NCBI GenBank assembly: GCA_020425695.1
Contig: JAGQRE010000004.1
Span: 17,469-76,415 of the forward strand
Reading direction: 5' to 3'
DNA: 58,947 bases
From: Planctomycetota bacterium
Lineage (GTDB): Bacteria; Planctomycetota; UBA8742; UBA2392
The notes below the pieces were generated by a model. It ran no database searches. It saw only the letters and a program-made list of their open reading frames with translations, and was not told the origin of the DNA. The stretch's first letter is position 1; each line of letters starts with the position of its first letter. Below are positions 1 through 58,947 of this stretch, piece by piece. A program made the translations under genes and the position numbers.

Positions 1-1857
1 AACGATTGCCGGCCCAGACAGTTTCACGCCAACCGCTAATGTCCCCCGATCATAGATCAGAGCTGCCCCTGATTTGCCCGTTGGTTTGGGCTTCCCGGTG
101 GGACTCACACCCGGCAGCTTCGGCGCACGGTGCTTTGCTTCAAGTCGAACCCTGACATTGACGATCTCGCCCGGTGCGTCACCCCGGTCAAAGTGGTACT
201 GCCGCTCATGAGCCTGAATGAACGCACGCTTCCAAGACTTCGTAAGCGGGACATTCAACTCGAATGACTGTCCTTCATAGCGCACATCCAGAGTCGCCCG
301 TACTTTGAATGGTCCCTGCAGACCGCAACTCGTCAGTTCGCTCGCGGCGCGTTTTTCCAGCTCCACCGCCGCGTCAATTGCGGCCTTCGTATTAGCCGAA
401 GACTCCGGCAGCAGAAGCGTTCGGGACAGATCACGCGAAGCCGGCGTGTGGAGCATTCCCAAAGCGCACAAGAGCCCAGGGTCGCGCGGAATCAACACAG
501 TTTCGATACCCAGCAATTCTGCAAGGTCACACGCCAGCAATCCCCCACCGCCGCCGAACGGCACCAGCGCCATCCCATCGACACTGTGCCCCCGCTCAAC
601 TGTGACCCGGCGCAAGGCGCGTTCAATACCGGCAAGCGCGACGCGGACGATGGCATCTGCCAAACGCTTCGGTTGTGTGGAACTGTCGAGGTGTTTCATG
701 GCTTCGAATGAAAGATTCGGGTGCAGCGATAACTCGCCGCCGAGTTTGAGATCAACCGGTAACCGCCCAAGCACAAGCAATGCATCGGTCAGTGTGGGCT
801 GCGAGCCGCCACGACCGTAGCAAGCCGGGCCGGGACTCGCCCCGGCGCTCTCCGGGCCGACATGCAACGCGCCTCCTGCGTCAAAATACGCGACACTGCC
901 GCCACCCGCGCCGATCGTATGAATGTCCAACGAAGGCGTACGCAGCGGCAAGCCGGCAATCGGTGTTTCTGCACGAAGTAACGGCGTCTTCGTGACAAGG
1001 CTGACGTCTGTACTTGTACCGCCGATATCGAACGCCACACCAGTGTCAAATCCTTCGGCATCAAGTGCGTGTCGGACGCCCGCAATCCCACCAGCAGGGC
1101 CCGACAGAGCGAGCTTAACCGGTTCGGCAGCAGCAATCTCTGCGGGAAGCCAACCGCCGGCTGAATGCATGAGCACGACGCGTGTCGGCTTCATCTTTCG
1201 TTCCAACGTCGCAATGTAGGTCTGTAGCAGCGGCATCAAGCCGGCATTTGCAGCGGTGACTAAGCTGCGTTCGTACTCGCGGAATTCAGGTGCAAGTTCG
1301 CTGGACAACACCACGGGGAGTTTGAGCTTTCGCAGCGCACGCCCCAGCGCAAGCTCGTGCTTTGAGTTGGCGTAGGAATGAAGCAAGCAGACCGCCACTG
1401 CTTCGACGTTCAACTCGCGCACTTCTTCGACGACTCGCTCGACTTCTTGACGTGTCAACTTTAGCAATACCGACCCGTCTGGCTCCAAACGCTCATGACA
1501 CTCGATACGGAAATCGCGCGAGACCAGCTGACTCCGTTGAACAGGTTCGAGTTGGTAGAGGTCTTCCGGAGCGCGGTTCTGCCGCCCGATTGCCAGCACG
1601 TCACGAAACCCCTTGGTCGTTACAAACGCGACTCTTGCGAGCTTTCCCTCAAGCAGCGCGTTCGTCGCTACGGTCGTTCCGTGCAGAAGCAAGTCGGCAC
1701 CACCCAGACGTTGAAGCGCCTCCGCAACAGCGCGCCCGGGTTCGTCCGGAGTACTTGGGATTTTGCAACGCTTGAATCCGCCGCTACGCAGGACGCAGGC
1801 ATCCGTAAATGTGCCGCCCACGTCAATCGCCGCGATGGCTGTACCTCTAGTTGCCAC
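1..1857 (-). CDS. hyuA: Hydantoinase/oxoprolinase family protein, HyuA subunit (3' end beyond the window)
   Basis: ATP-dependent N-methylhydantoinase/5-oxoprolinase-type enzymes open cyclic amides such as hydantoins or 5-oxoproline. The frame is open from a GTG at 1857 to the left edge, 619 codons. The N-terminus carries the sugar-kinase-like nucleotide motif IDVGGTFTD (about residues 10-18). The hydantoinase domain shows TIGAGGGSVAYFD (about 310), PGPACYGRGG (about 339) and a Gly-rich loop FGGGGGLLACDLAELLGI (about 430), followed by LCALGML. The last visible residues, SGPAIV, match the region near the usual C-terminus, so roughly 60-100 residues are missing. The GTG overlaps the 3' end of the upstream hydrolase by 11 bases, suggesting translational coupling. 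The partner subunit HyuB is not in view, and the substrate cannot be told from sequence. Confidence 0.9.
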   Translation of the reverse strand, partial: MATRGTAIAAIDVGGTFTDACVLRSGGFKRCKIPSTPDEPGRAVAEALQRLGGADLLLHGTTVATNALLEGKLARVAFVTTKGFRDVLAIGRQNRAPEDLYQLEPVQRSQLVSRDFRIECHERLEPDGSVLLKLTRQEVERVVEEVRELNVEAVAVCLLHSYANSKHELALGRALRKLKLPVVLSSELAPEFREYERSLVTAANAGLMPLLQTYIATLERKMKPTRVVLMHSAGGWLPAEIAAAEPVKLALSGPAGGIAGVRHALDAEGFDTGVAFDIGGTSTDVSLVTKTPLLRAETPIAGLPLRTPSLDIHTIGAGGGSVAYFDAGGALHVGPESAGASPGPACYGRGGSQPTLTDALLVLGRLPVDLKLGGELSLHPNLSFEAMKHLDSSTQPKRLADAIVRVALAGIERALRRVTVERGHSVDGMALVPFGGGGGLLACDLAELLGIETVLIPRDPGLLCALGMLHTPASRDLSRTLLLPESSANTKAAIDAAVELEKRAASELTSCGLQGPFKVRATLDVRYEGQSFELNVPLTKSWKRAFIQAHERQYHFDRGDAPGEIVNVRVRLEAKHRAPKLPGVSPTGKPKPTGKSGAALIYDRGTLAVGVKLSGPAIV

Positions 1858-2563
1858 ATCTGCCCTTCACACGTTCAACCCAGCTTTGAAGCCGCGCCGC
1901 CACGCCAATTGGTACTTCGTGAGAAATCAGGTGTCCGTACGAATCAAGCTGATGTTGACGTACATCGGGGATGCGTGTCCATAGCTCACGTTGCCGCCTT
2001 GACGAGGCAATTGGGTCCTCGCTGCCATAGATCAGGTCCACCGGACAACGCAACGCACCCAGCCTGTCCTCAACGTCAAACTTCTGCAGCAGGTCTAATC
2101 TCGCCGCGATGTCGTGGTAGTCGAGGTTTGAAAAGCGTTCAAGGAAGCGGGTGCGCGCTTCGCCTTTCAGAGTCCCTGCAAGTTTCCAGCCGGCCAGAAG
2201 GCGTGCGACCGGTTTCATCAACGGTTTCGGTAGAACCCGCGTAGCCGTGCTTCCAAGGCCTGCGGCAAACGGTTCAGGATTGGCGCTGAAGCCCGCCACC
2301 AGACACAATCCTTTCACGGCCTCAGGCTTCGCGAACGTAGTCTTCAACGCAACCGCTCCGCCAAATGACTCCCCTACCGACAGCCCTGATTTCAAGTTGC
2401 GCAGCCGAGAACTCACCAGATCCGTCAGTTCGTCCCATGTCAAACGATGTCCGGTTGGATACGTAAAGGGCACGAGTTCCACGCCGCGCAAGTACGGCTG
2501 AAGTTTGCCGGGCACGTTTTCGATGCCGTCGAGTCCCGGAAGATAGAGAACGCGCAGTGTCAT
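1847..2563 (-). CDS. Alpha/beta hydrolase
   Basis: Small alpha/beta-hydrolase of 238 residues from the chosen ATG at 2563 (MTLRVLYLPGLDG), where the first beta strand of the fold begins. A longer reading to 2602 would add 13 residues of unlikely sequence. The nucleophile elbow is GESFGG, and the C-terminal DSYGHLISHE supplies the expected His; the acid is probably in YGSEDP. There is no signal peptide, so it is likely cytoplasmic. It overlaps the HyuA start and is probably cotranscribed with it. The substrate is unknown; a role beside a hydantoinase would be guesswork. Confidence 0.82.
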   Translation of the reverse strand: MTLRVLYLPGLDGIENVPGKLQPYLRGVELVPFTYPTGHRLTWDELTDLVSSRLRNLKSGLSVGESFGGAVALKTTFAKPEAVKGLCLVAGFSANPEPFAAGLGSTATRVLPKPLMKPVARLLAGWKLAGTLKGEARTRFLERFSNLDYHDIAARLDLLQKFDVEDRLGALRCPVDLIYGSEDPIASSRRQRELWTRIPDVRQHQLDSYGHLISHEVPIGVAARLQSWVERVKGRCGN

Positions 2564-2615
2564 GGTTCCGACAGGTTTAGAGTAGACCTGACGTCTTGCC
2601 AACCGCCGTTAAAGC

Positions 2616-2645
2616 AACAAGGACGGCCAACCGGCCGTCCTTGTT
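2616..2645. terminator. Bidirectional intrinsic terminator hairpin
   Basis: A perfect 13-bp stem (AACAAGGACGGCC and its complement) with a four-base loop lies just downstream of the rhodanese gene and upstream of the hydrolase start. The T-rich flank is modest on both strands. It probably separates the rhodanese transcript from the hydrolase-hyuA unit. Confidence 0.65.
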
Positions 2646-2659
2646 CGTGCCTGGATTCT

Positions 2660-3061
2660 CTAGCTGATGGTGACGGGCAACCCAGCCTTTTGCCATGCGT
2701 CGAAACCACCGACGATGTTGGAGACATTGGTGTAGCCCAGCTTGCGAAGCGCGCCCTGCGCCATGCCACCGCGCATTCCACTTTTGCAGTACACAACAAC
2801 CGGCGCCTGCGGGTCGGGAATCGACTTTGGCACGGTGTCCAGAATGTTGTCGAGCGGGATGTGTTCTGAGCCTGGGATCGTTCCGCCGGTCAGTTCCTGC
2901 GGCATGCGAACGTCAATCAGGATCAGGTTGTCATTCACAACCGCCGTGGCGGTTTTCTTCGGAGCGGTCTTTTTGGTGCGTTTGCGTTTCTGTGCTGCTT
3001 TTGTCGTGGGCTCAAGAATCGTTGCTGCGTCAGTGGGTCGAAGTCTCGGTGGAAGCTGCAT
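2660..3061 (-). CDS. Rhodanese-like domain protein
   Basis: Single rhodanese domain of 133 residues: LILIDVRMPQELTGGTIPGSEHIPL at the start of the fold (about 46-70), the active loop CKSGMRG with its Cys (about residue 93), and the C-terminal GGFDAWQKAGLPV. Rhodaneses carry persulfide on that Cys and transfer sulfane sulfur. About 45 residues before the domain are low-complexity and Lys-rich (KRKRTKKTAPKKTA), resembling a basic tail or nucleic-acid-binding extension rather than a signal peptide. The ATG follows GAGGAAGG at good spacing. It is transcribed divergently from mdh across a 247-bp spacer. The physiological sulfur acceptor is unknown. Confidence 0.9.
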   Translation of the reverse strand: MQLPPRLRPTDAATILEPTTKAAQKRKRTKKTAPKKTATAVVNDNLILIDVRMPQELTGGTIPGSEHIPLDNILDTVPKSIPDPQAPVVVYCKSGMRGGMAQGALRKLGYTNVSNIVGGFDAWQKAGLPVTIS

Positions 3062-3157
3062 CGCGGTTCCTTCCTCAAATGGCCGATAAGCGGAAGCGTC
3101 AGAGTGTCTGAACTAATAATTATACGTACGCTTTACAGAAATAGAAGCCTAAAGCAC

Positions 3158-3185
3158 TTGACGTTAGGCACTCCAAACCTATGTT
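3158..3185 (+). promoter_or_regulatory. Candidate sigma70-type promoter for mdh
   Basis: TTGACG (3158-3163) and TATGTT (3180-3185) are separated by 16 bases and point toward mdh, leaving a leader of about 120 bases. Seen by eye only; the -10 match is partial. Confidence 0.35.
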
Positions 3186-3209
3186 CCGCCGCCCATTATG
3201 TCAGAAATT

Positions 3210-3224
3210 GGGGTCATTGACCCC
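3210..3224. promoter_or_regulatory. 15-bp perfect palindrome in the mdh leader
   Basis: GGGGTCATTGACCCC is a perfect inverted repeat around one central base, flanked by GTCAG (3200-3204) and CTGAC (3225-3229) that extend the dyad with an asymmetric bulge. It lies between the candidate promoter and the mdh start. It could be an operator for a dimeric repressor or an mRNA hairpin. No regulator is identified. Confidence 0.45.
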
Positions 3225-3308
3225 CTGACGTCCCACCGTTATATGACGCTACAGATGCCGCGTACGGGCAGCTAATCTGCCCGCAATTGACTGCCCGTGA
3301 GGACTACC

Positions 3309-4256
3309 ATGGCTTTTGTGCGACCCAAGATTTCCGTTTTCGGCGCCGGCTTTGTCGGCTCAACTGTGGCCCAACGCTGTGCAGACCGCGAGTTGGGCGA
3401 CGTACTGCTGATTGATATCGTTGAAGACATGCCCCAGGGCAAAGCTCTCGATATGTTCGAGTCGAGCCCCGTTGAACGCTTTGACGCACGAATCAACGGC
3501 AGCAACAACCCGGCCGACGTGAAAGATAGTGACGTCGTCGTTGTGACTTCCGGCATCGCAAGAAAACCGGGCATGAGCCGCGATGACCTGCTGACGACCA
3601 ACGCCAAGATCATCCAGAGCGTTGCGGACAGCATCAAAGAAAACGCGCCCAATGCGATTGTAATCATGGTCACAAACCCTTTGGACGTAATGAGTTGGGT
3701 CGCACACAAGCGCCTCGGCTTCGCCAAAAACAAGGTCATGGGCATGGCCGGCGTGCTGGATAGCGCCCGCATGGCCAGCTTTGTCGCGATGGAACTGAAC
3801 TGCAGCGTCAAGGACATCAGTCCAATGGTTCTGGGCGGGCACGGCGACACGATGGTGCCGCTGCCGCGCTACACGACTGTCAGCGGCATTTCGATCACTG
3901 ACCTGATCCCGGCCGACCGCATTGAGTCCATCAACGACCGTACGCGCAAGGGTGGCGCTGAGATCGTTGGGTTGCTCAAAACCGGCAGCGCCTACTACGC
4001 GCCAGGTGCCAGCGCCGCGCAGATGGTGGAAAGCATCGTAAAGGACCAGCGCCGAATTCTGCCAACCTGTGCACTGCTTGAAGGCGAGTACGGGCTGAAA
4101 GACACGTGGCAAGGCGTACCCTGCATGCTCGGCAAGAACGGCATCGAGCGTATCGTTGAGTTGAAGCTGACCGACGACGAAAAGAAGCTGCTTGAGAAGA
4201 GCAACGAACACGTGGCCGGGGCGATCGACCAGGCCGCGAAACTGCTGGGAATGTAG
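3309..4256 (+). CDS. mdh: NAD-dependent malate dehydrogenase (LDH-like type)
   Basis: Interconverts malate and oxaloacetate with NAD in the TCA cycle, in the cytoplasm. The 315-residue protein has the Rossmann motif GAGFVG (12-17), an acidic strand end LIDIVED for NAD, the malate-type substrate loop ARKPGMSRDD (84-93; Arg in the substrate-discriminating position), NPLDVM, LDSAR (Asp151, Arg154) and the catalytic His in GGHGDTMVPLPRYTTV (His178). Length and motifs fit the LDH-like malate dehydrogenase group rather than lactate dehydrogenase. The ATG at 3309 follows GAGG by six bases, so an upstream in-frame ATG at 3297 is not favoured. It is monocistronic, bounded by a candidate promoter and a strong hairpin. 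Confidence 0.95.
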   Translation: MAFVRPKISVFGAGFVGSTVAQRCADRELGDVLLIDIVEDMPQGKALDMFESSPVERFDARINGSNNPADVKDSDVVVVTSGIARKPGMSRDDLLTTNAKIIQSVADSIKENAPNAIVIMVTNPLDVMSWVAHKRLGFAKNKVMGMAGVLDSARMASFVAMELNCSVKDISPMVLGGHGDTMVPLPRYTTVSGISITDLIPADRIESINDRTRKGGAEIVGLLKTGSAYYAPGASAAQMVESIVKDQRRILPTCALLEGEYGLKDTWQGVPCMLGKNGIERIVELKLTDDEKKLLEKSNEHVAGAIDQAAKLLGM

Positions 4257-4272
4257 TCTGGAATGACCAAGA

Positions 4273-4298
4273 AAGCGGGCGCCCCAGGGCGCCCGCTT
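4273..4298. terminator. Intrinsic terminator of mdh, shared with the convergent GGDEF gene
   Basis: An 11-bp GC-rich stem (AAGCGGGCGCC and complement) with a small loop is followed on the plus strand by TTCGTTTTGTTG. It sits between convergent genes and probably serves both. Confidence 0.8.
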
Positions 4299-4309
4299 CG
4301 TTTTGTTGT

Positions 4310-5221
4310 CTACTCTTTGCGCGATTTCTTGTTCTTGTACATGGCTGTGTCGGCGTGGCTTATCAGGTTTAACAAGTCGCCTTCCGTCTTCGGGTCGTGC
4401 ACCGCATACCCTACGCTCATCCCTACCCTGTAAATATCGCCGCTGGATGACGTCATCCGGTGTTCAAGATTCATGCGGGCTTTGATCTTGTCCAGATCAT
4501 CCGGCTTCGCCATCCACGCCAACACGACAAACTCGTCGCCGCCAACGCGGGCGATCACGTCAGACTCACGGAATGTCTCGCGCAGGTAGTCGGCGACGAA
4601 GCACAGTACACGGTCACCCTCCTGGTGTCCGAAGTTGTCGTTGATCGGCTTGAAGTCATCCAGATCAAGGTAGATCACAGCCAGCACGCCACCACGCCGT
4701 TGCGCGTTTGCCCAATACTGACGCCCCAGCAGCTCAAGCGCACGACGGTTTCGCAACCCGGTAAGAGGATCAGTCAACGATTGTTCGCGCAACTTTCGCG
4801 TCTCGCGATGTAACTCCATCTCGGCGAGCTTACGACGCGTGATGTTTACATGGGCACACAGTGCTGCACGCCCGGTTTCGGCGGGAATGGCGCTTACGCG
4901 GAGCAGATAATAGCAGGGCTCAGCTGGCGTATGACAGGGATACTCAAACTCGAATGTCTCGCGCTTGCCGTTGATGACTTCAGACAGGCCGGCTTCGGCG
5001 TCGATCGCGAACTTGTTGTCGCCCAATCCGACGGCCGCGCAAGCTGCGAAGTAAGACTTCGCAAGCGGACGAAACCATTGCTCGTCCGCACGCTGCTCAC
5101 GCGCAAGATGCCCCCACGCCGCGTTGACACTGAGGATCGATAGATCGGAATCCACCAGCACCATGACGTCAGGAATGGCGTTCAAAATCGTATTGAACTG
5201 GTTGCGTTGCGTGTCGCCCAT
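4310..5221 (-). CDS. PAS-GGDEF diguanylate cyclase
   Basis: Soluble 303-residue protein with an N-terminal PAS sensor domain (about 8-130) and a C-terminal GGDEF domain (about 147-300). The catalytic signature GGDEF is intact at 227-231, and the product-inhibition I-site RESD lies at 218-221, exactly five residues upstream, so cyclic-di-GMP synthesis with feedback control is expected. There is no membrane segment; the PAS ligand is unknown. DLDDF and the FKPINDNFGHQEGD metal/substrate motifs are also present. The gene stands alone, convergent with mdh. The ribosome-binding site before the ATG is weak. Confidence 0.93.
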   Translation of the reverse strand: MGDTQRNQFNTILNAIPDVMVLVDSDLSILSVNAAWGHLAREQRADEQWFRPLAKSYFAACAAVGLGDNKFAIDAEAGLSEVINGKRETFEFEYPCHTPAEPCYYLLRVSAIPAETGRAALCAHVNITRRKLAEMELHRETRKLREQSLTDPLTGLRNRRALELLGRQYWANAQRRGGVLAVIYLDLDDFKPINDNFGHQEGDRVLCFVADYLRETFRESDVIARVGGDEFVVLAWMAKPDDLDKIKARMNLEHRMTSSSGDIYRVGMSVGYAVHDPKTEGDLLNLISHADTAMYKNKKSRKE

Positions 5222-5295
5222 ACCACGAGCATATCCCGTGATATCGACAACCGCGAGTTGAACTGCTTCGAATCGTTGGGTGTGTGGTGCTGATG

Positions 5296-5886
5296 CTACA
5301 GCATCTCGGGAATCGCACTGAACGGCGTCGGTACTTCGGCCGGATGAAGCATTTCAAGGATCGCGTAAACGCAGTTTACGGCAGGCGCCGCGTCGGTCGT
5401 GTACAGCGACGTGATGCCTTGCAGCGTTTGCATCACGAGGCGGACCGGATCAAGCAGCATGCGGCGTGTCTGGCTCTTGACCACCGACCCGTCGTGCACA
5501 GCATCCGCCACTGAGTACAGAACTGAGCCCTTTGGCAGTCCACGCTCGTGGAAGAGTTTCTGCAGGTGGCGCTCTCGTTGCTCAATCGTTTTGTCTAGCT
5601 GCGCCGGAACACCGAACGCGTTGGTCAAACGATCGACAACCTCGGCCCATGTCACGTTCCGCGTCGGTACAAAACTGCGCCATCCGTTTAGGCGCGCAAT
5701 CATTCCCTTGCGGTCTGCGTCAATGATGGCGGCTGCCTGTTTCTCGGCGCTGCCAATGAGTGACCTTGAGAACGTGAAATCGAGATGCGACGCAAAGTTC
5801 TCGCGCAACTGGGCGGTCTGGGCGACCAGCGCTTCCAGCGGACGGCGCCAGCCGGTGTCTTCAACTTTGCGAACATCTGTGGACAT
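5296..5886 (-). CDS. Conserved-looking protein of unknown function
   Basis: I do not recognise a family in this 196-residue protein. It is predicted mostly helical and soluble, with no signal peptide or membrane segment. A central basic, Trp-containing stretch (RLNGWRSFVPTRNVTW, about 65-80) precedes a charged helix (DKTIEQRERHLQKLFHERG). AGGG lies about nine bases before the ATG. Codon use resembles the neighbours, which supports a real gene. It is flanked on the same strand by inositol-phosphate synthase upstream and the diguanylate cyclase downstream, with gaps of 61 and 74 bases. Confidence 0.7.
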   Translation of the reverse strand: MSTDVRKVEDTGWRRPLEALVAQTAQLRENFASHLDFTFSRSLIGSAEKQAAAIIDADRKGMIARLNGWRSFVPTRNVTWAEVVDRLTNAFGVPAQLDKTIEQRERHLQKLFHERGLPKGSVLYSVADAVHDGSVVKSQTRRMLLDPVRLVMQTLQGITSLYTTDAAPAVNCVYAILEMLHPAEVPTPFSAIPEML

Positions 5887-5947
5887 GCATTGCCCTGTCT
5901 CGGGCCCACAAGGCTAGTTTGATCTGCAATGAATTGCCACCCTGGAA

Positions 5948-7129
5948 CTATTTCCGTTCAAAGGATTGCCCGGCCCGTACGACATCAAGCCACGCGTACA
6001 ACCCGGCCATTTGCTGGTGAAAATCGTGAGTGTGCCCGTCGAGCGGATTTTTGAAGAACGGTGCGAGTTGCGCTAGCAAGCCGCTTTCTTCGCGCTGCCA
6101 TGCCAGATCAGTCAAGCGCACCAGGTCGAGGACCAACGGTGCAGCCAGTGCGGAATCACAACCTTGCCAAGTGAAGGTCATGGTCATGGGTGTACCAAGG
6201 AAGCCCTGGAAATGGATCAGGTCCCAGGCCGTTTTCCAGTCACCGAGACTCGGCACGTACTGGATGTCTGTCTTCACAAACGCGCCGCCAAGCATCTCGC
6301 GTAGTGCGGCGTCCTTCTGGCGCAGCTTACTGTCTTTGCTCGCGGGCGCATCCAGCACCGCACCGTCGTTGTTGCCGAGAAAGTTGTTGCCGACCCACGA
6401 CATGACCTTGAGATTGCGCGCGAGGAACATCGGCCCCAGCACAGTCTTCAGCAATGTCTCACCGGTCTTGCCGTCCTTGCCCGCGTGCGGCAGGCGTGAG
6501 TCCCTTGCGATCTTGCGTAATGCGGGCAACTCGCTTGCCTGGCTGGGAGTAAAGTTGACGTAAGCGCAACCCTGGCGCAATGCTGCCAAGGCATTCAGCA
6601 AGGTCGCACTGGTGAATCCCCCACCGGCCGTGGTGAGCGCTTTCATCAACTGCTCAGGCGTGTCGTAGTCAGGCGTTTCGGCGAAGTGCGGCTCGGTGCT
6701 GCTTACGTTGACGACAACCACCCGGTCCAGATTGTTGTCGCTGCGGAAACGGGCAAGACGTTCTTCAATGCGTGTGAGTTCGGCGAGATAGCCGCCGTCC
6801 GGCACACTCCCGAACGCGAATCCCTTTACCGTGTGAAGCTGTTTGTCCAGCGTTTCCAGCTCGTCTTTCAACTCGACGGCAAGTTCTGTCGGCAGAATGC
6901 GAGCATTTGCCAACTCAACGGCTTTGGCTGGCAAAGGCTTGATCGAGACATCAGCGCCACCGAACAGGAGGTCCTGTACGCCGATCAGCGGTAATCCCTT
7001 GAACTCAGGGCCGTCCGTGACCATGCCGGTGGCGGGTGACCGCCCTTGTGAAATCGCGATCGCGCCAACCATCGCCGTAGTGGCTACGTTGCCTCGCGCT
7101 CCGATGAAGTAGACTCCTGTGCGTGCCAT
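5948..7129 (-). CDS. ino1: Inositol-3-phosphate synthase (Ino1/MIPS family)
   Basis: Converts glucose-6-phosphate to inositol-3-phosphate using enzyme-bound NAD, the first step to inositol lipids or soluble inositol solutes. The 393-residue protein begins with a Rossmann-like VYFIGARGNVATT. It has the family blocks VVVVNVSSTEP, GCAYVNFTPSQ, a Lys-rich active-site segment (AGKDGKTGETLLKTVLGPMF), VMSWVGNNFLGNNDG and FQGFLGTPMTMTFTWQGCDSALAAPLVLD. The ATG at 7129 follows GAGG at good spacing; an in-frame TTG at 7141 is not favoured. It starts eight bases after the stop of the upstream membrane protein, so it ends a long same-strand run that includes the ExbBD genes. Regulation is not visible. 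Confidence 0.92.
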   Translation of the reverse strand: MARTGVYFIGARGNVATTAMVGAIAISQGRSPATGMVTDGPEFKGLPLIGVQDLLFGGADVSIKPLPAKAVELANARILPTELAVELKDELETLDKQLHTVKGFAFGSVPDGGYLAELTRIEERLARFRSDNNLDRVVVVNVSSTEPHFAETPDYDTPEQLMKALTTAGGGFTSATLLNALAALRQGCAYVNFTPSQASELPALRKIARDSRLPHAGKDGKTGETLLKTVLGPMFLARNLKVMSWVGNNFLGNNDGAVLDAPASKDSKLRQKDAALREMLGGAFVKTDIQYVPSLGDWKTAWDLIHFQGFLGTPMTMTFTWQGCDSALAAPLVLDLVRLTDLAWQREESGLLAQLAPFFKNPLDGHTHDFHQQMAGLYAWLDVVRAGQSFERK

Positions 7130-7137
7130 CTGTTGCC

Positions 7138-8232
7138 TCAACCTTCCTGAATTCTTTCCAGCGACTGCACCGCCCGTGCTGCCAAGGCGCGCCGTGCCGG
7201 CGTTTGCGTTGCCAATGACTGCGGCGACGATTTGCCTGGCTCAAGCTTCAGGGCCGGCAGCGTGACAAACTCTCGCGGTGATATACTCACGTCAAAATCC
7301 CCGCTGGCGCCGCTGTCCTGTGTCGTTGCGGCGCTGCCTGTCTTCAGGCGGGCAGCGTCAGTGCTCAGTCCCGCGGCGGCGCCCTCAAGCTTATCGGCTA
7401 AGACAGCCTGATCCTTCGTGTCCGCAGGCAGCTCGTCGGGCAAATCGCCCGGCGCAAGCCCGACTGTTTCGTTGCCGACGCTTTCTACCGCTTTGCGGGC
7501 CTCGTCCAACGCCTGCTGCTTGCTGTCGCTGCTGGCGGCGGCATCTCGCAGTGTTTTGGCGGACTTCTTCAGCGTCGTTGCGGTTTCTTCCATGCGCATG
7601 GCCTCGCGGTAGGCGGCGCTGTCGCTGTCGGTACGGTCGCGGCCGGTGTCGATCGCATTCCATGACTCCCGCGCGTCTGAAACTTCTGTCGGTGGCGCCG
7701 GAATGCTGGTTACGCGATCCGGCGGCGTCATACCCAGCACTGCGACGACTCCTACCCCCACTGTGAGCGCGAACATCGGGACGAGTACCAAGCGACGGGT
7801 CGAAAGCAGTTCGGGCGCCGAGGCTTCCTGCGCCCTGCGTAACTCGCCGGCTGCGCGGTCAATGACCGGACGATAGAAACTACTCGCTTCATCCACGCGA
7901 AGTGCTGCCTCCAGCGCACCTGTGTCGTTTTCGACCCTGGCTTCCAGCCCCAATGCGGCATCCTGCAGTGTAGGTAGTTTGTAGCGACGCCAGTCGAGTA
8001 GCGACCCAACAAGAAAGCCAAGCACGCCAGACGCCGCCAGCGCTCCCCCACCCGCACTGAATGCGAACAAGGCACGCGGGAGCAAATCAAGGAAAACGAT
8101 GCCAACTGCAAGCCCGAACGCCGCACCCGTCACGCCACTGACTGAGGCTCGAATCACCTGTCTCACCACAAGGCGCATGGCTACGCTTTTGAGGCGGGAC
8201 TCCAATTCGGCTCGTGTGACGGTCTGTTGCAC
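7138..8232 (-). CDS. Multi-pass membrane protein of unknown function, DUF4175-like N-terminus
   Basis: 364 residues with two adjacent N-terminal membrane helices (about 31-51 and 57-78), a soluble stretch with a YRPVIDRAAGELRRA helix, a third membrane helix (about 148-168) and a long Ala/Asp-rich, coiled-coil-prone extracytoplasmic tail. The arrangement resembles the N-terminal part of the large DUF4175-type proteins found near BatA-type VWA genes, but the similarity is weak and by eye. The start is a GTG that overlaps the stop of the YdjY lipoprotein gene by one base (TAGTG). It is tightly linked to the ExbD-YdjY run, so a role in the same envelope assembly is possible. Confidence 0.75.
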   Translation of the reverse strand: MQQTVTRAELESRLKSVAMRLVVRQVIRASVSGVTGAAFGLAVGIVFLDLLPRALFAFSAGGGALAASGVLGFLVGSLLDWRRYKLPTLQDAALGLEARVENDTGALEAALRVDEASSFYRPVIDRAAGELRRAQEASAPELLSTRRLVLVPMFALTVGVGVVAVLGMTPPDRVTSIPAPPTEVSDARESWNAIDTGRDRTDSDSAAYREAMRMEETATTLKKSAKTLRDAAASSDSKQQALDEARKAVESVGNETVGLAPGDLPDELPADTKDQAVLADKLEGAAAGLSTDAARLKTGSAATTQDSGASGDFDVSISPREFVTLPALKLEPGKSSPQSLATQTPARRALAARAVQSLERIQEG

Positions 8233-9080
8233 TACTTGTTCTCTTCTTCGGGCATCGGTTCAAAAATCAGTGTGACTTCCGGCGTTACGCCGCGCATCGC
8301 TTTCGGAATGCCGTTTGCTTCCGGGTGCGGCGAGTAGATGTCCGGCATGTACGCGTCGTCGCGATCGTTGTCCAGGACGCACGAAGCGTCGCGCCACATC
8401 CCGATCAAGTTGCCCTTCATGTCGGCTTCGAAGATCGAACGATTTATGTTCTCACGGTACTGCTCGAAGCTGCCGTTGAAGATCCAGCCAACTGGCGTCG
8501 GGTTGGCGTCTGTGTTGTGATCCCACAGCCAGTCTTCGACCCGCGCAATCGTCTCTTCGCCGGTTTTCATGTGGTAGAAGCGTACGCTTATCTTGACGCG
8601 ATCGCCGGTCGGCTTGTCGAGATAACCGCGCCCTGCCCGTTTGATCTTCCCCTCCTGCAGCCCGATGATCTCCAGTGCGCGCTTGAGGTGCAGCCCACTG
8701 GCGGCCGTGGCAAACAGACTCTCGTGTGTGTTGCCGCCTGGCGATACCAGCAGATACTCAAGCGGGCGTGTCTGTGAACCAAGCAGCCACGCGTCCATTT
8801 CTACGACCTGCTTTTCGGGGTAGGCACGCAGCCCGCCCTCAAAGGCGACGTAGTCGGCTTTGTTTTGCGGCTCTGTATCAGGTGGTGTGTCCGGCTTGGG
8901 TTGTGGTTCCGGGTCTGCGGACTGATTGCCGTTGGGCTGGCCTGACGTGTTCGCCGACGTAGCGGCTGACTCATTGGCCGACGGTCCATTCGCCATGCCG
9001 GGCGCGGAGTTTGAACCTGAGCCGCACGCGCTAAACAGCGCCACGACCAGTGTAAGGCAACTTAGCACGGACGTTTTCAT
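8232..9080 (-). CDS. YdjY-domain lipoprotein
   Basis: A 282-residue lipoprotein. From the ATG at 9080 the signal peptide ends in the lipobox LFSAC, followed by about 60 residues of Ser/Asn/Pro-rich linker. The remaining domain (about 75-280) matches the YdjY-type domain of planctomycete secreted proteins: THESLFATAASGLHLKRALEIIG, then VEDWLWDHNTD, GWIFNGSF and ending in PEVTLIFEPMPEE. The family function is unknown. It sits 129 bases downstream of the third exbD and directly overlaps the next membrane-protein gene. Lipidation and position suggest a periplasmic or outer-membrane partner of the ExbBD complex, which is inference. A start 11 codons upstream is possible but lacks support. Confidence 0.82.
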   Translation of the reverse strand: MKTSVLSCLTLVVALFSACGSGSNSAPGMANGPSANESAATSANTSGQPNGNQSADPEPQPKPDTPPDTEPQNKADYVAFEGGLRAYPEKQVVEMDAWLLGSQTRPLEYLLVSPGGNTHESLFATAASGLHLKRALEIIGLQEGKIKRAGRGYLDKPTGDRVKISVRFYHMKTGEETIARVEDWLWDHNTDANPTPVGWIFNGSFEQYRENINRSIFEADMKGNLIGMWRDASCVLDNDRDDAYMPDIYSPHPEANGIPKAMRGVTPEVTLIFEPMPEEENK

Positions 9081-9209
9081 ACTCACCCCAGACAGTTCCG
9101 CTTCGACGGGCAACCTGACACCTATTTAACGGACATGCTGCGCCTAAAGCCCGAATATTCAAGGGGTTGGGGTAAACCGCCGGGGCTTCGAAGGCCGCCG
9201 GCGATAAAC

Positions 9210-9836
9210 TCAGCGCGAGTACTTGCCCAAGGCGTCAGCAAACTTGAACGTTAGGGGGATTGGGTCCTGTTTGGCATCCCGACGTTTGTTGTTGATAGCC
9301 TCCGTCGCGTCCATCGCCAAACTCACGAACAACCACGGTGCTGTGCCTGAACGTGCACCCTCGGCGGCATCGACAGCGAACGAAATCTCGAATTTCTCGA
9401 AGTTTGCTCCACTACGCGCCCCATAGTTTTCGATGGTCTTGACCAAGTTTGCATGGACTGCTTTGTAGCGGGCCTTTTTCGCGGCAACCGCGGAACCGGA
9501 GTCAGTCGAGATAATCACCATCTCGTCGAGGCGTGTGAAACTGCCTTCAACAGGCACACGACCACGAGCGTCAATAGCGACTACAAAGCTGTTCGCGCTC
9601 AACTCCTGATTCCAAACACAGTAAATTGTGAGTTTCTCTTTGGGTGGGTATCGATCACTGTTGGGCCCTTCATCTGTAGGCAGGTCAACCAGGAACTTTC
9701 GTTCATCTGCCCGAAAGCGGGTGCAGAGTATGAAGAAGATTAGCAGTTGGAACGTCACGTCGATCATCGGCGTGAGGTCCGGTGTCGCGTTCTCGCGCGT
9801 TCGTTTTCGTTCAGTCTTGCGGCGTTGTGTTTGCAT
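9210..9836 (-). CDS. exbD: ExbD/TolR-family protein (third exbD paralogue)
   Basis: ExbD/TolR proteins sit in the inner membrane with ExbB/TolQ and couple proton flow to mechanical work in the periplasm. The 208-residue protein has a basic cytoplasmic start, then TPDLTPMIDVTFQLLIFF with the essential membrane Asp at residue 26, and a periplasmic domain of about 160 residues. That is longer than typical ExbD (about 140 in total). It is clearly a duplicate of the next upstream exbD (shared FILCTRF, AIDARGR, FAVDAAEGARSGTAPWLFVSLAMDA). The ATG at 9836 follows AGGAG. A terminator-like hairpin separates it from the upstream copy, so its expression may be lower or independent. Confidence 0.92.
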   Translation of the reverse strand: MQTQRRKTERKRTRENATPDLTPMIDVTFQLLIFFILCTRFRADERKFLVDLPTDEGPNSDRYPPKEKLTIYCVWNQELSANSFVVAIDARGRVPVEGSFTRLDEMVIISTDSGSAVAAKKARYKAVHANLVKTIENYGARSGANFEKFEISFAVDAAEGARSGTAPWLFVSLAMDATEAINNKRRDAKQDPIPLTFKFADALGKYSR

Positions 9837-9921
9837 GGCGAATCTCCTGTGCAGATTCGCCCCGGGATGGAACACCATTTAAACGTGCCGTCGCGATAAA
9901 GGATCAATGCAACAACGCAAA

Positions 9922-9943
9922 CGGGGCCTGCAAGCAGGCCCCG
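9922..9943 (-). terminator. Intrinsic terminator or attenuator between exbD paralogues
   Basis: A perfect GC-rich stem (CGGGGCCTGC and complement) with a tiny loop is followed on the minus strand by TTTGCGTTGTTGC. It lies between the second and third exbD, inside the same-strand run, so readthrough would be needed for downstream genes unless a separate promoter exists. Confidence 0.7.
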
Positions 9944-9966
9944 CTGAATGCCTTTGTCATTATCAG

Positions 9967-10587
9967 CTACTTCGAAAAGTTGCCCATTGAGTCAGCGAAC
10001 TTGAAGGTAACCGACAACGGTTTGAAGCCGTTGGCTTCGCGGTTCTGGTTGACCTTGGCAGACGCGTCAATGGCAAGGCTCACGAACATCCATGGCGCCG
10101 TGCCTGACTTCGCGCCTTCCATTGCGTTGACGGCGAATGAGATCTCCAGCTTCTCAATCCGGTCAACACCACTCTTGTTGATGTAGGCTTCCGTCGCGGC
10201 TACCAGGTTGTCGAAAATCTGGCCGTACAGGCGCTTCTTCTCAAGGATGGCACCGTTGCCGTCACTTGGGAAAATCACCAGTTGCTCAAGCGTCGAGTAA
10301 CTGTTTTCAACCGGTTTGCGACCACGTGCGTCGATTGCCACCATGTAGGTGTTCGCACCGGCAGCCGGGTCCCAGTTGCAGTAAATCGTGATCTGCTCCT
10401 TGGGAACTGAAGGCTGGCTTTGCAGACCCTCATCCTTCGGCAACTGCACCTGGTGATTGCGTTCTTCTACTTTGAACCGCGTGCACAGAATGAAGAAGAT
10501 CAGCAACTGGAATGTCACGTCGATCATCGGCGTGAGGTCCGGTGATGCCTTCTCGTCTGACTTGCGGGACTTGCGCTTCCTCGCCAT
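9967..10587 (-). CDS. exbD: ExbD/TolR-family protein (second exbD paralogue)
   Basis: A 206-residue ExbD/TolR protein with a Lys/Arg-rich N-terminus, SPDLTPMIDVTFQLLIFF (proton-path Asp at residue 23) and a single membrane helix ending in FILCTRF. The enlarged periplasmic domain is shared with the third paralogue: AIDARGRKPVENSYSTLEQL and FAVNAMEGAKSGTAPWMFVS. It starts 22 bases after the stop of the first exbD and is surely cotranscribed with exbB. An intact Asp argues for an active motor subunit. The paralogous pair could form a heterodimer. Confidence 0.93.
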   Translation of the reverse strand: MARKRKSRKSDEKASPDLTPMIDVTFQLLIFFILCTRFKVEERNHQVQLPKDEGLQSQPSVPKEQITIYCNWDPAAGANTYMVAIDARGRKPVENSYSTLEQLVIFPSDGNGAILEKKRLYGQIFDNLVAATEAYINKSGVDRIEKLEISFAVNAMEGAKSGTAPWMFVSLAIDASAKVNQNREANGFKPLSVTFKFADSMGNFSK

Positions 10588-10609
10588 GGATATCTCCGAC
10601 CAACCCGGT

Positions 10610-11119
10610 CTATTCGACCTTCTGGTCCTTCATGATTGCGATCTTGATCTTGTACATGCGGGCCTCAACCATGAGTTCAATGAGCTTGCCGAACTCACCG
10701 GCCGGGCAGCGCGCGTCACAGCGCACAAGAAGCATGTTTTCACTGATGCCGTCCGGACCACGACCGGGATACTCGATTTCCGGGTTCACGGTACTGGCCA
10801 CTGACTCAAGAATGCCCTTCATTTCATCGGCGCCGCGCGGTGTAGGCTCACCATAGCAGAACCAACCAAACTCGTCGGGCATGTCTTCACTGGCACCCTG
10901 GTTCACCGGCGCGATGTGCACGGTGAATATTTTCTTCGCGTTCGGGTCTTCTTCGTTAGCCGCGAGCGCATCCGGCAAGCGCAGACTGACGTTGTCCTGC
11001 GTCGTAATCTGCGTCACGACCATGAAGAAGATGATCAGCTGGAATGTCACGTCGATCATCGGGGTCATGTCGACCTCGGCGCCCTCAGTGACAGGAGCTT
11101 TCTTTCTGGACTTGGCCAT
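10610..11119 (-). CDS. exbD: ExbD/TolR-family protein (first exbD paralogue)
   Basis: A 169-residue ExbD/TolR protein immediately downstream of exbB. It has a basic start, VDMTPMIDVTFQLIIFFMVV with the membrane Asp at residue 23, and a periplasmic part unlike the other two copies. That part includes a loop with Cys residues (WFCYG, LLVRCDARCPAGEFGKLIEL) and ends in YKIKIAIMKDQKVE. The ATG at 11119 follows GGAG; an upstream in-frame ATG at 11158 lies in the intergenic hairpin and is rejected. Three ExbD genes beside one ExbB imply subunit specialisation. Confidence 0.93.
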   Translation of the reverse strand: MAKSRKKAPVTEGAEVDMTPMIDVTFQLIIFFMVVTQITTQDNVSLRLPDALAANEEDPNAKKIFTVHIAPVNQGASEDMPDEFGWFCYGEPTPRGADEMKGILESVASTVNPEIEYPGRGPDGISENMLLVRCDARCPAGEFGKLIELMVEARMYKIKIAIMKDQKVE

Positions 11120-11140
11120 TTTCTGTTTCTCCGAGCCATG

Positions 11141-11164
11141 CGGCGGGTGAACCATCACCCGCCG
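11141..11164 (-). other. Intercistronic hairpin between exbB and the first exbD
   Basis: CGGCGGGTG and its complement flank a six-base loop (9-bp stem), with no T tract. It could stabilise the exbB part of the mRNA and help set an ExbB excess over ExbD, which ExbBD complexes need. The role is inferred. Confidence 0.5.
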
Positions 11165-11176
11165 GTCTGCTGATAC

Positions 11177-11920
11177 TTACTGCTGTGCGGCGTAGGCGGC
11201 GATGGTCTCAACCATGTCGTCGCTGACGAGACCGATCGAGCTGCCGATCGACTGCACTTTGTTCTTGAAGTACCAGTAGAAGGTCAAACCCGGGATAGCG
11301 ATAACCAGGCCCAGAACCGTTGAAAGCAGCGCGAGCGCGATACCGCCGGCAACCATCTTCGGGTTCACCTGACCACCTGGAGCAGTTTCAATCTTGGCGA
11401 AAGCCATAACCATACCAGACACCGTGCCGAACAGACCCATCAGCGGACCCACCGAGGCGCACAGGGCGATCGGGCTGATGTGGAAGTCAAGCTTGCCCTG
11501 TTCGGCGTCGGACATCGAGATGGCTGCGTCCTTGACGCTTTCAGGGCCGAACTGCATGCGGTTCAGGGCCGCGCCGACCGTGCGGGTCAGGTAGTTCGGG
11601 GCGCTTTCACAGTACTGGAGCGCGCCTTCAAGATCGCCTTCGTCAATGTAGTTCTGAAGCGCGCCAATCACTTCCGGCGGCACGATCTTGTCGCGGCGAA
11701 CGTTCACGAAGCACTCGATGACCCAGCCGAACATGAAGACCGACACGAGGATAATCGCAAGCTGCGTAATGATACCGAACGCACCACCCGGAATACCGAG
11801 CAGCTTTTCACCGAGCGAGTAAGTGGCTTCTTCCTGGGCGAATACCGCAGGGGCCATCACCGCGCCGATTGCAAAAATAGTCACAGCAGCCACGGCCTTC
11901 TTGGATATCTGCAAGTTCAT
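11177..11920 (-). CDS. exbB: MotA/TolQ/ExbB proton channel protein with N-terminal signal peptide
   Basis: The stator-ring subunit of an ExbBD/TolQR-type proton-driven motor in the inner membrane. From the ATG at 11920 (good AGGAG) the 247-residue protein has a cleavable-looking signal peptide (1-27, ending VFA), then three membrane helices at about 52-73, 155-180 and 199-222. The ExbB core is in helices 2-3: ISPIALCASVGPLMGLFGTVSG and GGIALALLSTVLGLVIAIPG. The cytoplasmic loop holds an EGDLEGALQYCESAPNYLTR segment. It is followed by three exbD genes on the same strand and preceded by two repeat-protein genes, so the motor is probably dedicated to that cluster. Confidence 0.95.
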   Translation of the reverse strand: MNLQISKKAVAAVTIFAIGAVMAPAVFAQEEATYSLGEKLLGIPGGAFGIITQLAIILVSVFMFGWVIECFVNVRRDKIVPPEVIGALQNYIDEGDLEGALQYCESAPNYLTRTVGAALNRMQFGPESVKDAAISMSDAEQGKLDFHISPIALCASVGPLMGLFGTVSGMVMAFAKIETAPGGQVNPKMVAGGIALALLSTVLGLVIAIPGLTFYWYFKNKVQSIGSSIGLVSDDMVETIAAYAAQQ

Positions 11921-12070
11921 GTGGTTCTTCTCCTGCCCTGTACTGATCCGGCAAGTCCCGCCGTTCGGGGCTGCCGTCAAATGAGTTTGGATGAACAACT
12001 TCAACAAACGGGGGTTGGTTCAAATGGTTCATCAAAATGCGGAAATTGGCGAACCTCTTTGGGCCACAAA

Positions 12071-13399
12071 TCAGTCACCCTTGTATTTATTGACGATCTT
12101 CTGAATGCCCGGGATGCTTTCGTCGTCCGCAGCCTTCGTCTTCGGCAGCAGCGTCGTCAGCTCCGACAGGTATTTCTCTGACAACTTTGCGTAAATAGAG
12201 GCCTGTACAGGCTTGCCGCTGTTCGAGTCAGCAAGCTGGGCACAAGCGTTGGCGGCGCCAAGCAACGCCTTGCTACGGATTTCATCATCCGCATTGAACA
12301 GGGACAACGAGATCGTGAAGCTTTCGTAGGCCTCGGCCCAGTCGTCTGCGCGCTTTGCCTTAGCCGACTGCACCAGCCCCATGCCCACGAACGAGCCTGC
12401 GGTCAAATAGGCGAGGTCCTGGTCAATCCAGCCCTTCTTGGGCTGCCAGGGGCGACCGTCCTTCTTATGGTCTTTCGTCCAGTTCCGGGTTGCTTCAAAG
12501 AAACGCGACTGTGCGCCGGTGGCGTCACCTTCCAGAATCTGCATGAAACCGACCTTCAACTGCGCCTCATAGGAGGCACGTGAGGGACGCCCGGCATTCT
12601 TCTTCAAGGCCACACGGGCAAGGTCGTCATAGTTCTGGCGTGCGCCCTTGTAGTCCTTCTGGTCTTCAGCGTAACGGGCCGAAGCACGCAGAGCGCGGAG
12701 ACCCCAGTCAAAGTATTCCTTGTCGCCTGAGTTCGATGACAGAGTTTCCGTCAGGTCCTGCAACGGCTTGAATGCCTTTGTGTTAGCGCTGCCGGCATCA
12801 CCCTGCTTGAGGTAGGCCAACCCCAGCGCTTCCAGCGCGTCGAGGTAAAAGCGATTGAGCCCACCCGCGTTGTCGACCTTCTTGCCACTGACGCCGGAAG
12901 CAAAGGATGCACGCGGCACAACGTTTCTGTCCACGAGGTTATCAGCCTTTTCAGCTTCCTTGATGTACGCCTCAAGCCCACTGATGGCCGCGCCGTAGTC
13001 GGATTGCAGATACTGCCCCATGGCCGCGAAATACTGGCAGCTAAGCTGGACGCGCGCCCACTGGTCATCACCCCAACCGGACGGCTTCTCGCCGTTCATC
13101 ATGGCATTCGCATCGGCGATGAGTCGGTCACCACGTCCGCCGGCAAGCTTACGCGACAAGCCGTTGTACTCGTCCATGGCCTGGCCTGAGTAACGAACGT
13201 CATCCAGGTTCCACAGACGGACGTTAGTTCCGAAGCGATCACGCTCGGATTCCCAGATCACACCGGAAACAGTCTCGGCCTGGATGTCGTACGCCTGCAG
13301 TGATTGTCCGTCCTTGGTCTGGATCACACCGCCAGCCGCGGCGCTGAGTGCGCCGGCTAGCAGCAATGCGGTGGTCGAAGCCAGAATGATGTTTCTCAT
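12071..13399 (-). CDS. Secreted TPR-like repeat protein
   Basis: A 442-residue periplasmic protein with a clear signal peptide (MRNIILASTTALLLAGALSA). Next comes a short beta-rich segment, GGVIQTKDGQSLQAYDIQAE, of a type seen at the start of planctomycete repeat proteins. The rest is helical repeats, including AAISGLEAYIKEAEKADN, YLDALEALGLAYLKQGDAGSA and GARQNYDDLARVALKKN. TPR-like folds usually hold protein complexes together. The gene begins 25 bases after the 1353-residue TPR gene and precedes exbB by 150 bases, so it links the TPR and ExbBD parts. AAGGAG precedes the ATG. No enzymatic motif is seen. Confidence 0.85.
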   Translation of the reverse strand: MRNIILASTTALLLAGALSAAAGGVIQTKDGQSLQAYDIQAETVSGVIWESERDRFGTNVRLWNLDDVRYSGQAMDEYNGLSRKLAGGRGDRLIADANAMMNGEKPSGWGDDQWARVQLSCQYFAAMGQYLQSDYGAAISGLEAYIKEAEKADNLVDRNVVPRASFASGVSGKKVDNAGGLNRFYLDALEALGLAYLKQGDAGSANTKAFKPLQDLTETLSSNSGDKEYFDWGLRALRASARYAEDQKDYKGARQNYDDLARVALKKNAGRPSRASYEAQLKVGFMQILEGDATGAQSRFFEATRNWTKDHKKDGRPWQPKKGWIDQDLAYLTAGSFVGMGLVQSAKAKRADDWAEAYESFTISLSLFNADDEIRSKALLGAANACAQLADSNSGKPVQASIYAKLSEKYLSELTTLLPKTKAADDESIPGIQKIVNKYKGD

Positions 13400-13424
13400 G
13401 TCGTTCTCCTTGCCTGAGCCCCAT

Positions 13425-16400
13425 TTACTGGGTCTTCAGGGAGATTCCGTTCGATTTGCAAAGTTCGGCAATCTTCTTGCCGTAGCCCTTGAGGCGCTCA
13501 AGGTACTGCTTGATGTCCTCGGGCAGGTAGGTCTGGTCCAGACCGCCTTCTCGCATGGCCGCGTTGTACGCGTCCTGGAAGGTTCTCTGGGCGCCGTCAC
13601 CCTTGAGCTGTTCGATGCCCTTATCTTCCTTGCCGTAGGCCTCAATCCACTGGATCAGCACCTTCAACCAGTCCTCAAGGTTGCGGCGGAAGTCGCCGCG
13701 GAACTGATAGCGACCCAGCAGGGTGAACTGCACCCAGACCTTCAGGTGAATCTGCGATGCTTCCCACAGGTAGCCGGCCTTGTCGGTTGGGACGTCCTGT
13801 AGCGGGTTCTTGGGGTTCTTCTCAAGGGTCCGTGAGCTCTGGTCCACGTACTTCGGCCATTCGATTTTCACGTCGCCCGCGCGATGCAGCTCAAGGAAGA
13901 TCTCCGCCATGGCGTCACTGATGTACAGGTAGTTGTCTTCCAGTTCTTTCTGGAAGAGCAACGTGTAGGCGTCATTCATCTTCTTGTTGGTGTCACGCAG
14001 AAGGTTGAAGCTCCAGCAGCGGCGCATCATCAGCGCAGCCTTCTTCAACTTCTCGATGTCCTTGTCTTCCTTGTAGAGCTCAAGGTACGCCTTGCCGAGC
14101 TGATACTTGACCTCAAGCTCCGTGGCCGTGCCGGTCTTGCCGACGCGCTTGGTGCGTTGGTCAACGGGTACAGACTCTTCCTTGCCCCAGGCGCGGTCGC
14201 CGCCGAAGCGCTCAACGTAGCTGCTGAGGTACTTGACCGTGTTGTTCCAGTCCCGGATCTGGAAGAACTGGTTGCCGAGCAACAGCACCGACTTTTCTTC
14301 AAGGCCCTCGGGGCCGCCTTCACCACGGCGGACGCGATACTCTTCGTAGTACTTCAGCAGGCGTGTCGTATACGGACGGGCGCGCTCAAGCACGTCAGCG
14401 GCCTGGTTGTCCATGAACGTGCCAAACTCGTAGATGAAGATCGTACCGGTGAAGTATGCCAGCTCCTCGGATGCGATCGTGATGTAATTCTGCAGGTCCG
14501 AGTAAAGCTGGATCTTGGTGTTGTCCGCGTTCTCCTTCTTCACTTCCGCGTCGATCAGTCCCTTGAGTTTGTCGAGCAATTCATAGTCGCTAACGCCGGA
14601 AAGCGCCTTATCAAGGTCAGCCTTGATGGGCTTGAAGCTCTCCTTCTTCATCTGGGCGTTGTATTCCGAACGCACCGCCTTGCCCCAGCGCTTCGGGTAT
14701 TCTTCGGCGAGGGCATCCCACTTGGCTTTGATGGTGTCACGCAAGTCCGGCAGGTTTTCACGAACTTCCGTGTTCTTCTCGCCATCAAACAGCAACTCAA
14801 GAATCCAGCGCTGCCAGAAGTGCTCTGCGAGGATCATGCGTTTTTCGTGGGTCGACTTCGCCTCGGCGTGGCGTTTGGCATCTGCCGCCCACTCGTCGCT
14901 GTACTTGTCGTTGATGCGCTCGAAGGCGTTCTTCTTCAACTGGTTCGATCGTGAGATCAACACCGATGCCGCCTTGGCCATCGCGTTGGTCTTGGGTGTC
15001 AGCGTCTCGCGGAGGATTGCGTAGACGTTGCCGACCATGCGGCGGATTTCCTTGTCGTCGTCCGGGAATGCTTCGACGTATGCACGGTACACTTCTTCGC
15101 AGGCGTCACCGTCTTTGGCATCTGCCAGCGCGTAGAAGCTGAGGCGCAGTGCGCCCTTCTGGTACGCCTTACTGGTGGCCAGGTGTGCGCCGAACCACTT
15201 CCAGTATGGGCGCAGGATACCGAGCGCCAACGGACGCTCCTCGGCTTGCAACGCCTCCTGCGTCGCCTGCGGAAGCTTGCGTGGCGGGTTACGCAGGAGA
15301 TAGGCGAGTTCATAGGCCGCGTAGCCCATGCGCTTCATGTCTGCATCCGGCTCGCCTTCGCCGCTGGGGTTGTCGCGCATCCAGGCGGTGTTGCGCACCT
15401 GTGCGACCGCACCGATCGCGTCAGCCAATGTCGGGTTTTCGTTGCCTTCAAGCGCTTCCTTCACGCGGTCCCAGTCCTTCTGAGCCTCGAACAGGAAGTA
15501 CTTCTTGTAGTAGTAGACGGCCTTGTGCCAGTTCACAAGCTGGTCCGGCGTGTCACTTGCCAGGATCGCGTCCCAGTGCTTCTTGCCGACACTGCTGACC
15601 AGGGATGCCGGCAGGTCAGGCAGATCCGTCTCGTGGCGGGCGATCTGTCCCTGATACCAGTCCGGGTCTTCGATGTCCCACTTGTAGTTCTCTTTGTCGC
15701 TTTCGCCGCGACGGTTGTTGCGCGGGGCGTTCGCGTCGTCGGCCACGTTTGAATACGCTTTGGCACCCAGATACAGCGCCAACTGATAGCTGCGATAGCG
15801 GGCGGGCAGGTTCACCATTCGAACGGCAGCCTGGTGATACTTCTTTTCATCAAACAAGGTCTTGGCCGACTTGAAACCAAGGTCCATCCGCGCGGCGTCG
15901 CCAGCCAACATGGCCTTCAGTTCGTCAGCGCTTTCAGAAAGCTTCTTGTAGTAGCGGTTGTCGGGCTCGCCGTACTCGTCGTCGATCAGGAAGCTTGCGT
16001 GGCGCGCGAACTGGTTCGCCATCTCGCCCGGGAAGCCGTAAAGCGACTTGCCGTCGGTGATCTTTGAGCAACGCCCCTTCATGTGGGCCGGGACCTGGCT
16101 GTCTTCCGGGAACTTCTCCTGGAAGTAAATCGTGCGGTAGCTGCCCTCGCGATAAACCATCGCGGCGTCAAGGAAGCGCCACATACGCGAGTACATTTCA
16201 CCCATACGCACGAAACATGCCGGTGCGAACGTCTCGAAGGTCTTTACGTCGTCGCAGGCGACGATGAGCGACTGATATGCCTGGATGTTCTTGAGAATCA
16301 CAGACACGGGGTTGGTATCGAGTTCAGCGTAAACCGTGCCCGCACACTTGAAGCGCAGTTCATTGTCGAGGTTGTCACGTGTAGCAATATCGGCCAGCAC

Positions 16401-17486
16401 GACCAGCGCCTGACGGCGGAAGTTGATGTCACGGTCACCGGCAAGTCGGAAAAGCAGGTCGATAGCGCCTTTGATCTGTGTTTCGTCGCCAAGCTTGATC
16501 AGTGCACTGATTCGATAAAGCTGGAAGCGCTTGAAGTAAAACTCAAGCCCGGCAGTGCTGCCGTACTTGGCGTATGCTTCTGAGTACAACTCAACGCACT
16601 TTTCGAGATTCTTGGGCTCAAAGTCGAGTTCCGTGGTCAGGAGCTCAGCGGCGCGCAGGTAGCCGTGCTCAAGGGCAAGACGCCCGATGTATTCAGTCGC
16701 GCCTTCACCGGACAGGAAGCTCACGCAACCTGTGAAGTGCGAAACGGCTGAATCCGGACGCCCGCGGGCGATCTCAATGTCGCCCTGTAGCGGGTAGGTC
16801 AGGACTTGCTCTTCGGTCGGGTAGTCGAGGCTGAACAGGAATTCGCCGATCCACTTTTCGCACTCTTTGAACTTGGCCTCACGGTCCATCGAGCCCAGTT
16901 CATAGGTCATGCCCTTCACGTAGAATGCGCGGCAGTAGTTGTAGAAAATCTTGCTGTAGTTCGGGTATTCCTTCTTGAACAGTTCCTCACCCGCGCCGCC
17001 GTCGAAGCGCTTGTCGTCAAGCTCGCGGCGCTTCTTGTCGAACATGGCGATGGCATCATCGCAGAACTTGCGTGAGGCTTCCGGGTCACCGCGGCGCAAG
17101 GCCATGGCGAGATCAAGCATCATCACACCCTTCGACACAATGCCGCCCGGCGTGTCAGGGTCGCCGAAGATCTTAACGGCATCGCCGTAGCGACGGTTAC
17201 GTGCAGTGTCGTCCTGGTCCTTGGCGAAGATGAAGTCCGCCTCCGCCTTCATGACCTCGGCCTTGCTGGCCCTTGCACGGGCTTTCTCCGAGGCTGAGCC
17301 GTTGTCGATGATCTTGTCGAGAACAGCGTAGGATTCTTCCCACATCTGTAGTCGGACACCGAGGTAACGGCCGAACTCAACATCATCGCGCGCCTGCAAT
17401 GTTGCAGGTGCAAGTGACATCACCATCGCGATCAGCAACCCGGCAATCAATCGCGGCATCGTTATCAAGCTAGTTGTCTTGGGCAT
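13425..17486 (-). CDS. Giant secreted TPR-repeat protein
   Basis: A 1353-residue protein starting at the ATG at 17486: MPKTTSLITMPRLIAGLLIA leads a signal peptide ending near ATLQA. The mature part is almost wholly helical repeat, with TPR-like units scattered along it (for example ALVVLADIATRDNLD, AAVRMVNLPARYRSYQLALY, LGNQFFQIRDWNNTVKYLSS, VKYQLGKAYLELYKEDKD) and long Lys/Glu-rich helices. No catalytic motif is visible. Such proteins act as periplasmic scaffolds. It lies between the secretin gene and the second TPR gene/exbB. A candidate promoter is 70-100 bases upstream, and a strong terminator closes the secretin unit before it, so it may head its own operon running into exbBD. Longer starts to 17630 are rejected. 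Confidence 0.88.
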   Translation of the reverse strand: MPKTTSLITMPRLIAGLLIAMVMSLAPATLQARDDVEFGRYLGVRLQMWEESYAVLDKIIDNGSASEKARARASKAEVMKAEADFIFAKDQDDTARNRRYGDAVKIFGDPDTPGGIVSKGVMMLDLAMALRRGDPEASRKFCDDAIAMFDKKRRELDDKRFDGGAGEELFKKEYPNYSKIFYNYCRAFYVKGMTYELGSMDREAKFKECEKWIGEFLFSLDYPTEEQVLTYPLQGDIEIARGRPDSAVSHFTGCVSFLSGEGATEYIGRLALEHGYLRAAELLTTELDFEPKNLEKCVELYSEAYAKYGSTAGLEFYFKRFQLYRISALIKLGDETQIKGAIDLLFRLAGDRDINFRRQALVVLADIATRDNLDNELRFKCAGTVYAELDTNPVSVILKNIQAYQSLIVACDDVKTFETFAPACFVRMGEMYSRMWRFLDAAMVYREGSYRTIYFQEKFPEDSQVPAHMKGRCSKITDGKSLYGFPGEMANQFARHASFLIDDEYGEPDNRYYKKLSESADELKAMLAGDAARMDLGFKSAKTLFDEKKYHQAAVRMVNLPARYRSYQLALYLGAKAYSNVADDANAPRNNRRGESDKENYKWDIEDPDWYQGQIARHETDLPDLPASLVSSVGKKHWDAILASDTPDQLVNWHKAVYYYKKYFLFEAQKDWDRVKEALEGNENPTLADAIGAVAQVRNTAWMRDNPSGEGEPDADMKRMGYAAYELAYLLRNPPRKLPQATQEALQAEERPLALGILRPYWKWFGAHLATSKAYQKGALRLSFYALADAKDGDACEEVYRAYVEAFPDDDKEIRRMVGNVYAILRETLTPKTNAMAKAASVLISRSNQLKKNAFERINDKYSDEWAADAKRHAEAKSTHEKRMILAEHFWQRWILELLFDGEKNTEVRENLPDLRDTIKAKWDALAEEYPKRWGKAVRSEYNAQMKKESFKPIKADLDKALSGVSDYELLDKLKGLIDAEVKKENADNTKIQLYSDLQNYITIASEELAYFTGTIFIYEFGTFMDNQAADVLERARPYTTRLLKYYEEYRVRRGEGGPEGLEEKSVLLLGNQFFQIRDWNNTVKYLSSYVERFGGDRAWGKEESVPVDQRTKRVGKTGTATELEVKYQLGKAYLELYKEDKDIEKLKKAALMMRRCWSFNLLRDTNKKMNDAYTLLFQKELEDNYLYISDAMAEIFLELHRAGDVKIEWPKYVDQSSRTLEKNPKNPLQDVPTDKAGYLWEASQIHLKVWVQFTLLGRYQFRGDFRRNLEDWLKVLIQWIEAYGKEDKGIEQLKGDGAQRTFQDAYNAAMREGGLDQTYLPEDIKQYLERLKGYGKKIAELCKSNGISLKTQ

Positions 17487-17555
17487 ATCCACCTTGCTCC
17501 GCTGTGACCCCCGGAGACGGAAATAGTATGTGCAGGTGCGTATGAGGGACGCACT

Positions 17556-17584
17556 TCTATACCAACTGCAAACGTCTGAGTTAA
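17556..17584 (-). promoter_or_regulatory. Candidate promoter for the TPR-exbBD unit
   Basis: On the minus strand TTAACT (17579-17584) and TATAGA (17556-17561) are spaced by 17 bases, about 65 bases before the TPR gene start. Each box matches the consensus at four of six positions. Confidence 0.35.
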
Positions 17585-17669
17585 GGCGAGGGTTCATTTC
17601 TTTTGTGCCCTGAGACGGGCCAAAAATCAAGCCCTCACGGCATTCCGGTTAGCGTTTGGTTAAACGAAA

Positions 17670-17693
17670 ACGGGGCGGCAAGTGCCGCCCCGT
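17670..17693 (-). terminator. Intrinsic terminator after the secretin gene
   Basis: ACGGGGCGGC and its complement form a 10-bp stem with a four-base loop, followed on the minus strand by TTTCGTTTAACC, about 17 bases past the secretin stop. Confidence 0.85.
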
Positions 17694-17709
17694 CGTGATA
17701 CTCGTCGCC

Positions 17710-20397
17710 TTAGCGAGGGCTGGTGGGACCCGCGCCGTAGCGATAGTCCTCTTCCTCTTCAAGGTCGATGATTCTTGCGCTGACCACCACGATGATGTCC
17801 TGGCGCACAACGCTCTTGCCGCGGCGCGTGAACAGGGCTCCGATGAGTGGCAGGTCGCTGATAAGCGGGATACCCGATTCAACTTGGGTTTCCGACATCT
17901 GGCGCAGACCACCGATGACAAAGCTGCCGCCGTCCGGCACGGTAACCGTGGTACGAACGCGCTGCAGGGTCAACTGCGGGGTCTGAATCGCGACCGGCGT
18001 ACCCACGCCAAGCGACGTAGTGAAGGTCGGGATCGGACGCAGCAGCACCGCCAGCGTCGGACGCAGTTCAAGCGTGATGTAGCGGCGGTCAGCACTGATC
18101 GTTGGGCGCACATCAAGCACGATACCGTCGCGGATCACGTCCACGATCGGGTCGGCTACAGCAACACCCGTTGAAATGTTGGTGTCGAAGTCGCGGATGT
18201 AGGCGATTTCGTTCAGCACGCTGACGTGGCCGCGCTGGGTATTGTGAACCGTGATACGCGGGGCCGTCAGCAGTGTCGCACGCTCACGCTTGCGAACCGC
18301 ACGCAGGATTGCGTTCACTTCCGGGTTGTCCACGAAGGCCAACTGGAAGGTCGCACCACCCTGGTTTGTCAGGCCTACGCCGCCACGCTGTCCGCCAAGT
18401 GACTGGTCAAACAGGTTCTCGACGCGGGCGCGCTGATCGATACGAACGTTGCCCGACGGCGGCATATCCTGGAAGAAGAAGCCGGCATCGTTACCGGTAC
18501 CAGCGCCGGCAGGATTGCTGTTGTTGCCGAACTGGATGTCGTCAAGGGCCGCCGGTACGGGCGGAATGCCCGGCGCCGGAATCTGCGGGCTACCGCCGAT
18601 TCCACGGAAGTCGAGACCAATGTCTTCAAGGAAGTCGTCACGAATCGTGATGAAGCGCGCTTCCACGGAGACAGTCAGACCCTGGCTGCGACGCAGGTCC
18701 TGCAACAGGTTCGACACGCGGTCGATGTTGTCAGGGCTGTTCAGAACAATCAGGTCCTGCTGGCGATAGGTGATGCCGTGCCCGTCGAGGTCCCAGCTGC
18801 TGACGTCGATGGCTTCTTCAATCACTTCAACCAGGTCTTCGATCTCAAGCGGATCAGCTTCGTCTTCGTCTTCTTCAGGCGGGAGACGCCCGGCTGATTC
18901 GGTGTCACCGGCGAGGCGAGGCTCGTCGCCACGGAAGGTGCGCAGGTTGATCAGAAGGTCAGCCACGTTGAAGACGCGACGGACGACGTTGCGTCCTTCG
19001 CCTGCGTCGGCTTCGTCAATGATGACCGCACCGTTTTCAACGCGCCATGAAAGGTCACGCTGGTCGCAAACCAGGTCAAGCGCCTGGCGCAGCTTCACAC
19101 GACCAAGCTCAAGGTCCACTTCCTGTTCGCCGTCAACGCCGCGGGCACGCAGGATGTTGATACGACCCTCAGTGCGGAACTTGGCAATCACGTCATCAAG
19201 CGGTGTCGCTTCGAAGTAGAGCGGCAGGTTCACCGACTCAAGCGCGCTGCGGACCGAGATGTCTTCCTTGGAAAGCGGCGTGCGGCGTGAATCCTCAAGC
19301 TCGCGGGCGCGGCGGTTGGTTTCAATCCAATCCTCGTACGAAGCAAGCATGATGTCTTCGGTCGGGATCGGCGTTGAAGCCTCAACCAGCTTCATCGTCT
19401 CTTTCCAGTTACGATTGAAGTCTTCCCAAGCGTTGCGGTCGCGCTGGCCTTGGTCAAGGTTCGTCGCGATCTGCTTGAGGCGTGCGACCTGCTCGTTGTA
19501 CGGGTCTTCGCGCAGAATCTTGTTCAGCACGACGACAGCGTCTTTGTACTCACGGCGGTCGAAGTACTCCTTGGCCGTTTCATACAGGTTGCGAACTTCT
19601 TCACGATAGCGGTCAAGTTCCTGCTGGATTTCCATCTCGCGGATGCGGCGTTCCTGCTCACGGATCTTGACGAAGTCGTCAAGGCGGGCTTTCTCGCGCA
19701 TCTGCTCAGACTGCTGGATCATCAGGCGTGCTTCACGCTCGAAACCTTCGGTCTCGATCATGTAGTCAGTCCAGCGAATGATATCGAGAACCTTCTCGGC
19801 TTCCGCGATGGCTTCCGAATACTTGCCTTCGCGAATGAGCTTGTCAGCGACATCCAGACCGTGGCTGATTTCGTACACGGCCTCGGCGCGCATCGCGGAT
19901 TCTTCTTCGCTGCGTGCGCGGGCCATGTTTTCGCCGGGGCTGCGCTGCACACCCAAGGCCTGCTCAACGTTTGCCTTGACTTCAGACGCGATGGCATTGC
20001 CCGGGTCCATCAGCAATGAGTCGCGTGCGAAATCAAGCGCGTCGTCGTAGCGCTTGTCCTGATACAGGCGCGCTGCTTCGTTGGCATAGTACTGCGCCAG
20101 CGCCTTCAGGTCCTTGTCATTGACACCCTCAGTGGCGTTGCGTGTGGCGTTTTCGCCGCGGCTGGCAACTTCTCTGGGTTGACCGGCATCGGCGCTGTTA
20201 CTGCCTTCTGCGCTTTCACGTCGCTCGGCGCGTGACGGCGTGTCGCCATCTTTGCTGAGCTGTGAAACGTAATCGTCCGTTGTCGGATTTACCGGGGTAT
20301 CATCCACGGTAACCGCGCTGGACGCGCAAGCAGTAAGAAACCCCGTGATACCGACTATGGCGGCTATTCCTAGGCGCCTGGTGAACGCAAACTTCAT
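17710..20397 (-). CDS. Secretin lipoprotein (PilQ/GspD-type outer-membrane pore)
   Basis: Secretins form large gated rings in the outer membrane for pili or type II secretion. The 895-residue protein starts at 20397 after GAGGAG with a lipoprotein signal (lipobox LTAC, Cys24). It continues with a TPR-like/coiled-coil N-terminal half (about 100-370) rich in Arg/Glu. An STN/N0-like module follows (LPLYFEATPLDDVIAKF, about 385-400), then an N1-like domain (LIVLNSPDNIDRVSNLLQDL). The C-terminal secretin domain has VSVEARFITIRDDFLEDIGL, LLTAPRITVHNTQRG, PDGGSFVIGGL and the signature GIPLISDLPLIGALF. It follows the PilM/N, PilO and EF-hand genes, with its own promoter and terminator. Confidence 0.95.
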   Translation of the reverse strand: MKFAFTRRLGIAAIVGITGFLTACASSAVTVDDTPVNPTTDDYVSQLSKDGDTPSRAERRESAEGSNSADAGQPREVASRGENATRNATEGVNDKDLKALAQYYANEAARLYQDKRYDDALDFARDSLLMDPGNAIASEVKANVEQALGVQRSPGENMARARSEEESAMRAEAVYEISHGLDVADKLIREGKYSEAIAEAEKVLDIIRWTDYMIETEGFEREARLMIQQSEQMREKARLDDFVKIREQERRIREMEIQQELDRYREEVRNLYETAKEYFDRREYKDAVVVLNKILREDPYNEQVARLKQIATNLDQGQRDRNAWEDFNRNWKETMKLVEASTPIPTEDIMLASYEDWIETNRRARELEDSRRTPLSKEDISVRSALESVNLPLYFEATPLDDVIAKFRTEGRINILRARGVDGEQEVDLELGRVKLRQALDLVCDQRDLSWRVENGAVIIDEADAGEGRNVVRRVFNVADLLINLRTFRGDEPRLAGDTESAGRLPPEEDEDEADPLEIEDLVEVIEEAIDVSSWDLDGHGITYRQQDLIVLNSPDNIDRVSNLLQDLRRSQGLTVSVEARFITIRDDFLEDIGLDFRGIGGSPQIPAPGIPPVPAALDDIQFGNNSNPAGAGTGNDAGFFFQDMPPSGNVRIDQRARVENLFDQSLGGQRGGVGLTNQGGATFQLAFVDNPEVNAILRAVRKRERATLLTAPRITVHNTQRGHVSVLNEIAYIRDFDTNISTGVAVADPIVDVIRDGIVLDVRPTISADRRYITLELRPTLAVLLRPIPTFTTSLGVGTPVAIQTPQLTLQRVRTTVTVPDGGSFVIGGLRQMSETQVESGIPLISDLPLIGALFTRRGKSVVRQDIIVVVSARIIDLEEEEDYRYGAGPTSPR

Positions 20398-20476
20398 ACT
20401 TACTCGCTCCTCATCCATCGGGGAAAACCCGGGGGACGATGCGTAGGGGTCCACACGAATAACGGAGGGGGCCTTC

Positions 20477-20504
20477 AATGTAGCCGCAGTACGCCTTGTG
20501 TCAA
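20477..20504 (-). promoter_or_regulatory. Candidate sigma70-type promoter for the secretin gene
   Basis: On the minus strand a perfect TTGACA (20499-20504) is followed after 16 bases by TACATT (20477-20482), about 75 bases upstream of the secretin ATG. A strong terminator lies just upstream, which makes a separate promoter necessary. Confidence 0.55.
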
Positions 20505-20589
20505 CGCTCTTGCCAAGTCCAGCTGTCACGCTTGCGTCATGTTGGAATGATGGATTTTAGGTGTGTCAGGAAGTCACCACCTAACCAGC

Positions 20590-20622
20590 AAAAATGGGGC
20601 AGGCACCGAAGCACCTGCCCCA
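20590..20622 (-). terminator. Strong intrinsic terminator with UUCG loop
   Basis: On the minus strand TGGGGCAGG pairs with its complement, extended by G-U pairs around a TTCG tetraloop, and is followed by TTTTT. It closes the pilMN-pilO-like-EF-hand unit before the secretin gene. Confidence 0.88.
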
Positions 20623-20639
20623 CCGTTAGAACTTGCTTA

Positions 20640-22604
20640 CTAGTCCTTGAAAATCGTGCCAAACAGGTCAACAGTTGTGCCGCCTACTGTGACATTTCGA
20701 TCTTTGAGACCTTCATATTCACCTGCCGCCAGATCAACGGTCTGATCTGCAAACTTCTTCAGATCGCTCGACTTGAGCTCTTTGCCTGTGGCGTCGAACA
20801 CTTTGACGTCGTTGCCCGGGCTGCCGAGGTTTATGGTGCCGCCGACGTCCTTGCCCTTGCCCACGTTGACGGTCATGACAACGCGCAGCCAGTCTTCACC
20901 GACCTTGTGCCAGCGTGTCAGTTCAATGCGCGCTTCCTTGCCGCCGTTTTTGACGGTGAGGCAGCGAACCTCAAGCGCATTGTCACTCGTCGATGGCTGA
21001 GTCGGGTTGGTGATGGCGCCGCGAGTGGCCGTCGGCAGCTCAAAGTCGCCGTGCTCACGTGAGTTCAACACGAAGCCGCCGGCCCGGGTGACAAAGTTAA
21101 AACCGGTCGTGAAGTCGATCTCTGTGTCTTCAGGCAGCAATTCGGCGGCGTTGAGGGCGGTGTCGCTGACGTCAAACATTTCCACGTCGCGGTCCTTCAG
21201 CGCCATCATGTTGTACTTGCCACCCAGAGAATCCTGCGGGCTGATTTTCTCGGTGACCCGAACTTTGTACCAGACTGGATTGCCTTCGGCGTCCGGCACC
21301 GGATGCCACTTGGTCAGGCTGATGCTGACGTCATCGCCAGAGACACCGCCTGCACTCATGACGATGCGGTTGGTGACAATCACCGGGTGACCGGAAGCCA
21401 ACGTGCGCTCAGGCCATGTGTAGTAGCCAGCCGCATTCTGGTCGCCGACGTTCACGCCGCGTTTCGGGTTCTTCGTCGTCGCCATGTAGACGGCATATGT
21501 GTAAGTGACGTCTGTATCGAACGAGGTGTCACGATACTCATTGCCGGTTATGGGACTCTCGGTGACAGTTTCCCAGTCGCCGGCCTGTTCGGGTGCTTGG
21601 GGCTTCAGATCGTCAGTGGCTTCCTGGAACTTCTTCTGCGCTTTGTTCTTGTTGGGTTCGACCTGCTTGTTCGTTTTTTCGGCGTTTGCATCAGAAGGTG
21701 AAGTCCACCAGCTATCAAAACGTGCTTCCCACTCAAGCAGGCGCTTGTTGTAGTCCTGAACTTTCCGGCGGTATTCAGCCTTACGCTTCTCCACCGTCTC
21801 CGGTGCTCGGCGCACGATATAGAAGCTGATGTCTTCAGGCAGGTCGGCAACGGCCGGGTTTTCCCAGGTCACGATGATTTCCATCTGCGCCGGGTCCACC
21901 TTGGCCTGCACGTTTACGACCGGCCCAAGGTCACGCTCTTCACGCGGCTCGTAGCGGCGCTCGAACTCTTCAAAGCTGACTTTGTCGTCGTAGGGGTAGC
22001 GGTCCCAATCACGGACCTGTTGAGCTGTGATTTCGCCCTCGGTCAGAAACTCACCGCCATCTGTATTGGTGTTGAGTTCGTCAAACTGTTCGCGGTTGTC
22101 GCGCGGTGGATCGTCGTACTCTTCGCGACTGATCTGGCCATCACTGTTGCGATCCCAGTTTTTGAACTCACCACGCAAATTCGGCTGCCCCCAGATAGGG
22201 GTCTGCTGAAACTCATTTTCCGTCCAGACGCCGTCTTTAGGGGCGATGTCGTACTCGTCGAACTCGTCGCCTTTGGCGTCGTCCATGGTGACGACCCACT
22301 TGATTGGCAGTTCCAGCAACTTGCCTGCGCCGGCCGGTGGGTTCCAGTTGTTGGCCTCACCGGGTGTCATGGCGGCTGCCACGGAATCCGGCAGCGGGAT
22401 CGTATCGGTCTCACCGCCGGCCGACGGGTCGTCGAGTTGCTTGCGCACTTTCTCAACGCTGGTCTGAAGCTGGGTCTGACCTTCGCCCAATTCGTTGGTC
22501 ACGATCGCAATGGCAATGAACACGATCGCGAGCAAGACGCCAAGAAGCGGCGCCCCGATCGGGCCGTACTGTGCCAAAGCATTAGGTTTCTTTTCGTTTG
22601 CCAT
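20640..22604 (-). CDS. Membrane-anchored protein with EF-hand-like and fibronectin III-like regions, in the pilP position
   Basis: A 654-residue protein with one N-terminal membrane helix (about 15-37), so the bulk is periplasmic. It has a canonical Ca-loop DRNSDGQISREE (about 150-165) and a second less perfect acidic loop (DRYPYDDKVSFEE). A fibronectin-III-like fold (VTWENPAVADLPEDISFYIVRR ... YRDTSFDTDVTYTYAVYM) is interrupted by a Lys/Glu-rich helical insert, and two similar beta-rich C-terminal repeats follow (VSISLTKWHPV and ARIELTRWHKV). The gene lies exactly where pilP would be expected, between the pilO-like gene and the secretin, but I see no PilP similarity. Calcium binding and a bridging role are inferred. 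Confidence 0.83.
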   Translation of the reverse strand: MANEKKPNALAQYGPIGAPLLGVLLAIVFIAIAIVTNELGEGQTQLQTSVEKVRKQLDDPSAGGETDTIPLPDSVAAAMTPGEANNWNPPAGAGKLLELPIKWVVTMDDAKGDEFDEYDIAPKDGVWTENEFQQTPIWGQPNLRGEFKNWDRNSDGQISREEYDDPPRDNREQFDELNTNTDGGEFLTEGEITAQQVRDWDRYPYDDKVSFEEFERRYEPREERDLGPVVNVQAKVDPAQMEIIVTWENPAVADLPEDISFYIVRRAPETVEKRKAEYRRKVQDYNKRLLEWEARFDSWWTSPSDANAEKTNKQVEPNKNKAQKKFQEATDDLKPQAPEQAGDWETVTESPITGNEYRDTSFDTDVTYTYAVYMATTKNPKRGVNVGDQNAAGYYTWPERTLASGHPVIVTNRIVMSAGGVSGDDVSISLTKWHPVPDAEGNPVWYKVRVTEKISPQDSLGGKYNMMALKDRDVEMFDVSDTALNAAELLPEDTEIDFTTGFNFVTRAGGFVLNSREHGDFELPTATRGAITNPTQPSTSDNALEVRCLTVKNGGKEARIELTRWHKVGEDWLRVVMTVNVGKGKDVGGTINLGSPGNDVKVFDATGKELKSSDLKKFADQTVDLAAGEYEGLKDRNVTVGGTTVDLFGTIFKD

Positions 22605-22679
22605 AATCTGTAGCCTTCCTTCGGGAAGGGGTCACCGGGGTTTCTACGCTTGAAGTTACGCTCTCCTCCGGTACCTCTG

Positions 22680-23765
22680 CTATTCTTCGGGTGGTGCTGC
22701 GACGACCTTCCAGTCCTTGTTGAACGAGCCCGCGCGCAGGCGCATGCCAACACGCACCGGCAGTTCAATCACGTCCGATTCATTCAGGATTTTGGTCGCT
22801 TCCTCAACCAGCTTCTTGCCTTCGCCTTCCTTCGGGTCCAGCGCTTTTGGGTCGGACGGCACGTTGATCTTTTCGCCCGCGCCCAATTCCTCGTTTACTT
22901 TCTTCGCAACTTCGGCCTTCTCGTCGTTGCCGATGTCGAAGCGCACCAGCAGTGGGCGCTCTTTCATTTCGGTCTGCAGCATGTCCAGGAAGATCGGGAA
23001 GCCGATGCGTTCTTTGCCGTCGGCGGTCTTGCCCAGACTGCGCTTGGTGGGGTTCACCAACTCATTGCTGAGCAGCACGGCGAATGACGGCGCACTTTCC
23101 ATGACGACCTGAAAGGGCATGTTCATCCACGGTGAATCCAGCGGTGAATTGCCCGACGGCGAATACTCGTCAAACTTCATGCTGATCAACGCGACACCAA
23201 GCGCACCTTCAGCGCCGGTTTCAAGCAGGCGTTCGCAGGTAGTGGCGAATTCATCCATGATGCGCAGGCGCATCTGGTAGTGACGAATCTTCTCATTGGG
23301 CGGCGAAGACATGTCCTTTTCAAGCTGTGTCCAGAACGCACTCGAGCCGCTGTTGCCGGTCTGCACGAACGAGTAATGCTCAAGCAGCTTCGGCATCGGC
23401 TGCGGCTTTTCCATGGCTGCGAAACGAGCCTTCAGTTCATTGAGCTTCGCGTTGGCCTCAGCGCTGTAGAATGCCCCACCGGATGGATGTGTGGTGTAGT
23501 CCGAGTTGAACGCAACGGACTTGCCCTTGCTGAGCGCGTTTTCAGCCTCTTCGAGTGTACCGCCGAAGCCGCTGGCACGCTTGGTTGCACGCTCTAGCGT
23601 GCCTTTGCTTTTGACACTGCTGTACTTGGCGAGGTTAGCCTGCGCCGTCGACAGCGACTCTTCTTTGCCGCCTCGCACAGTGATGCCCACAAACAGCAGA
23701 ATGATGCCGAGCAGCACCCCGCCACCGAACACCACAAAGTGAAGGTTCTTTTTCAGGTTATCCAT
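22680..23765 (-). CDS. PilO-like inner-membrane protein
   Basis: A 361-residue protein with a short cytoplasmic start, one membrane helix (about 9-29, LHFVVFGGGVLLGIILLFVG), a coiled-coil-prone periplasmic stretch and a mixed alpha/beta C-terminal domain. The topology and the position directly after the PilM-PilN gene match PilO, which pairs with PilN in the pilus inner-membrane platform. Sequence identity to PilO is not obvious by eye, so the call rests on topology and synteny. It begins 47 bases after the pilMN stop and is followed by the EF-hand protein gene after 75 bases; one transcript is likely. Confidence 0.75.
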   Translation of the reverse strand: MDNLKKNLHFVVFGGGVLLGIILLFVGITVRGGKEESLSTAQANLAKYSSVKSKGTLERATKRASGFGGTLEEAENALSKGKSVAFNSDYTTHPSGGAFYSAEANAKLNELKARFAAMEKPQPMPKLLEHYSFVQTGNSGSSAFWTQLEKDMSSPPNEKIRHYQMRLRIMDEFATTCERLLETGAEGALGVALISMKFDEYSPSGNSPLDSPWMNMPFQVVMESAPSFAVLLSNELVNPTKRSLGKTADGKERIGFPIFLDMLQTEMKERPLLVRFDIGNDEKAEVAKKVNEELGAGEKINVPSDPKALDPKEGEGKKLVEEATKILNESDVIELPVRVGMRLRAGSFNKDWKVVAAPPEE

Positions 23766-23812
23766 AGTCGTTCCTGCCAGTCGTTTCGTGCCGCCAATTT
23801 GCGTGAGACTGC

Positions 23813-25870
23813 CTACTCCGTGGCTTCTTCTTCTTCACCGCTACTTGGGGCCTGAACGGGCGTGAGTGTCAGGGTTACGCTGATTTCCGAGACACCAAAC
23901 TCGGCTTCGTTCAATTCGCGTGAAGCTTTCGGCGGACGCCCGTTGACGGTCATGCCAACGTTCGTGCCGACGATTTCAGCGAGTGTGATCTTGCCCTTGT
24001 TGGTGTACTGGGTGTTCGAAATCTGGTTGATGGCGATCGTCAGGTGGTCATCAAAGTTGATTTTAGCGAGGGCCTTCTCGTCCAGGTCCTTTAGCTGGCC
24101 GGTCGCACGCAACTCCTCAATCAGTGCGGCGCGCAGTTGTTCAACGAGCATGCCCTTCTTCTTGTCGCCCAGCTTGCCGCTGAGTGCTTCGTGGGCTGCG
24201 TTCTCGTCGATAGAACTGGTGAGCCTCGATGCCACCCAGACACGGAAGGTGTACGTGCGCTTGTTGGTATAGTGACCGCCTTCGCCTTCTTCGGCACCGA
24301 CCCAGGCCGGCTCTTCCTTGGCTTCAAGCAAAGAAGCTGTGCGCTGAAGCAGCCCACCGTTCAGACCCTGTACCGTAAAATTGGCGTAGTAAATCTTCGT
24401 GCGCGGATCGCCACCGGCATACTTCGCGAGTGCATCGATGGTTGTACGTGAGATCAACGCTCCAGCCTCATCGGCCCGCATGGTCAGTTCGGTATCCTGC
24501 GGCGGCGGCGCGTCTTCGTCGTCTTCATCGCTCGGCTTGGCGGCAGGCAGGCTGCCAACTACGCCCGAAGCAACGTTCATGAGCGAGTAGGCCTTCTCGA
24601 CGTCTTCCTGCGCGGGCTGCAGCGCCGACACTTCCTTGTTGCGCTTGTCGGCCGTGCTGGCAAGGCTGCCCGCCTGTTCAATCACGGTGTCCACGCCGGC
24701 CGTCGAGAAGATCGCCATCAGCAGCGCAATCAACCCACCGACAGCGGCAATGGCGCCACCCGCGTAGAAGGGCACCTGCATCTTGGCGACGCCCTGACGC
24801 TCAATGTACTCAGGTGGAATCAGGTTGATCGTGTTGACTTCGTCCAGCCCGAGCCCCTGCAGCGAAAGACCGATCGCCACGGTGAGGCTCTGGATGTTGT
24901 TCTGGACTTCCGTCGGGTCAACGCTGCGCGCCAGCGCAATGCGAACCGGCGTATCCACCTTGTGGACCTGATACTGCAACTGTTGCTCAAAGAACTTCTT
25001 GATGTTCAGCAGCTTGCTGCCGTTGCCCATCATGACGAGCTGGTTGATGTTCGCGTCGTCGTGCTGGCTCTTGTAGAAGCCCACGGCGCGGTAGATTTCA
25101 CCGACCATGTCCTTCAGTGGCGGCTTCATGGCTTCGAAGACCGCGGCGGCGTCTTTGCTCTTGTGGGCGCGGCGCTTGAGTTTTTCTGCGTCGTCTGCTG
25201 CAAGCTTGAATCGCGCCCGCAGGGCTTTGGTAATGTCATTGCCGGCGACCGGCACCACGCGCACGTATGTCTTCTGGCCATCCAGAATGATGACGTCGGT
25301 GTTTTCGGCACCGATGTCGATGGCGACGCATGAATCACTTACGGCGTCGTCCATCTCATACTTGATGTAGTTGTAGATACCGAGCGGCGCCACCTGCACG
25401 CCGGTGATCTGCAAGCCCGCCATGTCACAGATATCGACGAGTTCATCGACGACGTCTTTCTTGGCGGCGTACAGGTTCACACGCAGTTCATCAGGGTCTT
25501 GATCATCAATGATCTGGAAGTCCCAGACGGCGTCTTCAAGCTTGATTGGAATCTGTGAGCGGGCTTCGTTCTCAATCGTCTCGCGCACGCGTTCTTTGGG
25601 AACGGGCGGGAGGCTGATGATTCGACCAAGGGTATTCTGGCCGGAGATCGAGACGAAAACTTCTTCGCCCTTCTTGATGCCCTTGCTTGAGCGCAACTCA
25701 TTGAGCGCACCGGCCGTGGCGTCCTGGATGGTGGTACCCGCGCCCAAACCGAATTCAGCCAGCGAGATGATCGCGACGTCTTCAAGGGAGACGCCCCCGC
25801 GATCACCGCCAAGCTTCACGGCCTTGACGCTGGATGTACCGAGCTCGATGCCCCATGCGGTCTTTGCCAT
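23813..25870 (-). CDS. pilM: PilM-PilN fusion protein of the type IV pilus/secretin platform
   Basis: PilM is an actin-like cytoplasmic ATP-binding protein that grips the N-terminal tail of PilN. The 685-residue protein starts MAKTAWGIELGTSSVKAVKL (phosphate-1 loop), with AIDIGAENTDVIILDG (about 184-198), GNDITKALRARF and MMGNGSKLLNIKKFF completing the PilM fold. The PilN tail motif is then joined in frame as INLIPPEY (about 348-355), followed by a membrane helix (about 368-390) and a periplasmic domain of about 290 residues. Ordinarily these are two proteins held by the INLLP-type motif. GAGG precedes the ATG at 25870. An extension to 25912 is rejected. Confidence 0.93.
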   Translation of the reverse strand: MAKTAWGIELGTSSVKAVKLGGDRGGVSLEDVAIISLAEFGLGAGTTIQDATAGALNELRSSKGIKKGEEVFVSISGQNTLGRIISLPPVPKERVRETIENEARSQIPIKLEDAVWDFQIIDDQDPDELRVNLYAAKKDVVDELVDICDMAGLQITGVQVAPLGIYNYIKYEMDDAVSDSCVAIDIGAENTDVIILDGQKTYVRVVPVAGNDITKALRARFKLAADDAEKLKRRAHKSKDAAAVFEAMKPPLKDMVGEIYRAVGFYKSQHDDANINQLVMMGNGSKLLNIKKFFEQQLQYQVHKVDTPVRIALARSVDPTEVQNNIQSLTVAIGLSLQGLGLDEVNTINLIPPEYIERQGVAKMQVPFYAGGAIAAVGGLIALLMAIFSTAGVDTVIEQAGSLASTADKRNKEVSALQPAQEDVEKAYSLMNVASGVVGSLPAAKPSDEDDEDAPPPQDTELTMRADEAGALISRTTIDALAKYAGGDPRTKIYYANFTVQGLNGGLLQRTASLLEAKEEPAWVGAEEGEGGHYTNKRTYTFRVWVASRLTSSIDENAAHEALSGKLGDKKKGMLVEQLRAALIEELRATGQLKDLDEKALAKINFDDHLTIAINQISNTQYTNKGKITLAEIVGTNVGMTVNGRPPKASRELNEAEFGVSEISVTLTLTPVQAPSSGEEEEATE

Positions 25871-25897
25871 ACAATCCTCGAAACAATGGCGATGGCC

Positions 25898-25914
25898 GAT
25901 TGGCAGAACCAATC
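25898..25914 (-). other. Short hairpin in the pilMN leader
   Basis: GATTGG and CCAATC flank a five-base loop about 30 bases before the pilMN start. The 170-base spacer 25871-26039 otherwise shows only a TTGACC box (25986-25991) without a convincing -10. Confidence 0.3.
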
Positions 25915-26039
25915 AAGCCGAGCTAATTGCTGTATTCGTTTCCGCCTATGGGGGTGAATGACAGCATGGCCCGAATTTGTCTCAAGGTCAAGCGACGATT
26001 GCATTTCAGACAGATTGGTGACGCAAAGGGGTCGGACGG

Positions 26040-27023
26040 TCAAATTCCGGCCGGTAGATACGGCCCCTGGCTGAAAAACTGTGCGATCAGTCGTTTCACA
26101 GTTTCCGGGCGGACTGTGTTTGGGACCAGCTCACCCGCATCGTTCATGAAGCCTAGCGCGGGCGTTGGGTCCTTCAGATCGTCGCACACCCAGCGCCCGT
26201 CCGGGCCGGCGGCTTCTTCATTAAGGCGGTCATTCAGGTCCGACCAATCCAGACGCTGGCGTGGCGGTCCGGTCAGAAGATCGAACCAGGAAAGCGTGGT
26301 GAGGCGCAGTTTGTAGCGATAGCCCCCGTCATCCCCCGTCACCACGCTGAGAATCCGATCACAACCCGTCACGGTGTTGACGGCAGTCTCATGCAGATCG
26401 CGGTCGCTGGTCACGACACAGAAGTCGAGGGTGTCAAAACGCTCAAGCTCCGCGTCGTCTTCGCGCAGCGTGCGCAAGTCCTGCTGGATCGACCAGAACT
26501 CCTGGGCAAACCAGTCAGCGTGCAGGTCCAGGTTGACCAGCAGGCGCGGGATTAACTCCAGCGCGTACTCGTACTGTGCCTGACGCCGCTCAAGATCATC
26601 CGTAAACCGATCACTTGCCACCGGGCTGTCGTGGCGCTTGGTAAGGGCCGTAAGCGTAAGGTCAAGCTTGACGCCCTCGGGCGTGCCGAACTGGCCGAAG
26701 TCACCGGCTATGGCGGCGGACAAAAGCGTCGGCGCGTTCACCAGCGCAAGCGCGGGTTGCATCACGGCGAACACACCGCAAGCGCCGTCCGTGTCCCAGT
26801 GGTTGTTGGTTACTGTTGTGATGCCGCGCAGCGTCTCCAGACGATCTTTGGATTCCGCCAGCTTGATACACATGCCGGTCGACAGGTCGTGGCGGAAGCG
26901 AACGGGTGTCCGATTCCCCGGCCAATGCGAAAGATTCAGCCGCCCCGGCGCATTGCCGTCAACACTGACGCAGACCTCAGGGTCGAGGTCGTCGCTCCAG
27001 TGCTGATAGACAAGGTCGGGCAT
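26040..27023 (-). CDS. Conserved protein of unknown function, probably DUF6687-like
   Basis: A soluble 327-residue protein without signal peptide. It opens with a beta-rich segment (NLSHWPGNRTPVRFRHDLST) and a motif TNNHWDTDGACGVFAVMQP (about 72-90), which looks like a His/Asp metal-binding loop of the DHH kind. AAIAGDFGQFGTPEG follows. I recall this NH(F/W)D-x-DG pattern from a family listed as DUF6687, but cannot confirm it. No pathway is known. It is the last gene of the lepB-psd-pssA-rpiB run and starts 21 bases after rpiB, so it is probably cotranscribed. Confidence 0.78.
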   Translation of the reverse strand: MPDLVYQHWSDDLDPEVCVSVDGNAPGRLNLSHWPGNRTPVRFRHDLSTGMCIKLAESKDRLETLRGITTVTNNHWDTDGACGVFAVMQPALALVNAPTLLSAAIAGDFGQFGTPEGVKLDLTLTALTKRHDSPVASDRFTDDLERRQAQYEYALELIPRLLVNLDLHADWFAQEFWSIQQDLRTLREDDAELERFDTLDFCVVTSDRDLHETAVNTVTGCDRILSVVTGDDGGYRYKLRLTTLSWFDLLTGPPRQRLDWSDLNDRLNEEAAGPDGRWVCDDLKDPTPALGFMNDAGELVPNTVRPETVKRLIAQFFSQGPYLPAGI

Positions 27024-27044
27024 GGATTCACAGCCCCAAACTGG

Positions 27045-27509
27045 CTATTCGCCGGGTACGTCGCTGATGGCGCTGCCATCCAGTTTCGACATCTTCGCGA
27101 CGCGACCTGTATGACGACCGCCGTCGAACTCTGTAGCGATGAACACGGCAAGACTCTGCTTGACGACGTCGATACCCATTGAGCGACTTCCGAAGCAGAT
27201 CACGTTGGCATCATTGTGACGCCGCGCCATCTCGGCCTCCCACGAGTTGTGAGCAACAACCGCCCGACAGCCGGAGATTTTGTTTGCACTCATAGCCATG
27301 CCGATGCCGGACCCGCACACCAGCACGACACGATGCACCGACTTGTCCGCGACCCGGGCGCACGCACGGGCAGCAAAATCCGGGTAATCTACGCGATCGG
27401 CGGAAAACGGCCCCAGGTCATCGACCTGATTGCCGCTCTCTCTGAGAAATGCGACCAGCTCGTTTTTCATGTCAAAGGCGGCGTGGTCTGCGGCAATAGC
27501 AATTTTCAT
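27045..27509 (-). CDS. rpiB: Ribose-5-phosphate isomerase B
   Basis: Interconverts ribose-5-phosphate and ribulose-5-phosphate in the pentose phosphate pathway. The 154-residue protein matches RpiB over its length: AIAADHAAF at the N-terminus (Asp8, His9), the DYPDFA block, the catalytic Cys65 and phosphate-binding loop in VLVCGSGIGMAM, and AVVAHNSWEAEMARRHNDANV. The ATG overlaps the TsaC-YwlE stop by four bases (ATGA), so translation is coupled. The order tsaC-ywlE-rpiB matches the Bacillus subtilis ywlC-ywlE-ywlF order. Confidence 0.95.
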   Translation of the reverse strand: MKIAIAADHAAFDMKNELVAFLRESGNQVDDLGPFSADRVDYPDFAARACARVADKSVHRVVLVCGSGIGMAMSANKISGCRAVVAHNSWEAEMARRHNDANVICFGSRSMGIDVVKQSLAVFIATEFDGGRHTGRVAKMSKLDGSAISDVPGE

Positions 27510-28591
27510 GAGTCGTCTCCCGGGGTCGACGAGAATAGCTTGTCAAACTTCGCTTCCAATGCCGCATCGTTGGGACGCACCATAGCAGTCCTCGCCAGCA
27601 GCGATTGAACTTGTGCCCGCACCTGTCGCGTCGTCGTCACATAGTCTTCGGGCGGTCCGCCCATCGGGTCGAGAACATTCCAGCATTTTGCCGATTGATC
27701 GACGGCCTGCACGTCGGCGCGAACATCGTCCCCCATCGATACAAGCCTGCGTCCGGCACTGGCGTTCGGGGTATATCGCGTCGGCGCGTGACTGGCCAAA
27801 TCCGTGTGGAAGGCCTGGGCGGCTCGTTGCATGCTCTCAGGCGAACGTGCTTGGGGATGCGCAATCAGACCTGACGAAAACAGCTCATAGGCAGGAACGA
27901 ACGTCGCCAGGTTGTCGCCATAACATTGCTGCATGGCCTCAAGCAAGCGGTGCGCGAAAGCACTGCGGTTCAGATTGCCCAGGCAGACGAATTCAATGCT
28001 TTGCGTAAACAAGGTTTGAAGATCGGCCTGCTTCACTGCCCCTTCACGCAGAATCTCCAGTCCGCAGCGCACCAAGCGAACGACGCTGCTGGCAGACCTC
28101 ACTGGCAAAACCCCGGCGCTCAAAACAGCATCCAGACCCGGCAGGTGTGCGATCTCGTCAGGGTCACTCAGCGGTGGCTGGGCATGAAGGTTCGCACTGG
28201 TAGCAACAACGGGCCCGTCTGTCAGCTTCAGGAAACGAGACCCGCTTTCATCTTGCACGACGCGCAGCCCCAAACCGGTCTGACTCGCCCCGTTGGCCAC
28301 GATTACGGTTACGCCGCGTGGGCTGAGCGCCTTGACCGCCCATTCTTCAAGCTCATTCAACGGCGCCGCAAACTTGAGAGCCGACTCAACATCCGGAAGA
28401 TGCAGTGAAAACGGCTCACGTCTGCCGCCCTTGAATTCCTGCAACTTCGCGCTGTGCAAGTTGGGATCCGCGAGTGCTGCAACGCCGTAAACCGTATCGG
28501 TCGGAAACGCGACGAGCCCGCCTTCGCGCAGTATGCGAGCAGCCTCTTCAATATGCTCAGGGTTGTCGGTGCCCAGAATTTTTGCAGGCAT
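27506..28591 (-). CDS. Threonylcarbamoyl-AMP synthase (TsaC/Sua5) fused to a YwlE-like low-molecular-weight phosphatase
   Basis: A 361-residue two-domain protein. Residues 1-195 are a Sua5/YrdC/YwlC domain (LREGGLVAFPTDTVYGVAA, FKGGRREPFSLHL, VVATSAN), which makes threonylcarbamoyl-AMP for t6A37 of tRNA. Residues 198-361 are a low-molecular-weight protein phosphatase domain with the CX5R loop CLGNLNRS (Cys203, Arg209) and the acid in VLDPMGGP (Asp308). The latter is close to YwlE of B. subtilis, but the Thr that gives YwlE its phosphoarginine preference is Leu here, so substrate is uncertain. ATG at 28591 sits one base after the pssA stop. Confidence 0.9.
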   Translation of the reverse strand: MPAKILGTDNPEHIEEAARILREGGLVAFPTDTVYGVAALADPNLHSAKLQEFKGGRREPFSLHLPDVESALKFAAPLNELEEWAVKALSPRGVTVIVANGASQTGLGLRVVQDESGSRFLKLTDGPVVATSANLHAQPPLSDPDEIAHLPGLDAVLSAGVLPVRSASSVVRLVRCGLEILREGAVKQADLQTLFTQSIEFVCLGNLNRSAFAHRLLEAMQQCYGDNLATFVPAYELFSSGLIAHPQARSPESMQRAAQAFHTDLASHAPTRYTPNASAGRRLVSMGDDVRADVQAVDQSAKCWNVLDPMGGPPEDYVTTTRQVRAQVQSLLARTAMVRPNDAALEAKFDKLFSSTPGDDS

Positions 28592-28592
28592 G

Positions 28593-29618
28593 TCAGGTCG
28601 TACTTTTCTTGATCGTTGCGCGTTCGTCGCGCTGACGCTTGCGCTCGGCCAGCGCCAATCGACGCCCAAGCAGCCCGCGCCCGCGTATCAGCCGGTAAGC
28701 GAAGTAAATCGGCCCCGACAGCACGTAAGCCAGCATCAGCGCGGGGACCGTCAGGCGCCAGAAGTCAATGAACACAACCACCAGCGTGACGATCAGCAGG
28801 AAGATCACCATCGTACGCAGGCTTTGCTTGCGGCTCACCAGCCTGTTGAACAGATGCGAATAGCGCACCCGCGTCACCATCATCACGCCGATCAGCCCAC
28901 ACATCAGCGGGTACGCCACTCTCAAGACCCACACCCACGCATCGGAGAAGCCTGAAAGAAATTCGTGCAGCCAAGTCAGTCCGAGCACAAACCCGGACAC
29001 ACTTGCCGCAGCGGCCGGCGAAGGCAGCCCGCGAAAACTGGAATGATCGTCCTCTTCGTCAGTTTCGACGTTGTACCGCGCCAAACGCAGGATGGCACAG
29101 CAGGCGTACAGCCCACTGACTGCCCACAACAATTTTGTGTCAAAGTTGAAGTTACTCGTGTGCGCGAAGAAGAAGTCACCGGCCACACGAATCATCAGCG
29201 CGGGCACAACGCCAAACGTGACAGCGTCGCAGAGGCTGTCCAATTCCGCCCCGAAGCGCCCGGTGGTCGCAGTCATGCGCGCGACTTTGCCGTCGAGTGC
29301 ATCAAACAGCATACCCGCGCCGATCAACAACGCTGCGTATCCAAGGCGCAGATATACTTCCGTGGAATTCGCTGCCGTGACAGCCGCATAGGCTTTCGTC
29401 AACTCGATCAAGGCAGCCACACCGCAGACCGCGTTGCCGAGTGTCAGAGCCGTAGGCAGCATCGCGAGCCCGGGCATGCGCTTTCGCCGCCTCAAGCGTC
29501 TCGACGTATTCACACCGGCGAAAGACCCGCTGTCAGCCGCCTCAAGCTGAATCAGGCGCCCACTGGCCGAAATCTCGACGCCGGACTGCGACTCGTTTGC
29601 TGAGGGGGTCTCTGACAT
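28593..29618 (-). CDS. pssA: CDP-alcohol phosphatidyltransferase, likely CDP-diacylglycerol-serine O-phosphatidyltransferase
   Basis: Makes phosphatidylserine from CDP-diacylglycerol and serine in the membrane. The 341-residue protein has a 45-residue basic cytoplasmic start, then multiple membrane helices. The family signature DG-x2-AR-x8-G-x3-D-x3-D is intact (Asp109, Gly110, Ala113, Arg114, Gly123, Asp127, Asp131) and is followed by TFGVVPA. RLARYNVE and FRGLPSPAAA also fit PssA. A phosphatidylserine decarboxylase gene upstream in the same run supports the serine substrate. Given the inositol-phosphate synthase elsewhere in the window, an inositol-type acceptor cannot be fully excluded. 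The start overlaps the preceding stop (TGATG). Confidence 0.92.
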   Translation of the reverse strand: MSETPSANESQSGVEISASGRLIQLEAADSGSFAGVNTSRRLRRRKRMPGLAMLPTALTLGNAVCGVAALIELTKAYAAVTAANSTEVYLRLGYAALLIGAGMLFDALDGKVARMTATTGRFGAELDSLCDAVTFGVVPALMIRVAGDFFFAHTSNFNFDTKLLWAVSGLYACCAILRLARYNVETDEEDDHSSFRGLPSPAAAASVSGFVLGLTWLHEFLSGFSDAWVWVLRVAYPLMCGLIGVMMVTRVRYSHLFNRLVSRKQSLRTMVIFLLIVTLVVVFIDFWRLTVPALMLAYVLSGPIYFAYRLIRGRGLLGRRLALAERKRQRDERATIKKSTT

Positions 29619-30832
29619 CAGTCCTTGGGTTTCTCCCAGCCCATCTGCTCAAGAATTTCCGTTGCTGCGTCAATCGCTTCGACGTTGCCTCGTACAACCA
29701 GACGAGTGCCGTAGACGAAACACTGTCCCTCATGACCGCCTGCATCCAGCAGATCATACAACGAATCCAGCACCACAAAGTTTCCGCCCGCATCTTTCAG
29801 GTCGCCATCGTAGCCGCCCTCTTTGCCGGGCGCCGTACCTTGACGCTGGTAGGCCGCTGCCAGCTTCTTCAGAAGCTCCGCAATGTCGTACACCCGATAG
29901 CCGCGGCTGATATCGTCGCGGTCCAACTCAATGGCGACACAACCGCCGCGCACGCCGACAAGGGGCTCGAAGTCCTCTTCTTTCAGAATATCCAGCGTCG
30001 TCTTCAATGCGTCCCAACAGGTCTTTTTTGAGAACGCAATCGACGTGTGAAAGTCCGAACACGTGAACGCCATCTCACGCCCGAGCACCAACCCAACCTC
30101 CGCATCAACGCAGATACCTGCGAGAACACTTGCGATTGGCGTGTTGTCGTAGGCGACGCTGAACGGGGAATCTTTGAGCTTTTGAACAACATCGCGCTCG
30201 CGTTGAAGGTCTGACGACTCGCCACCGCCGTCCTTCATAAGCAAATCAAGTAGCTCGCGCACTCGTCCGTGGCTGCTGTCGTGTGTGGTAAACAGGATGC
30301 GGTCCCCTACCACGCTCGCGGTCAGGTCTTCACCCCATGGGTCGTACAGCAGGTCTTCAATCAGCCCAGCCAGATATTCAGCGGCCGTGCGCTCCGGCTC
30401 CGGTTTTACATCCTTCTCCAAGCGTCGTTTTGCGGCGCCCCAGGTGTTGACATATTCGACGTATCGCCCGGCCAGGACACTAACGTCATAACCCTTTACA
30501 TTCCCGCCGCGGGCGCGTTCGCCGGGCGGAGCGATTCTCAGAATGCCGCTTTGCGGCTCAAGCTGGACATTGCAACCAGTCGCGAATGCCAACGCACGGG
30601 ACGCGTCGTCGCGGCCAAGCCCAGTGGCAACCAACACGGTACCGAATGACATGTCGTCCGCGTCAACATCGTTGTACGTCGGCTTCAACCCAGTGGCCTG
30701 CTGCAAGGCTTCGACCGCTTCGCCGGCCGAGCCGTCGTAGACTCGAAAGTCCACCGTGGCAGGCTTTTCCTGTGCGGTGCACAGAACGGCCGCCAAGGCC
30801 AACGCAACACTGGCACAAACGAACGTCTTCAT
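29618..30832 (-). CDS. Secreted protein of tandem secretin N-domain-like (STN/N1) modules, copy 2
   Basis: A 404-residue protein with a signal peptide (MKTFVCASVALALAAVLCTA) from the ATG at 30832, which follows GAGGA. The mature part contains two halves. Each has an STN/N0-like segment (VDFRVYDGSAGEAVEALQQA; later SPFSVAYDNTPIASVLAGI), a V(Y/F)D(V/I)-x-(E/D)LL-type strand-helix (VYDIAELLKKL) and an N1-like strand ending LVVRGNVEAIDAATEILEQM. The secretin in this window has the same succession (VFNVADLLINL, LIVLNSPDNIDRVSNLL), but no secretin barrel follows here. It is a paralogue of the adjacent upstream gene, sharing a C-terminus ending EILEQMGW versus EVLEAMGW, and overlaps it by four bases. 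Function is unknown. Confidence 0.82.
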   Translation of the reverse strand: MKTFVCASVALALAAVLCTAQEKPATVDFRVYDGSAGEAVEALQQATGLKPTYNDVDADDMSFGTVLVATGLGRDDASRALAFATGCNVQLEPQSGILRIAPPGERARGGNVKGYDVSVLAGRYVEYVNTWGAAKRRLEKDVKPEPERTAAEYLAGLIEDLLYDPWGEDLTASVVGDRILFTTHDSSHGRVRELLDLLMKDGGGESSDLQRERDVVQKLKDSPFSVAYDNTPIASVLAGICVDAEVGLVLGREMAFTCSDFHTSIAFSKKTCWDALKTTLDILKEEDFEPLVGVRGGCVAIELDRDDISRGYRVYDIAELLKKLAAAYQRQGTAPGKEGGYDGDLKDAGGNFVVLDSLYDLLDAGGHEGQCFVYGTRLVVRGNVEAIDAATEILEQMGWEKPKD

Positions 30833-32061
30833 TTGGGTTCCTCGTTTGCCTCTGCCTGCTTCCAACCCATGGCTTCAAGCACTTCGACGCCGGCATCCAC
30901 AACGTCAACGCCGCCCACGACGACTACCAGTGCCCCATATGCGCGAATCAGCGGTGAATGTCCTGCACTCTCGAGCTGCAACTCGAGCGCATCAATGACT
31001 ACGTCGACACCGCCGTGGCTGCGCAAGTCTCCGTGAAAACCCTCCAGCACATCTTCGCCCGTCTTTAACTCGGTGTAGGCCTGCTCTAGTTCGACGAGCA
31101 GCTCGCTTACATCGAACACGCGATAGCTGGCGCTGCCTGCGTAGTCCTGCTGGTTGAGTCTCAGTGCGCCGCCCACGCTGTCGACGGCAAAGAAGTTCTC
31201 ACGGGCCAGTGCCTGCAAGGCGTCAAAGTGTGTTGAAGTTGCCTCCAGCGTGACTTCCGTTGTGTCGTACTGGAAATCGAACTGGCCCATCAGTCCCGCG
31301 TCAATGTAGACAGGTACGCTGTAGTCTTTGAAAAGCTGGTACAGCAGGGCACTCAGCAGCCCGTCACCCGGCTGAAAGTCCGAGCGCAGCTTTCGCAGTT
31401 CATCACGGTTGCGACGATCCAGCTTCAATGCAGCACTCTCGCCGCCGGCAGCCGTGCCAAGCAGCTGAATCAACTCACTAATCTGCGCCAATTCGGTTTT
31501 GCTTCGGGTATAAATCAGCCGCTTGCCCACGGCCGAACCCGCCCCGCCTTCCGTTTCTTCGAGGCGCAGGATTTCAGAGATGGCGTCGCGAAGTTCTTCG
31601 GTCGCCGTCGGGCGATAAAGCAAGTCAGGGTCTGTCCCGTCGCCTACACGACCATAGCGCTTCTGATAGGCCAGAAAATGCGCAGCCAGATCGTCAATCT
31701 TGAATCCCTTTACGCTGCGTGCATCGGCTTCGTCGCTGTCCAGGTCCGTCAGTGTGATGCGGCGATTTGCGTCATCCAGATTGATCTGGACACCGCCGGA
31801 GGCGCCAATCATTCGCGCCGCTAGCTCCGGCTTTACATCCTTGGCCAGCACCCAGATCGGCTGTTCGATTTCGAAGGAATCTTCGTAGTCACCGGGTTCA
31901 AACCGATAGCCCAGTTGAGTCGAGAAGTCAGCCAACGCGCTGGCAAGTACTTCACCGGGATAGACACAGTTGACCGTCTTCGCGGTCTCCGCCTGAGCCT
32001 CGCCTTGCCAGAAGAGGCACAGCAGCGGGGCAAGCAGTGCTAGGGCAATGCAACGCCTCAC
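30829..32061 (-). CDS. Secreted protein of tandem secretin N-domain-like (STN/N1) modules, copy 1
   Basis: A 410-residue paralogue of the next gene. The signal peptide is MRRCIALALLAPLLCLFWQG ending near AQA. The first half has an STN-like segment (VLASALADFSTQLGYRFEPG) and an N1-like strand (GKRLIYTRSKTELAQISELIQLL). The second half begins with DYSVPVYIDAGLMGQFDFQY, continues with VFDVSELLVELEQAY and ends with LVVVVGGVDVVDAGVEVLEAM. No membrane-spanning barrel or catalytic motif is present. It starts nine bases after psd and overlaps copy 2 by four bases (ATGA), so the pair is translationally coupled. These may cap or compete at a secretin ring, which is inference. Confidence 0.82.
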   Translation of the reverse strand: MRRCIALALLAPLLCLFWQGEAQAETAKTVNCVYPGEVLASALADFSTQLGYRFEPGDYEDSFEIEQPIWVLAKDVKPELAARMIGASGGVQINLDDANRRITLTDLDSDEADARSVKGFKIDDLAAHFLAYQKRYGRVGDGTDPDLLYRPTATEELRDAISEILRLEETEGGAGSAVGKRLIYTRSKTELAQISELIQLLGTAAGGESAALKLDRRNRDELRKLRSDFQPGDGLLSALLYQLFKDYSVPVYIDAGLMGQFDFQYDTTEVTLEATSTHFDALQALARENFFAVDSVGGALRLNQQDYAGSASYRVFDVSELLVELEQAYTELKTGEDVLEGFHGDLRSHGGVDVVIDALELQLESAGHSPLIRAYGALVVVVGGVDVVDAGVEVLEAMGWKQAEANEEPK

Positions 32062-32070
32062 GGTGCCTCC

Positions 32071-32790
32071 TCAGGCCGAGACGGCCTCTTCGTTTTCAGG
32101 TGTTTCCGCAGCGCTTCCGGCTACCTTGACGACGGCTATCACGGTGCCACCGCCTTTGACCTTGTCGCCGACTTTTACTTTCCATTCGACTTCAAATGCG
32201 TTGTCGAAGTAAAGCTCGGTGCGGCTGCCAAACTTCAGCATGCCAAAGCGTTCGCCACGTTTTACGGGATCACCGACAGAGAGCGGACAAACAATGCGCC
32301 GGGCAATCAAACCCGTGATCTGGCGTATGTAGTACTTCGGCCCCCACTTGCTTTTGAAGCCGAGATTCTGCGCTTCGTTGAGCGTGCTGCACTCTGGGTC
32401 GCGGGCATCGCGATAGTCACCGTCCTGGTGCCGTGAGTACTCCAGTTCGCCATCCAGCGGCGCACGATTCACGTGGACGTCAAACACGCTCAGGAAGATG
32501 CCGATGCCCTGATGCTCGCCTTCCAGATACTCGTCCAGCACCTTGCCGCCGACATCGGTAACCGTCCCATCGGCGGGGCTGACTACCGTGAATTCATCAC
32601 CCGGCAGTGGACGCTCCGGGTCGCGGAAGAAGTTCAGGTTGAAGCCAGTCAGGAACAGCGGAACTGCCCCCAGCGACCACAGGGCCGGGTGAACAAACCA
32701 GGCCAAAGCCCAGACGCCGACCCAGATCACGCCGGGTATGGCGAAGCCGAACAGGAACAATTCGCGGAGACCGTATTTTGTAAAAGGCAT
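32071..32790 (-). CDS. psd: Phosphatidylserine decarboxylase proenzyme
   Basis: Decarboxylates phosphatidylserine to phosphatidylethanolamine at the inner membrane. The 239-residue protein has two N-terminal membrane helices (about 10-50) and NFFRDPERPLP. VSPADGTVTDVGGKV and the FLSVFDVHVNRAP block (His106) follow, then LIARRIVCPLSVGD and the self-cleavage site in KFGSRTELYF (Gly188-Ser189), where Ser becomes the pyruvoyl group. The size and the GSR cleavage motif fit the short PSD subfamily. It lies between lepB-like and two secreted-protein genes, with pssA three genes downstream, so both steps of phosphatidylethanolamine synthesis are in one run. Confidence 0.95.
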   Translation of the reverse strand: MPFTKYGLRELFLFGFAIPGVIWVGVWALAWFVHPALWSLGAVPLFLTGFNLNFFRDPERPLPGDEFTVVSPADGTVTDVGGKVLDEYLEGEHQGIGIFLSVFDVHVNRAPLDGELEYSRHQDGDYRDARDPECSTLNEAQNLGFKSKWGPKYYIRQITGLIARRIVCPLSVGDPVKRGERFGMLKFGSRTELYFDNAFEVEWKVKVGDKVKGGGTVIAVVKVAGSAAETPENEEAVSA

Positions 32791-32833
32791 GGCGGGAGGT
32801 TATCAGGATGCCGGCGGCAATCACAGATACGGG

Positions 32834-33466
32834 CTACCCAGGTTCGTTGCCTGATGGTTGCTTCATCTGGCGCTGTCCAAGCATGAAGGCGAGATTGAAG
32901 ATCACTTTCTTTTGGATCGTTTCGCCTCTGATAAATCCGAAATCTCGGCTGTCGGCGTAGCCCACGGCATCAGTGTCCGTGACGATCATGTACTCGCCCT
33001 CCGGTATCACGTCTCCGCTTTTTAGCGAGTTGCCGCCCATGCCGAAACCGACCGGAAGGGGCAAGCGATCCGCCACCTTCATTGTAGGGCCGACACGCGT
33101 CAGTGTTTCGCCGGGAAGCCCGGCGACGCGTCCAATCAACTGGCTGGGAACACCGTCGCGCGGGTTTGGGTGGTCATAGATCACGACGTCACCCAGCTTG
33201 GGCTCACGCCAGAGGTTCAGATTCAGAAGCACCAGCGTGTCGCCCGGTTGCACATCACTGATGGGCGACTGAATCTTGGTCGATGACGCATGATACTCGC
33301 CGGGCACGGTGTAAATGCCGTAACTCAGAAAGATGTAGCCCGCCAGTGTCAGCGTAACCAGCGCGAAGCCCACACGCACCCGGCGCAGCGTTTTGCGCAC
33401 TCCACGCGCCTTCGCCCGTTTTTTCTCTAGCGCCTGTGTCTCAGGGTTCTCGGGTTCTGCTTCCAT
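32834..33466 (-). CDS. lepB: S26 signal peptidase I-like protein with degenerate catalytic motifs
   Basis: A 210-residue protein with a basic cytoplasmic tail, one membrane helix (about 33-51) and an extracytoplasmic domain. VQPGDTLVLLN, PKLGDVVIYDHPNP, RVAGLPGE (113-120), IPEGEYMIVTD and DSRDFGFIRGE (from 172) fit signal peptidase boxes C-E. The usual nucleophile motif PS-x-SM-x-PT is not present; EYHASSTKIQ stands in its place. The general-base Lys before RVxGLPG is Gly (IGRVAGLPGE). It may therefore use another residue, or be inactive. It heads the run leading to psd, and is divergent from the kinase gene. Confidence 0.8.
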   Translation of the reverse strand: MEAEPENPETQALEKKRAKARGVRKTLRRVRVGFALVTLTLAGYIFLSYGIYTVPGEYHASSTKIQSPISDVQPGDTLVLLNLNLWREPKLGDVVIYDHPNPRDGVPSQLIGRVAGLPGETLTRVGPTMKVADRLPLPVGFGMGGNSLKSGDVIPEGEYMIVTDTDAVGYADSRDFGFIRGETIQKKVIFNLAFMLGQRQMKQPSGNEPG

Positions 33467-33569
33467 CCGGCTACTTTCAGTGACAGATCTGAGGCAAACT
33501 CATCGTGCAGGCAGGGCTTGCAGTTGGCTGCCGTGTCTGCAATATTACGTTGCATCACCCAGTACTTTG

Positions 33570-33599
33570 GGCCTTCGGGCCGTATCTGCCGTCCGGCAG
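33570..33599 (+). promoter_or_regulatory. Two tandem small hairpins in the kinase leader
   Basis: GGCC-TTCG-GGCC (33570-33581) and CTGCC-GTCC-GGCAG (33586-33599) lie 30-60 bases before the kinase start in the lepB/kinase spacer. They may affect mRNA stability or translation; no known riboswitch is recognised. Confidence 0.3.
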
Positions 33600-33628
33600 G
33601 ACCCGGTTGTACATACAAGGAGTGGGCC

Positions 33629-34612
33629 TTGAGCCTCTTCAAGAAATCAGAGCGCAACATCGACGCGCTGTCCACAATTCAGGATACAAACACTTTCAAG
33701 CTCGTGCGCAAGCTCGCCGAGGGTGGCATGGGCGCGGTTTACGAAGCCATCCAGCTCGGCAGTGACGGCTTTGAAAAACGCATGGCCATCAAGACCATCC
33801 TCGAAGACTTCTCTGCAAACGATGAATTCGTTGAGATGTTCATTGGTGAAGCCAAGCTCGTAGCTGACTTGATTCATCAGCACATCGTGCAGATCTATCA
33901 GTTGGGCAAGGCCGGTCGCCAGTACTACATGGCCATGGAGTACATCGCCGGCGTAAACCTGGAACAGTTCATCGACCGTCATCACCAATACAAAAAGCGC
34001 ATCCCGACCGAGCTGTGTGTCTACATCTGCAGCCGCGTCGCCCGCGCGCTCGAGTACGCGCACAAGAAGCGCAACGCGCAGGGCGAGTTGCTCGGCGTCG
34101 TCCACCGTGACGTCAGCCCCAAGAACATCATGATCGACACCGAGGGTGTGTGCAAACTCACCGACTTCGGTATCGCCAAGGCACGCAACTTGATGAAGGA
34201 CAAAGAGGGCGACGTGCTGATGGGCAAGGTGCAGTACATGAGCCCGGAGCAGGCCGCGTTTGAGCAGACCGACGGACGCAGCGATATCTTCAGTCTCGGT
34301 GTCGTGCTGTATGAGTTGCTGGCGGGGCGCAACATATTCGCCGATGATGACACGCTGGTCTGCATTGAAAACGTTCAGAAGAAGCCGATTCCGCCGATCA
34401 GCCACTACAACCCGAACGTCGATGACGACCTTCAGCGCGTACTCGACCGAATGCTTGAGCGTGACAAGAGCAAGCGTTATCAGGACGGCGGCGAAGCAGC
34501 CACGGACCTTGAGTTCTATATCTACAAGGGTGGCTACGGCCCGACGTTCAGCACACTTTCAGAGTACCTGCTGCACTTGTTTCCTGAGTTCAAACAGCAC
34601 GTCGCGAGTTAG
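33629..34612 (+). CDS. Hanks-type serine/threonine protein kinase
   Basis: A soluble 327-residue kinase. It has the Gly-rich loop LAEGGMGAVYEA (about 29-39), the ATP Lys in MAIKTI (Lys55), the catalytic loop VHRDVSPKN (His159, Arg160, Asp161), DFG (179-181), the P+1 region MSPEQAA and a final RYQDGGEAATDL motif. There is no membrane helix or extracellular sensor, so it acts in the cytoplasm on unknown targets. I chose the TTG at 33629 because it follows AAGGAG at ideal spacing; an ATG at 33518 would add 37 residues of non-kinase sequence. It ends at a GNRA-loop terminator and is not in an operon. Confidence 0.92.
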   Translation: MSLFKKSERNIDALSTIQDTNTFKLVRKLAEGGMGAVYEAIQLGSDGFEKRMAIKTILEDFSANDEFVEMFIGEAKLVADLIHQHIVQIYQLGKAGRQYYMAMEYIAGVNLEQFIDRHHQYKKRIPTELCVYICSRVARALEYAHKKRNAQGELLGVVHRDVSPKNIMIDTEGVCKLTDFGIAKARNLMKDKEGDVLMGKVQYMSPEQAAFEQTDGRSDIFSLGVVLYELLAGRNIFADDDTLVCIENVQKKPIPPISHYNPNVDDDLQRVLDRMLERDKSKRYQDGGEAATDLEFYIYKGGYGPTFSTLSEYLLHLFPEFKQHVAS

Positions 34613-34632
34613 AGCCACCACCTACGCTCACG

Positions 34633-34656
34633 CGCCCTCGACGCAAGTCGGGGGCG
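34633..34656. terminator. Terminator hairpin shared by the kinase and a convergent hydrolase gene
   Basis: CGCCCTCGAC pairs with GTCGGGGGCG (one G-U) around a GCAA tetraloop, between two convergent stops. The T tract is short on both sides. Confidence 0.65.
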
Positions 34657-35562
34657 TTAGTGTTTGCGAGTCCACTCAACTACCGTATCCAGCACGTCGT
34701 CATCGACTCTGAAGGCCTTCTGGCGCGCGTCATTCAGGTCGTGGCCCATGTGGTCAATAAGCACGAAGTCCGCAAGTTCACGAGTTTCACACCATGCTTG
34801 CCACCGCTCAATGTTGTCAGGCCAAAGCCTGGCATCACGACCGCCCTGCACTACCAGCATGGGCTTGCCTGACTTTGTGGGGTCTCTCTGTAAGGCGTTC
34901 GCCCAGTGCCCGGCCAGCCACTCGTAGGACTCCCAGCCCTGAAAGCCTGCATCTCGGTATTCATCTGCGAATTCTTTGAACTGCTCGGGCAAAAGCTTTG
35001 CGCCCTCTTTGAAGAACTGTTCGATGCGCTGATAAAACTCCAATGCACGTTCGCCTCTCGCCTTCACGGCGCCCCTGCCTTCGCTGGTCAGGCGACGTGC
35101 ACGTTCGCGCTGGAGTTGAAAGACATTGCCGAATGGCGCGGCAAGGCTGACGATCCCGCGTACGTTCTCTGTCTCGCCCAGTTTCGCGACCATCATCGCG
35201 CCTTCACTGTGCCCGATGAGAAACAGAGGCAAGTTTGCAGTATGCTCATTCTCACGCAGCACTGTCAGCGCTGCACGCAGATCATCCAGACGCTGCGGAA
35301 TCGTGTAGTCCTGCGGCTCATCGGCGGATTTGTCGCTGCCGCGTTTGTCAAAACGCAGACTTGCCAGCTTCCCACGGCGCGCCAGTTCACGCGCGACCCG
35401 TCGGTATAGCGTGCTCTTGAACCCAACCGCCGGCATATTGCCGTCACGGTCATGAACACCGCTGCCCTGTACGATCAACGCAGCGACTGCGGGTTCATCG
35501 GGCAACGTTAGCGTAGCGCCCAGCGTCGGAGATGTCGGAATTGTGGTTTCGATGAATTTCAT
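34657..35562 (-). CDS. Alpha/beta hydrolase (BAAT/dienelactone hydrolase-like)
   Basis: A 301-residue alpha/beta-hydrolase. LIVQGSGVHDRDGN forms the oxyanion-side loop, SLRFDKRGSDKS is typical of the family, and the nucleophile elbow is GHSEGAMM (Ser about 118). LVVQGGRDARLWP supplies the acid and DHMGHDLND the His. There is no signal peptide. The pattern matches proteins annotated as alpha/beta hydrolases acting on small esters or peptidic substrates; the substrate is unknown. The gene stands alone, convergent with the kinase and divergent from yidC. Confidence 0.88.
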   Translation of the reverse strand: MKFIETTIPTSPTLGATLTLPDEPAVAALIVQGSGVHDRDGNMPAVGFKSTLYRRVARELARRGKLASLRFDKRGSDKSADEPQDYTIPQRLDDLRAALTVLRENEHTANLPLFLIGHSEGAMMVAKLGETENVRGIVSLAAPFGNVFQLQRERARRLTSEGRGAVKARGERALEFYQRIEQFFKEGAKLLPEQFKEFADEYRDAGFQGWESYEWLAGHWANALQRDPTKSGKPMLVVQGGRDARLWPDNIERWQAWCETRELADFVLIDHMGHDLNDARQKAFRVDDDVLDTVVEWTRKH

Positions 35563-35767
35563 GCGAGCCTATGTAAATCCTGCCTACCAAATGCCCAATA
35601 ACCAGTTACCAATTCCCGGCCAGCTTGCAGCCCACCGCACACAGGGCACCGTCTATTGGTAATTCCGTGTTGGTCGCTCACCCCGCATTGACGGGTCCCC
35701 ACTGCGGGTCTATACGGGTTGCCCGTCGGGGCTTGATTTACAGGCATTTTGAGGAGTTGGAGAGACG
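35563..35767. other. Intergenic spacer upstream of yidC
   Basis: A 205-base spacer between divergent genes. It holds a short cluster of ACCA-type repeats around 35585-35615 and an inverted pair TTACCAAT (35606-35613) and ATTGGTAA (35655-35662). No convincing promoter or RNA gene is seen. A GGAG sequence precedes the yidC ATG. Confidence 0.4.
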
Positions 35768-37816
35768 ATGCACCGCAAAGACATGATCCAGATGGTCGTC
35801 GTCATCGCCGTTCTGGTCGTGGCCTTTTTCCTCGCCCAGAAATACCTGTTCCCGGCCAGCCCGCCACCCGTCATTGACGGCAATGGTTCAGGTAACAAGC
35901 TGGCATCAAACGAGCCTCCAGCTAACAAACCAGCTCCACCAACGATCGAAGACAATACGCCTTCGACTGAAGTGAAACCCGAACCAACGTCCAAGGACAT
36001 CCAGCGCGGATTCAAAGTCATTGCGCCTGCTGACGCCAACATCCACAAGCTCGCAAATGAGCGCTTGACGGCTGAGTTCAGCGACCGTGGCGCCGTGCTT
36101 CATCGCCTGACGTTCATCGATGCCGACGGGAAACCGGTTTACCTGCACACGCCGGACAACCCCGTCGATGCACCCGAAAAGCCGCTTGAGCTGCTGCACC
36201 CACTTGAAGAAGTGCCGGACCTGCTGCCGATGGCCCTCGTACTCGACAAGAACGACGAGTGGCGGAACACCTCGCGCTGGGAAGTCGTCGAAGACGCCCC
36301 ACAACCTGAAAAAGGCAAGTCGATCACCTTCCGTTTTCCTCCAAGTCGCGGCTTTGAGTACTCACAGGAATCAGACGGCACGGTAATCTACAAAACGATC
36401 ACGCTGCTGCCGGACACCTACCGCTTCGACATCAAGATCCGCATTGAAAACAAGGGCAGCAAAGGCGCGGAAAAGGTCGTAGGCATGTGGGGCCCCGTCG
36501 GCATGACTAACGACGCCGCCCGCAACTCAGCCGAACATTCGCGCATCGCCCTCTATGCCAGCACCGACAGCAAGCGTTACATCCAGTTCGAAGATTCTCC
36601 CACCATCCGCGCCCTCGCCAGCGATGTAGAAGACCTCAACGCTGACTTGGAAGAAGAAGGCGAAGAGGTCCATGACTGGGTGAGCGCACGCAAGCTGGAT
36701 GACGTCACCGACGAAGATCGTTTTCTGGTCGTACACGGTACCCGCACACAGTGGTTCATCGCGTTCATCGCGGCCGATCCCGACAACCGTGACCAGCGTT
36801 GGTCCGGGCAAGTGCTGCCTATCAAGGGCAACGATCAGAACGCAGCAACGTCGCTGATTGCACCGAAGCTTACGATCCCGGCAGGCGAGCAAGCCGAAGT
36901 GCAGATGCGCTTCTACGCCGGCCCTCGCGACAAAGAACGCCTGAGCGACGCGTGGCTGGCCAATCCTCCGGCCGACGAAGCCATCAAACTCCAGTGGACC
37001 GAGCTGGCGACATCCGGTTTTTGGGATGTGATCGCGACGCCACTGATCTGGATTCTGCGCGTACTTACCGGGCTCGTGGGACCGGGGCTGGCGATCATTC
37101 TGCTGACCCTGATTGTGCGGTTCGGGCTCAGCCCGCTGTCCTACCGTGGGCAGAAGTCCATGGCGACCTACACGCAGAAGATGAAGGTCGTGAAGCCGAA
37201 ACTGGACGCGATCAAAGAGAAGTACGAGGGCAAGAAAGGCCAGGACGCGCAGCTGAAGATGCTCACCGAAACGCGCGCGGCCATGAAGGAACACAACGTC
37301 GGGATGCTGCCTCTTGGCGGTTGCCTGCCCATGCTGATTCAGTTACCGATCTTCATTGGCTTGTATCGCGCTTTCGGCAACGCGTTCTTCCTGCGGCAGG
37401 CGGACTTCTTGTGGATCCATGATCTCAGTCTGCCAGACGCCACGATCCCGATTTCTACGTACCTGGGTGACTCGTGGCTTGGCTTTCTGGCGCACAGCGG
37501 CTGGCTGACCTTCAACCTGCTGCCGATGATGTGGATTCTGCTCTCGATTGTTCAATTCAAACTGCAGCCGAAACCGGATGATCCGCAGCAGGCCTCAATG
37601 CAAAAGCAGATGGCGTTCCTGTTCCCGCTTATGGGCCTGATGTTCTATGGCTATGCGTCGGGTTTCGCCTTCTACTTCATCATCTCAAGCATCTACTCGA
37701 TCTCTGAATCGAAGATGGTGAAGCGCGCATTGATCAAACAAGGCGTCATGCCGGACCCGAAAAAGAAACCCAAAGTCGCCGACGACGACAAACCTGAGTA
37801 TCACGGCGCAAGCTGA
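35768..37816 (+). CDS. yidC: Membrane protein insertase YidC
   Basis: Inserts membrane proteins alone or with SecYEG. The 682-residue protein has the Gram-negative layout: an N-terminal membrane helix (about 6-25), a large periplasmic P1 beta-sandwich (about 75-400), then the Oxa1 core. That core shows LIVRFGLSPLSYRGQKSM (with the groove Arg), a cytoplasmic charged hairpin (KPKLDAIKEKYEGKKGQD), GGCLPMLIQLPIFIGLYRAF and MAFLFPLMGLMFYGYASGFA. A P1 domain implies an outer-membrane-type cell envelope. mnmE follows after 21 bases, a common neighbour of yidC in bacteria. Confidence 0.97.
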   Translation: MHRKDMIQMVVVIAVLVVAFFLAQKYLFPASPPPVIDGNGSGNKLASNEPPANKPAPPTIEDNTPSTEVKPEPTSKDIQRGFKVIAPADANIHKLANERLTAEFSDRGAVLHRLTFIDADGKPVYLHTPDNPVDAPEKPLELLHPLEEVPDLLPMALVLDKNDEWRNTSRWEVVEDAPQPEKGKSITFRFPPSRGFEYSQESDGTVIYKTITLLPDTYRFDIKIRIENKGSKGAEKVVGMWGPVGMTNDAARNSAEHSRIALYASTDSKRYIQFEDSPTIRALASDVEDLNADLEEEGEEVHDWVSARKLDDVTDEDRFLVVHGTRTQWFIAFIAADPDNRDQRWSGQVLPIKGNDQNAATSLIAPKLTIPAGEQAEVQMRFYAGPRDKERLSDAWLANPPADEAIKLQWTELATSGFWDVIATPLIWILRVLTGLVGPGLAIILLTLIVRFGLSPLSYRGQKSMATYTQKMKVVKPKLDAIKEKYEGKKGQDAQLKMLTETRAAMKEHNVGMLPLGGCLPMLIQLPIFIGLYRAFGNAFFLRQADFLWIHDLSLPDATIPISTYLGDSWLGFLAHSGWLTFNLLPMMWILLSIVQFKLQPKPDDPQQASMQKQMAFLFPLMGLMFYGYASGFAFYFIISSIYSISESKMVKRALIKQGVMPDPKKKPKVADDDKPEYHGAS

Positions 37817-37837
37817 TCCAGCAACCACGGTGCGCAC

Positions 37838-39145
37838 GTGAGCGACACCATTTTCGCACTTGCCACCCCCACCGCGCGGTCACACCAAGCGCTGTTGCGT
37901 GTTTCCGGCGAGACTGTTCCAGCCATCGTACGTCAGTTGTGTGACGCACCGATGCGACGCGCTTCAATGGGCTTCTCGCTGAAACTGCCGGTCGGTGAAC
38001 TGCCTGCCTTCGCATGGGTCCTGCCGGGGCCCCACACCTTGACTGGCGAAGACGTCATCGAACTGCGTGTACCGGGCAACCCGACGATCATCCGCCAACT
38101 CGAAGAACGCTTGCGCGAGTTAGGTTGCCGCGATGCAGAACCCGGCGAATTCACTCGTCGCGCCCTCGAATGCGGCAAGCTGGACCTGCACAAGGCCGAA
38201 GGCGTACTGCAACTGATCAATGCAACCACGGATACGGCGCGGCGCCAGGCACTGTCAGACTTGAGCGGCGAAACAGCGACCGTGCTTGCCGCATTGACGG
38301 AGCGCTTGCGAACACTGAGTGCGCGCTTTGAGATGTCGTTCGATTTCAGCGAGGAAGAGCACGCCTTAGCCGATGAAGCGGCCCTGAAGAACGACCTTAA
38401 GACATTCGTGCATGATCTTGAAACAGTCGTCGGCACCCACGACGCGGCACCAAGGCGCGATCGTGCGCAGATTGCCCTGTTCGGCCCACCCAACGCGGGA
38501 AAAAGCACACTGTTTAACGCGCTACTCGGCAAGGCAAGGGCGCTGGTAAGTGACCTGCCGGGTACCACGCGCGACCCGGTCGAGGCTGATCTTCAAGTAG
38601 GTGACCACTCTGCGCGGCTGATCGACTTGAGCGGAGTCGGCGCCTCGGACTCAGACCGGGGTCGATATACGGAACACGCCCGCGAGCGCGCACTGCAGGC
38701 CGACGTGCTGTTACTGCTGGACGCGCCGGGTCAGAGTGAACTTTCCCCCGAGTTTGACGTGCTGCAACGTCGAGACGGGTCAGTCCGCTCACGAGCCCTC
38801 TGGGTGTTTGCGAAATCTGATCTGGGACCCGCCGATCCAATGAACCCTGCGGGGCTCGAGAGCCTCAGCGTGTCTGGTCTTAGTGGAGGCGGGCTGGATG
38901 ATCTTCGTACTCGCCTTGCGCAACGTCTGGATCAGTCAGCCACTGGAGGCGCCACGAGTTTGCTTCGTATCCGGTCGCGCGAAGCATGCAAGCTTTTGTC
39001 GCAAGCCTTGGCGGACACACCTCCGCCGGAAGTTGTCGCGTCCGACGTCAGACGGGCCCTTAAGCTGATGGACGAAGCACTGCTGGTGAACGCACCGGGT
39101 GAAGTACTCGATCTGATCTTCAGCCGCTTCTGCATCGGCAAGTAG
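37838..39145 (+). CDS. mnmE: tRNA modification GTPase MnmE (divergent)
   Basis: With MnmG it makes the 5-carboxymethylaminomethyl group on wobble uridine of tRNAs. The 435-residue protein has the N-terminal tetrahydrofolate domain (PGPHTLTGEDVIEL; PGEFTRRALECGKLDLHKAEGV) and a helical domain with an embedded G domain. P-loop GPPNAGKS (216-223) and switch I GTTRD (242-246) are canonical, but G3 is DLSG (263-266) instead of DTAG and G4 is AKSD (325-328) instead of NKxD. The essential C-terminal FCIGK is intact. It starts with GTG. Function is likely kept, with altered nucleotide handling. Confidence 0.93.
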   Translation: MSDTIFALATPTARSHQALLRVSGETVPAIVRQLCDAPMRRASMGFSLKLPVGELPAFAWVLPGPHTLTGEDVIELRVPGNPTIIRQLEERLRELGCRDAEPGEFTRRALECGKLDLHKAEGVLQLINATTDTARRQALSDLSGETATVLAALTERLRTLSARFEMSFDFSEEEHALADEAALKNDLKTFVHDLETVVGTHDAAPRRDRAQIALFGPPNAGKSTLFNALLGKARALVSDLPGTTRDPVEADLQVGDHSARLIDLSGVGASDSDRGRYTEHARERALQADVLLLLDAPGQSELSPEFDVLQRRDGSVRSRALWVFAKSDLGPADPMNPAGLESLSVSGLSGGGLDDLRTRLAQRLDQSATGGATSLLRIRSREACKLLSQALADTPPPEVVASDVRRALKLMDEALLVNAPGEVLDLIFSRFCIGK

Positions 39146-39706
39146 CTAGCGCTGGGCGCTTTCCAGCCAGTCGGCTAGTTGCTCGCCCAGCTTGTTCATG
39201 TCCTGCTCAAAGGCCGTTTCACCACCTCCGCCTGAGCTTACGTGGAACTTCAACTCGGCGACAAGCTCTCCGTCATCGGCATCGAAGATAGCACCCACGG
39301 CTTCCACCTGGCTCCAGCCGTCCTGATCGAACATCATCGGATCAGCAGCCACGACATCCGGGTCGGCAATCTCCAGCTTCGAGATCGTTAACTGGAAGTA
39401 ATAGCCGCTCACTGGCTTTGCTTCGGCCGCCCTGGTGTCCACGTCCAGAAACAGCTCATGCTTCATGCCCTCCACGATCTCATTCGCGGCTAGACTCGGC
39501 CAGCTCAACCGCCAGGCAGCGACCTCTTCTTCCGTTGTAAATCCACTGATCGTGTCGGGTAGAATCACGGGTAGTATGGCCAGTTCATTGATCTCGTTGA
39601 CTCTGGCGTAGGCTTCCCCGGTTCTGGCTTCCGTCGTCTCGGACTCGGACACGCGGCAGCCACTCAGTGCCAGCGCAAGCAGCAACAACAGTCCAGCGTT
39701 TCGCAT
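39146..39706 (-). CDS. Lipoprotein of unknown function
   Basis: A 186-residue lipoprotein: MRNAGLLLLLALALSGC gives a textbook signal with lipobox LSGC (Cys17). The mature part has ELAILPVILPD, a helix-rich region and an ELVAELKFHVSSGGGGETAF strand. The pattern suggests a small outer-membrane-facing lipoprotein of the kind that probes for membrane- or LPS-assembly components, but I recognise no family. Its stop directly abuts the mnmE stop (TAG next to CTA). It starts two bases after the thioesterase stop, so it is cotranscribed with it. Confidence 0.82.
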   Translation of the reverse strand: MRNAGLLLLLALALSGCRVSESETTEARTGEAYARVNEINELAILPVILPDTISGFTTEEEVAAWRLSWPSLAANEIVEGMKHELFLDVDTRAAEAKPVSGYYFQLTISKLEIADPDVVAADPMMFDQDGWSQVEAVGAIFDADDGELVAELKFHVSSGGGGETAFEQDMNKLGEQLADWLESAQR

Positions 39707-39708
39707 GA

Positions 39709-40128
39709 TCAGGCTTTCTCGACGGGTTCGCAGGCAAGGGTCGCACGCTCAAAGGCGTCTTCGGGTGCGCGCACCGGGCGCATTCCGTCGGCACGGCTTA
39801 GAAACGCCAATACCGTATGCCCGCTGGTCAGCAACTTGTCTTCTCTAAGCACCGCGTACTCGAAGTGCAATCGGGTCTTGGTGACGTTGCGCAGCCAGGT
39901 TCGCACAGTCAGCAGGTCATCGTACTTCGCGCTGCCGACATGCTTCATGGATGACTCAAGTACAGCCAGCACGTAGCCGCGCTCTTCGAGTTCGGCGTAG
40001 CTGATGCCGGAGTTGCGCATCATCTCGGTGCGACCGATTTCGAAGTAGACGAGATAGTTGCTGTGATACACCACGCCCATCTGGTCGGTTTCGGCGTAGC
40101 GCACGCGCACGTTGATGTCATAGGGCAT
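39709..40128 (-). CDS. YbgC/4-hydroxybenzoyl-CoA thioesterase-like acyl-CoA thioesterase
   Basis: A hot-dog-fold thioesterase of 139 residues. The active-site region is YAETDQMGVVYHSNYLVYFE, with catalytic Asp15 and His22 as in YbgC. A central helix, GRTEMMRNSGISYAELEERG, follows. YbgC hydrolyses acyl-CoAs and in proteobacteria sits by tolQ, but here no Tol gene is adjacent; the ExbBD genes are about 29 kb away. It is linked on one side to the lipoprotein gene and on the other to a glutaredoxin-like gene after 14 bases. Confidence 0.92.
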   Translation of the reverse strand: MPYDINVRVRYAETDQMGVVYHSNYLVYFEIGRTEMMRNSGISYAELEERGYVLAVLESSMKHVGSAKYDDLLTVRTWLRNVTKTRLHFEYAVLREDKLLTSGHTVLAFLSRADGMRPVRAPEDAFERATLACEPVEKA

Positions 40129-40142
40129 GGGCTGGTTTTAGA

Positions 40143-40454
40143 TCACTTCAGCGCGCTGGCCAGTTCATTTACGAACAGCTCCGGGTTCAAACGTCCCGGT
40201 TGCTCAAGATGATAGCCTCGCACCCAGTGTTGTCCGTTGACCAAGACATACGGCACGCCACGCTTGCCGGTTTCACGCTCAAGACGCTCGGCCGCCCCTG
40301 CAACGCTGCTGATGTTGACGGTTTCGTAGGCGATTCCGTGAGTATCCAACAAGCGCTTCAACCGTGTGCAATCGAAGCAGAACGTCGACACATACACTTC
40401 CAGTTTCACCCCGGCCGTGATTGCCTGGAGCTCGTTGAGTCCGTCGTTGGTCAT
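40143..40454 (-). CDS. Glutaredoxin-family protein
   Basis: A 103-residue thioredoxin-fold protein. The dithiol site is CFDC (Cys26, Cys29) after VYVSTF, the cis-Pro loop is GVPYVLVNG and the fold ends with a C-terminal helix. It is close to the NrdH/glutaredoxin group, but the redox motif differs from CPYC/CVQC, so its partner is uncertain. There is no signal peptide, so it is cytoplasmic. It heads a three-gene minus-strand unit with the thioesterase and the lipoprotein, divergent from nnrE over 51 bases. Confidence 0.9.
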   Translation of the reverse strand: MTNDGLNELQAITAGVKLEVYVSTFCFDCTRLKRLLDTHGIAYETVNISSVAGAAERLERETGKRGVPYVLVNGQHWVRGYHLEQPGRLNPELFVNELASALK

Positions 40455-40505
40455 GAGATTCTCGTGGTGCTTGTCGTCTTTGTCGCTGCTTACTAGCGTA
40501 CCTTC

Positions 40506-41306
40506 ATGGGCTTAACAAAAACACTTACACGTGAGCAAGTACGCGAACTCGACCGCCGTGCCATTGAAGACTATGGCATCCCGTCGATCGTGCTGATGGA
40601 AAATGCGGCCCGTGCATGCGTCGATGAGGCCGAGCGCATTCTGCGTATCGACGGCGTCTCTCGCGCCATGGCCAAGTTGCGCCAGCCCGGCAGCAAAGAC
40701 GACATCCCGCGCAATGTCGATGAACTCGAACGCTGGAAAGAGAAACTGCACCGGGCTTCCGCGCCGGTCATCGTGCTGTGCGGCCCCGGCAACAACGGTG
40801 GCGACGGCTTCGCGATTGCGCGCACACTGATCAACCGCGGGCATCCCGTCACGACGTTCTACATAGGCGAGTTGTCAGCCCTTGAGAAAGCCGGTGCCGA
40901 CGTAAAGACCAACTGCCGCCTGCTGCGCGGGCTTGATGCGGAGATCACTGAGTTGGGCACGTCCGCACAGATCAAAGACGCTCGGGGCGAGTTTTCTCAG
41001 GCCCCACTAATCATCGACGCCGTGTTCGGCACCGGGCTGACGCGTACCATTGAAGACCCCTACCGCGCAGTCATCGAACACGCCAACGACGCGGACTGCT
41101 CCAAGCTCGCCGTAGACATTCCCAGCGGTCTTGACGCCAACACCGGCGACGTGCTGGGCGTCTGCTTTAAGGCAGAAAGTACGGTCACGTTCATCGCAGA
41201 GAAGACCGGCTTTCATGAAGCTGCAGGCCCGGCCTTCTGCGGGCAGGTGACAGTTGCCGAAATCGGTATCCCGCGCGCGTTCATTGAACAGGCCATGCAG
41301 CTTTAA
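40506..41306 (+). CDS. nnrE: NAD(P)H-hydrate epimerase (YjeF N-terminal domain only)
   Basis: Epimerises damaged NAD(P)HX so that a partner dehydratase can repair it. The 266-residue protein has MENAARACVDEAER, the nucleotide loop GPGNNGGDGFAIAR (from 93), DAVFGTGLTR (171-180) and LAVDIPSGLDANTGDVLG. The C-terminal dehydratase domain of bifunctional Nnr is absent, so the partner must be encoded elsewhere. About 30 extra charged residues (near 55-83) lie before the nucleotide loop. It is a single-gene unit with its own hairpin. Confidence 0.93.
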   Translation: MGLTKTLTREQVRELDRRAIEDYGIPSIVLMENAARACVDEAERILRIDGVSRAMAKLRQPGSKDDIPRNVDELERWKEKLHRASAPVIVLCGPGNNGGDGFAIARTLINRGHPVTTFYIGELSALEKAGADVKTNCRLLRGLDAEITELGTSAQIKDARGEFSQAPLIIDAVFGTGLTRTIEDPYRAVIEHANDADCSKLAVDIPSGLDANTGDVLGVCFKAESTVTFIAEKTGFHEAAGPAFCGQVTVAEIGIPRAFIEQAMQL

Positions 41307-41312
41307 ACAGAA

Positions 41313-41337
41313 ACCGGGACGCCTCGTGCGTCCCGGT
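41313..41337. terminator. Terminator hairpin after nnrE
   Basis: ACCGGGACGC and its complement form a 10-bp stem with a five-base loop, between convergent gene ends. It is followed by CTTGGC, a weak T tract. Confidence 0.6.
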
Positions 41338-41356
41338 CTTGGCTGCCACATAGTTC

Positions 41357-42118
41357 TTATTCATTCAGTTTGGCCGGGATGCTCTTCGTCAGGGCCAGCG
41401 CCGACTTGTTTTCGAGCAGCCCAGGTGTCTGCTTCACATCATACAGCGTCGCCTTGGCGCCCTGCACGATGTCGGACAGCCGCGCCTTCTCGTCACTGGT
41501 CAGGCTCTTCTTGCGCGCCGCCTGCACGCGCTCACCGAGGGCATCCAGCGCTTTCAGTACGTCAACGGCTGCATCCACGCGCTTTTCTGTGCTGCCGCTT
41601 TCGCGCGACTTGCCGTATTCAAGGCGCGCCTTGGAGACTGCGCCGTCGGCCTGAATCACCGCTGCAAGATTGTCCGGCGCACTGGAACTCTTGCCGGTCA
41701 GATCGATTCCCACGTTGACCTTGCCAAGCTTTTCCTCAATCGTACGGGTGACTTCCTTGACGTCCTGCTGGGTCTTCTTGGCTTCGCGAACAACCGATGC
41801 CTCAGCGCTGATGCGCTGCTTGAACTGCTCATAAACCTGCTCGCGGCTCTTCTTCAGTTGCTCGTACAGGTCGGTCCGGCGTTCCTCCGGAAGCTCCGCC
41901 ATTTCGACAGCGACCTCACGCTCAAACGTGATACGGGCCGGCAGTTCCGCCACGACTTCTGTACGGCGATCGGCGGGCACAGCCCGGAAATCTTCCTTCA
42001 CGGACCAGAACTCATCCACGAGTTCACCATTGGTCGCATAGACATATCCCATACCGGCGGTCATGACGACACCGACCACGGCGAACAGGTACACGGCCAC
42101 TTTCAGCAACTTTCCCAT
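41357..42118 (-). CDS. Single-pass membrane protein with coiled-coil periplasmic domain
   Basis: No family is recognised. From the ATG at 42118 (AAGGAG upstream) the 253-residue protein has one membrane helix (about 5-27, LKVAVYLFAVVGVVMTAGMG). The rest is almost fully helical and charged, with ELPEERRTDLYEQLKKSREQVYEQFKQR and EVTRTIEEKLGKVN likely coiled coils. It probably anchors in the inner membrane with a periplasmic rod. It is separated by a strong terminator from the upstream unit and has no clear operon partner. Confidence 0.75.
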   Translation of the reverse strand: MGKLLKVAVYLFAVVGVVMTAGMGYVYATNGELVDEFWSVKEDFRAVPADRRTEVVAELPARITFEREVAVEMAELPEERRTDLYEQLKKSREQVYEQFKQRISAEASVVREAKKTQQDVKEVTRTIEEKLGKVNVGIDLTGKSSSAPDNLAAVIQADGAVSKARLEYGKSRESGSTEKRVDAAVDVLKALDALGERVQAARKKSLTSDEKARLSDIVQGAKATLYDVKQTPGLLENKSALALTKSIPAKLNE

Positions 42119-42197
42119 CTGTCTCTCCTTGCATTGGCAAGCGAATCGTAAGGTTAGCACAACAGAAGCAGGGCGCAGGCGCAACGCAAATTGCAAA

Positions 42198-42219
42198 GCG
42201 GGGGGCAATCGCCCCCCGC
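42198..42219 (-). terminator. Intrinsic terminator of the holA unit
   Basis: GCGGGGGGC and its complement form a 9-bp GC stem with a four-base loop, followed on the minus strand by TTTGC. It closes the unit of holA and the next membrane-protein gene. Confidence 0.75.
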
Positions 42220-42239
42220 CGATCTGCTTCAACTAAAGC

Positions 42240-43259
42240 CTACTCCGGCGGATGTTCTTCCAGGAACTTCTGCCATAGTTTCGTTTCAGAGGCTTTGTAA
42301 TCGCCACTGTTTACGAAATCGAGGTCTTCCTGGGCAAACTCTGGCGGTGACGTTGAAGTGCTTGTCTCCCAGCGTTTCTTGTATTCACCGAAGGTGCTGG
42401 CTTCCCATTCCGGGGATTCGTCGTGGATCTTCTGTGCCCGCAAGTCGTACTTCAGGATGTCTGTCTTGAACTTGTTCACCCGCGTCGACTTGCTGTCGAT
42501 TTTTGAATACGCAGCCTGGAAACGCTGAATCTTGGGGTTCTTGAGCTCTTCCTTCGTCAGCATCTTGACGTCGTCGCTGCCGATGTTGATCGCCATGTAC
42601 TCTTTGGAAATGTTGTCCTGGTCGAAGTGATGGCGGAACAACTCGGCCGAGTACTTAGCCTTGTAGTAGTGCTTGATTGCCTCAGCATAGGCGCGATCAA
42701 TGTCTTCGTCCGAAGCACCTTCCTGATTCTTGACCTCGATCATCTTGTCGAAGGCGTGGTCAAACTCAAGCACTGATGTCCAGTAGAAGTCCCATGCCTT
42801 GGACGCATCCATGTCACGCATCATGCCGATGACGGCCGAGCGGAACTCGTCCTGCATGATCTCTTCAGGGCTCTTGTTGTTGCGCGGCGGCATGCTGCGG
42901 TTGTTGTTTGCGGTAGCAGCGTTGTTCTGCGCCGGTGTGGACGACTTTCCGCGACCAAGCGGGTCGAAAATAATGTCCGCCAGTACAGCGCCGACACCAA
43001 GCACCACGATCACGATACAGATGATCCAAATCAGCTTGGCTGACTTGTGTGAGATCTTGCCCTTCGGCGGCCCGTTAAAGTTATTCGGGTCATTCGGGTC
43101 ACCCTGAACGGCGGGCATCGCCGTCGTCGACGGGCGCACGCCGTTGCTGGGGCGCCGCACAGGGCCACCCTGGCCTGAGCTTACGCGACGAGCCCCCGAG
43201 TTATCGGTAATCTCGTCGTAATCTTCGATGATGTCGTCGTCGTCGTAGTCCGGAACCAC
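42240..43259 (-). CDS. Single-pass membrane protein of unknown function
   Basis: No family is recognised. I start the gene at the GTG at 43259, which follows GAGGCG at good spacing. A longer frame to 43376 would overlap holA by 71 bases and has no ribosome-binding site. The 339-residue protein has an acidic start (VPDYDDDDIIEDYDE), a Gly/Pro/Arg-rich linker, one membrane helix (about 76-97, LIWIICIVIVVLGVGAVLAD) and a helical periplasmic domain with FYWTSVLEFDHAFDKMIEV and AEAIKHYYKAKYSAELFRHH. It is probably cotranscribed with holA. Confidence 0.72.
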   Translation of the reverse strand: MVPDYDDDDIIEDYDEITDNSGARRVSSGQGGPVRRPSNGVRPSTTAMPAVQGDPNDPNNFNGPPKGKISHKSAKLIWIICIVIVVLGVGAVLADIIFDPLGRGKSSTPAQNNAATANNNRSMPPRNNKSPEEIMQDEFRSAVIGMMRDMDASKAWDFYWTSVLEFDHAFDKMIEVKNQEGASDEDIDRAYAEAIKHYYKAKYSAELFRHHFDQDNISKEYMAINIGSDDVKMLTKEELKNPKIQRFQAAYSKIDSKSTRVNKFKTDILKYDLRAQKIHDESPEWEASTFGEYKKRWETSTSTSPPEFAQEDLDFVNSGDYKASETKLWQKFLEEHPPE

Positions 43260-43305
43260 CGTCGCCTCGGTTGTTGTGCCAATGGTTGTGATTTCAACTA
43301 ACGTG

Positions 43306-44367
43306 CTAACGAATGACTGCCCGTTCGGTTTCCCGTTTATGCAAAGTTTCGCAAAGCCGGGCCACCACAGAGACAAGCAGGTTCGCCGGATCAGGCGACG
43401 CCGTCTTCATGGACTCATCCGCTTTCAGCAAAACCCCCACTGCTGCCTGAATGTCGCCACGATCCAGTTCTCGGGCCGTTTTGATGAAACCGGCCTTGAG
43501 ATTGTCCCGCAGGCGAGCTTTCGAACGCGAGATCGCATCCGAAGCACTGCCGCCCTGCTGCAAGGTCAACGTAGCTCGCCCAAGGGCAGCCACCTGCAAC
43601 CTCAACAATGCGAGCAGAGAGAGTACCGACCCTAACTCCGCTTTGCCAGCCATTTTAGCGGCATAGCCTAGCGCTTGTCGCGATTCACCCGCCAGAATTG
43701 CGTCACACAACGGGAATGTCACGTCTGCGCCTTCATAGCCGCATGCTTGTGCAATAACGTCAGCTGTCAGCCTGCCGTTATCGACCAGTAAGGTCAATTT
43801 GTGCAACTCGGACTCGGCCCGCGCGAGACTGCCGCCGGTGTACTCATGCAAGGCCGTCAGGGCCCGGTCGTCAGCTTTCAGTCCTAGCTCGCTCGCGGCC
43901 GTCTCGACCAGCCGGTTCCAGCCCCGTTTGTCCCACGGCTTGAGCTCTTCACAGATGACTGTCGGAAACTGAGCGCTTATACGCTTCGGAACGACCAGAT
44001 TGCGTTGGAACGTCGCACCGTCAAACACCAGCACGTTGCGTTTGCCGGGCTTTTCGATGTAGCCCGCGAACTCGTCTTTGAAGCGCGTCGTGACTTCATG
44101 GCGCGGGCCCTGGCGCTGATTCAGAACCACGGCCGCGAAGTCGCCTCCAAACATGCTGGGCGAGCGCAAGTCATCAAGCAGGTTCGCAACGCTGTCATCA
44201 ACATGGACGCGCTTGATCTCAAAGCCCCGCGATTCCAGCAGCGTCATAAGGGCACGCAGGCACTTCCGGCGCAGGAATTCTTCAGGGCCGAAAACTGCGT
44301 ACACCGGCGCCCGCTCAAGTTTGTCGGGCACTTTGAGGAAATCAGCAGCTGGAATTGGTTTGGGCAT
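43306..44367 (-). CDS. holA: DNA polymerase III subunit delta
   Basis: The delta subunit opens the beta sliding clamp in the clamp loader. The 353-residue protein starts MPKPIPAADF at the ATG at 44367. It shows the AAA+-like layout of HolA: PVYAVFGPEEFLRRKCL, AAVVLNQRQG, RNVLVFDGATF, ELKPWDKRGWNRLVETAASELGL, TGGSLARAESELHKL and the C-terminal collar domain (GSVLSLLALLRLQVAAL). Delta does not hydrolyse ATP, and a classic Walker A is absent as expected. It is followed on the same strand by the membrane-protein gene after 46 bases. Confidence 0.92.
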   Translation of the reverse strand: MPKPIPAADFLKVPDKLERAPVYAVFGPEEFLRRKCLRALMTLLESRGFEIKRVHVDDSVANLLDDLRSPSMFGGDFAAVVLNQRQGPRHEVTTRFKDEFAGYIEKPGKRNVLVFDGATFQRNLVVPKRISAQFPTVICEELKPWDKRGWNRLVETAASELGLKADDRALTALHEYTGGSLARAESELHKLTLLVDNGRLTADVIAQACGYEGADVTFPLCDAILAGESRQALGYAAKMAGKAELGSVLSLLALLRLQVAALGRATLTLQQGGSASDAISRSKARLRDNLKAGFIKTARELDRGDIQAAVGVLLKADESMKTASPDPANLLVSVVARLCETLHKRETERAVIR

Positions 44368-44420
44368 GTTCAGTCGCCACAGAATAGACGCCAAGCACAC
44401 ACATGAAAAGCGACTGAGTA

Positions 44421-44446
44421 AGAACCGCGACCGCTAGGGAGCGGCT
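44421..44446 (+). repeat. Interspersed 26-bp repeat, copy A
   Basis: AGAACCGCGACCGCTAGGGA followed by GCGGCT. It differs from copy B by one base. The core CCGC...GCGG can fold as a small hairpin. It lies between the small membrane-protein gene and holA. The similarity to copy B continues beyond the unit (TGCAGAG versus TGCAAGAG). Confidence 0.85.
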
Positions 44447-44452
44447 GCAGAG

Positions 44453-44971
44453 TCAATCTTTGACGATAACGCCCGCAACGTAACTATCGTACGAATCCGA
44501 GAAGTCATAGATGATCGTCGGCGGCTGGTAAGACAGGAAAGATCGTTCCGCTGGTTCGACGATAATTACGCCTCTAAACTTCCCTTCATCATCGTACTCG
44601 CTTTTTAGAATCCGGTACTCCTCAGGCGAGTAGTACTTTCCCTCAAGCTTGTAGTTGGAATCCGGGTACGTGATCACAAGCTGCTCAACTGTTTTGTACT
44701 TGCTGGCGTCTTCACCGTTCTCTCTCGCAGAACTACAGGCAAAGGCAATGGCAGCGGCAGCACCCCTCGCTTCCCCTTCAACGAATGCCTCACGGTTTGC
44801 TCCGGCGGTGCTGCTTCCAATCAGCATGAAGGTTGCTACCGAAGCAACAGAAAGCACCAGATATACAACTAGCCCGGGCCGGCCGACGGCAGCTTGCTTC
44901 CAACGCCCCTTGGTACTTGGCTTTGGCCGTCCTTGACCTGGCAACGCAACTTCTTCACTACCCGGATTCAT
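44453..44971 (-). CDS. Small single-pass membrane protein of unknown function
   Basis: A 172-residue protein from the ATG at 44971, which follows GGGAGG. It has a basic Pro-rich cytoplasmic start and one membrane helix (about 33-53, LVVYLVLSVASVATFMLIG). A periplasmic part follows with an AAAAIAFACSSARENGEDAS helix and a YYSPEEYRILKSEYDDEGKF block. No family is recognised. It is flanked on both sides by copies of an interspersed repeat, which hints that the locus is a variable island. No operon partner is seen. Confidence 0.65.
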   Translation of the reverse strand: MNPGSEEVALPGQGRPKPSTKGRWKQAAVGRPGLVVYLVLSVASVATFMLIGSSTAGANREAFVEGEARGAAAAIAFACSSARENGEDASKYKTVEQLVITYPDSNYKLEGKYYSPEEYRILKSEYDDEGKFRGVIIVEPAERSFLSYQPPTIIYDFSDSYDSYVAGVIVKD

Positions 44972-45073
44972 CGACTGACCTCCCATCCACAACTCTGCAT
45001 CACCAAAGCGATACTCAGACTAGCGAAGTCAGGCTACATTTGATCGCCCGATCTCAGCCTCAGTGCACACATC

Positions 45074-45099
45074 AGAACCGCGACCGCAAGGGAGCGGCT
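45074..45099 (+). repeat. Interspersed 26-bp repeat, copy B
   Basis: AGAACCGCGACCGCAAGGGA followed by GCGGCT. It forms an inverted pair with copy C about 100 bases away, resembling a small palindromic or MITE-like element. In frame it would read NRDRKGA, a peptide often seen in spurious planctomycete gene calls. Confidence 0.88.
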
Positions 45100-45201
45100 G
45101 CAAGAGAGACATCTTCCGCAAGACGTGGGGTGGCGTGCACAAGCCAATGCGCTCGTGGCGCTGTTTTTTTGGTGTGACCGGTCTGACGCTCTTTATGTGT
45201 T

Positions 45202-45227
45202 AGCCGCTCCCTTGCGGTCGCGGTTCT
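45202..45227 (-). repeat. Interspersed 26-bp repeat, copy C (inverted)
   Basis: Exact reverse complement of copy B (AGCCGCTCCCTTGCGGTCGC followed by GGTTCT), ending five bases before the 3' end of the large VWA gene. The spacer between B and C includes a run of seven T at about 45163 but no gene. Confidence 0.88.
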
Positions 45228-45232
45228 GTGCT

Positions 45233-48200
45233 CTAGACCATTCGGACCAGTTTGCGGGTCAGCCATTCGCCGGCGAGCATTACGATCACGAGAATCAGCA
45301 AGAGCGATCGCAGCCCGAAGCGGTCTTCGTTGCGGTCCCACAATAGTGCCGTGATGCCCTTGATTTCGTTCTCGCGCTCTCGCACTTCGAAGGCTGCGTC
45401 GCCGGTGTCGGTCATCAGGTAGACGCGCTTGCCATCCTGATAGTCGAACTCGGCGTGCTGTGGCGGCAGCTTGGTTGCGCGGGCCTTCATGCCTGTAAAG
45501 TCCAGCGTCAGGTTGCGTAGCTCGGCCACCGGCGCAATCACCGTATAGCGGTGCGGTGTCTTTCGGCTCTCTTCGTAGCCGCGCACCCAGACATCGAACT
45601 GCCCGGGCTCATTGGCTTCAACGATGCCCTCAAACAGGTTCGGGCTCCAGCTTACTTCGCGCAACACCACGCGGCGCGATGTCAAGCGCCCCTGGCTGCG
45701 GGCTTGCACGTCCACGATGACTTTGCGGATGTCGCCATCTTCGTCGGTGTTGGGAAGCTCTTTCAGTTCTTTCAACTGGTTCTGGACTACTTCGCCGTAG
45801 ATGTCGCCCAGCAACTCAACGTAGACCTTCACGTCTTCGCTGACCTGGTACTTGGTCTTGTCGGTGTAGACGTCAACACGCTGCTGCTTGCCTGCAAGTC
45901 GGCGGCTGGCGACAAATCGGATGCTGTTCTGCCAGAAGCGATAGAAGTAGTAGTCCCCGACATACTGCCGCCACAGCCACGTGTCGTCGCTGCCGCAATA
46001 GAAGGTCATGCCGTTGCCGTAGGGCATCGCGGCCGTCAGCACGTCGCCTTCGCCGCTGACCGGGCCTTCACGTGTGACCCTTGAGAGCGCCACGGCCGGT
46101 GCGGGCTTGATGCCCGACGTCGGCTGATACCAGTACATGCCGGCAAGCTGCCCGGCCTCGTAGTTGCCATCGCGGATGCTGCCCCAGATTTCGTCGTTGC
46201 GCTCAGGGTTGCTGCTGAGGCGATGGACTTCGTGGGCACGCCCGGCCGGTGTCAGGCGCCAGTGCTTCTGCACTGTCGTGTTTACGAGGTCCTGATAGTT
46301 GGTGGGCAGATCGTCCAGTTCAACGGGATAGAGCGACTTCGCCTTCTCGTTGTTCACGTAGCTTTGCGGGTTGTGTGCTGAACCCGCAAGCAGAATAAGC
46401 CCGCCGCGCTGGCGCGAGACCCATTCCTCGATCCAGTCCCAGTACTCGAAGCGCCAGAACTCGCTGGCCGGGTCGATATCACCGAGGATGATGACGTCAT
46501 AGTTAAGCTTGAAAAAATCTTCCTTCTCGCGGATGACTTTGCCGTTACCGTAGAACGGCCAGCGCAGCGGCTGCACCGTGCGCTTTACTTCTTCGTCGTA
46601 GTTCGACGTCGGCTGTGTCCAGCCGTCCTGCGCGTCGAAGAAGAAGCCTTGATACTCAAGCTTCTTGTCGCGCTTGAGGGCTTCATTCAGGTACCGCGCC
46701 TGCCAGCGGAAACGCTGCTCGATATACAGCACCTTGATTTTGCGGTCGATGATTTCGACGTAATGCTCTTTGACGTTGTTGCGGTACGTATCTTCATCGG
46801 GCAGGCGATCGTCGTTCAACTTCAGGAAGTAGACGTGCTTGCCGGTTACGTTCGGCTTGAAGCGAATCTTGACCTCGGCCAGTTCTTCCGCGCCAAGCTC
46901 AATCACTGTGTCCTGCTCGCTGCGTACCGGACGACCGTTCAACTCTTCAAACGGCACCGGGTTACTGAGCGAATCTTCGCACAGGATAATTTTGACCTGC
47001 TGCCCCGGCTTGCCTTCGGCCGGGTTTGCGCGGTAGGCCTTGTCAGCGCGAATCTTCAGCTTGAAATCGAGATAGTCACCCTTGAGAATTTCGCGGTCGG
47101 CTGAAACCGACAACAGCTCAAGAATCTTCACCGGCTTCGGGTTGCCGATCGCCACAGTTACGATTTCGATCCCGGCTTTCACTTTTGGCGCGGTGGATTC
47201 TTCGCGCTCGCTGGCGGGTGTTGTGTCGCGCCCGTCCGACAGGACCATGATCGTCGCGAGGTCGTCTTCTTCGGTGTAGTAGCGGCGCACTTCGGCCAGC
47301 GCTTTGTCGAGTTCGGTCAAGCGCCCGTTGGGTGCGCGGAAGTCGAGGTCGGCCGGGTCCACTTCAAGAATTGCTTCGTCTGTAAGCTGGTCGCGCCCGA
47401 ATTTGGTCGAGAACACAAAGAAGCGAATCATCGACATCTTGCGGTTGCCGGCCTCGTCATCGCTGTCGCCGCTCTTGCGCCCTTTGGCGTCAATCTCTTC
47501 GGCGCGCTTCCTGAGCAGATCAATAAACCCGATGTTCTGCCCCTGAGGCACCGCCAGCATGGTGCCTTCGGTGACAAGTTCGCAGGCGATATCCCAGCGC
47601 CTTGGGCCTTCGGGGCTGACGGTCTCAAGCAGGTTTTCAATCAGTGCGCGCTTCTTCTGGATTTCGGGGTCCTTGACCTCGCCACCGAGTAGCTCAGCGA
47701 ATCGGGCCTCTTTGCGGGCTAGTTCACGCAGCTTGTCATCCAGGGCCGACTGCAGGCGGCGAATTTCGCCGTCGAAGGTCGTGTCTTCGATCGTCTCTTT
47801 CTTGGAGACTTCGGCTGACAGGGCGCTTTGCAGCAGGTCCGCATCCAGCGAAATCTGTGTGGCATCGGCGCGCAGTTGCTGCCACTCGCCGATGTCAAAG
47901 TCTTTGTTGCCGTGCAATTCGCGCAGGCGCTTCATCAGGCGGTCAGCGCGTTCGCGCACGACCTTCCGGACGAAACTGCGTACGTTCAGTTCTTCATCGG
48001 TCAGTGTCACAAAGCCGCGCGTTGGCGGCTTGCCGATGCGAACGCCCATGCGTTCAAGCGCATCGCGGGTTGTCTTTACATCACCCGATTCTCGATCATC
48101 CAGCACGTTGAAAATCGGAAATTCGCGAGACTCACCGCCCATGGAAAGGCTGTCGTCAATCAGGATCGCGACTTTACTGCCTTCCGTATACGTTTCTTTA

Positions 48201-48559
48201 TCCACCAATGATGGGCCGGCCAACAGCAGATACAGCAGCAACAGCACGACCATACGGCTTAGGGCCAGGAAGCCACGTGTCACCGCAGGCACCCGTTTCT
48301 TCTCATAGATGTAGATCAACACCGGCAGCCCGACGGCTACCGGCAGCACCACAAGTGCCGTCCAGATCAGCGGAGATATGCCCAGCAACCCGGCGTCGTC
48401 GCGCGACAGCGGCCTGAAGTTCTCCCAACTAAAGATCGAGCCAGGCGCGATCATCTGCGCAATGCGCTCAGGGTAGATCGCCCCGTAGACAACGGTGATC
48501 GCAACGCCCACAAGCAGGACGCCGAACACAGTCATTACGAGTTTTAGTCCGCTCGACAA
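45233..48559 (-). CDS. Large VWA-domain membrane protein of the Bat type, with a glutamine-amidotransferase-like domain
   Basis: A 1108-residue protein. Three N-terminal membrane helices (about 8-30, 64-86, 101-122) precede a VWA domain with the metal site IDDSLSMGG (about 134-142) and VLSDGRD about 290 residues later. The gap is filled by long charged helices, including DGEIRRLQSALDDKLRELAR. A class-I glutamine-amidotransferase-like region follows (KVLYIEQRFRWQARYLNEAL; YDVIILGDIDP; GGLILLAGSAHNPQSY), and a C-terminal membrane helix precedes the end. The start is uncertain: the TTG at 48559 follows AGAGG, while an ATG lies at 48535. It is the last gene of the MoxR/DUF58/BatA run. Confidence 0.88.
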   Translation of the reverse strand: MSSGLKLVMTVFGVLLVGVAITVVYGAIYPERIAQMIAPGSIFSWENFRPLSRDDAGLLGISPLIWTALVVLPVAVGLPVLIYIYEKKRVPAVTRGFLALSRMVVLLLLYLLLAGPSLVDKETYTEGSKVAILIDDSLSMGGESREFPIFNVLDDRESGDVKTTRDALERMGVRIGKPPTRGFVTLTDEELNVRSFVRKVVRERADRLMKRLRELHGNKDFDIGEWQQLRADATQISLDADLLQSALSAEVSKKETIEDTTFDGEIRRLQSALDDKLRELARKEARFAELLGGEVKDPEIQKKRALIENLLETVSPEGPRRWDIACELVTEGTMLAVPQGQNIGFIDLLRKRAEEIDAKGRKSGDSDDEAGNRKMSMIRFFVFSTKFGRDQLTDEAILEVDPADLDFRAPNGRLTELDKALAEVRRYYTEEDDLATIMVLSDGRDTTPASEREESTAPKVKAGIEIVTVAIGNPKPVKILELLSVSADREILKGDYLDFKLKIRADKAYRANPAEGKPGQQVKIILCEDSLSNPVPFEELNGRPVRSEQDTVIELGAEELAEVKIRFKPNVTGKHVYFLKLNDDRLPDEDTYRNNVKEHYVEIIDRKIKVLYIEQRFRWQARYLNEALKRDKKLEYQGFFFDAQDGWTQPTSNYDEEVKRTVQPLRWPFYGNGKVIREKEDFFKLNYDVIILGDIDPASEFWRFEYWDWIEEWVSRQRGGLILLAGSAHNPQSYVNNEKAKSLYPVELDDLPTNYQDLVNTTVQKHWRLTPAGRAHEVHRLSSNPERNDEIWGSIRDGNYEAGQLAGMYWYQPTSGIKPAPAVALSRVTREGPVSGEGDVLTAAMPYGNGMTFYCGSDDTWLWRQYVGDYYFYRFWQNSIRFVASRRLAGKQQRVDVYTDKTKYQVSEDVKVYVELLGDIYGEVVQNQLKELKELPNTDEDGDIRKVIVDVQARSQGRLTSRRVVLREVSWSPNLFEGIVEANEPGQFDVWVRGYEESRKTPHRYTVIAPVAELRNLTLDFTGMKARATKLPPQHAEFDYQDGKRVYLMTDTGDAAFEVRERENEIKGITALLWDRNEDRFGLRSLLLILVIVMLAGEWLTRKLVRMV

Positions 48560-48561
48560 AA

Positions 48562-51054
48562 TCAATCCTCTGGCTTGCTGATAACACCGGACCACACGGT
48601 CTCGAACAACAGGAAAGCTACGCCCAGCACCGCCAGCCACATCCACTCACGGTTGCCTTCATCACCACCCAGTGGGCCGTCGCCGTCGATTTCTTCACCA
48701 GCCCGCACCAGCACAAAGTCTTCAAAGCCCAGCGCCTCTTTCAGCGCCGCATCGACCTTCGAACGCGCGTCGCCTTCTGCAATGTCTGCGTTGGCCTCTT
48801 CAACCGGGGTAATCTTTGTGACGTCGGATTCGCGCGCTTCCTGATTCACGGCAAAACGTTCCTGCCAGCGCTTGCGAGTCTGGCCGCCCTCAAGCCGGTC
48901 CAGAGCCGTCAACGAGTACACGCCGGGTTGCGCCGTGCCGCCGTATTCAAGCAGTTTCAGCCCTTCCTCGGCAGTGCTGACAAGCTCTGTTGTGGTGCCG
49001 TTGGGGTCACGCACGGTGTACATCGGTGCGATGTCGGTGATGCGCAGCACGCGGCGGTATGGCTCGCCTACACTCAAGTTGCTGTAGCGGGCTTCGTTGC
49101 CGGTCAGGTAGCTGGCGAGTTCCAGATACAGGAAAAGCGGCAGCCCGTCACCGAGCGTCCACATTTCGTTCCATGTGTTGGCTGCCGTGGTCGAAACGTA
49201 CACAACCCGACCGCGACCGTAGGGTCGCTCGACCATGAAGGGCTGGGCGCCGCTGGTCGCGTCAATGTTCAGTAACACGCTGGTCGGGCGCAGCGGGTCA
49301 ACCTCGGTCCCTTGCGGCAGCTCAACCGTGCGCCAGTTCCGAATCGGCTTGGGATTGGTGATGATCGATACGTTCTCGGGCGTCTCGGTGAAGATGCGCA
49401 TCACCGGGTGATCAGTGTCTTTCGGTACCAGCCCGAAGAGCGGCGCTGTGGCTTCGTCATCGCTGCCGCCCGGACGACCGAGCTTGGCAGGCAGCAGACC
49501 TTTGCCATCTTTATAAAGCATCGAGTTGTACTTCTGGTAGTCGACTTGATCGCCATCAAACACGACAAGCCCGAAGCCCGCGTCCACGAACTCTGTCAGC
49601 TTGTTGACGACGCCTTCCGGCAGGTCGCGCACGTTGGCAAGAATCACCAAGCGATAGTCCAGAAAGCTGTCTACGGCTGCCAGTTGCTCGGCGCGCATAG
49701 CAATCACACGATTGGGCGTGATGCGAACAGTCGGGCCGCCGCCGGCGTCGCCCTCGGCACGGCTGCTGCTGATACCGAGCGCTGTCTCGAGGTAAAAAGT
49801 CTCGTCCTTGATTGGGTCCGGATGCGGCGAGCCGTTAACCACCAAAATCGGGATGTTCGGCACAACGTGAATCACTAGGTTCCGTGAGTTGTCGGCCTTC
49901 AACGCATCGGCCTGCTCAGTGAAGATCTCGATGTTGCGCGACGCACCGGTCTTGAGTTCTTCATCCTTTAGCTCAAGTTCGCGCGCGGTAAGCGTCAGCG
50001 GGATGTTGCGACGATTGCTGCCCGGCGGCATTTCGATCGTGCTTGAGAATGGCTTCTCAGTTCCGCCGTCGATGCGGTACTTCAGCCGCACACTGCGAGT
50101 CTCGGCCTTGCCCGACGACGCGTAGTACGTCAGGTCAACCAGAATGCCGGCTTCCATCCCGTTGCCGACAATGCGTTCCGCTACACGGATGTCGCTGATG
50201 GCAACGTTCTGAGTGTTGTCGAAGCCCGCGTCGTAGAACGTCAGGTTTGTGCCGCCCTCTTCGAGACGGGTACGAATGCGGTTCGCCGTTTCCACGAACT
50301 CGGGGTTAGCGCTGGCATCCTTGCGGACTTCACCCCAACCGGCCGCGTAGAAGTCTGATATCACCACCATACCGACGGCGTCGTTCTGCGGTGTTGACTC
50401 GGCGATTCGGGCGGCTTCCTGGAACGCGGCAAGAATGTTCGTGTCTACCGCCGCAACCTGGGTCGCGGAAATTTCGCGACGCGCAGCATCAAGGTTCAGG
50501 CTGGCAAGTTGGCTAACGCGCCGACGGCGGCTCTTGTCCACGTCTTCTTCAGTCAACACGGCGCCGCCAAGCCCCGGCGGCACGTAAACGTCGCTGGTGC
50601 GGATGATTGTTACGCGGTCGCGGTTCGGCTCAAGGCTGTCCACAAGCGTCAGGGCATATTGCTTGGCACGGTCGAAGCTGGTCTGGTTTTCCTGTTCGTA
50701 GCTCATGCTGCCGCTGTTATCGAGCACGAGAATCAGATGTAGCGGCGCGTCGGTGTTCAGGCTGCCGCGTGTCAGCCCAAGGCTGTCGTCAGCCCAGTCC
50801 TTGATGCGTTCGCAGCCCATCGGGAACAGCGCCATGGCAATCAGGATGATGGCCGCCACACGCAGCAGCAGCATGATCAGACTTTCAAGCTGAAAGCGGC
50901 GACGGGTTTTCTCATAGGCCCGAAGCAGGAACTCCATGGCCGCCCAATCAACCTTGCGGAAGCGCGTCAGGTTAATCAGGTGAATGATGATCGGTACGGT
51001 GGCCGCCAGCAGCGGCACACCAAGCCCAAGAGTCCAGATCAGCCAGGTGGGCAT
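48562..51054 (-). CDS. BatA-type VWA membrane protein
   Basis: An 830-residue protein starting MPTWLIWTLG at the ATG at 51054. The BatA N-terminal region is clear: a first membrane helix, HLINLTRFRKVDWAAMEFLL, a coupling helix and a second membrane helix near 57-80. The VWA domain follows with the metal site VLDNSGSM (about 110) and VVISDFYAAG. A glutamine-amidotransferase-like domain comes next (RLVILANVRDLPEGVVNKL; LVVFDGD), and a final membrane helix near 805-825. Such proteins work with MoxR ATPases; their cell role in this phylum is not established. Its stop is two bases before the downstream VWA gene's start. Confidence 0.92.
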   Translation of the reverse strand: MPTWLIWTLGLGVPLLAATVPIIIHLINLTRFRKVDWAAMEFLLRAYEKTRRRFQLESLIMLLLRVAAIILIAMALFPMGCERIKDWADDSLGLTRGSLNTDAPLHLILVLDNSGSMSYEQENQTSFDRAKQYALTLVDSLEPNRDRVTIIRTSDVYVPPGLGGAVLTEEDVDKSRRRRVSQLASLNLDAARREISATQVAAVDTNILAAFQEAARIAESTPQNDAVGMVVISDFYAAGWGEVRKDASANPEFVETANRIRTRLEEGGTNLTFYDAGFDNTQNVAISDIRVAERIVGNGMEAGILVDLTYYASSGKAETRSVRLKYRIDGGTEKPFSSTIEMPPGSNRRNIPLTLTARELELKDEELKTGASRNIEIFTEQADALKADNSRNLVIHVVPNIPILVVNGSPHPDPIKDETFYLETALGISSSRAEGDAGGGPTVRITPNRVIAMRAEQLAAVDSFLDYRLVILANVRDLPEGVVNKLTEFVDAGFGLVVFDGDQVDYQKYNSMLYKDGKGLLPAKLGRPGGSDDEATAPLFGLVPKDTDHPVMRIFTETPENVSIITNPKPIRNWRTVELPQGTEVDPLRPTSVLLNIDATSGAQPFMVERPYGRGRVVYVSTTAANTWNEMWTLGDGLPLFLYLELASYLTGNEARYSNLSVGEPYRRVLRITDIAPMYTVRDPNGTTTELVSTAEEGLKLLEYGGTAQPGVYSLTALDRLEGGQTRKRWQERFAVNQEARESDVTKITPVEEANADIAEGDARSKVDAALKEALGFEDFVLVRAGEEIDGDGPLGGDEGNREWMWLAVLGVAFLLFETVWSGVISKPED

Positions 51055-51084
51055 TAGATTGCCCCCCGGCGTGACGCGGCTAAG

Positions 51085-51147
51085 GCACACGAAGACACGA
51101 AGTCACGAAGATTTGCCACCTCTTCGTGGCTTCGTGTCTTTGTGTGC
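51085..51147. repeat. Long imperfect inverted repeat of the CACGAAG family
   Basis: Two 26-base arms (51085-51110 and 51122-51147) made of CACGAAG-type units pair with two mismatches around an 11-base loop. It lies in the DUF58/BatA intergenic region. The peptide-level signature (TKTRSHED) is familiar from spurious gene calls in many bacterial genomes, so it is an interspersed repeat rather than a gene. Confidence 0.88.
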
Positions 51148-51192
51148 GTCTGCTGTTCGTCGTTCCCGTTCAATCCAATTTCCAAATTCTGA

Positions 51193-52095
51193 TTAGGCTC
51201 GTGTTCCGGTGCGTCGTGACAGATAGGCCTGCAACGCCACGCCCAAGGGCATGCTTGTATCCATCAACTGAAAATCCGCCTTTGCCCGCAGACAGATACG
51301 GCGCACTTCTGCGGTAAAGTGATTCACTTCTTCGAGGTAAGCCTTGCGCAGGCTTCGCGGGTCAACCAGCAGGTCCGGCATGTCTTCCATACCGAGGAAC
51401 TGAGTCAGACGATCAAAGCTGAACTCGCGCTCCATCGGGTCCATCACGTTGAACACGATCACGTCGTGTTTGCGCGCGGCCAGATACTCGAGACCCTTCT
51501 TCAGGTGCTTGAGATCGTCAAACAGGTCACTGATGATCATCACCATGCCCCGCCGCCCGGTGCGTTGCGCGACGTCGGTGAGTACTTCGCCGATGTTCGT
51601 TTTCTTCTGCGGCTCGCGCTCGTGCATCGTCGCGAGCATACGCATCAGCGTCACCTGGCTGTTCGCCGGCGGTACCCAGTCGTGCAGCTTTTCATCAAAC
51701 AGGGCAAGACCAGCGGCGTCGGACTGCTTCTGGATCAGGTACGCCAGGCTGGCGGCCATGTACTTGCCGTAGTCCAGCTTGCTCTGGTTCTCGCCCGATT
51801 TGTAACGCATCGATTCTGAGCTATCGAGCACGATCACCGCACGGAAGTTCGTCTCTTCCTCATACTCTTTGATGTAGTACTTGTCGGATTTCGCGTAGGC
51901 CTTCCAGTCAAGGAAGCGCAGGTCGTCTCCCTGTACGTATTCGCGGTGCTGCGCGAACTCAACGCTGAAGCCGCGGTACGGGCTACGGTGCATACCGGAA
52001 ATGAAACCCTCAACCACGTTGCGCGCGGTGACTTCCAGATGCCGAATATTGTTCAGCACCTGCGGGTCTAGATATTTCTGGTAGGGCTCAGCCAT
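51193..52095 (-). CDS. DUF58 domain protein
   Basis: A soluble 300-residue protein with the DUF58 signature HREYVQGDDLRFLDWKAYAK (about 50-70) followed by KYYIKEYEEETN. A VWA-like fold follows with a metal-site-like VLDSSESM (about 88) and MIISDLFDD. DUF58 proteins are encoded beside MoxR ATPases and Bat proteins and are thought to be chaperone targets or adaptors. It lies between the membrane HEAT-like gene and BatA. The spacing to BatA is enlarged by the inverted repeat. Confidence 0.94.
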   Translation of the reverse strand: MAEPYQKYLDPQVLNNIRHLEVTARNVVEGFISGMHRSPYRGFSVEFAQHREYVQGDDLRFLDWKAYAKSDKYYIKEYEEETNFRAVIVLDSSESMRYKSGENQSKLDYGKYMAASLAYLIQKQSDAAGLALFDEKLHDWVPPANSQVTLMRMLATMHEREPQKKTNIGEVLTDVAQRTGRRGMVMIISDLFDDLKHLKKGLEYLAARKHDVIVFNVMDPMEREFSFDRLTQFLGMEDMPDLLVDPRSLRKAYLEEVNHFTAEVRRICLRAKADFQLMDTSMPLGVALQAYLSRRTGTRA

Positions 52096-52115
52096 TCGCT
52101 TCGTTTGCTTTCGCT

Positions 52116-53219
52116 TCAGTCCTTCAGTTGCTCCAGCGCCGTCTTTGCTTCTGCTGCCAAGGCGCCTTTGCCTTCACTTAGTGTTTTCAGCAAGTCTGTG
52201 CTGCCTGTATCCCGGCGCTCACCCATCCAGCGCACAGCCAGTATCTTTTCAGCCTCGGAGCGGTCGGACGTCGCCACCCACTTGAACACTCCGGCGTCCT
52301 TCAAGTTGGCCGTCTCAACCAGCAACGCGAGCAGTTCCAGCTTCCTGCCATCCGGCGCCGCGCGGTAACTTGCGACCAGTTCATCCTGCGCCACGTCGTA
52401 CGCACGCAGCGTGTAACCTACCCATGCTTCCGCACGATGCGAGCCGTTGACAGGCGCAGCATGCGTTAGCAACGACAACGCCAGCTCAAGTTCAGGGCCG
52501 GAGTTCTGCTCCAGCCTCGCTAGCACACTCTGGGCGATGTCCTCACCGCCGAGCCATACAGCCAGCCTCGCCGCCGCGTCCTCCAGCCCGGGTGTACCCA
52601 ATGTCTGATCAACGCCCTGCATCACGGCTTCACGCCCGAACTCGGCTGTTTCTCCCAGCAGCTCAAACCCCTGAATCGCCGGGGCCGTGGACGCCTGACG
52701 AATCAGTGCGATCACGCTGTCGACCGGGTTTTCGTGCATGCCCGGTTCTGCAGTTTTCAATTTCTCGCGCCAGTGTTCCGCGTAGGCCATTTCCCCCCAC
52801 GCGCGATCCACCAAATTTTTGGCCTGCCTTTGTGCCGCGTTGGCGGCGGGCAAACCGTACTTCAGTTCATTCAGTTCCAGCTCAGTCAGCGACAACTTGG
52901 CTTCGGTGACCTGTTGTTTACTGACCTCTTCGTTGAGCTGTCGCTTTGCCTCGTCAGCCGTCTTCTTGATGTCAATCGCACGCTGCACAGCCTCTTGATA
53001 CTTGTCCTGTGTGACCGCGCCCCAACCTGAGTAAAGCAGGTACACAACCAAGGCCGACATGAACATCCACAGAATGCGGCTGAACCAGCGTGCCGCCTTG
53101 ACCAACCCCGGGCTTACCACTCCCGCATTGGCGTAGCGTTCAAGCTCATCCTCCAGTTCCTCTTTCCGGCGCTGGAGTTCCTCGTCTTTGGCCTTCTGTT
53201 TGTCAGTCTTCTCGGTCAC
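52116..53219 (-). CDS. Membrane-anchored coiled-coil protein with HEAT-like repeats
   Basis: A 367-residue protein starting with a very charged coiled coil (KAKDEELQRRKEELEDELER), then one membrane helix (about 48-66, RILWMFMSALVVYLLYSGWG). A second helical region is followed by HEAT-like repeats to the end (AARLAVWLGGEDIAQSVLAR; ILAVRWMGERRDTGSTDLLK; AAEAKTALEQL). I know no family name for it. It is inserted between moxR and the DUF58 gene, which are often direct neighbours, with gaps of 73 and 20 bases. It may anchor MoxR or DUF58 to the membrane, which is inference. Confidence 0.82.
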   Translation of the reverse strand: MTEKTDKQKAKDEELQRRKEELEDELERYANAGVVSPGLVKAARWFSRILWMFMSALVVYLLYSGWGAVTQDKYQEAVQRAIDIKKTADEAKRQLNEEVSKQQVTEAKLSLTELELNELKYGLPAANAAQRQAKNLVDRAWGEMAYAEHWREKLKTAEPGMHENPVDSVIALIRQASTAPAIQGFELLGETAEFGREAVMQGVDQTLGTPGLEDAAARLAVWLGGEDIAQSVLARLEQNSGPELELALSLLTHAAPVNGSHRAEAWVGYTLRAYDVAQDELVASYRAAPDGRKLELLALLVETANLKDAGVFKWVATSDRSEAEKILAVRWMGERRDTGSTDLLKTLSEGKGALAAEAKTALEQLKD

Positions 53220-53292
53220 TCAGTTCACTTGTTGTGCGCCATACAGGCGCTCACCCGCTACACCGCGGAAACTGCTTCGTGTTCAGACTTGC

Positions 53293-54348
53293 CTATTCGG
53301 TCAGGTTCGGCAGGCGAGCATCCGTCAAGCTTTCGGCTTCGGCACGCGGGATCATTTGGATCAACTTATCGATGATCACGTCACTGGTGATGCCCTCGGC
53401 CTCGGCTGAGAAGTTCGGGATGATGCGGTGACGCAGCACCGGGTGCACCACGGCACGGATGTCATCACCACTGACGTAGTAACGACCGTGCAACACCGCG
53501 CGAGCCTTCGCCCCGAGAATCAGGTACTGCGAAGCACGCGGACCTGCACCCCACGCCAGCAGGCGTTTGATTTCGTCCGGCGTCTGCGGGTTGTTCAGGC
53601 GCGTCAGGCGCGCGAACTGCATCGCGTACTTGATGACGTGCTCAGAGATCGGGACTTTGCGCACGAGTTCCTGCAGGCGGATAATCTTGTTGCCGTCGAG
53701 CACGTGCGCGACCTGACCGGCGTAGGTCGCCGTTGTCATTTTCATGATCTGGAGTTCTTCATCTTCGTCGGGGTAATCGACCATGATGTTGAACATAAAC
53801 CGGTCCTGCTGCGCTTCCGGCAGCGGGTACGTGCCTTCCTGTTCAATCGGGTTCTGCGTGGCCAGCACGAAGAACGGCTGTTCCAGCTTGTGCCTGCGAC
53901 CGCCGGCCGTCACCTGATGCTCCTGCATGGCTTCAAGCAGGGCGGCCTGCGTCTTCGGCGGCGTACGGTTGATTTCGTCGGCCAGGATGATGTTGGCGAA
54001 AATCGGACCGGCGATGAACTTGAACTCGCGGCTGCCGGTCGCCTTGTCTTCTTGCAGCACCTCGGTACCGGTGATGTCACTCGGCATCAAGTCAGGCGTG
54101 AACTGGATGCGGCTGAATTTCAGCGACATGGTCTCGCTGAGCGTGCGAATCAGCAGGGTCTTCGCCAAACCGGGCACACCCACGAGCAATGAATGACCGC
54201 GCGCGAAAATCGAGATCAACAACTGTTCAATGACCTCGTTCTGGCCTACGACGACGTTGTGTAGCTGCTTCACAATCTGGTCGTGCGCCTGGCGCAGTTC
54301 TTCGACTGCCTTCAGGTCTTCACCCTCAAGTTTCTGCTGCTCTGACAT
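53293..54348 (-). CDS. MoxR-family AAA+ ATPase
   Basis: A 351-residue AAA+ ATPase. Walker A is GVPGLAKT (about 58), Walker B and MoxR box are [23 protein letters not shown] (about 122-145), sensor 1 lies in [28 protein letters not shown], and a lid domain follows. MoxR ATPases act as chaperones for VWA proteins; the next genes encode a coiled-coil membrane protein, DUF58 and two BatA-type VWA proteins, so these are the likely clients. No ribosome-binding site of note is visible. Confidence 0.96.
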
Positions 54349-54449
54349 TCAGGCCCCTTCGGTCTTTGTGCGTTCGTTGTTTTGCTGACTGCTTCTTCTA
54401 CTACTTCCGCCGACCACTTTCGATTGCCTGCGATTGCCGGTCGTGCACC

Positions 54450-56981
54450 CTACTTGTCATCCGCCTTGAAGACGTAGACCCACTGGGCTGACGCCACAAT
54501 CACGAATGTTTCCTTCTTTACGACTGACGTCTCCCCTGACGGGAAGGTGAAAGTGTCGCCGTTGTGTAAATGCTCGACATTGTAGACGTTGCCGGTCTTC
54601 GGGTCGGTCAGTGTGCATGCCTTGTAGCGCGTGATGCCGTCTTGATCTTTGTAGGCTTCGCCACGGCAGTACACCGTGAGGCTCGTCGGAATCTGCTCGG
54701 GCTTCACGTTATCGAGCTTAATCTTTGTCTTCAGCTTGCCGGACTCGACGTTGTAGACCGCGATATAGTTGCTGAACGGCACCAGCACACTGTTACCGGC
54801 AATGACGCCGCGTCCGCTTGGTTCTTCACCGATCGAGTACTCGGCCTGGAAATGCAGGCTCCCCCAGTCGGCTGTCTTAACGCCACCCGCCCGGAAACTT
54901 GTCAGCGCCACTGAGTAAAGCCGTGAGCGCCCCTGCACCAGTAAGCGGTTGTCGACGACACCGAGGATGTGCTCGTATTCGCCGAGCGCGCCCTTCCCCT
55001 GTTTCGGATACTCCATCCAGTGTGCGCCGGTTACGGCATCGAGAACCAACGACAGTCGGTAGTCATAGGGCGCGGTGACAACGAAGCCGCCAGCGGCGAT
55101 CGGTGTGTTCGGGAACCAGCCACGAGTCTGGTACGCGCGTTCGCGGCTGTAACGCGAAACCCAGCACAACTCGCCGGTCTTGCGGTCCACGGCTGTTGTG
55201 CAGCCGGTGTGGGTGGAGCAATACAACATGCCACCCTGTTCGGCGACGCTGCTGATTTCGGGCAATTCGACCGGCGCGTTGCCCCAGCCACCCCACTGGT
55301 TGCCGCCGATTTTCTTCGCGCAAAGCTGCGTACGCCAGACAAGCTTACCCTCACCCTTGCTTGGGTCGCCCTTTGGCGTGACGTCAAAGCAGAACATCCA
55401 GACTTCGAAGGTGTCCTTGCTTGTGTAAGCGCCCGCCACATACAGCTTGTTGTCGCGAATCAGCGGCGCACCGCTGAAGACGACATCTTTCAGAAAACCC
55501 CACTCTTCTTCGGGCTCGACTTTCTTGTTGGGAAGCGTCACGCGCATCTTGGCATCAGCGCCGAGGTCAAAGGCGGAGATCTGGTTGCCGGACGGCTCGC
55601 CGCTTTTTTCGCGAGTCGGGCTACCTTCGCCAAGCACGGCGAACAACACATCGGACTCGCGATTGTCGAGCTCCCAACGAAGACGACCAATGCTGCTGCT
55701 TAGTACGCGAAAGCGTTCACGCTGGGGGCTTGAACGCCCCCACCAGCCTCTGCGGTTCTGCGGGCGCTGCGCATAGCGCTGAGCCTTCGGAACCTCCAGC
55801 GGAAGCGGGTTGGACTCGCGTCCGTGGCGGAACCACATCAGCTTCTCGTTCTCGGCGTCGCTGGTTGCAACGCGATGCACAAAGAAGCCGGACTCATGTG
55901 TTGTAGGAAAGACAGCAGGCAAGGCCGGCGGCTCTTCGCCGCTGTACTGGTCCGGGTTTTGCTCAAGACCGGGAATCTTCTCAACGAGTTGCAGCCCCTG
56001 CACACCTTCACCCGGGCCCAGGTCGAGCATTTCGTTGACCTTCACCACGGGCGGCGCAACGCTGTTGCGGTTGTTGCCGCCTTGCAACGTTCGCCAACCG
56101 GGTGACGTCAGTTCAGGGCGCGTGATTGGCGCCGTCTCATTAGCCAGCTCATGTATGTAATCGAGACTCTTCACTGTCCTGCCGCCGACGTCGACGTCGG
56201 CGCTGAAACCGTTGCGATCCAGCCAACGCAGCGTACTTCCAAGGCGGTAGCTCATGCCAGCGTCGCGGCAAGCCCGCACATACTGAACTTGCAAGGCTGC
56301 GTCGCGTGCGAATTCATCAGGCCAACTCGCCTGGTAGTCTAGCAGCCAGCGCACGGCCGAGACGGCATCGGCGCTCTCCAGCGCTTGAGCCGCGAGCAAA
56401 CCCAGCGCCGTTCGTCCGGCATCACTGAACTGGTAAAAACGCGCACAACGACGCAGCAAAAATGCATCGTCATTTTCAAGCGCACGCCGCAGCATCTCGG
56501 CGCCCTTGGCTGACTGCTGCAGTGTCAGGCGACTCTTAAGCGCTTCGGGCCAGTCGGGCAGTCGCAGACGCTCATTAATGTAGTCCGCGAGTGGGATCCA
56601 GGTTTCTGAGTAGACGGGGCTGTCCTTCTGGTTTCCGCCTTCCAGCCACTCGGCACGAACCATCTTCTCGGCGTTTGCGGGTAGGTCATCTTTCAGCCAT
56701 TCGTCGCGCAGATTGTGATAACGCCCAAAGGCATCGCGCCACTTCTCGAAGGCTTCTTTGGATTTGCCCTCATGCTCAAGGGCCCGGGCTTCAATTTCGC
56801 GCTGACGGGCCTCACGCACTTTGTACAGGATGCCGCTGTCGGCCCGGCCGCCCGGAATGTACAGGTCCGGGTTGTCGATGATGTCGCCCTCTTCCTGGGC
56901 AACGACAACCGGCACCGGTGCTGAAACAACCGCGAAAAGACCGAAGCCCGCGAGAAGCAGTAACAGGGTTCGGGTTTTCAA
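54450..56981 (-). CDS. Secreted PQQ-like beta-propeller protein
   Basis: An 843-residue protein with a signal peptide (1-28, ending VVVA). The first half (about 30-260) is helical and TPR-like (AFEKWRDAFGRYHNLRDEWL), the second half (about 280-843) a quinoprotein-type beta-propeller. Propeller blades include GGMLYCSTHTGCTTAVDRKTGELCW, APYDYRLSLVLDAVTGAHW and LVPFSNYIAVYNVESGKL. Catalytic PQQ residues cannot be confirmed, so I call it a propeller without enzyme function. Planctomycetes carry many such proteins. It lies between the HEAT protein and moxR on the same strand. Confidence 0.87.
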   Translation of the reverse strand: MKTRTLLLLLAGFGLFAVVSAPVPVVVAQEEGDIIDNPDLYIPGGRADSGILYKVREARQREIEARALEHEGKSKEAFEKWRDAFGRYHNLRDEWLKDDLPANAEKMVRAEWLEGGNQKDSPVYSETWIPLADYINERLRLPDWPEALKSRLTLQQSAKGAEMLRRALENDDAFLLRRCARFYQFSDAGRTALGLLAAQALESADAVSAVRWLLDYQASWPDEFARDAALQVQYVRACRDAGMSYRLGSTLRWLDRNGFSADVDVGGRTVKSLDYIHELANETAPITRPELTSPGWRTLQGGNNRNSVAPPVVKVNEMLDLGPGEGVQGLQLVEKIPGLEQNPDQYSGEEPPALPAVFPTTHESGFFVHRVATSDAENEKLMWFRHGRESNPLPLEVPKAQRYAQRPQNRRGWWGRSSPQRERFRVLSSSIGRLRWELDNRESDVLFAVLGEGSPTREKSGEPSGNQISAFDLGADAKMRVTLPNKKVEPEEEWGFLKDVVFSGAPLIRDNKLYVAGAYTSKDTFEVWMFCFDVTPKGDPSKGEGKLVWRTQLCAKKIGGNQWGGWGNAPVELPEISSVAEQGGMLYCSTHTGCTTAVDRKTGELCWVSRYSRERAYQTRGWFPNTPIAAGGFVVTAPYDYRLSLVLDAVTGAHWMEYPKQGKGALGEYEHILGVVDNRLLVQGRSRLYSVALTSFRAGGVKTADWGSLHFQAEYSIGEEPSGRGVIAGNSVLVPFSNYIAVYNVESGKLKTKIKLDNVKPEQIPTSLTVYCRGEAYKDQDGITRYKACTLTDPKTGNVYNVEHLHNGDTFTFPSGETSVVKKETFVIVASAQWVYVFKADDK

Positions 56982-57066
56982 GGCTTGCCTCCTGCTGCAT
57001 CGGGGCCGAAAACGGGGCTACCTGTTGTACGCACGGGACCGGCAAAGCATCCCGAATTTTCGAAGC

Positions 57067-58947
57067 TTACTTGTCGTTCAACGCATCAATGGCGGTATCG
57101 ATCTCCGGCATCAGGGCCGGCGCTGCTGAATCCTTCTTCTCTCGCAACTCACGCAGGAAGGCGACGTCCTTCTTGGTGCCGAACTCCTTGATGTAGCGGA
57201 CGGCCGCACGACGCATGTCAACGTTGGACACATCCGCCAGTTTCTTGACCTCTTCAAAGTAGGTCACGTCGCCGATGGCGATCAGCGTGTCAATCAACGA
57301 AGGCACAAACGTGTATTGCTTGTTGTCGCCGCTGGTCGCGCTTTCGATCTTGCTGCGAACCTGGTCTGAGATGTAATTGAACTGGACACCCTGACTCAGT
57401 TTGCCCAGCACGCCGCGGGCATCGTTTTCACGCACACGGGTTTCCATCACACCGAGGGCTAGATCAACCAGGCCCTTCTGCTGTTCGGCGTCATCGCCAT
57501 AGCCGGTCAGACGGTTCAGGGCGGCAATGGCGTTGCCCTTCAAGTCGCGGGTGTCCTCAAGCAACGCGGCGCGAATCACCTTCGCAACGTCAACGTCGGC
57601 CGCCACAAGCGAAAGCTGGTTGTAGCCTTGCAGGCGTACTTCCTTGCTGTTGTCGGCCAAGGCGTTCTCGATGATCTCAACAGTTTTGCTGTTGTTGCCC
57701 ATCACTTGCGACATGGTCGAAGCCACGCGCGTGGCCGCTGCGCGGACGTTTTCGTCCGGGTCTTTCAGGCGAGATTCGATAACCGGGAACACGTCTTCAT
57801 CGTCAACGCGCGCGGTACGGCGATAAACCTCAAGCGAGTTCAAAGCCACCTTGCGCACGTCAGCGCTGGTTTCCTTGTCCGGGTCAAGCGAGTCCTTGAA
57901 CAACGGAAGCAGGTCCTTGTCGTCACTGCGCTGGAGCCCCTGCAATGAGTTCTCACGTGCCTTCGCAAAGTCTTCGCCCTTGTCGTTCAGTACTTCCACC
58001 AACAGCGGCTTCGACTTCGCAAGCGGGATGTAGCTGCGCCCGAGGTTCTGCGCGGCTTGTGCACGAATTACGCCGTCGGCGCTCTTGACCCAAACCGACA
58101 GGTCATCAAAGGATTCCTTACCCTTAGCTTCGGCCCATGCGTTGATCGCCTTGGCACGTTGTGGGGCTTCAAGCGCTTCGTCGTTGGCGGCCGTGCGGAA
58201 AATTTCGAGGCTCTTGTCCTTCAGTGAATTGCGGTTGTTCAGCAACTGCTCAATGATCTTTTCGCGCAGCTTCTTGCTCTCGCTCGGCACGCCGGCATAG
58301 GCCTGCACGAAGGCTTCAAGCGCTTCCGGGCTGCGCAACTGGCCAAGGTTTGAGTCTACCTGCGTGGCGTAGTAGTCCGCTGCGTACTCTGGCTGCCCTT
58401 CTTTTGCCTTCGGCGCTTCGTCGTCCGCAATGTCAAGGAACGCTGTCACACCGTCAGCGCCAAACTCACCCAGCGTCATGGCGGCGTTCGTGCGCTGCAC
58501 CTGCTTCTCGACATCCTTGAACGTATCGACCAAGGCCGCAATTGACGCCGACTTGAGGCTGTCCTGCTGCATCAGGCGCGCGGCCTCACTGCGCAGGGTT
58601 TCCAGCATGCGGAACTCGTTCAACGTCGTTACGTCAACCAGCCCGGATACCGAACGCTTGTCACCCAAGGTCGCAAGCCCGAACAACGCCTGCAAACCAA
58701 GCGGCTTGGTGTAATTCTTGACCTCGTTGGGAAGACGCTCGCCGTCTTCGCCGATAACGCCAAGACGCTGCGTTTCCCACAGCTTGAGCATTACATCCGA
58801 GCTTGCGGTACTACCCGCGCTCACGACGACTTCAATGGCCGAAGATCTCAGTAACGTCGGAGCGTCTTCGTCGGCAACGATCGGCGCGGCTACATCAGCA
58901 CCCTGCTTCAGCGCTGCCAGCCCGTGCAGGCAACCCCAACGCAGTCG
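57067..58947 (-). CDS. HEAT-repeat protein (5' end beyond the window)
   Basis: The frame is open to the right edge, 626 residues in view. A GTG at 58824 is an internal codon, because the sequence upstream of it still encodes repeat (RWGCLHGLAALKQGADV). The protein consists of many HEAT-type helix pairs, for example AAATRVASTMSQVMG, AQAANLGRSYIPLA-like units and ALNRLTGYGDDAEQQKGLVD, ending DTAIDALNDK. No catalytic motif is visible. HEAT arrays are protein-binding scaffolds. It is upstream of the propeller gene by 85 bases and probably cotranscribed with it. Location depends on the missing N-terminus. Confidence 0.88.
   Translation of the reverse strand, partial: RLRWGCLHGLAALKQGADVAAPIVADEDAPTLLRSSAIEVVVSAGSTASSDVMLKLWETQRLGVIGEDGERLPNEVKNYTKPLGLQALFGLATLGDKRSVSGLVDVTTLNEFRMLETLRSEAARLMQQDSLKSASIAALVDTFKDVEKQVQRTNAAMTLGEFGADGVTAFLDIADDEAPKAKEGQPEYAADYYATQVDSNLGQLRSPEALEAFVQAYAGVPSESKKLREKIIEQLLNNRNSLKDKSLEIFRTAANDEALEAPQRAKAINAWAEAKGKESFDDLSVWVKSADGVIRAQAAQNLGRSYIPLAKSKPLLVEVLNDKGEDFAKARENSLQGLQRSDDKDLLPLFKDSLDPDKETSADVRKVALNSLEVYRRTARVDDEDVFPVIESRLKDPDENVRAAATRVASTMSQVMGNNSKTVEIIENALADNSKEVRLQGYNQLSLVAADVDVAKVIRAALLEDTRDLKGNAIAALNRLTGYGDDAEQQKGLVDLALGVMETRVRENDARGVLGKLSQGVQFNYISDQVRSKIESATSGDNKQYTFVPSLIDTLIAIGDVTYFEEVKKLADVSNVDMRRAAVRYIKEFGTKKDVAFLRELREKKDSAAPALMPEIDTAIDALNDK

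Follow-up and report, generated by a model that had tools for sequence, protein, structure and literature searches.

Gene order indicates that the linkage between a pilus-like secretin platform and an ExbB-ExbD motor in planctomycetes is real and phylum-wide. In the window (the whole stretch of DNA analyzed here, 58,947 nucleotides from a Planctomycetota assembly), re-calling and translation of the ORFs followed by profile searches placed all eleven genes on the minus strand, in the order PilM-N fusion, PilO-like protein, EF-hand/FN3 protein, secretin, giant TPR protein, small TPR protein, ExbB, ExbD1, ExbD2, ExbD3, and YdjY lipoprotein (Table 1). This set of eleven same-strand genes, in this order, is the one given in the original prediction, and the 1353-residue TPR protein named there is the giant TPR protein counted from the ATG at 17486. 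The interval proposed for the cluster, 9210 to 25870, holds ten of the genes but not the YdjY gene, which lies outside it. The profile searches also agree with the prediction that the cluster is devoid of PilB, PilT, PilC, and pilin genes. After the ExbD genes, they identified YdjY, then a 364-aa protein without a vWA domain, and then MIPS; within the family of the source genome, YdjY takes this place wherever the sequence of the locus extends that far.

Table 1. Genes and terminator-like hairpins of the platform-motor cluster, with positions in the window
Feature	Position	Strand	Description
PilM-PilN fusion	23813..25912, ATG at 25870	-	Cytoplasmic PilM ATPase-like domain, one TM segment, periplasmic domain
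PilO-like protein, 361 aa	22680..23765	-	Amuc_1100 fold (predicted), N-terminal TM helix
EF-hand/FN3-like protein	20640..22604	-	Membrane-anchored, periplasmic; occupies the PilP / Amuc_1099 position
Terminator-like hairpin, EF-hand gene/secretin junction	20595..20622	-	In 13/15 family genomes; stem sequences differ
Secretin lipoprotein, Amuc_1098-like	17710..20529	-	N-terminal TPRs; lipobox Cys68 invariant
Terminator-like hairpin, secretin/giant TPR junction	17669..17694	-	11-bp stem, T-rich tail; in 15/16 family genomes
Giant TPR protein, periplasmic	13425..17630; ATG 17486 gives 1353 aa	-	Signal peptide, TPR_14
Small TPR protein	12071..13399	-	Beta domain at N terminus
ExbB/TolQ-type motor subunit	11177..12007	-	PF01618, 85.8 bits
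ExbD1	10610..11158	-	PF02472, 55.9 bits; D-M-T-P-M-I-D motif
ExbD2	9967..10587	-	PF02472, 43 bits; long periplasmic domain
Terminator-like hairpin, ExbD2/ExbD3 junction	9920..9945	-	In 15/15 family genomes
ExbD3, ExbD2 paralogue	9210..9878	-	PF02472, 38.2 bits
YdjY-domain lipoprotein	8232..9113	-	NF040466, 76.8 bits vs cut-off of 50

Judged from sequence profiles and predicted structures, the first half of the cluster appears to be a pilus-like platform of the Amuc_1098-1102 kind. The PilM-N protein scored 147.8 bits with TIGR01175, above the cut-off of 133, and its best-scoring family was NF045709 (the Amuc_1101 family) with 198.5 bits, a value that does not reach the equivalog cut-off of 650. 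Within the family alignment, M15 of the longest ORF is invariant, making the ATG at 25870 the conserved start. Given that the PilM profile aligns to 5eou, the solved structure of a PilM-PilN fusion, and that the PilM domain is followed by NTINLIPPEY, which resembles the INLxP-type motif of PilN, we regard PilM and PilN as fused in this protein. A PDB sequence search with the PilO-like protein gave no match; the only confident PDB matches of its AlphaFold model (mean pLDDT of 66.9) were to Amuc_1100 (6laf, 6kny, and 6lad; probability of 1.00, E value of ca. 1e-3), the next one having a probability of 0.02, so that an Amuc_1100-fold protein appears to adjoin PilM. The assignment of the following gene as EF-hand/FN3 held in part: DxNxDG-type loops are present in the sequence and the AlphaFold model (pLDDT of 80.9) matches FN3 tandems, but the Pfam EF-hand match is weak (E value of 0.02). 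The secretin was recognized by PF00263 (98.6 bits), together with TPR and STN domains, and scored 111.8 bits with the Amuc_1098 family, below the cut-off of 750. As a type II secretion GspD, it reached only 84 bits against a cut-off of 351; a true GspD is found elsewhere in the genome (C281, 359 bits). Secretin identity within the family ranges from 61 to 80%, with the lipobox Cys invariant. We weighed a role in TonB/TolA-like coupling for a His residue opening the TM helix of the PilO-like protein, invariant in the family (12/12), but rejected it: the residue lies at the wrong depth, is not accompanied by the remainder of the motif, is gone in G016, a genome of the same order, and is not general in ExbB-linked loci.

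The second half encodes the ExbB-ExbD motor. Both residues looked for as marks of a proton-conducting 5:2 motor (ExbB/TolQ/MotA) are present: Thr195 and Thr230 of the ExbB TM segments do not vary among 14 sequences, and ExbD retains its TM Asp, in an IDV/IDC motif, throughout the ExbD family set, in which the ORF of one ExbD1 (L040) is gapped. In a genome-wide search, ExbB was the sole PF01618 gene found in the assembly, which is 88.7% complete; exactly one MotA/ExbB-family gene, that of the locus, was found in 9 of the 16 family genomes, the source genome among them, the genomes compared being mostly metagenome assemblies. The giant TPR protein gave no match in a PDB sequence search, and no TonB/TolA-like transducer was identified within the cluster. 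A Tol-Pal reading of ExbBD found no support, TolB being absent from the family, with TolB_N detected in 0/16 genomes while control genomes were positive. A TonB-receptor reading fares no better, TonB and a plug-domain receptor having no place in the cluster; the pairing of ExbBD with TonB or TonB receptors, named in the original prediction as evidence that would speak against it, is not the case at this locus.

Within the family, the giant TPR protein is present in all 16 genomes searched, which belong to six genera. The order secretin-TPR-TPR-ExbB is unbroken in 15 of them, and in the sixteenth (G005), the contig ends inside ExbB. PilMN-PilO-EF lies upstream of the secretin throughout the family, with the exception of G007, which has it on a different contig, and G010, where the locus is cut by a contig end. 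In G016, a relative at the level of the order, PilMN-PilO-EF, the secretin, the TPR pair, and ExbB with the three ExbD genes occupy four unlinked sites, three of them directly adjoined by other genes. The separation of the parts in relatives, also named in advance as contrary evidence, does therefore occur in G016 and partly in G007, whereas 15 of the 16 family genomes keep them linked.

Beyond the family, most of the 196 planctomycete genomes sampled contain a long PilM-N fusion. When 40 such genes were viewed in windows of 20 kb, the secretin was often located 4 to 6 kb downstream of PilM, while in several families neither secretin nor ExbB accompanied PilMN. No ExbB appeared inside any of these windows, but this absence is misleading, because they end just before the expected position of the gene; the notion that ExbB linkage was limited to the source family was overturned by genome-wide ExbB coordinates. 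When ExbB was searched directly in 30 genomes, picked by PilM score and contig size, nine of them, from eight other families (G024, G030, G031, G034, G055, G079, G107, G157, and G167), had ExbB on the PilM strand, 9.6 to 11.3 kb downstream of that gene. The chance expectation is ca. 0.22 genomes with ExbB within 15 kb downstream (Poisson P of ca. 3e-12, shared ancestry ignored). In these genomes, the gene-order check suggested in the original prediction came out in its favor, with PilMN, secretin, and ExbB in conserved succession. Along similar lines, a gene of at least ca. 940 to 1260 codons follows the secretin in all nine genomes, and the next gene, where the sequence reaches, has ca. 360 to 400 codons and corresponds to the small TPR protein; Pfam TPRs were found in most of the post-secretin genes of these loci. 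The giant TPR protein is homologous to the post-secretin giant TPR genes of other families (hhalign, 99.7% over 586 columns) and the small one to their small TPR gene (98.9%; E value of 1.3e-17), with the proviso that TPR repeats inflate hhalign scores, the small-TPR match covering the non-TPR N-terminal domain as well. Two further genomes (G020 and G147) have the secretin followed by the giant and small TPR genes, and another six (G044, G064, G069, G121, G127, and G199) have PilMN and secretin without ExbB nearby. Given these families without a nearby ExbB and the scattered arrangement of G016, the linkage, though widespread, is not universal.

Terminator-like hairpins were common at three junctions only (Table 1), the remaining scanned gene ends giving 0 to 3 matches each (twelve gene ends, family-wide). 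Their stem sequences vary between genomes, while pairing is preserved. These conserved hairpins imply that the cluster is not one simple operon; from the sequence, it is probably divided in the family into four units, namely, PilMN-PilO-EF; the secretin; TPR-TPR-ExbB-ExbD1-ExbD2; and ExbD3-YdjY onward. Read-through with attenuation, yielding, for example, an excess of secretin, is an equally possible alternative to separate units. The break in G007 coincides with one of the unit boundaries, and boundaries also fall at the breaks in G016. In genomes from other families, 0 to 117 bp separate the secretin and TPR genes, mostly without a hairpin. In the window, comparable hairpins also follow certain other genes where a unit apparently ends.

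On balance, we lean towards the cluster encoding one envelope-spanning machine, in which an Amuc-type platform and an ExbBD proton motor are joined via the TPR proteins. PilM-N would sit at the inner membrane, the periplasm would house the PilO-like and EF-hand/FN3 proteins, and the lipidated secretin, with its own TPRs, would form the outer membrane gate. The giant and small periplasmic TPR proteins would join the ExbB-ExbD motor to the platform, and proton flow through ExbBD would probably work mechanically on the secretin/TPR assembly, by gating, remodelling, or fibre dynamics. By analogy, the machine may most plausibly serve to take up or handle bulky polymers from outside the cell: mucin accumulation by Akkermansia reportedly requires pili genes and periplasmic complexes (PMC12418764), and pili-like fibres from planctomycete crater structures bind dextran (PMC5394234). 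We infer the physical coupling, the use of proton flow, and the direction, substrate, and function of such a machine, and some other system could be the partner of the three ExbD genes. We counted in its favor the order conserved across at least nine planctomycete families, the intact motor residues, the retention of ExbBD without TonB in one genus (g2), and the absence of TolB, and against it the split into four units, the scatter in G016 and G007, the PilMN-secretin loci without ExbB, the pilus ATPases encoded elsewhere, and the lack of a transducer. The single machine of the original prediction accordingly fares unevenly, strengthened by halves that are linked in 15/16 family genomes and eight other families with motor residues intact and weakened by the parts scattered in G016 and, partly, in G007.

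The pilus ATPases bear on the power source. The prediction had asked for pilB and pilT elsewhere in the genome, and we found both kinds: a PilT (TIGR01420, 438 bits, over the cut-off) and several PilB-type ATPases outside the cluster. Since such enzymes are available, a locus without PilB does not prove a PilB-free platform, and ExbBD as the only power source is not supported. A possible, if rather unlikely, explanation is that two separate systems are co-regulated neighbors, one a type IV pilus platform that runs on PilB/PilT encoded elsewhere and the other an independent Tol-like motor (TPR-ExbBD-YdjY) for envelope maintenance. Besides the ATPases, this would agree with the hairpins between the halves, with the unlinking of the parts in G016 and, to some extent, in G007, and with the several families that have PilMN-secretin but no ExbB. 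Moreover, the downstream gene 7138 and MIPS stay attached too, so that linkage exceeds the machine parts. However, nine families repeat the order with an unusual giant TPR gene separating the secretin from ExbB, a second, better-scoring canonical PilM elsewhere in the genome could serve an ATP-driven pilus, and TolB is lacking. As for the boldest form of the single machine, namely, a phylum-wide, PilB/PilT-independent device in which ExbBD proton flow, via the giant TPR proteins, drives the secretin platform and pulls large polymers through the outer membrane, we hold it to be distinctly unlikely.

It is improbable that ExbBD is just a general energizer of the cell, working chiefly with TonB and its receptor and without any special role beside the platform. 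Most family genomes do have TonB and a TonB receptor, outside the locus on other contigs and usually without an ExbB of their own, so the locus ExbBD may also serve TonB; the TonB/TonB-receptor loci of six genomes (G002, G003, G008, G009, G012, and G013) contain no ExbB and may have to use it. However, in genus g2, including two genomes that are 94% complete, neither TonB nor a receptor plug was detected, and the motor is kept in the same place; TonB cannot therefore be its sole client. Furthermore, the neighbors of the motor are TPR genes rather than TonB or receptors, and in two genomes (G004 and G007), an additional ExbB lies beside the TonB-receptor genes. Ordinary inheritance, with a syntenic chromosome preserving the order in the absence of functional coupling, is hardly credible: the flanking Sua5, RpiB, DUF6687, and MIPS genes are also conserved in many family genomes, but G013 and G015, where the chromosome upstream of PilMN is rearranged and the PilMN-to-MIPS block is intact, and likewise G007, have lost the upstream flank and kept the block, and the order recurs in eight distant families despite low protein identity.

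We found no description of the combined platform-motor locus in the open-access literature, where the parts and power source of this probable planctomycete machine appear not to have been described together. The reading of one machine touches two open questions, namely, the route by which planctomycetes import very large polymers and the power source of the secretin-based "pili" in PVC bacteria. The conserved order linking an Amuc_1100-type platform, by way of giant TPR proteins, to a proton motor makes it testable, with a short list of genes, a mutable motor residue, and scorable phenotypes (fibres and dextran or mucin uptake).

Among known systems, the type IVa pilus machine (PilMNOPQ) shares PilM, PilN, a PilO-like protein, and a secretin with the planctomycete cluster, which differs in lacking PilB, PilC, PilT, and pilin, in its fused PilM-PilN, and in its lipidated, TPR-bearing secretin. 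In the AglRQS-Glt gliding machine of Myxococcus, one TolQ-like and at least two TolR-like subunits cooperate across the envelope with TPR proteins that are exported (PMC3169522); the likeness is architectural only, that machine, as described, being without secretin or PilM/N/O. Closer to the motor half are the TPR-TolQ-TolR-TolR clusters of uncharacterized role in PVC genomes, whose TolR-like genes are heterologous and behind which a vWA transducer gene is frequently found (PMC12204202). Here too, a small TPR protein is followed by ExbB and then by the three ExbD proteins, but a third ExbD and YdjY stand in place of a membrane-anchored vWA transducer downstream, and the motor is linked to a secretin platform upstream, whereas the word "secretin" is absent from PMC12204202. 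The platform half resembles Amuc_1098-1102 of Akkermansia muciniphila, also a cluster without a pilus ATPase, in which a PilM-like fusion, an Amuc_1100-fold protein, a further envelope protein, and a TPR-bearing secretin follow the same order by locus tag. The planctomycete proteins score far under the curated NCBIfam equivalog cut-offs for these families, and to this set their cluster adds the giant TPR protein, the small TPR protein, ExbB, three ExbD proteins, and YdjY.

Within the cluster, three terminator-like hairpins follow the EF-hand gene, the secretin gene and ExbD2, respectively. Their junctions are fixed and kept family-wide, and the stem sequences differ. The three hairpins may set the ratios of the cluster proteins, and the secretin may thereby be a separate unit.

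Coordinates of the hairpins, flanking genes and other features discussed
Feature	Position	Strand
Terminator-like hairpin	window 20622-20595	minus
Terminator-like hairpin	window 17694-17669	minus
Terminator-like hairpin	window 9945-9920	minus
PilO-like protein	window 22680-23765	
CDP-alcohol phosphatidyltransferase, phosphatidylserine decarboxylase and DUF6687 genes	window 26040-33466	
MoxR AAA/DUF58/BatA-VWA/large VWA gene cluster	window 45233-54348	
Myo-inositol-1-phosphate synthase (MIPS) and 364-aa protein with N-terminal membrane helices	window 5948-8232	
Second Amuc_1098-like secretin, 918 aa (locus L068)	G000:C177:2942-5140	

Most family genomes have a second Amuc_1098-like secretin as at L068, where it is preceded by a carboxypeptidase-regulatory/PDZ protein; neither PilM nor ExbB adjoins it. 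In the PilO-like protein, Leu-His-Phe (His9) opens the TM helix and is invariant in 12/12 family sequences; the motif is missing in the order-mate G016.

The giant-small TPR pair of the class-mate genome G018 stops at the end of contig C230 (L047), and an ExbB-ExbD-ExbD cluster starts at the end of another contig, C7 (L081); the two could be a single locus divided by assembly.

Three family genomes (G007, G013 and G015) have lost the upstream flank, yet the MIPS and 364-aa protein genes remain joined 3' of YdjY. Taken with MIPS, the CDP-alcohol phosphatidyltransferase and phosphatidylserine decarboxylase region may represent a phospholipid neighbourhood. The DUF6687 gene lies immediately 5' of PilMN, and also upstream of the PilMN-ExbBD cluster is the MoxR AAA/DUF58/BatA-VWA/large VWA cluster, a Bat-type envelope operon.
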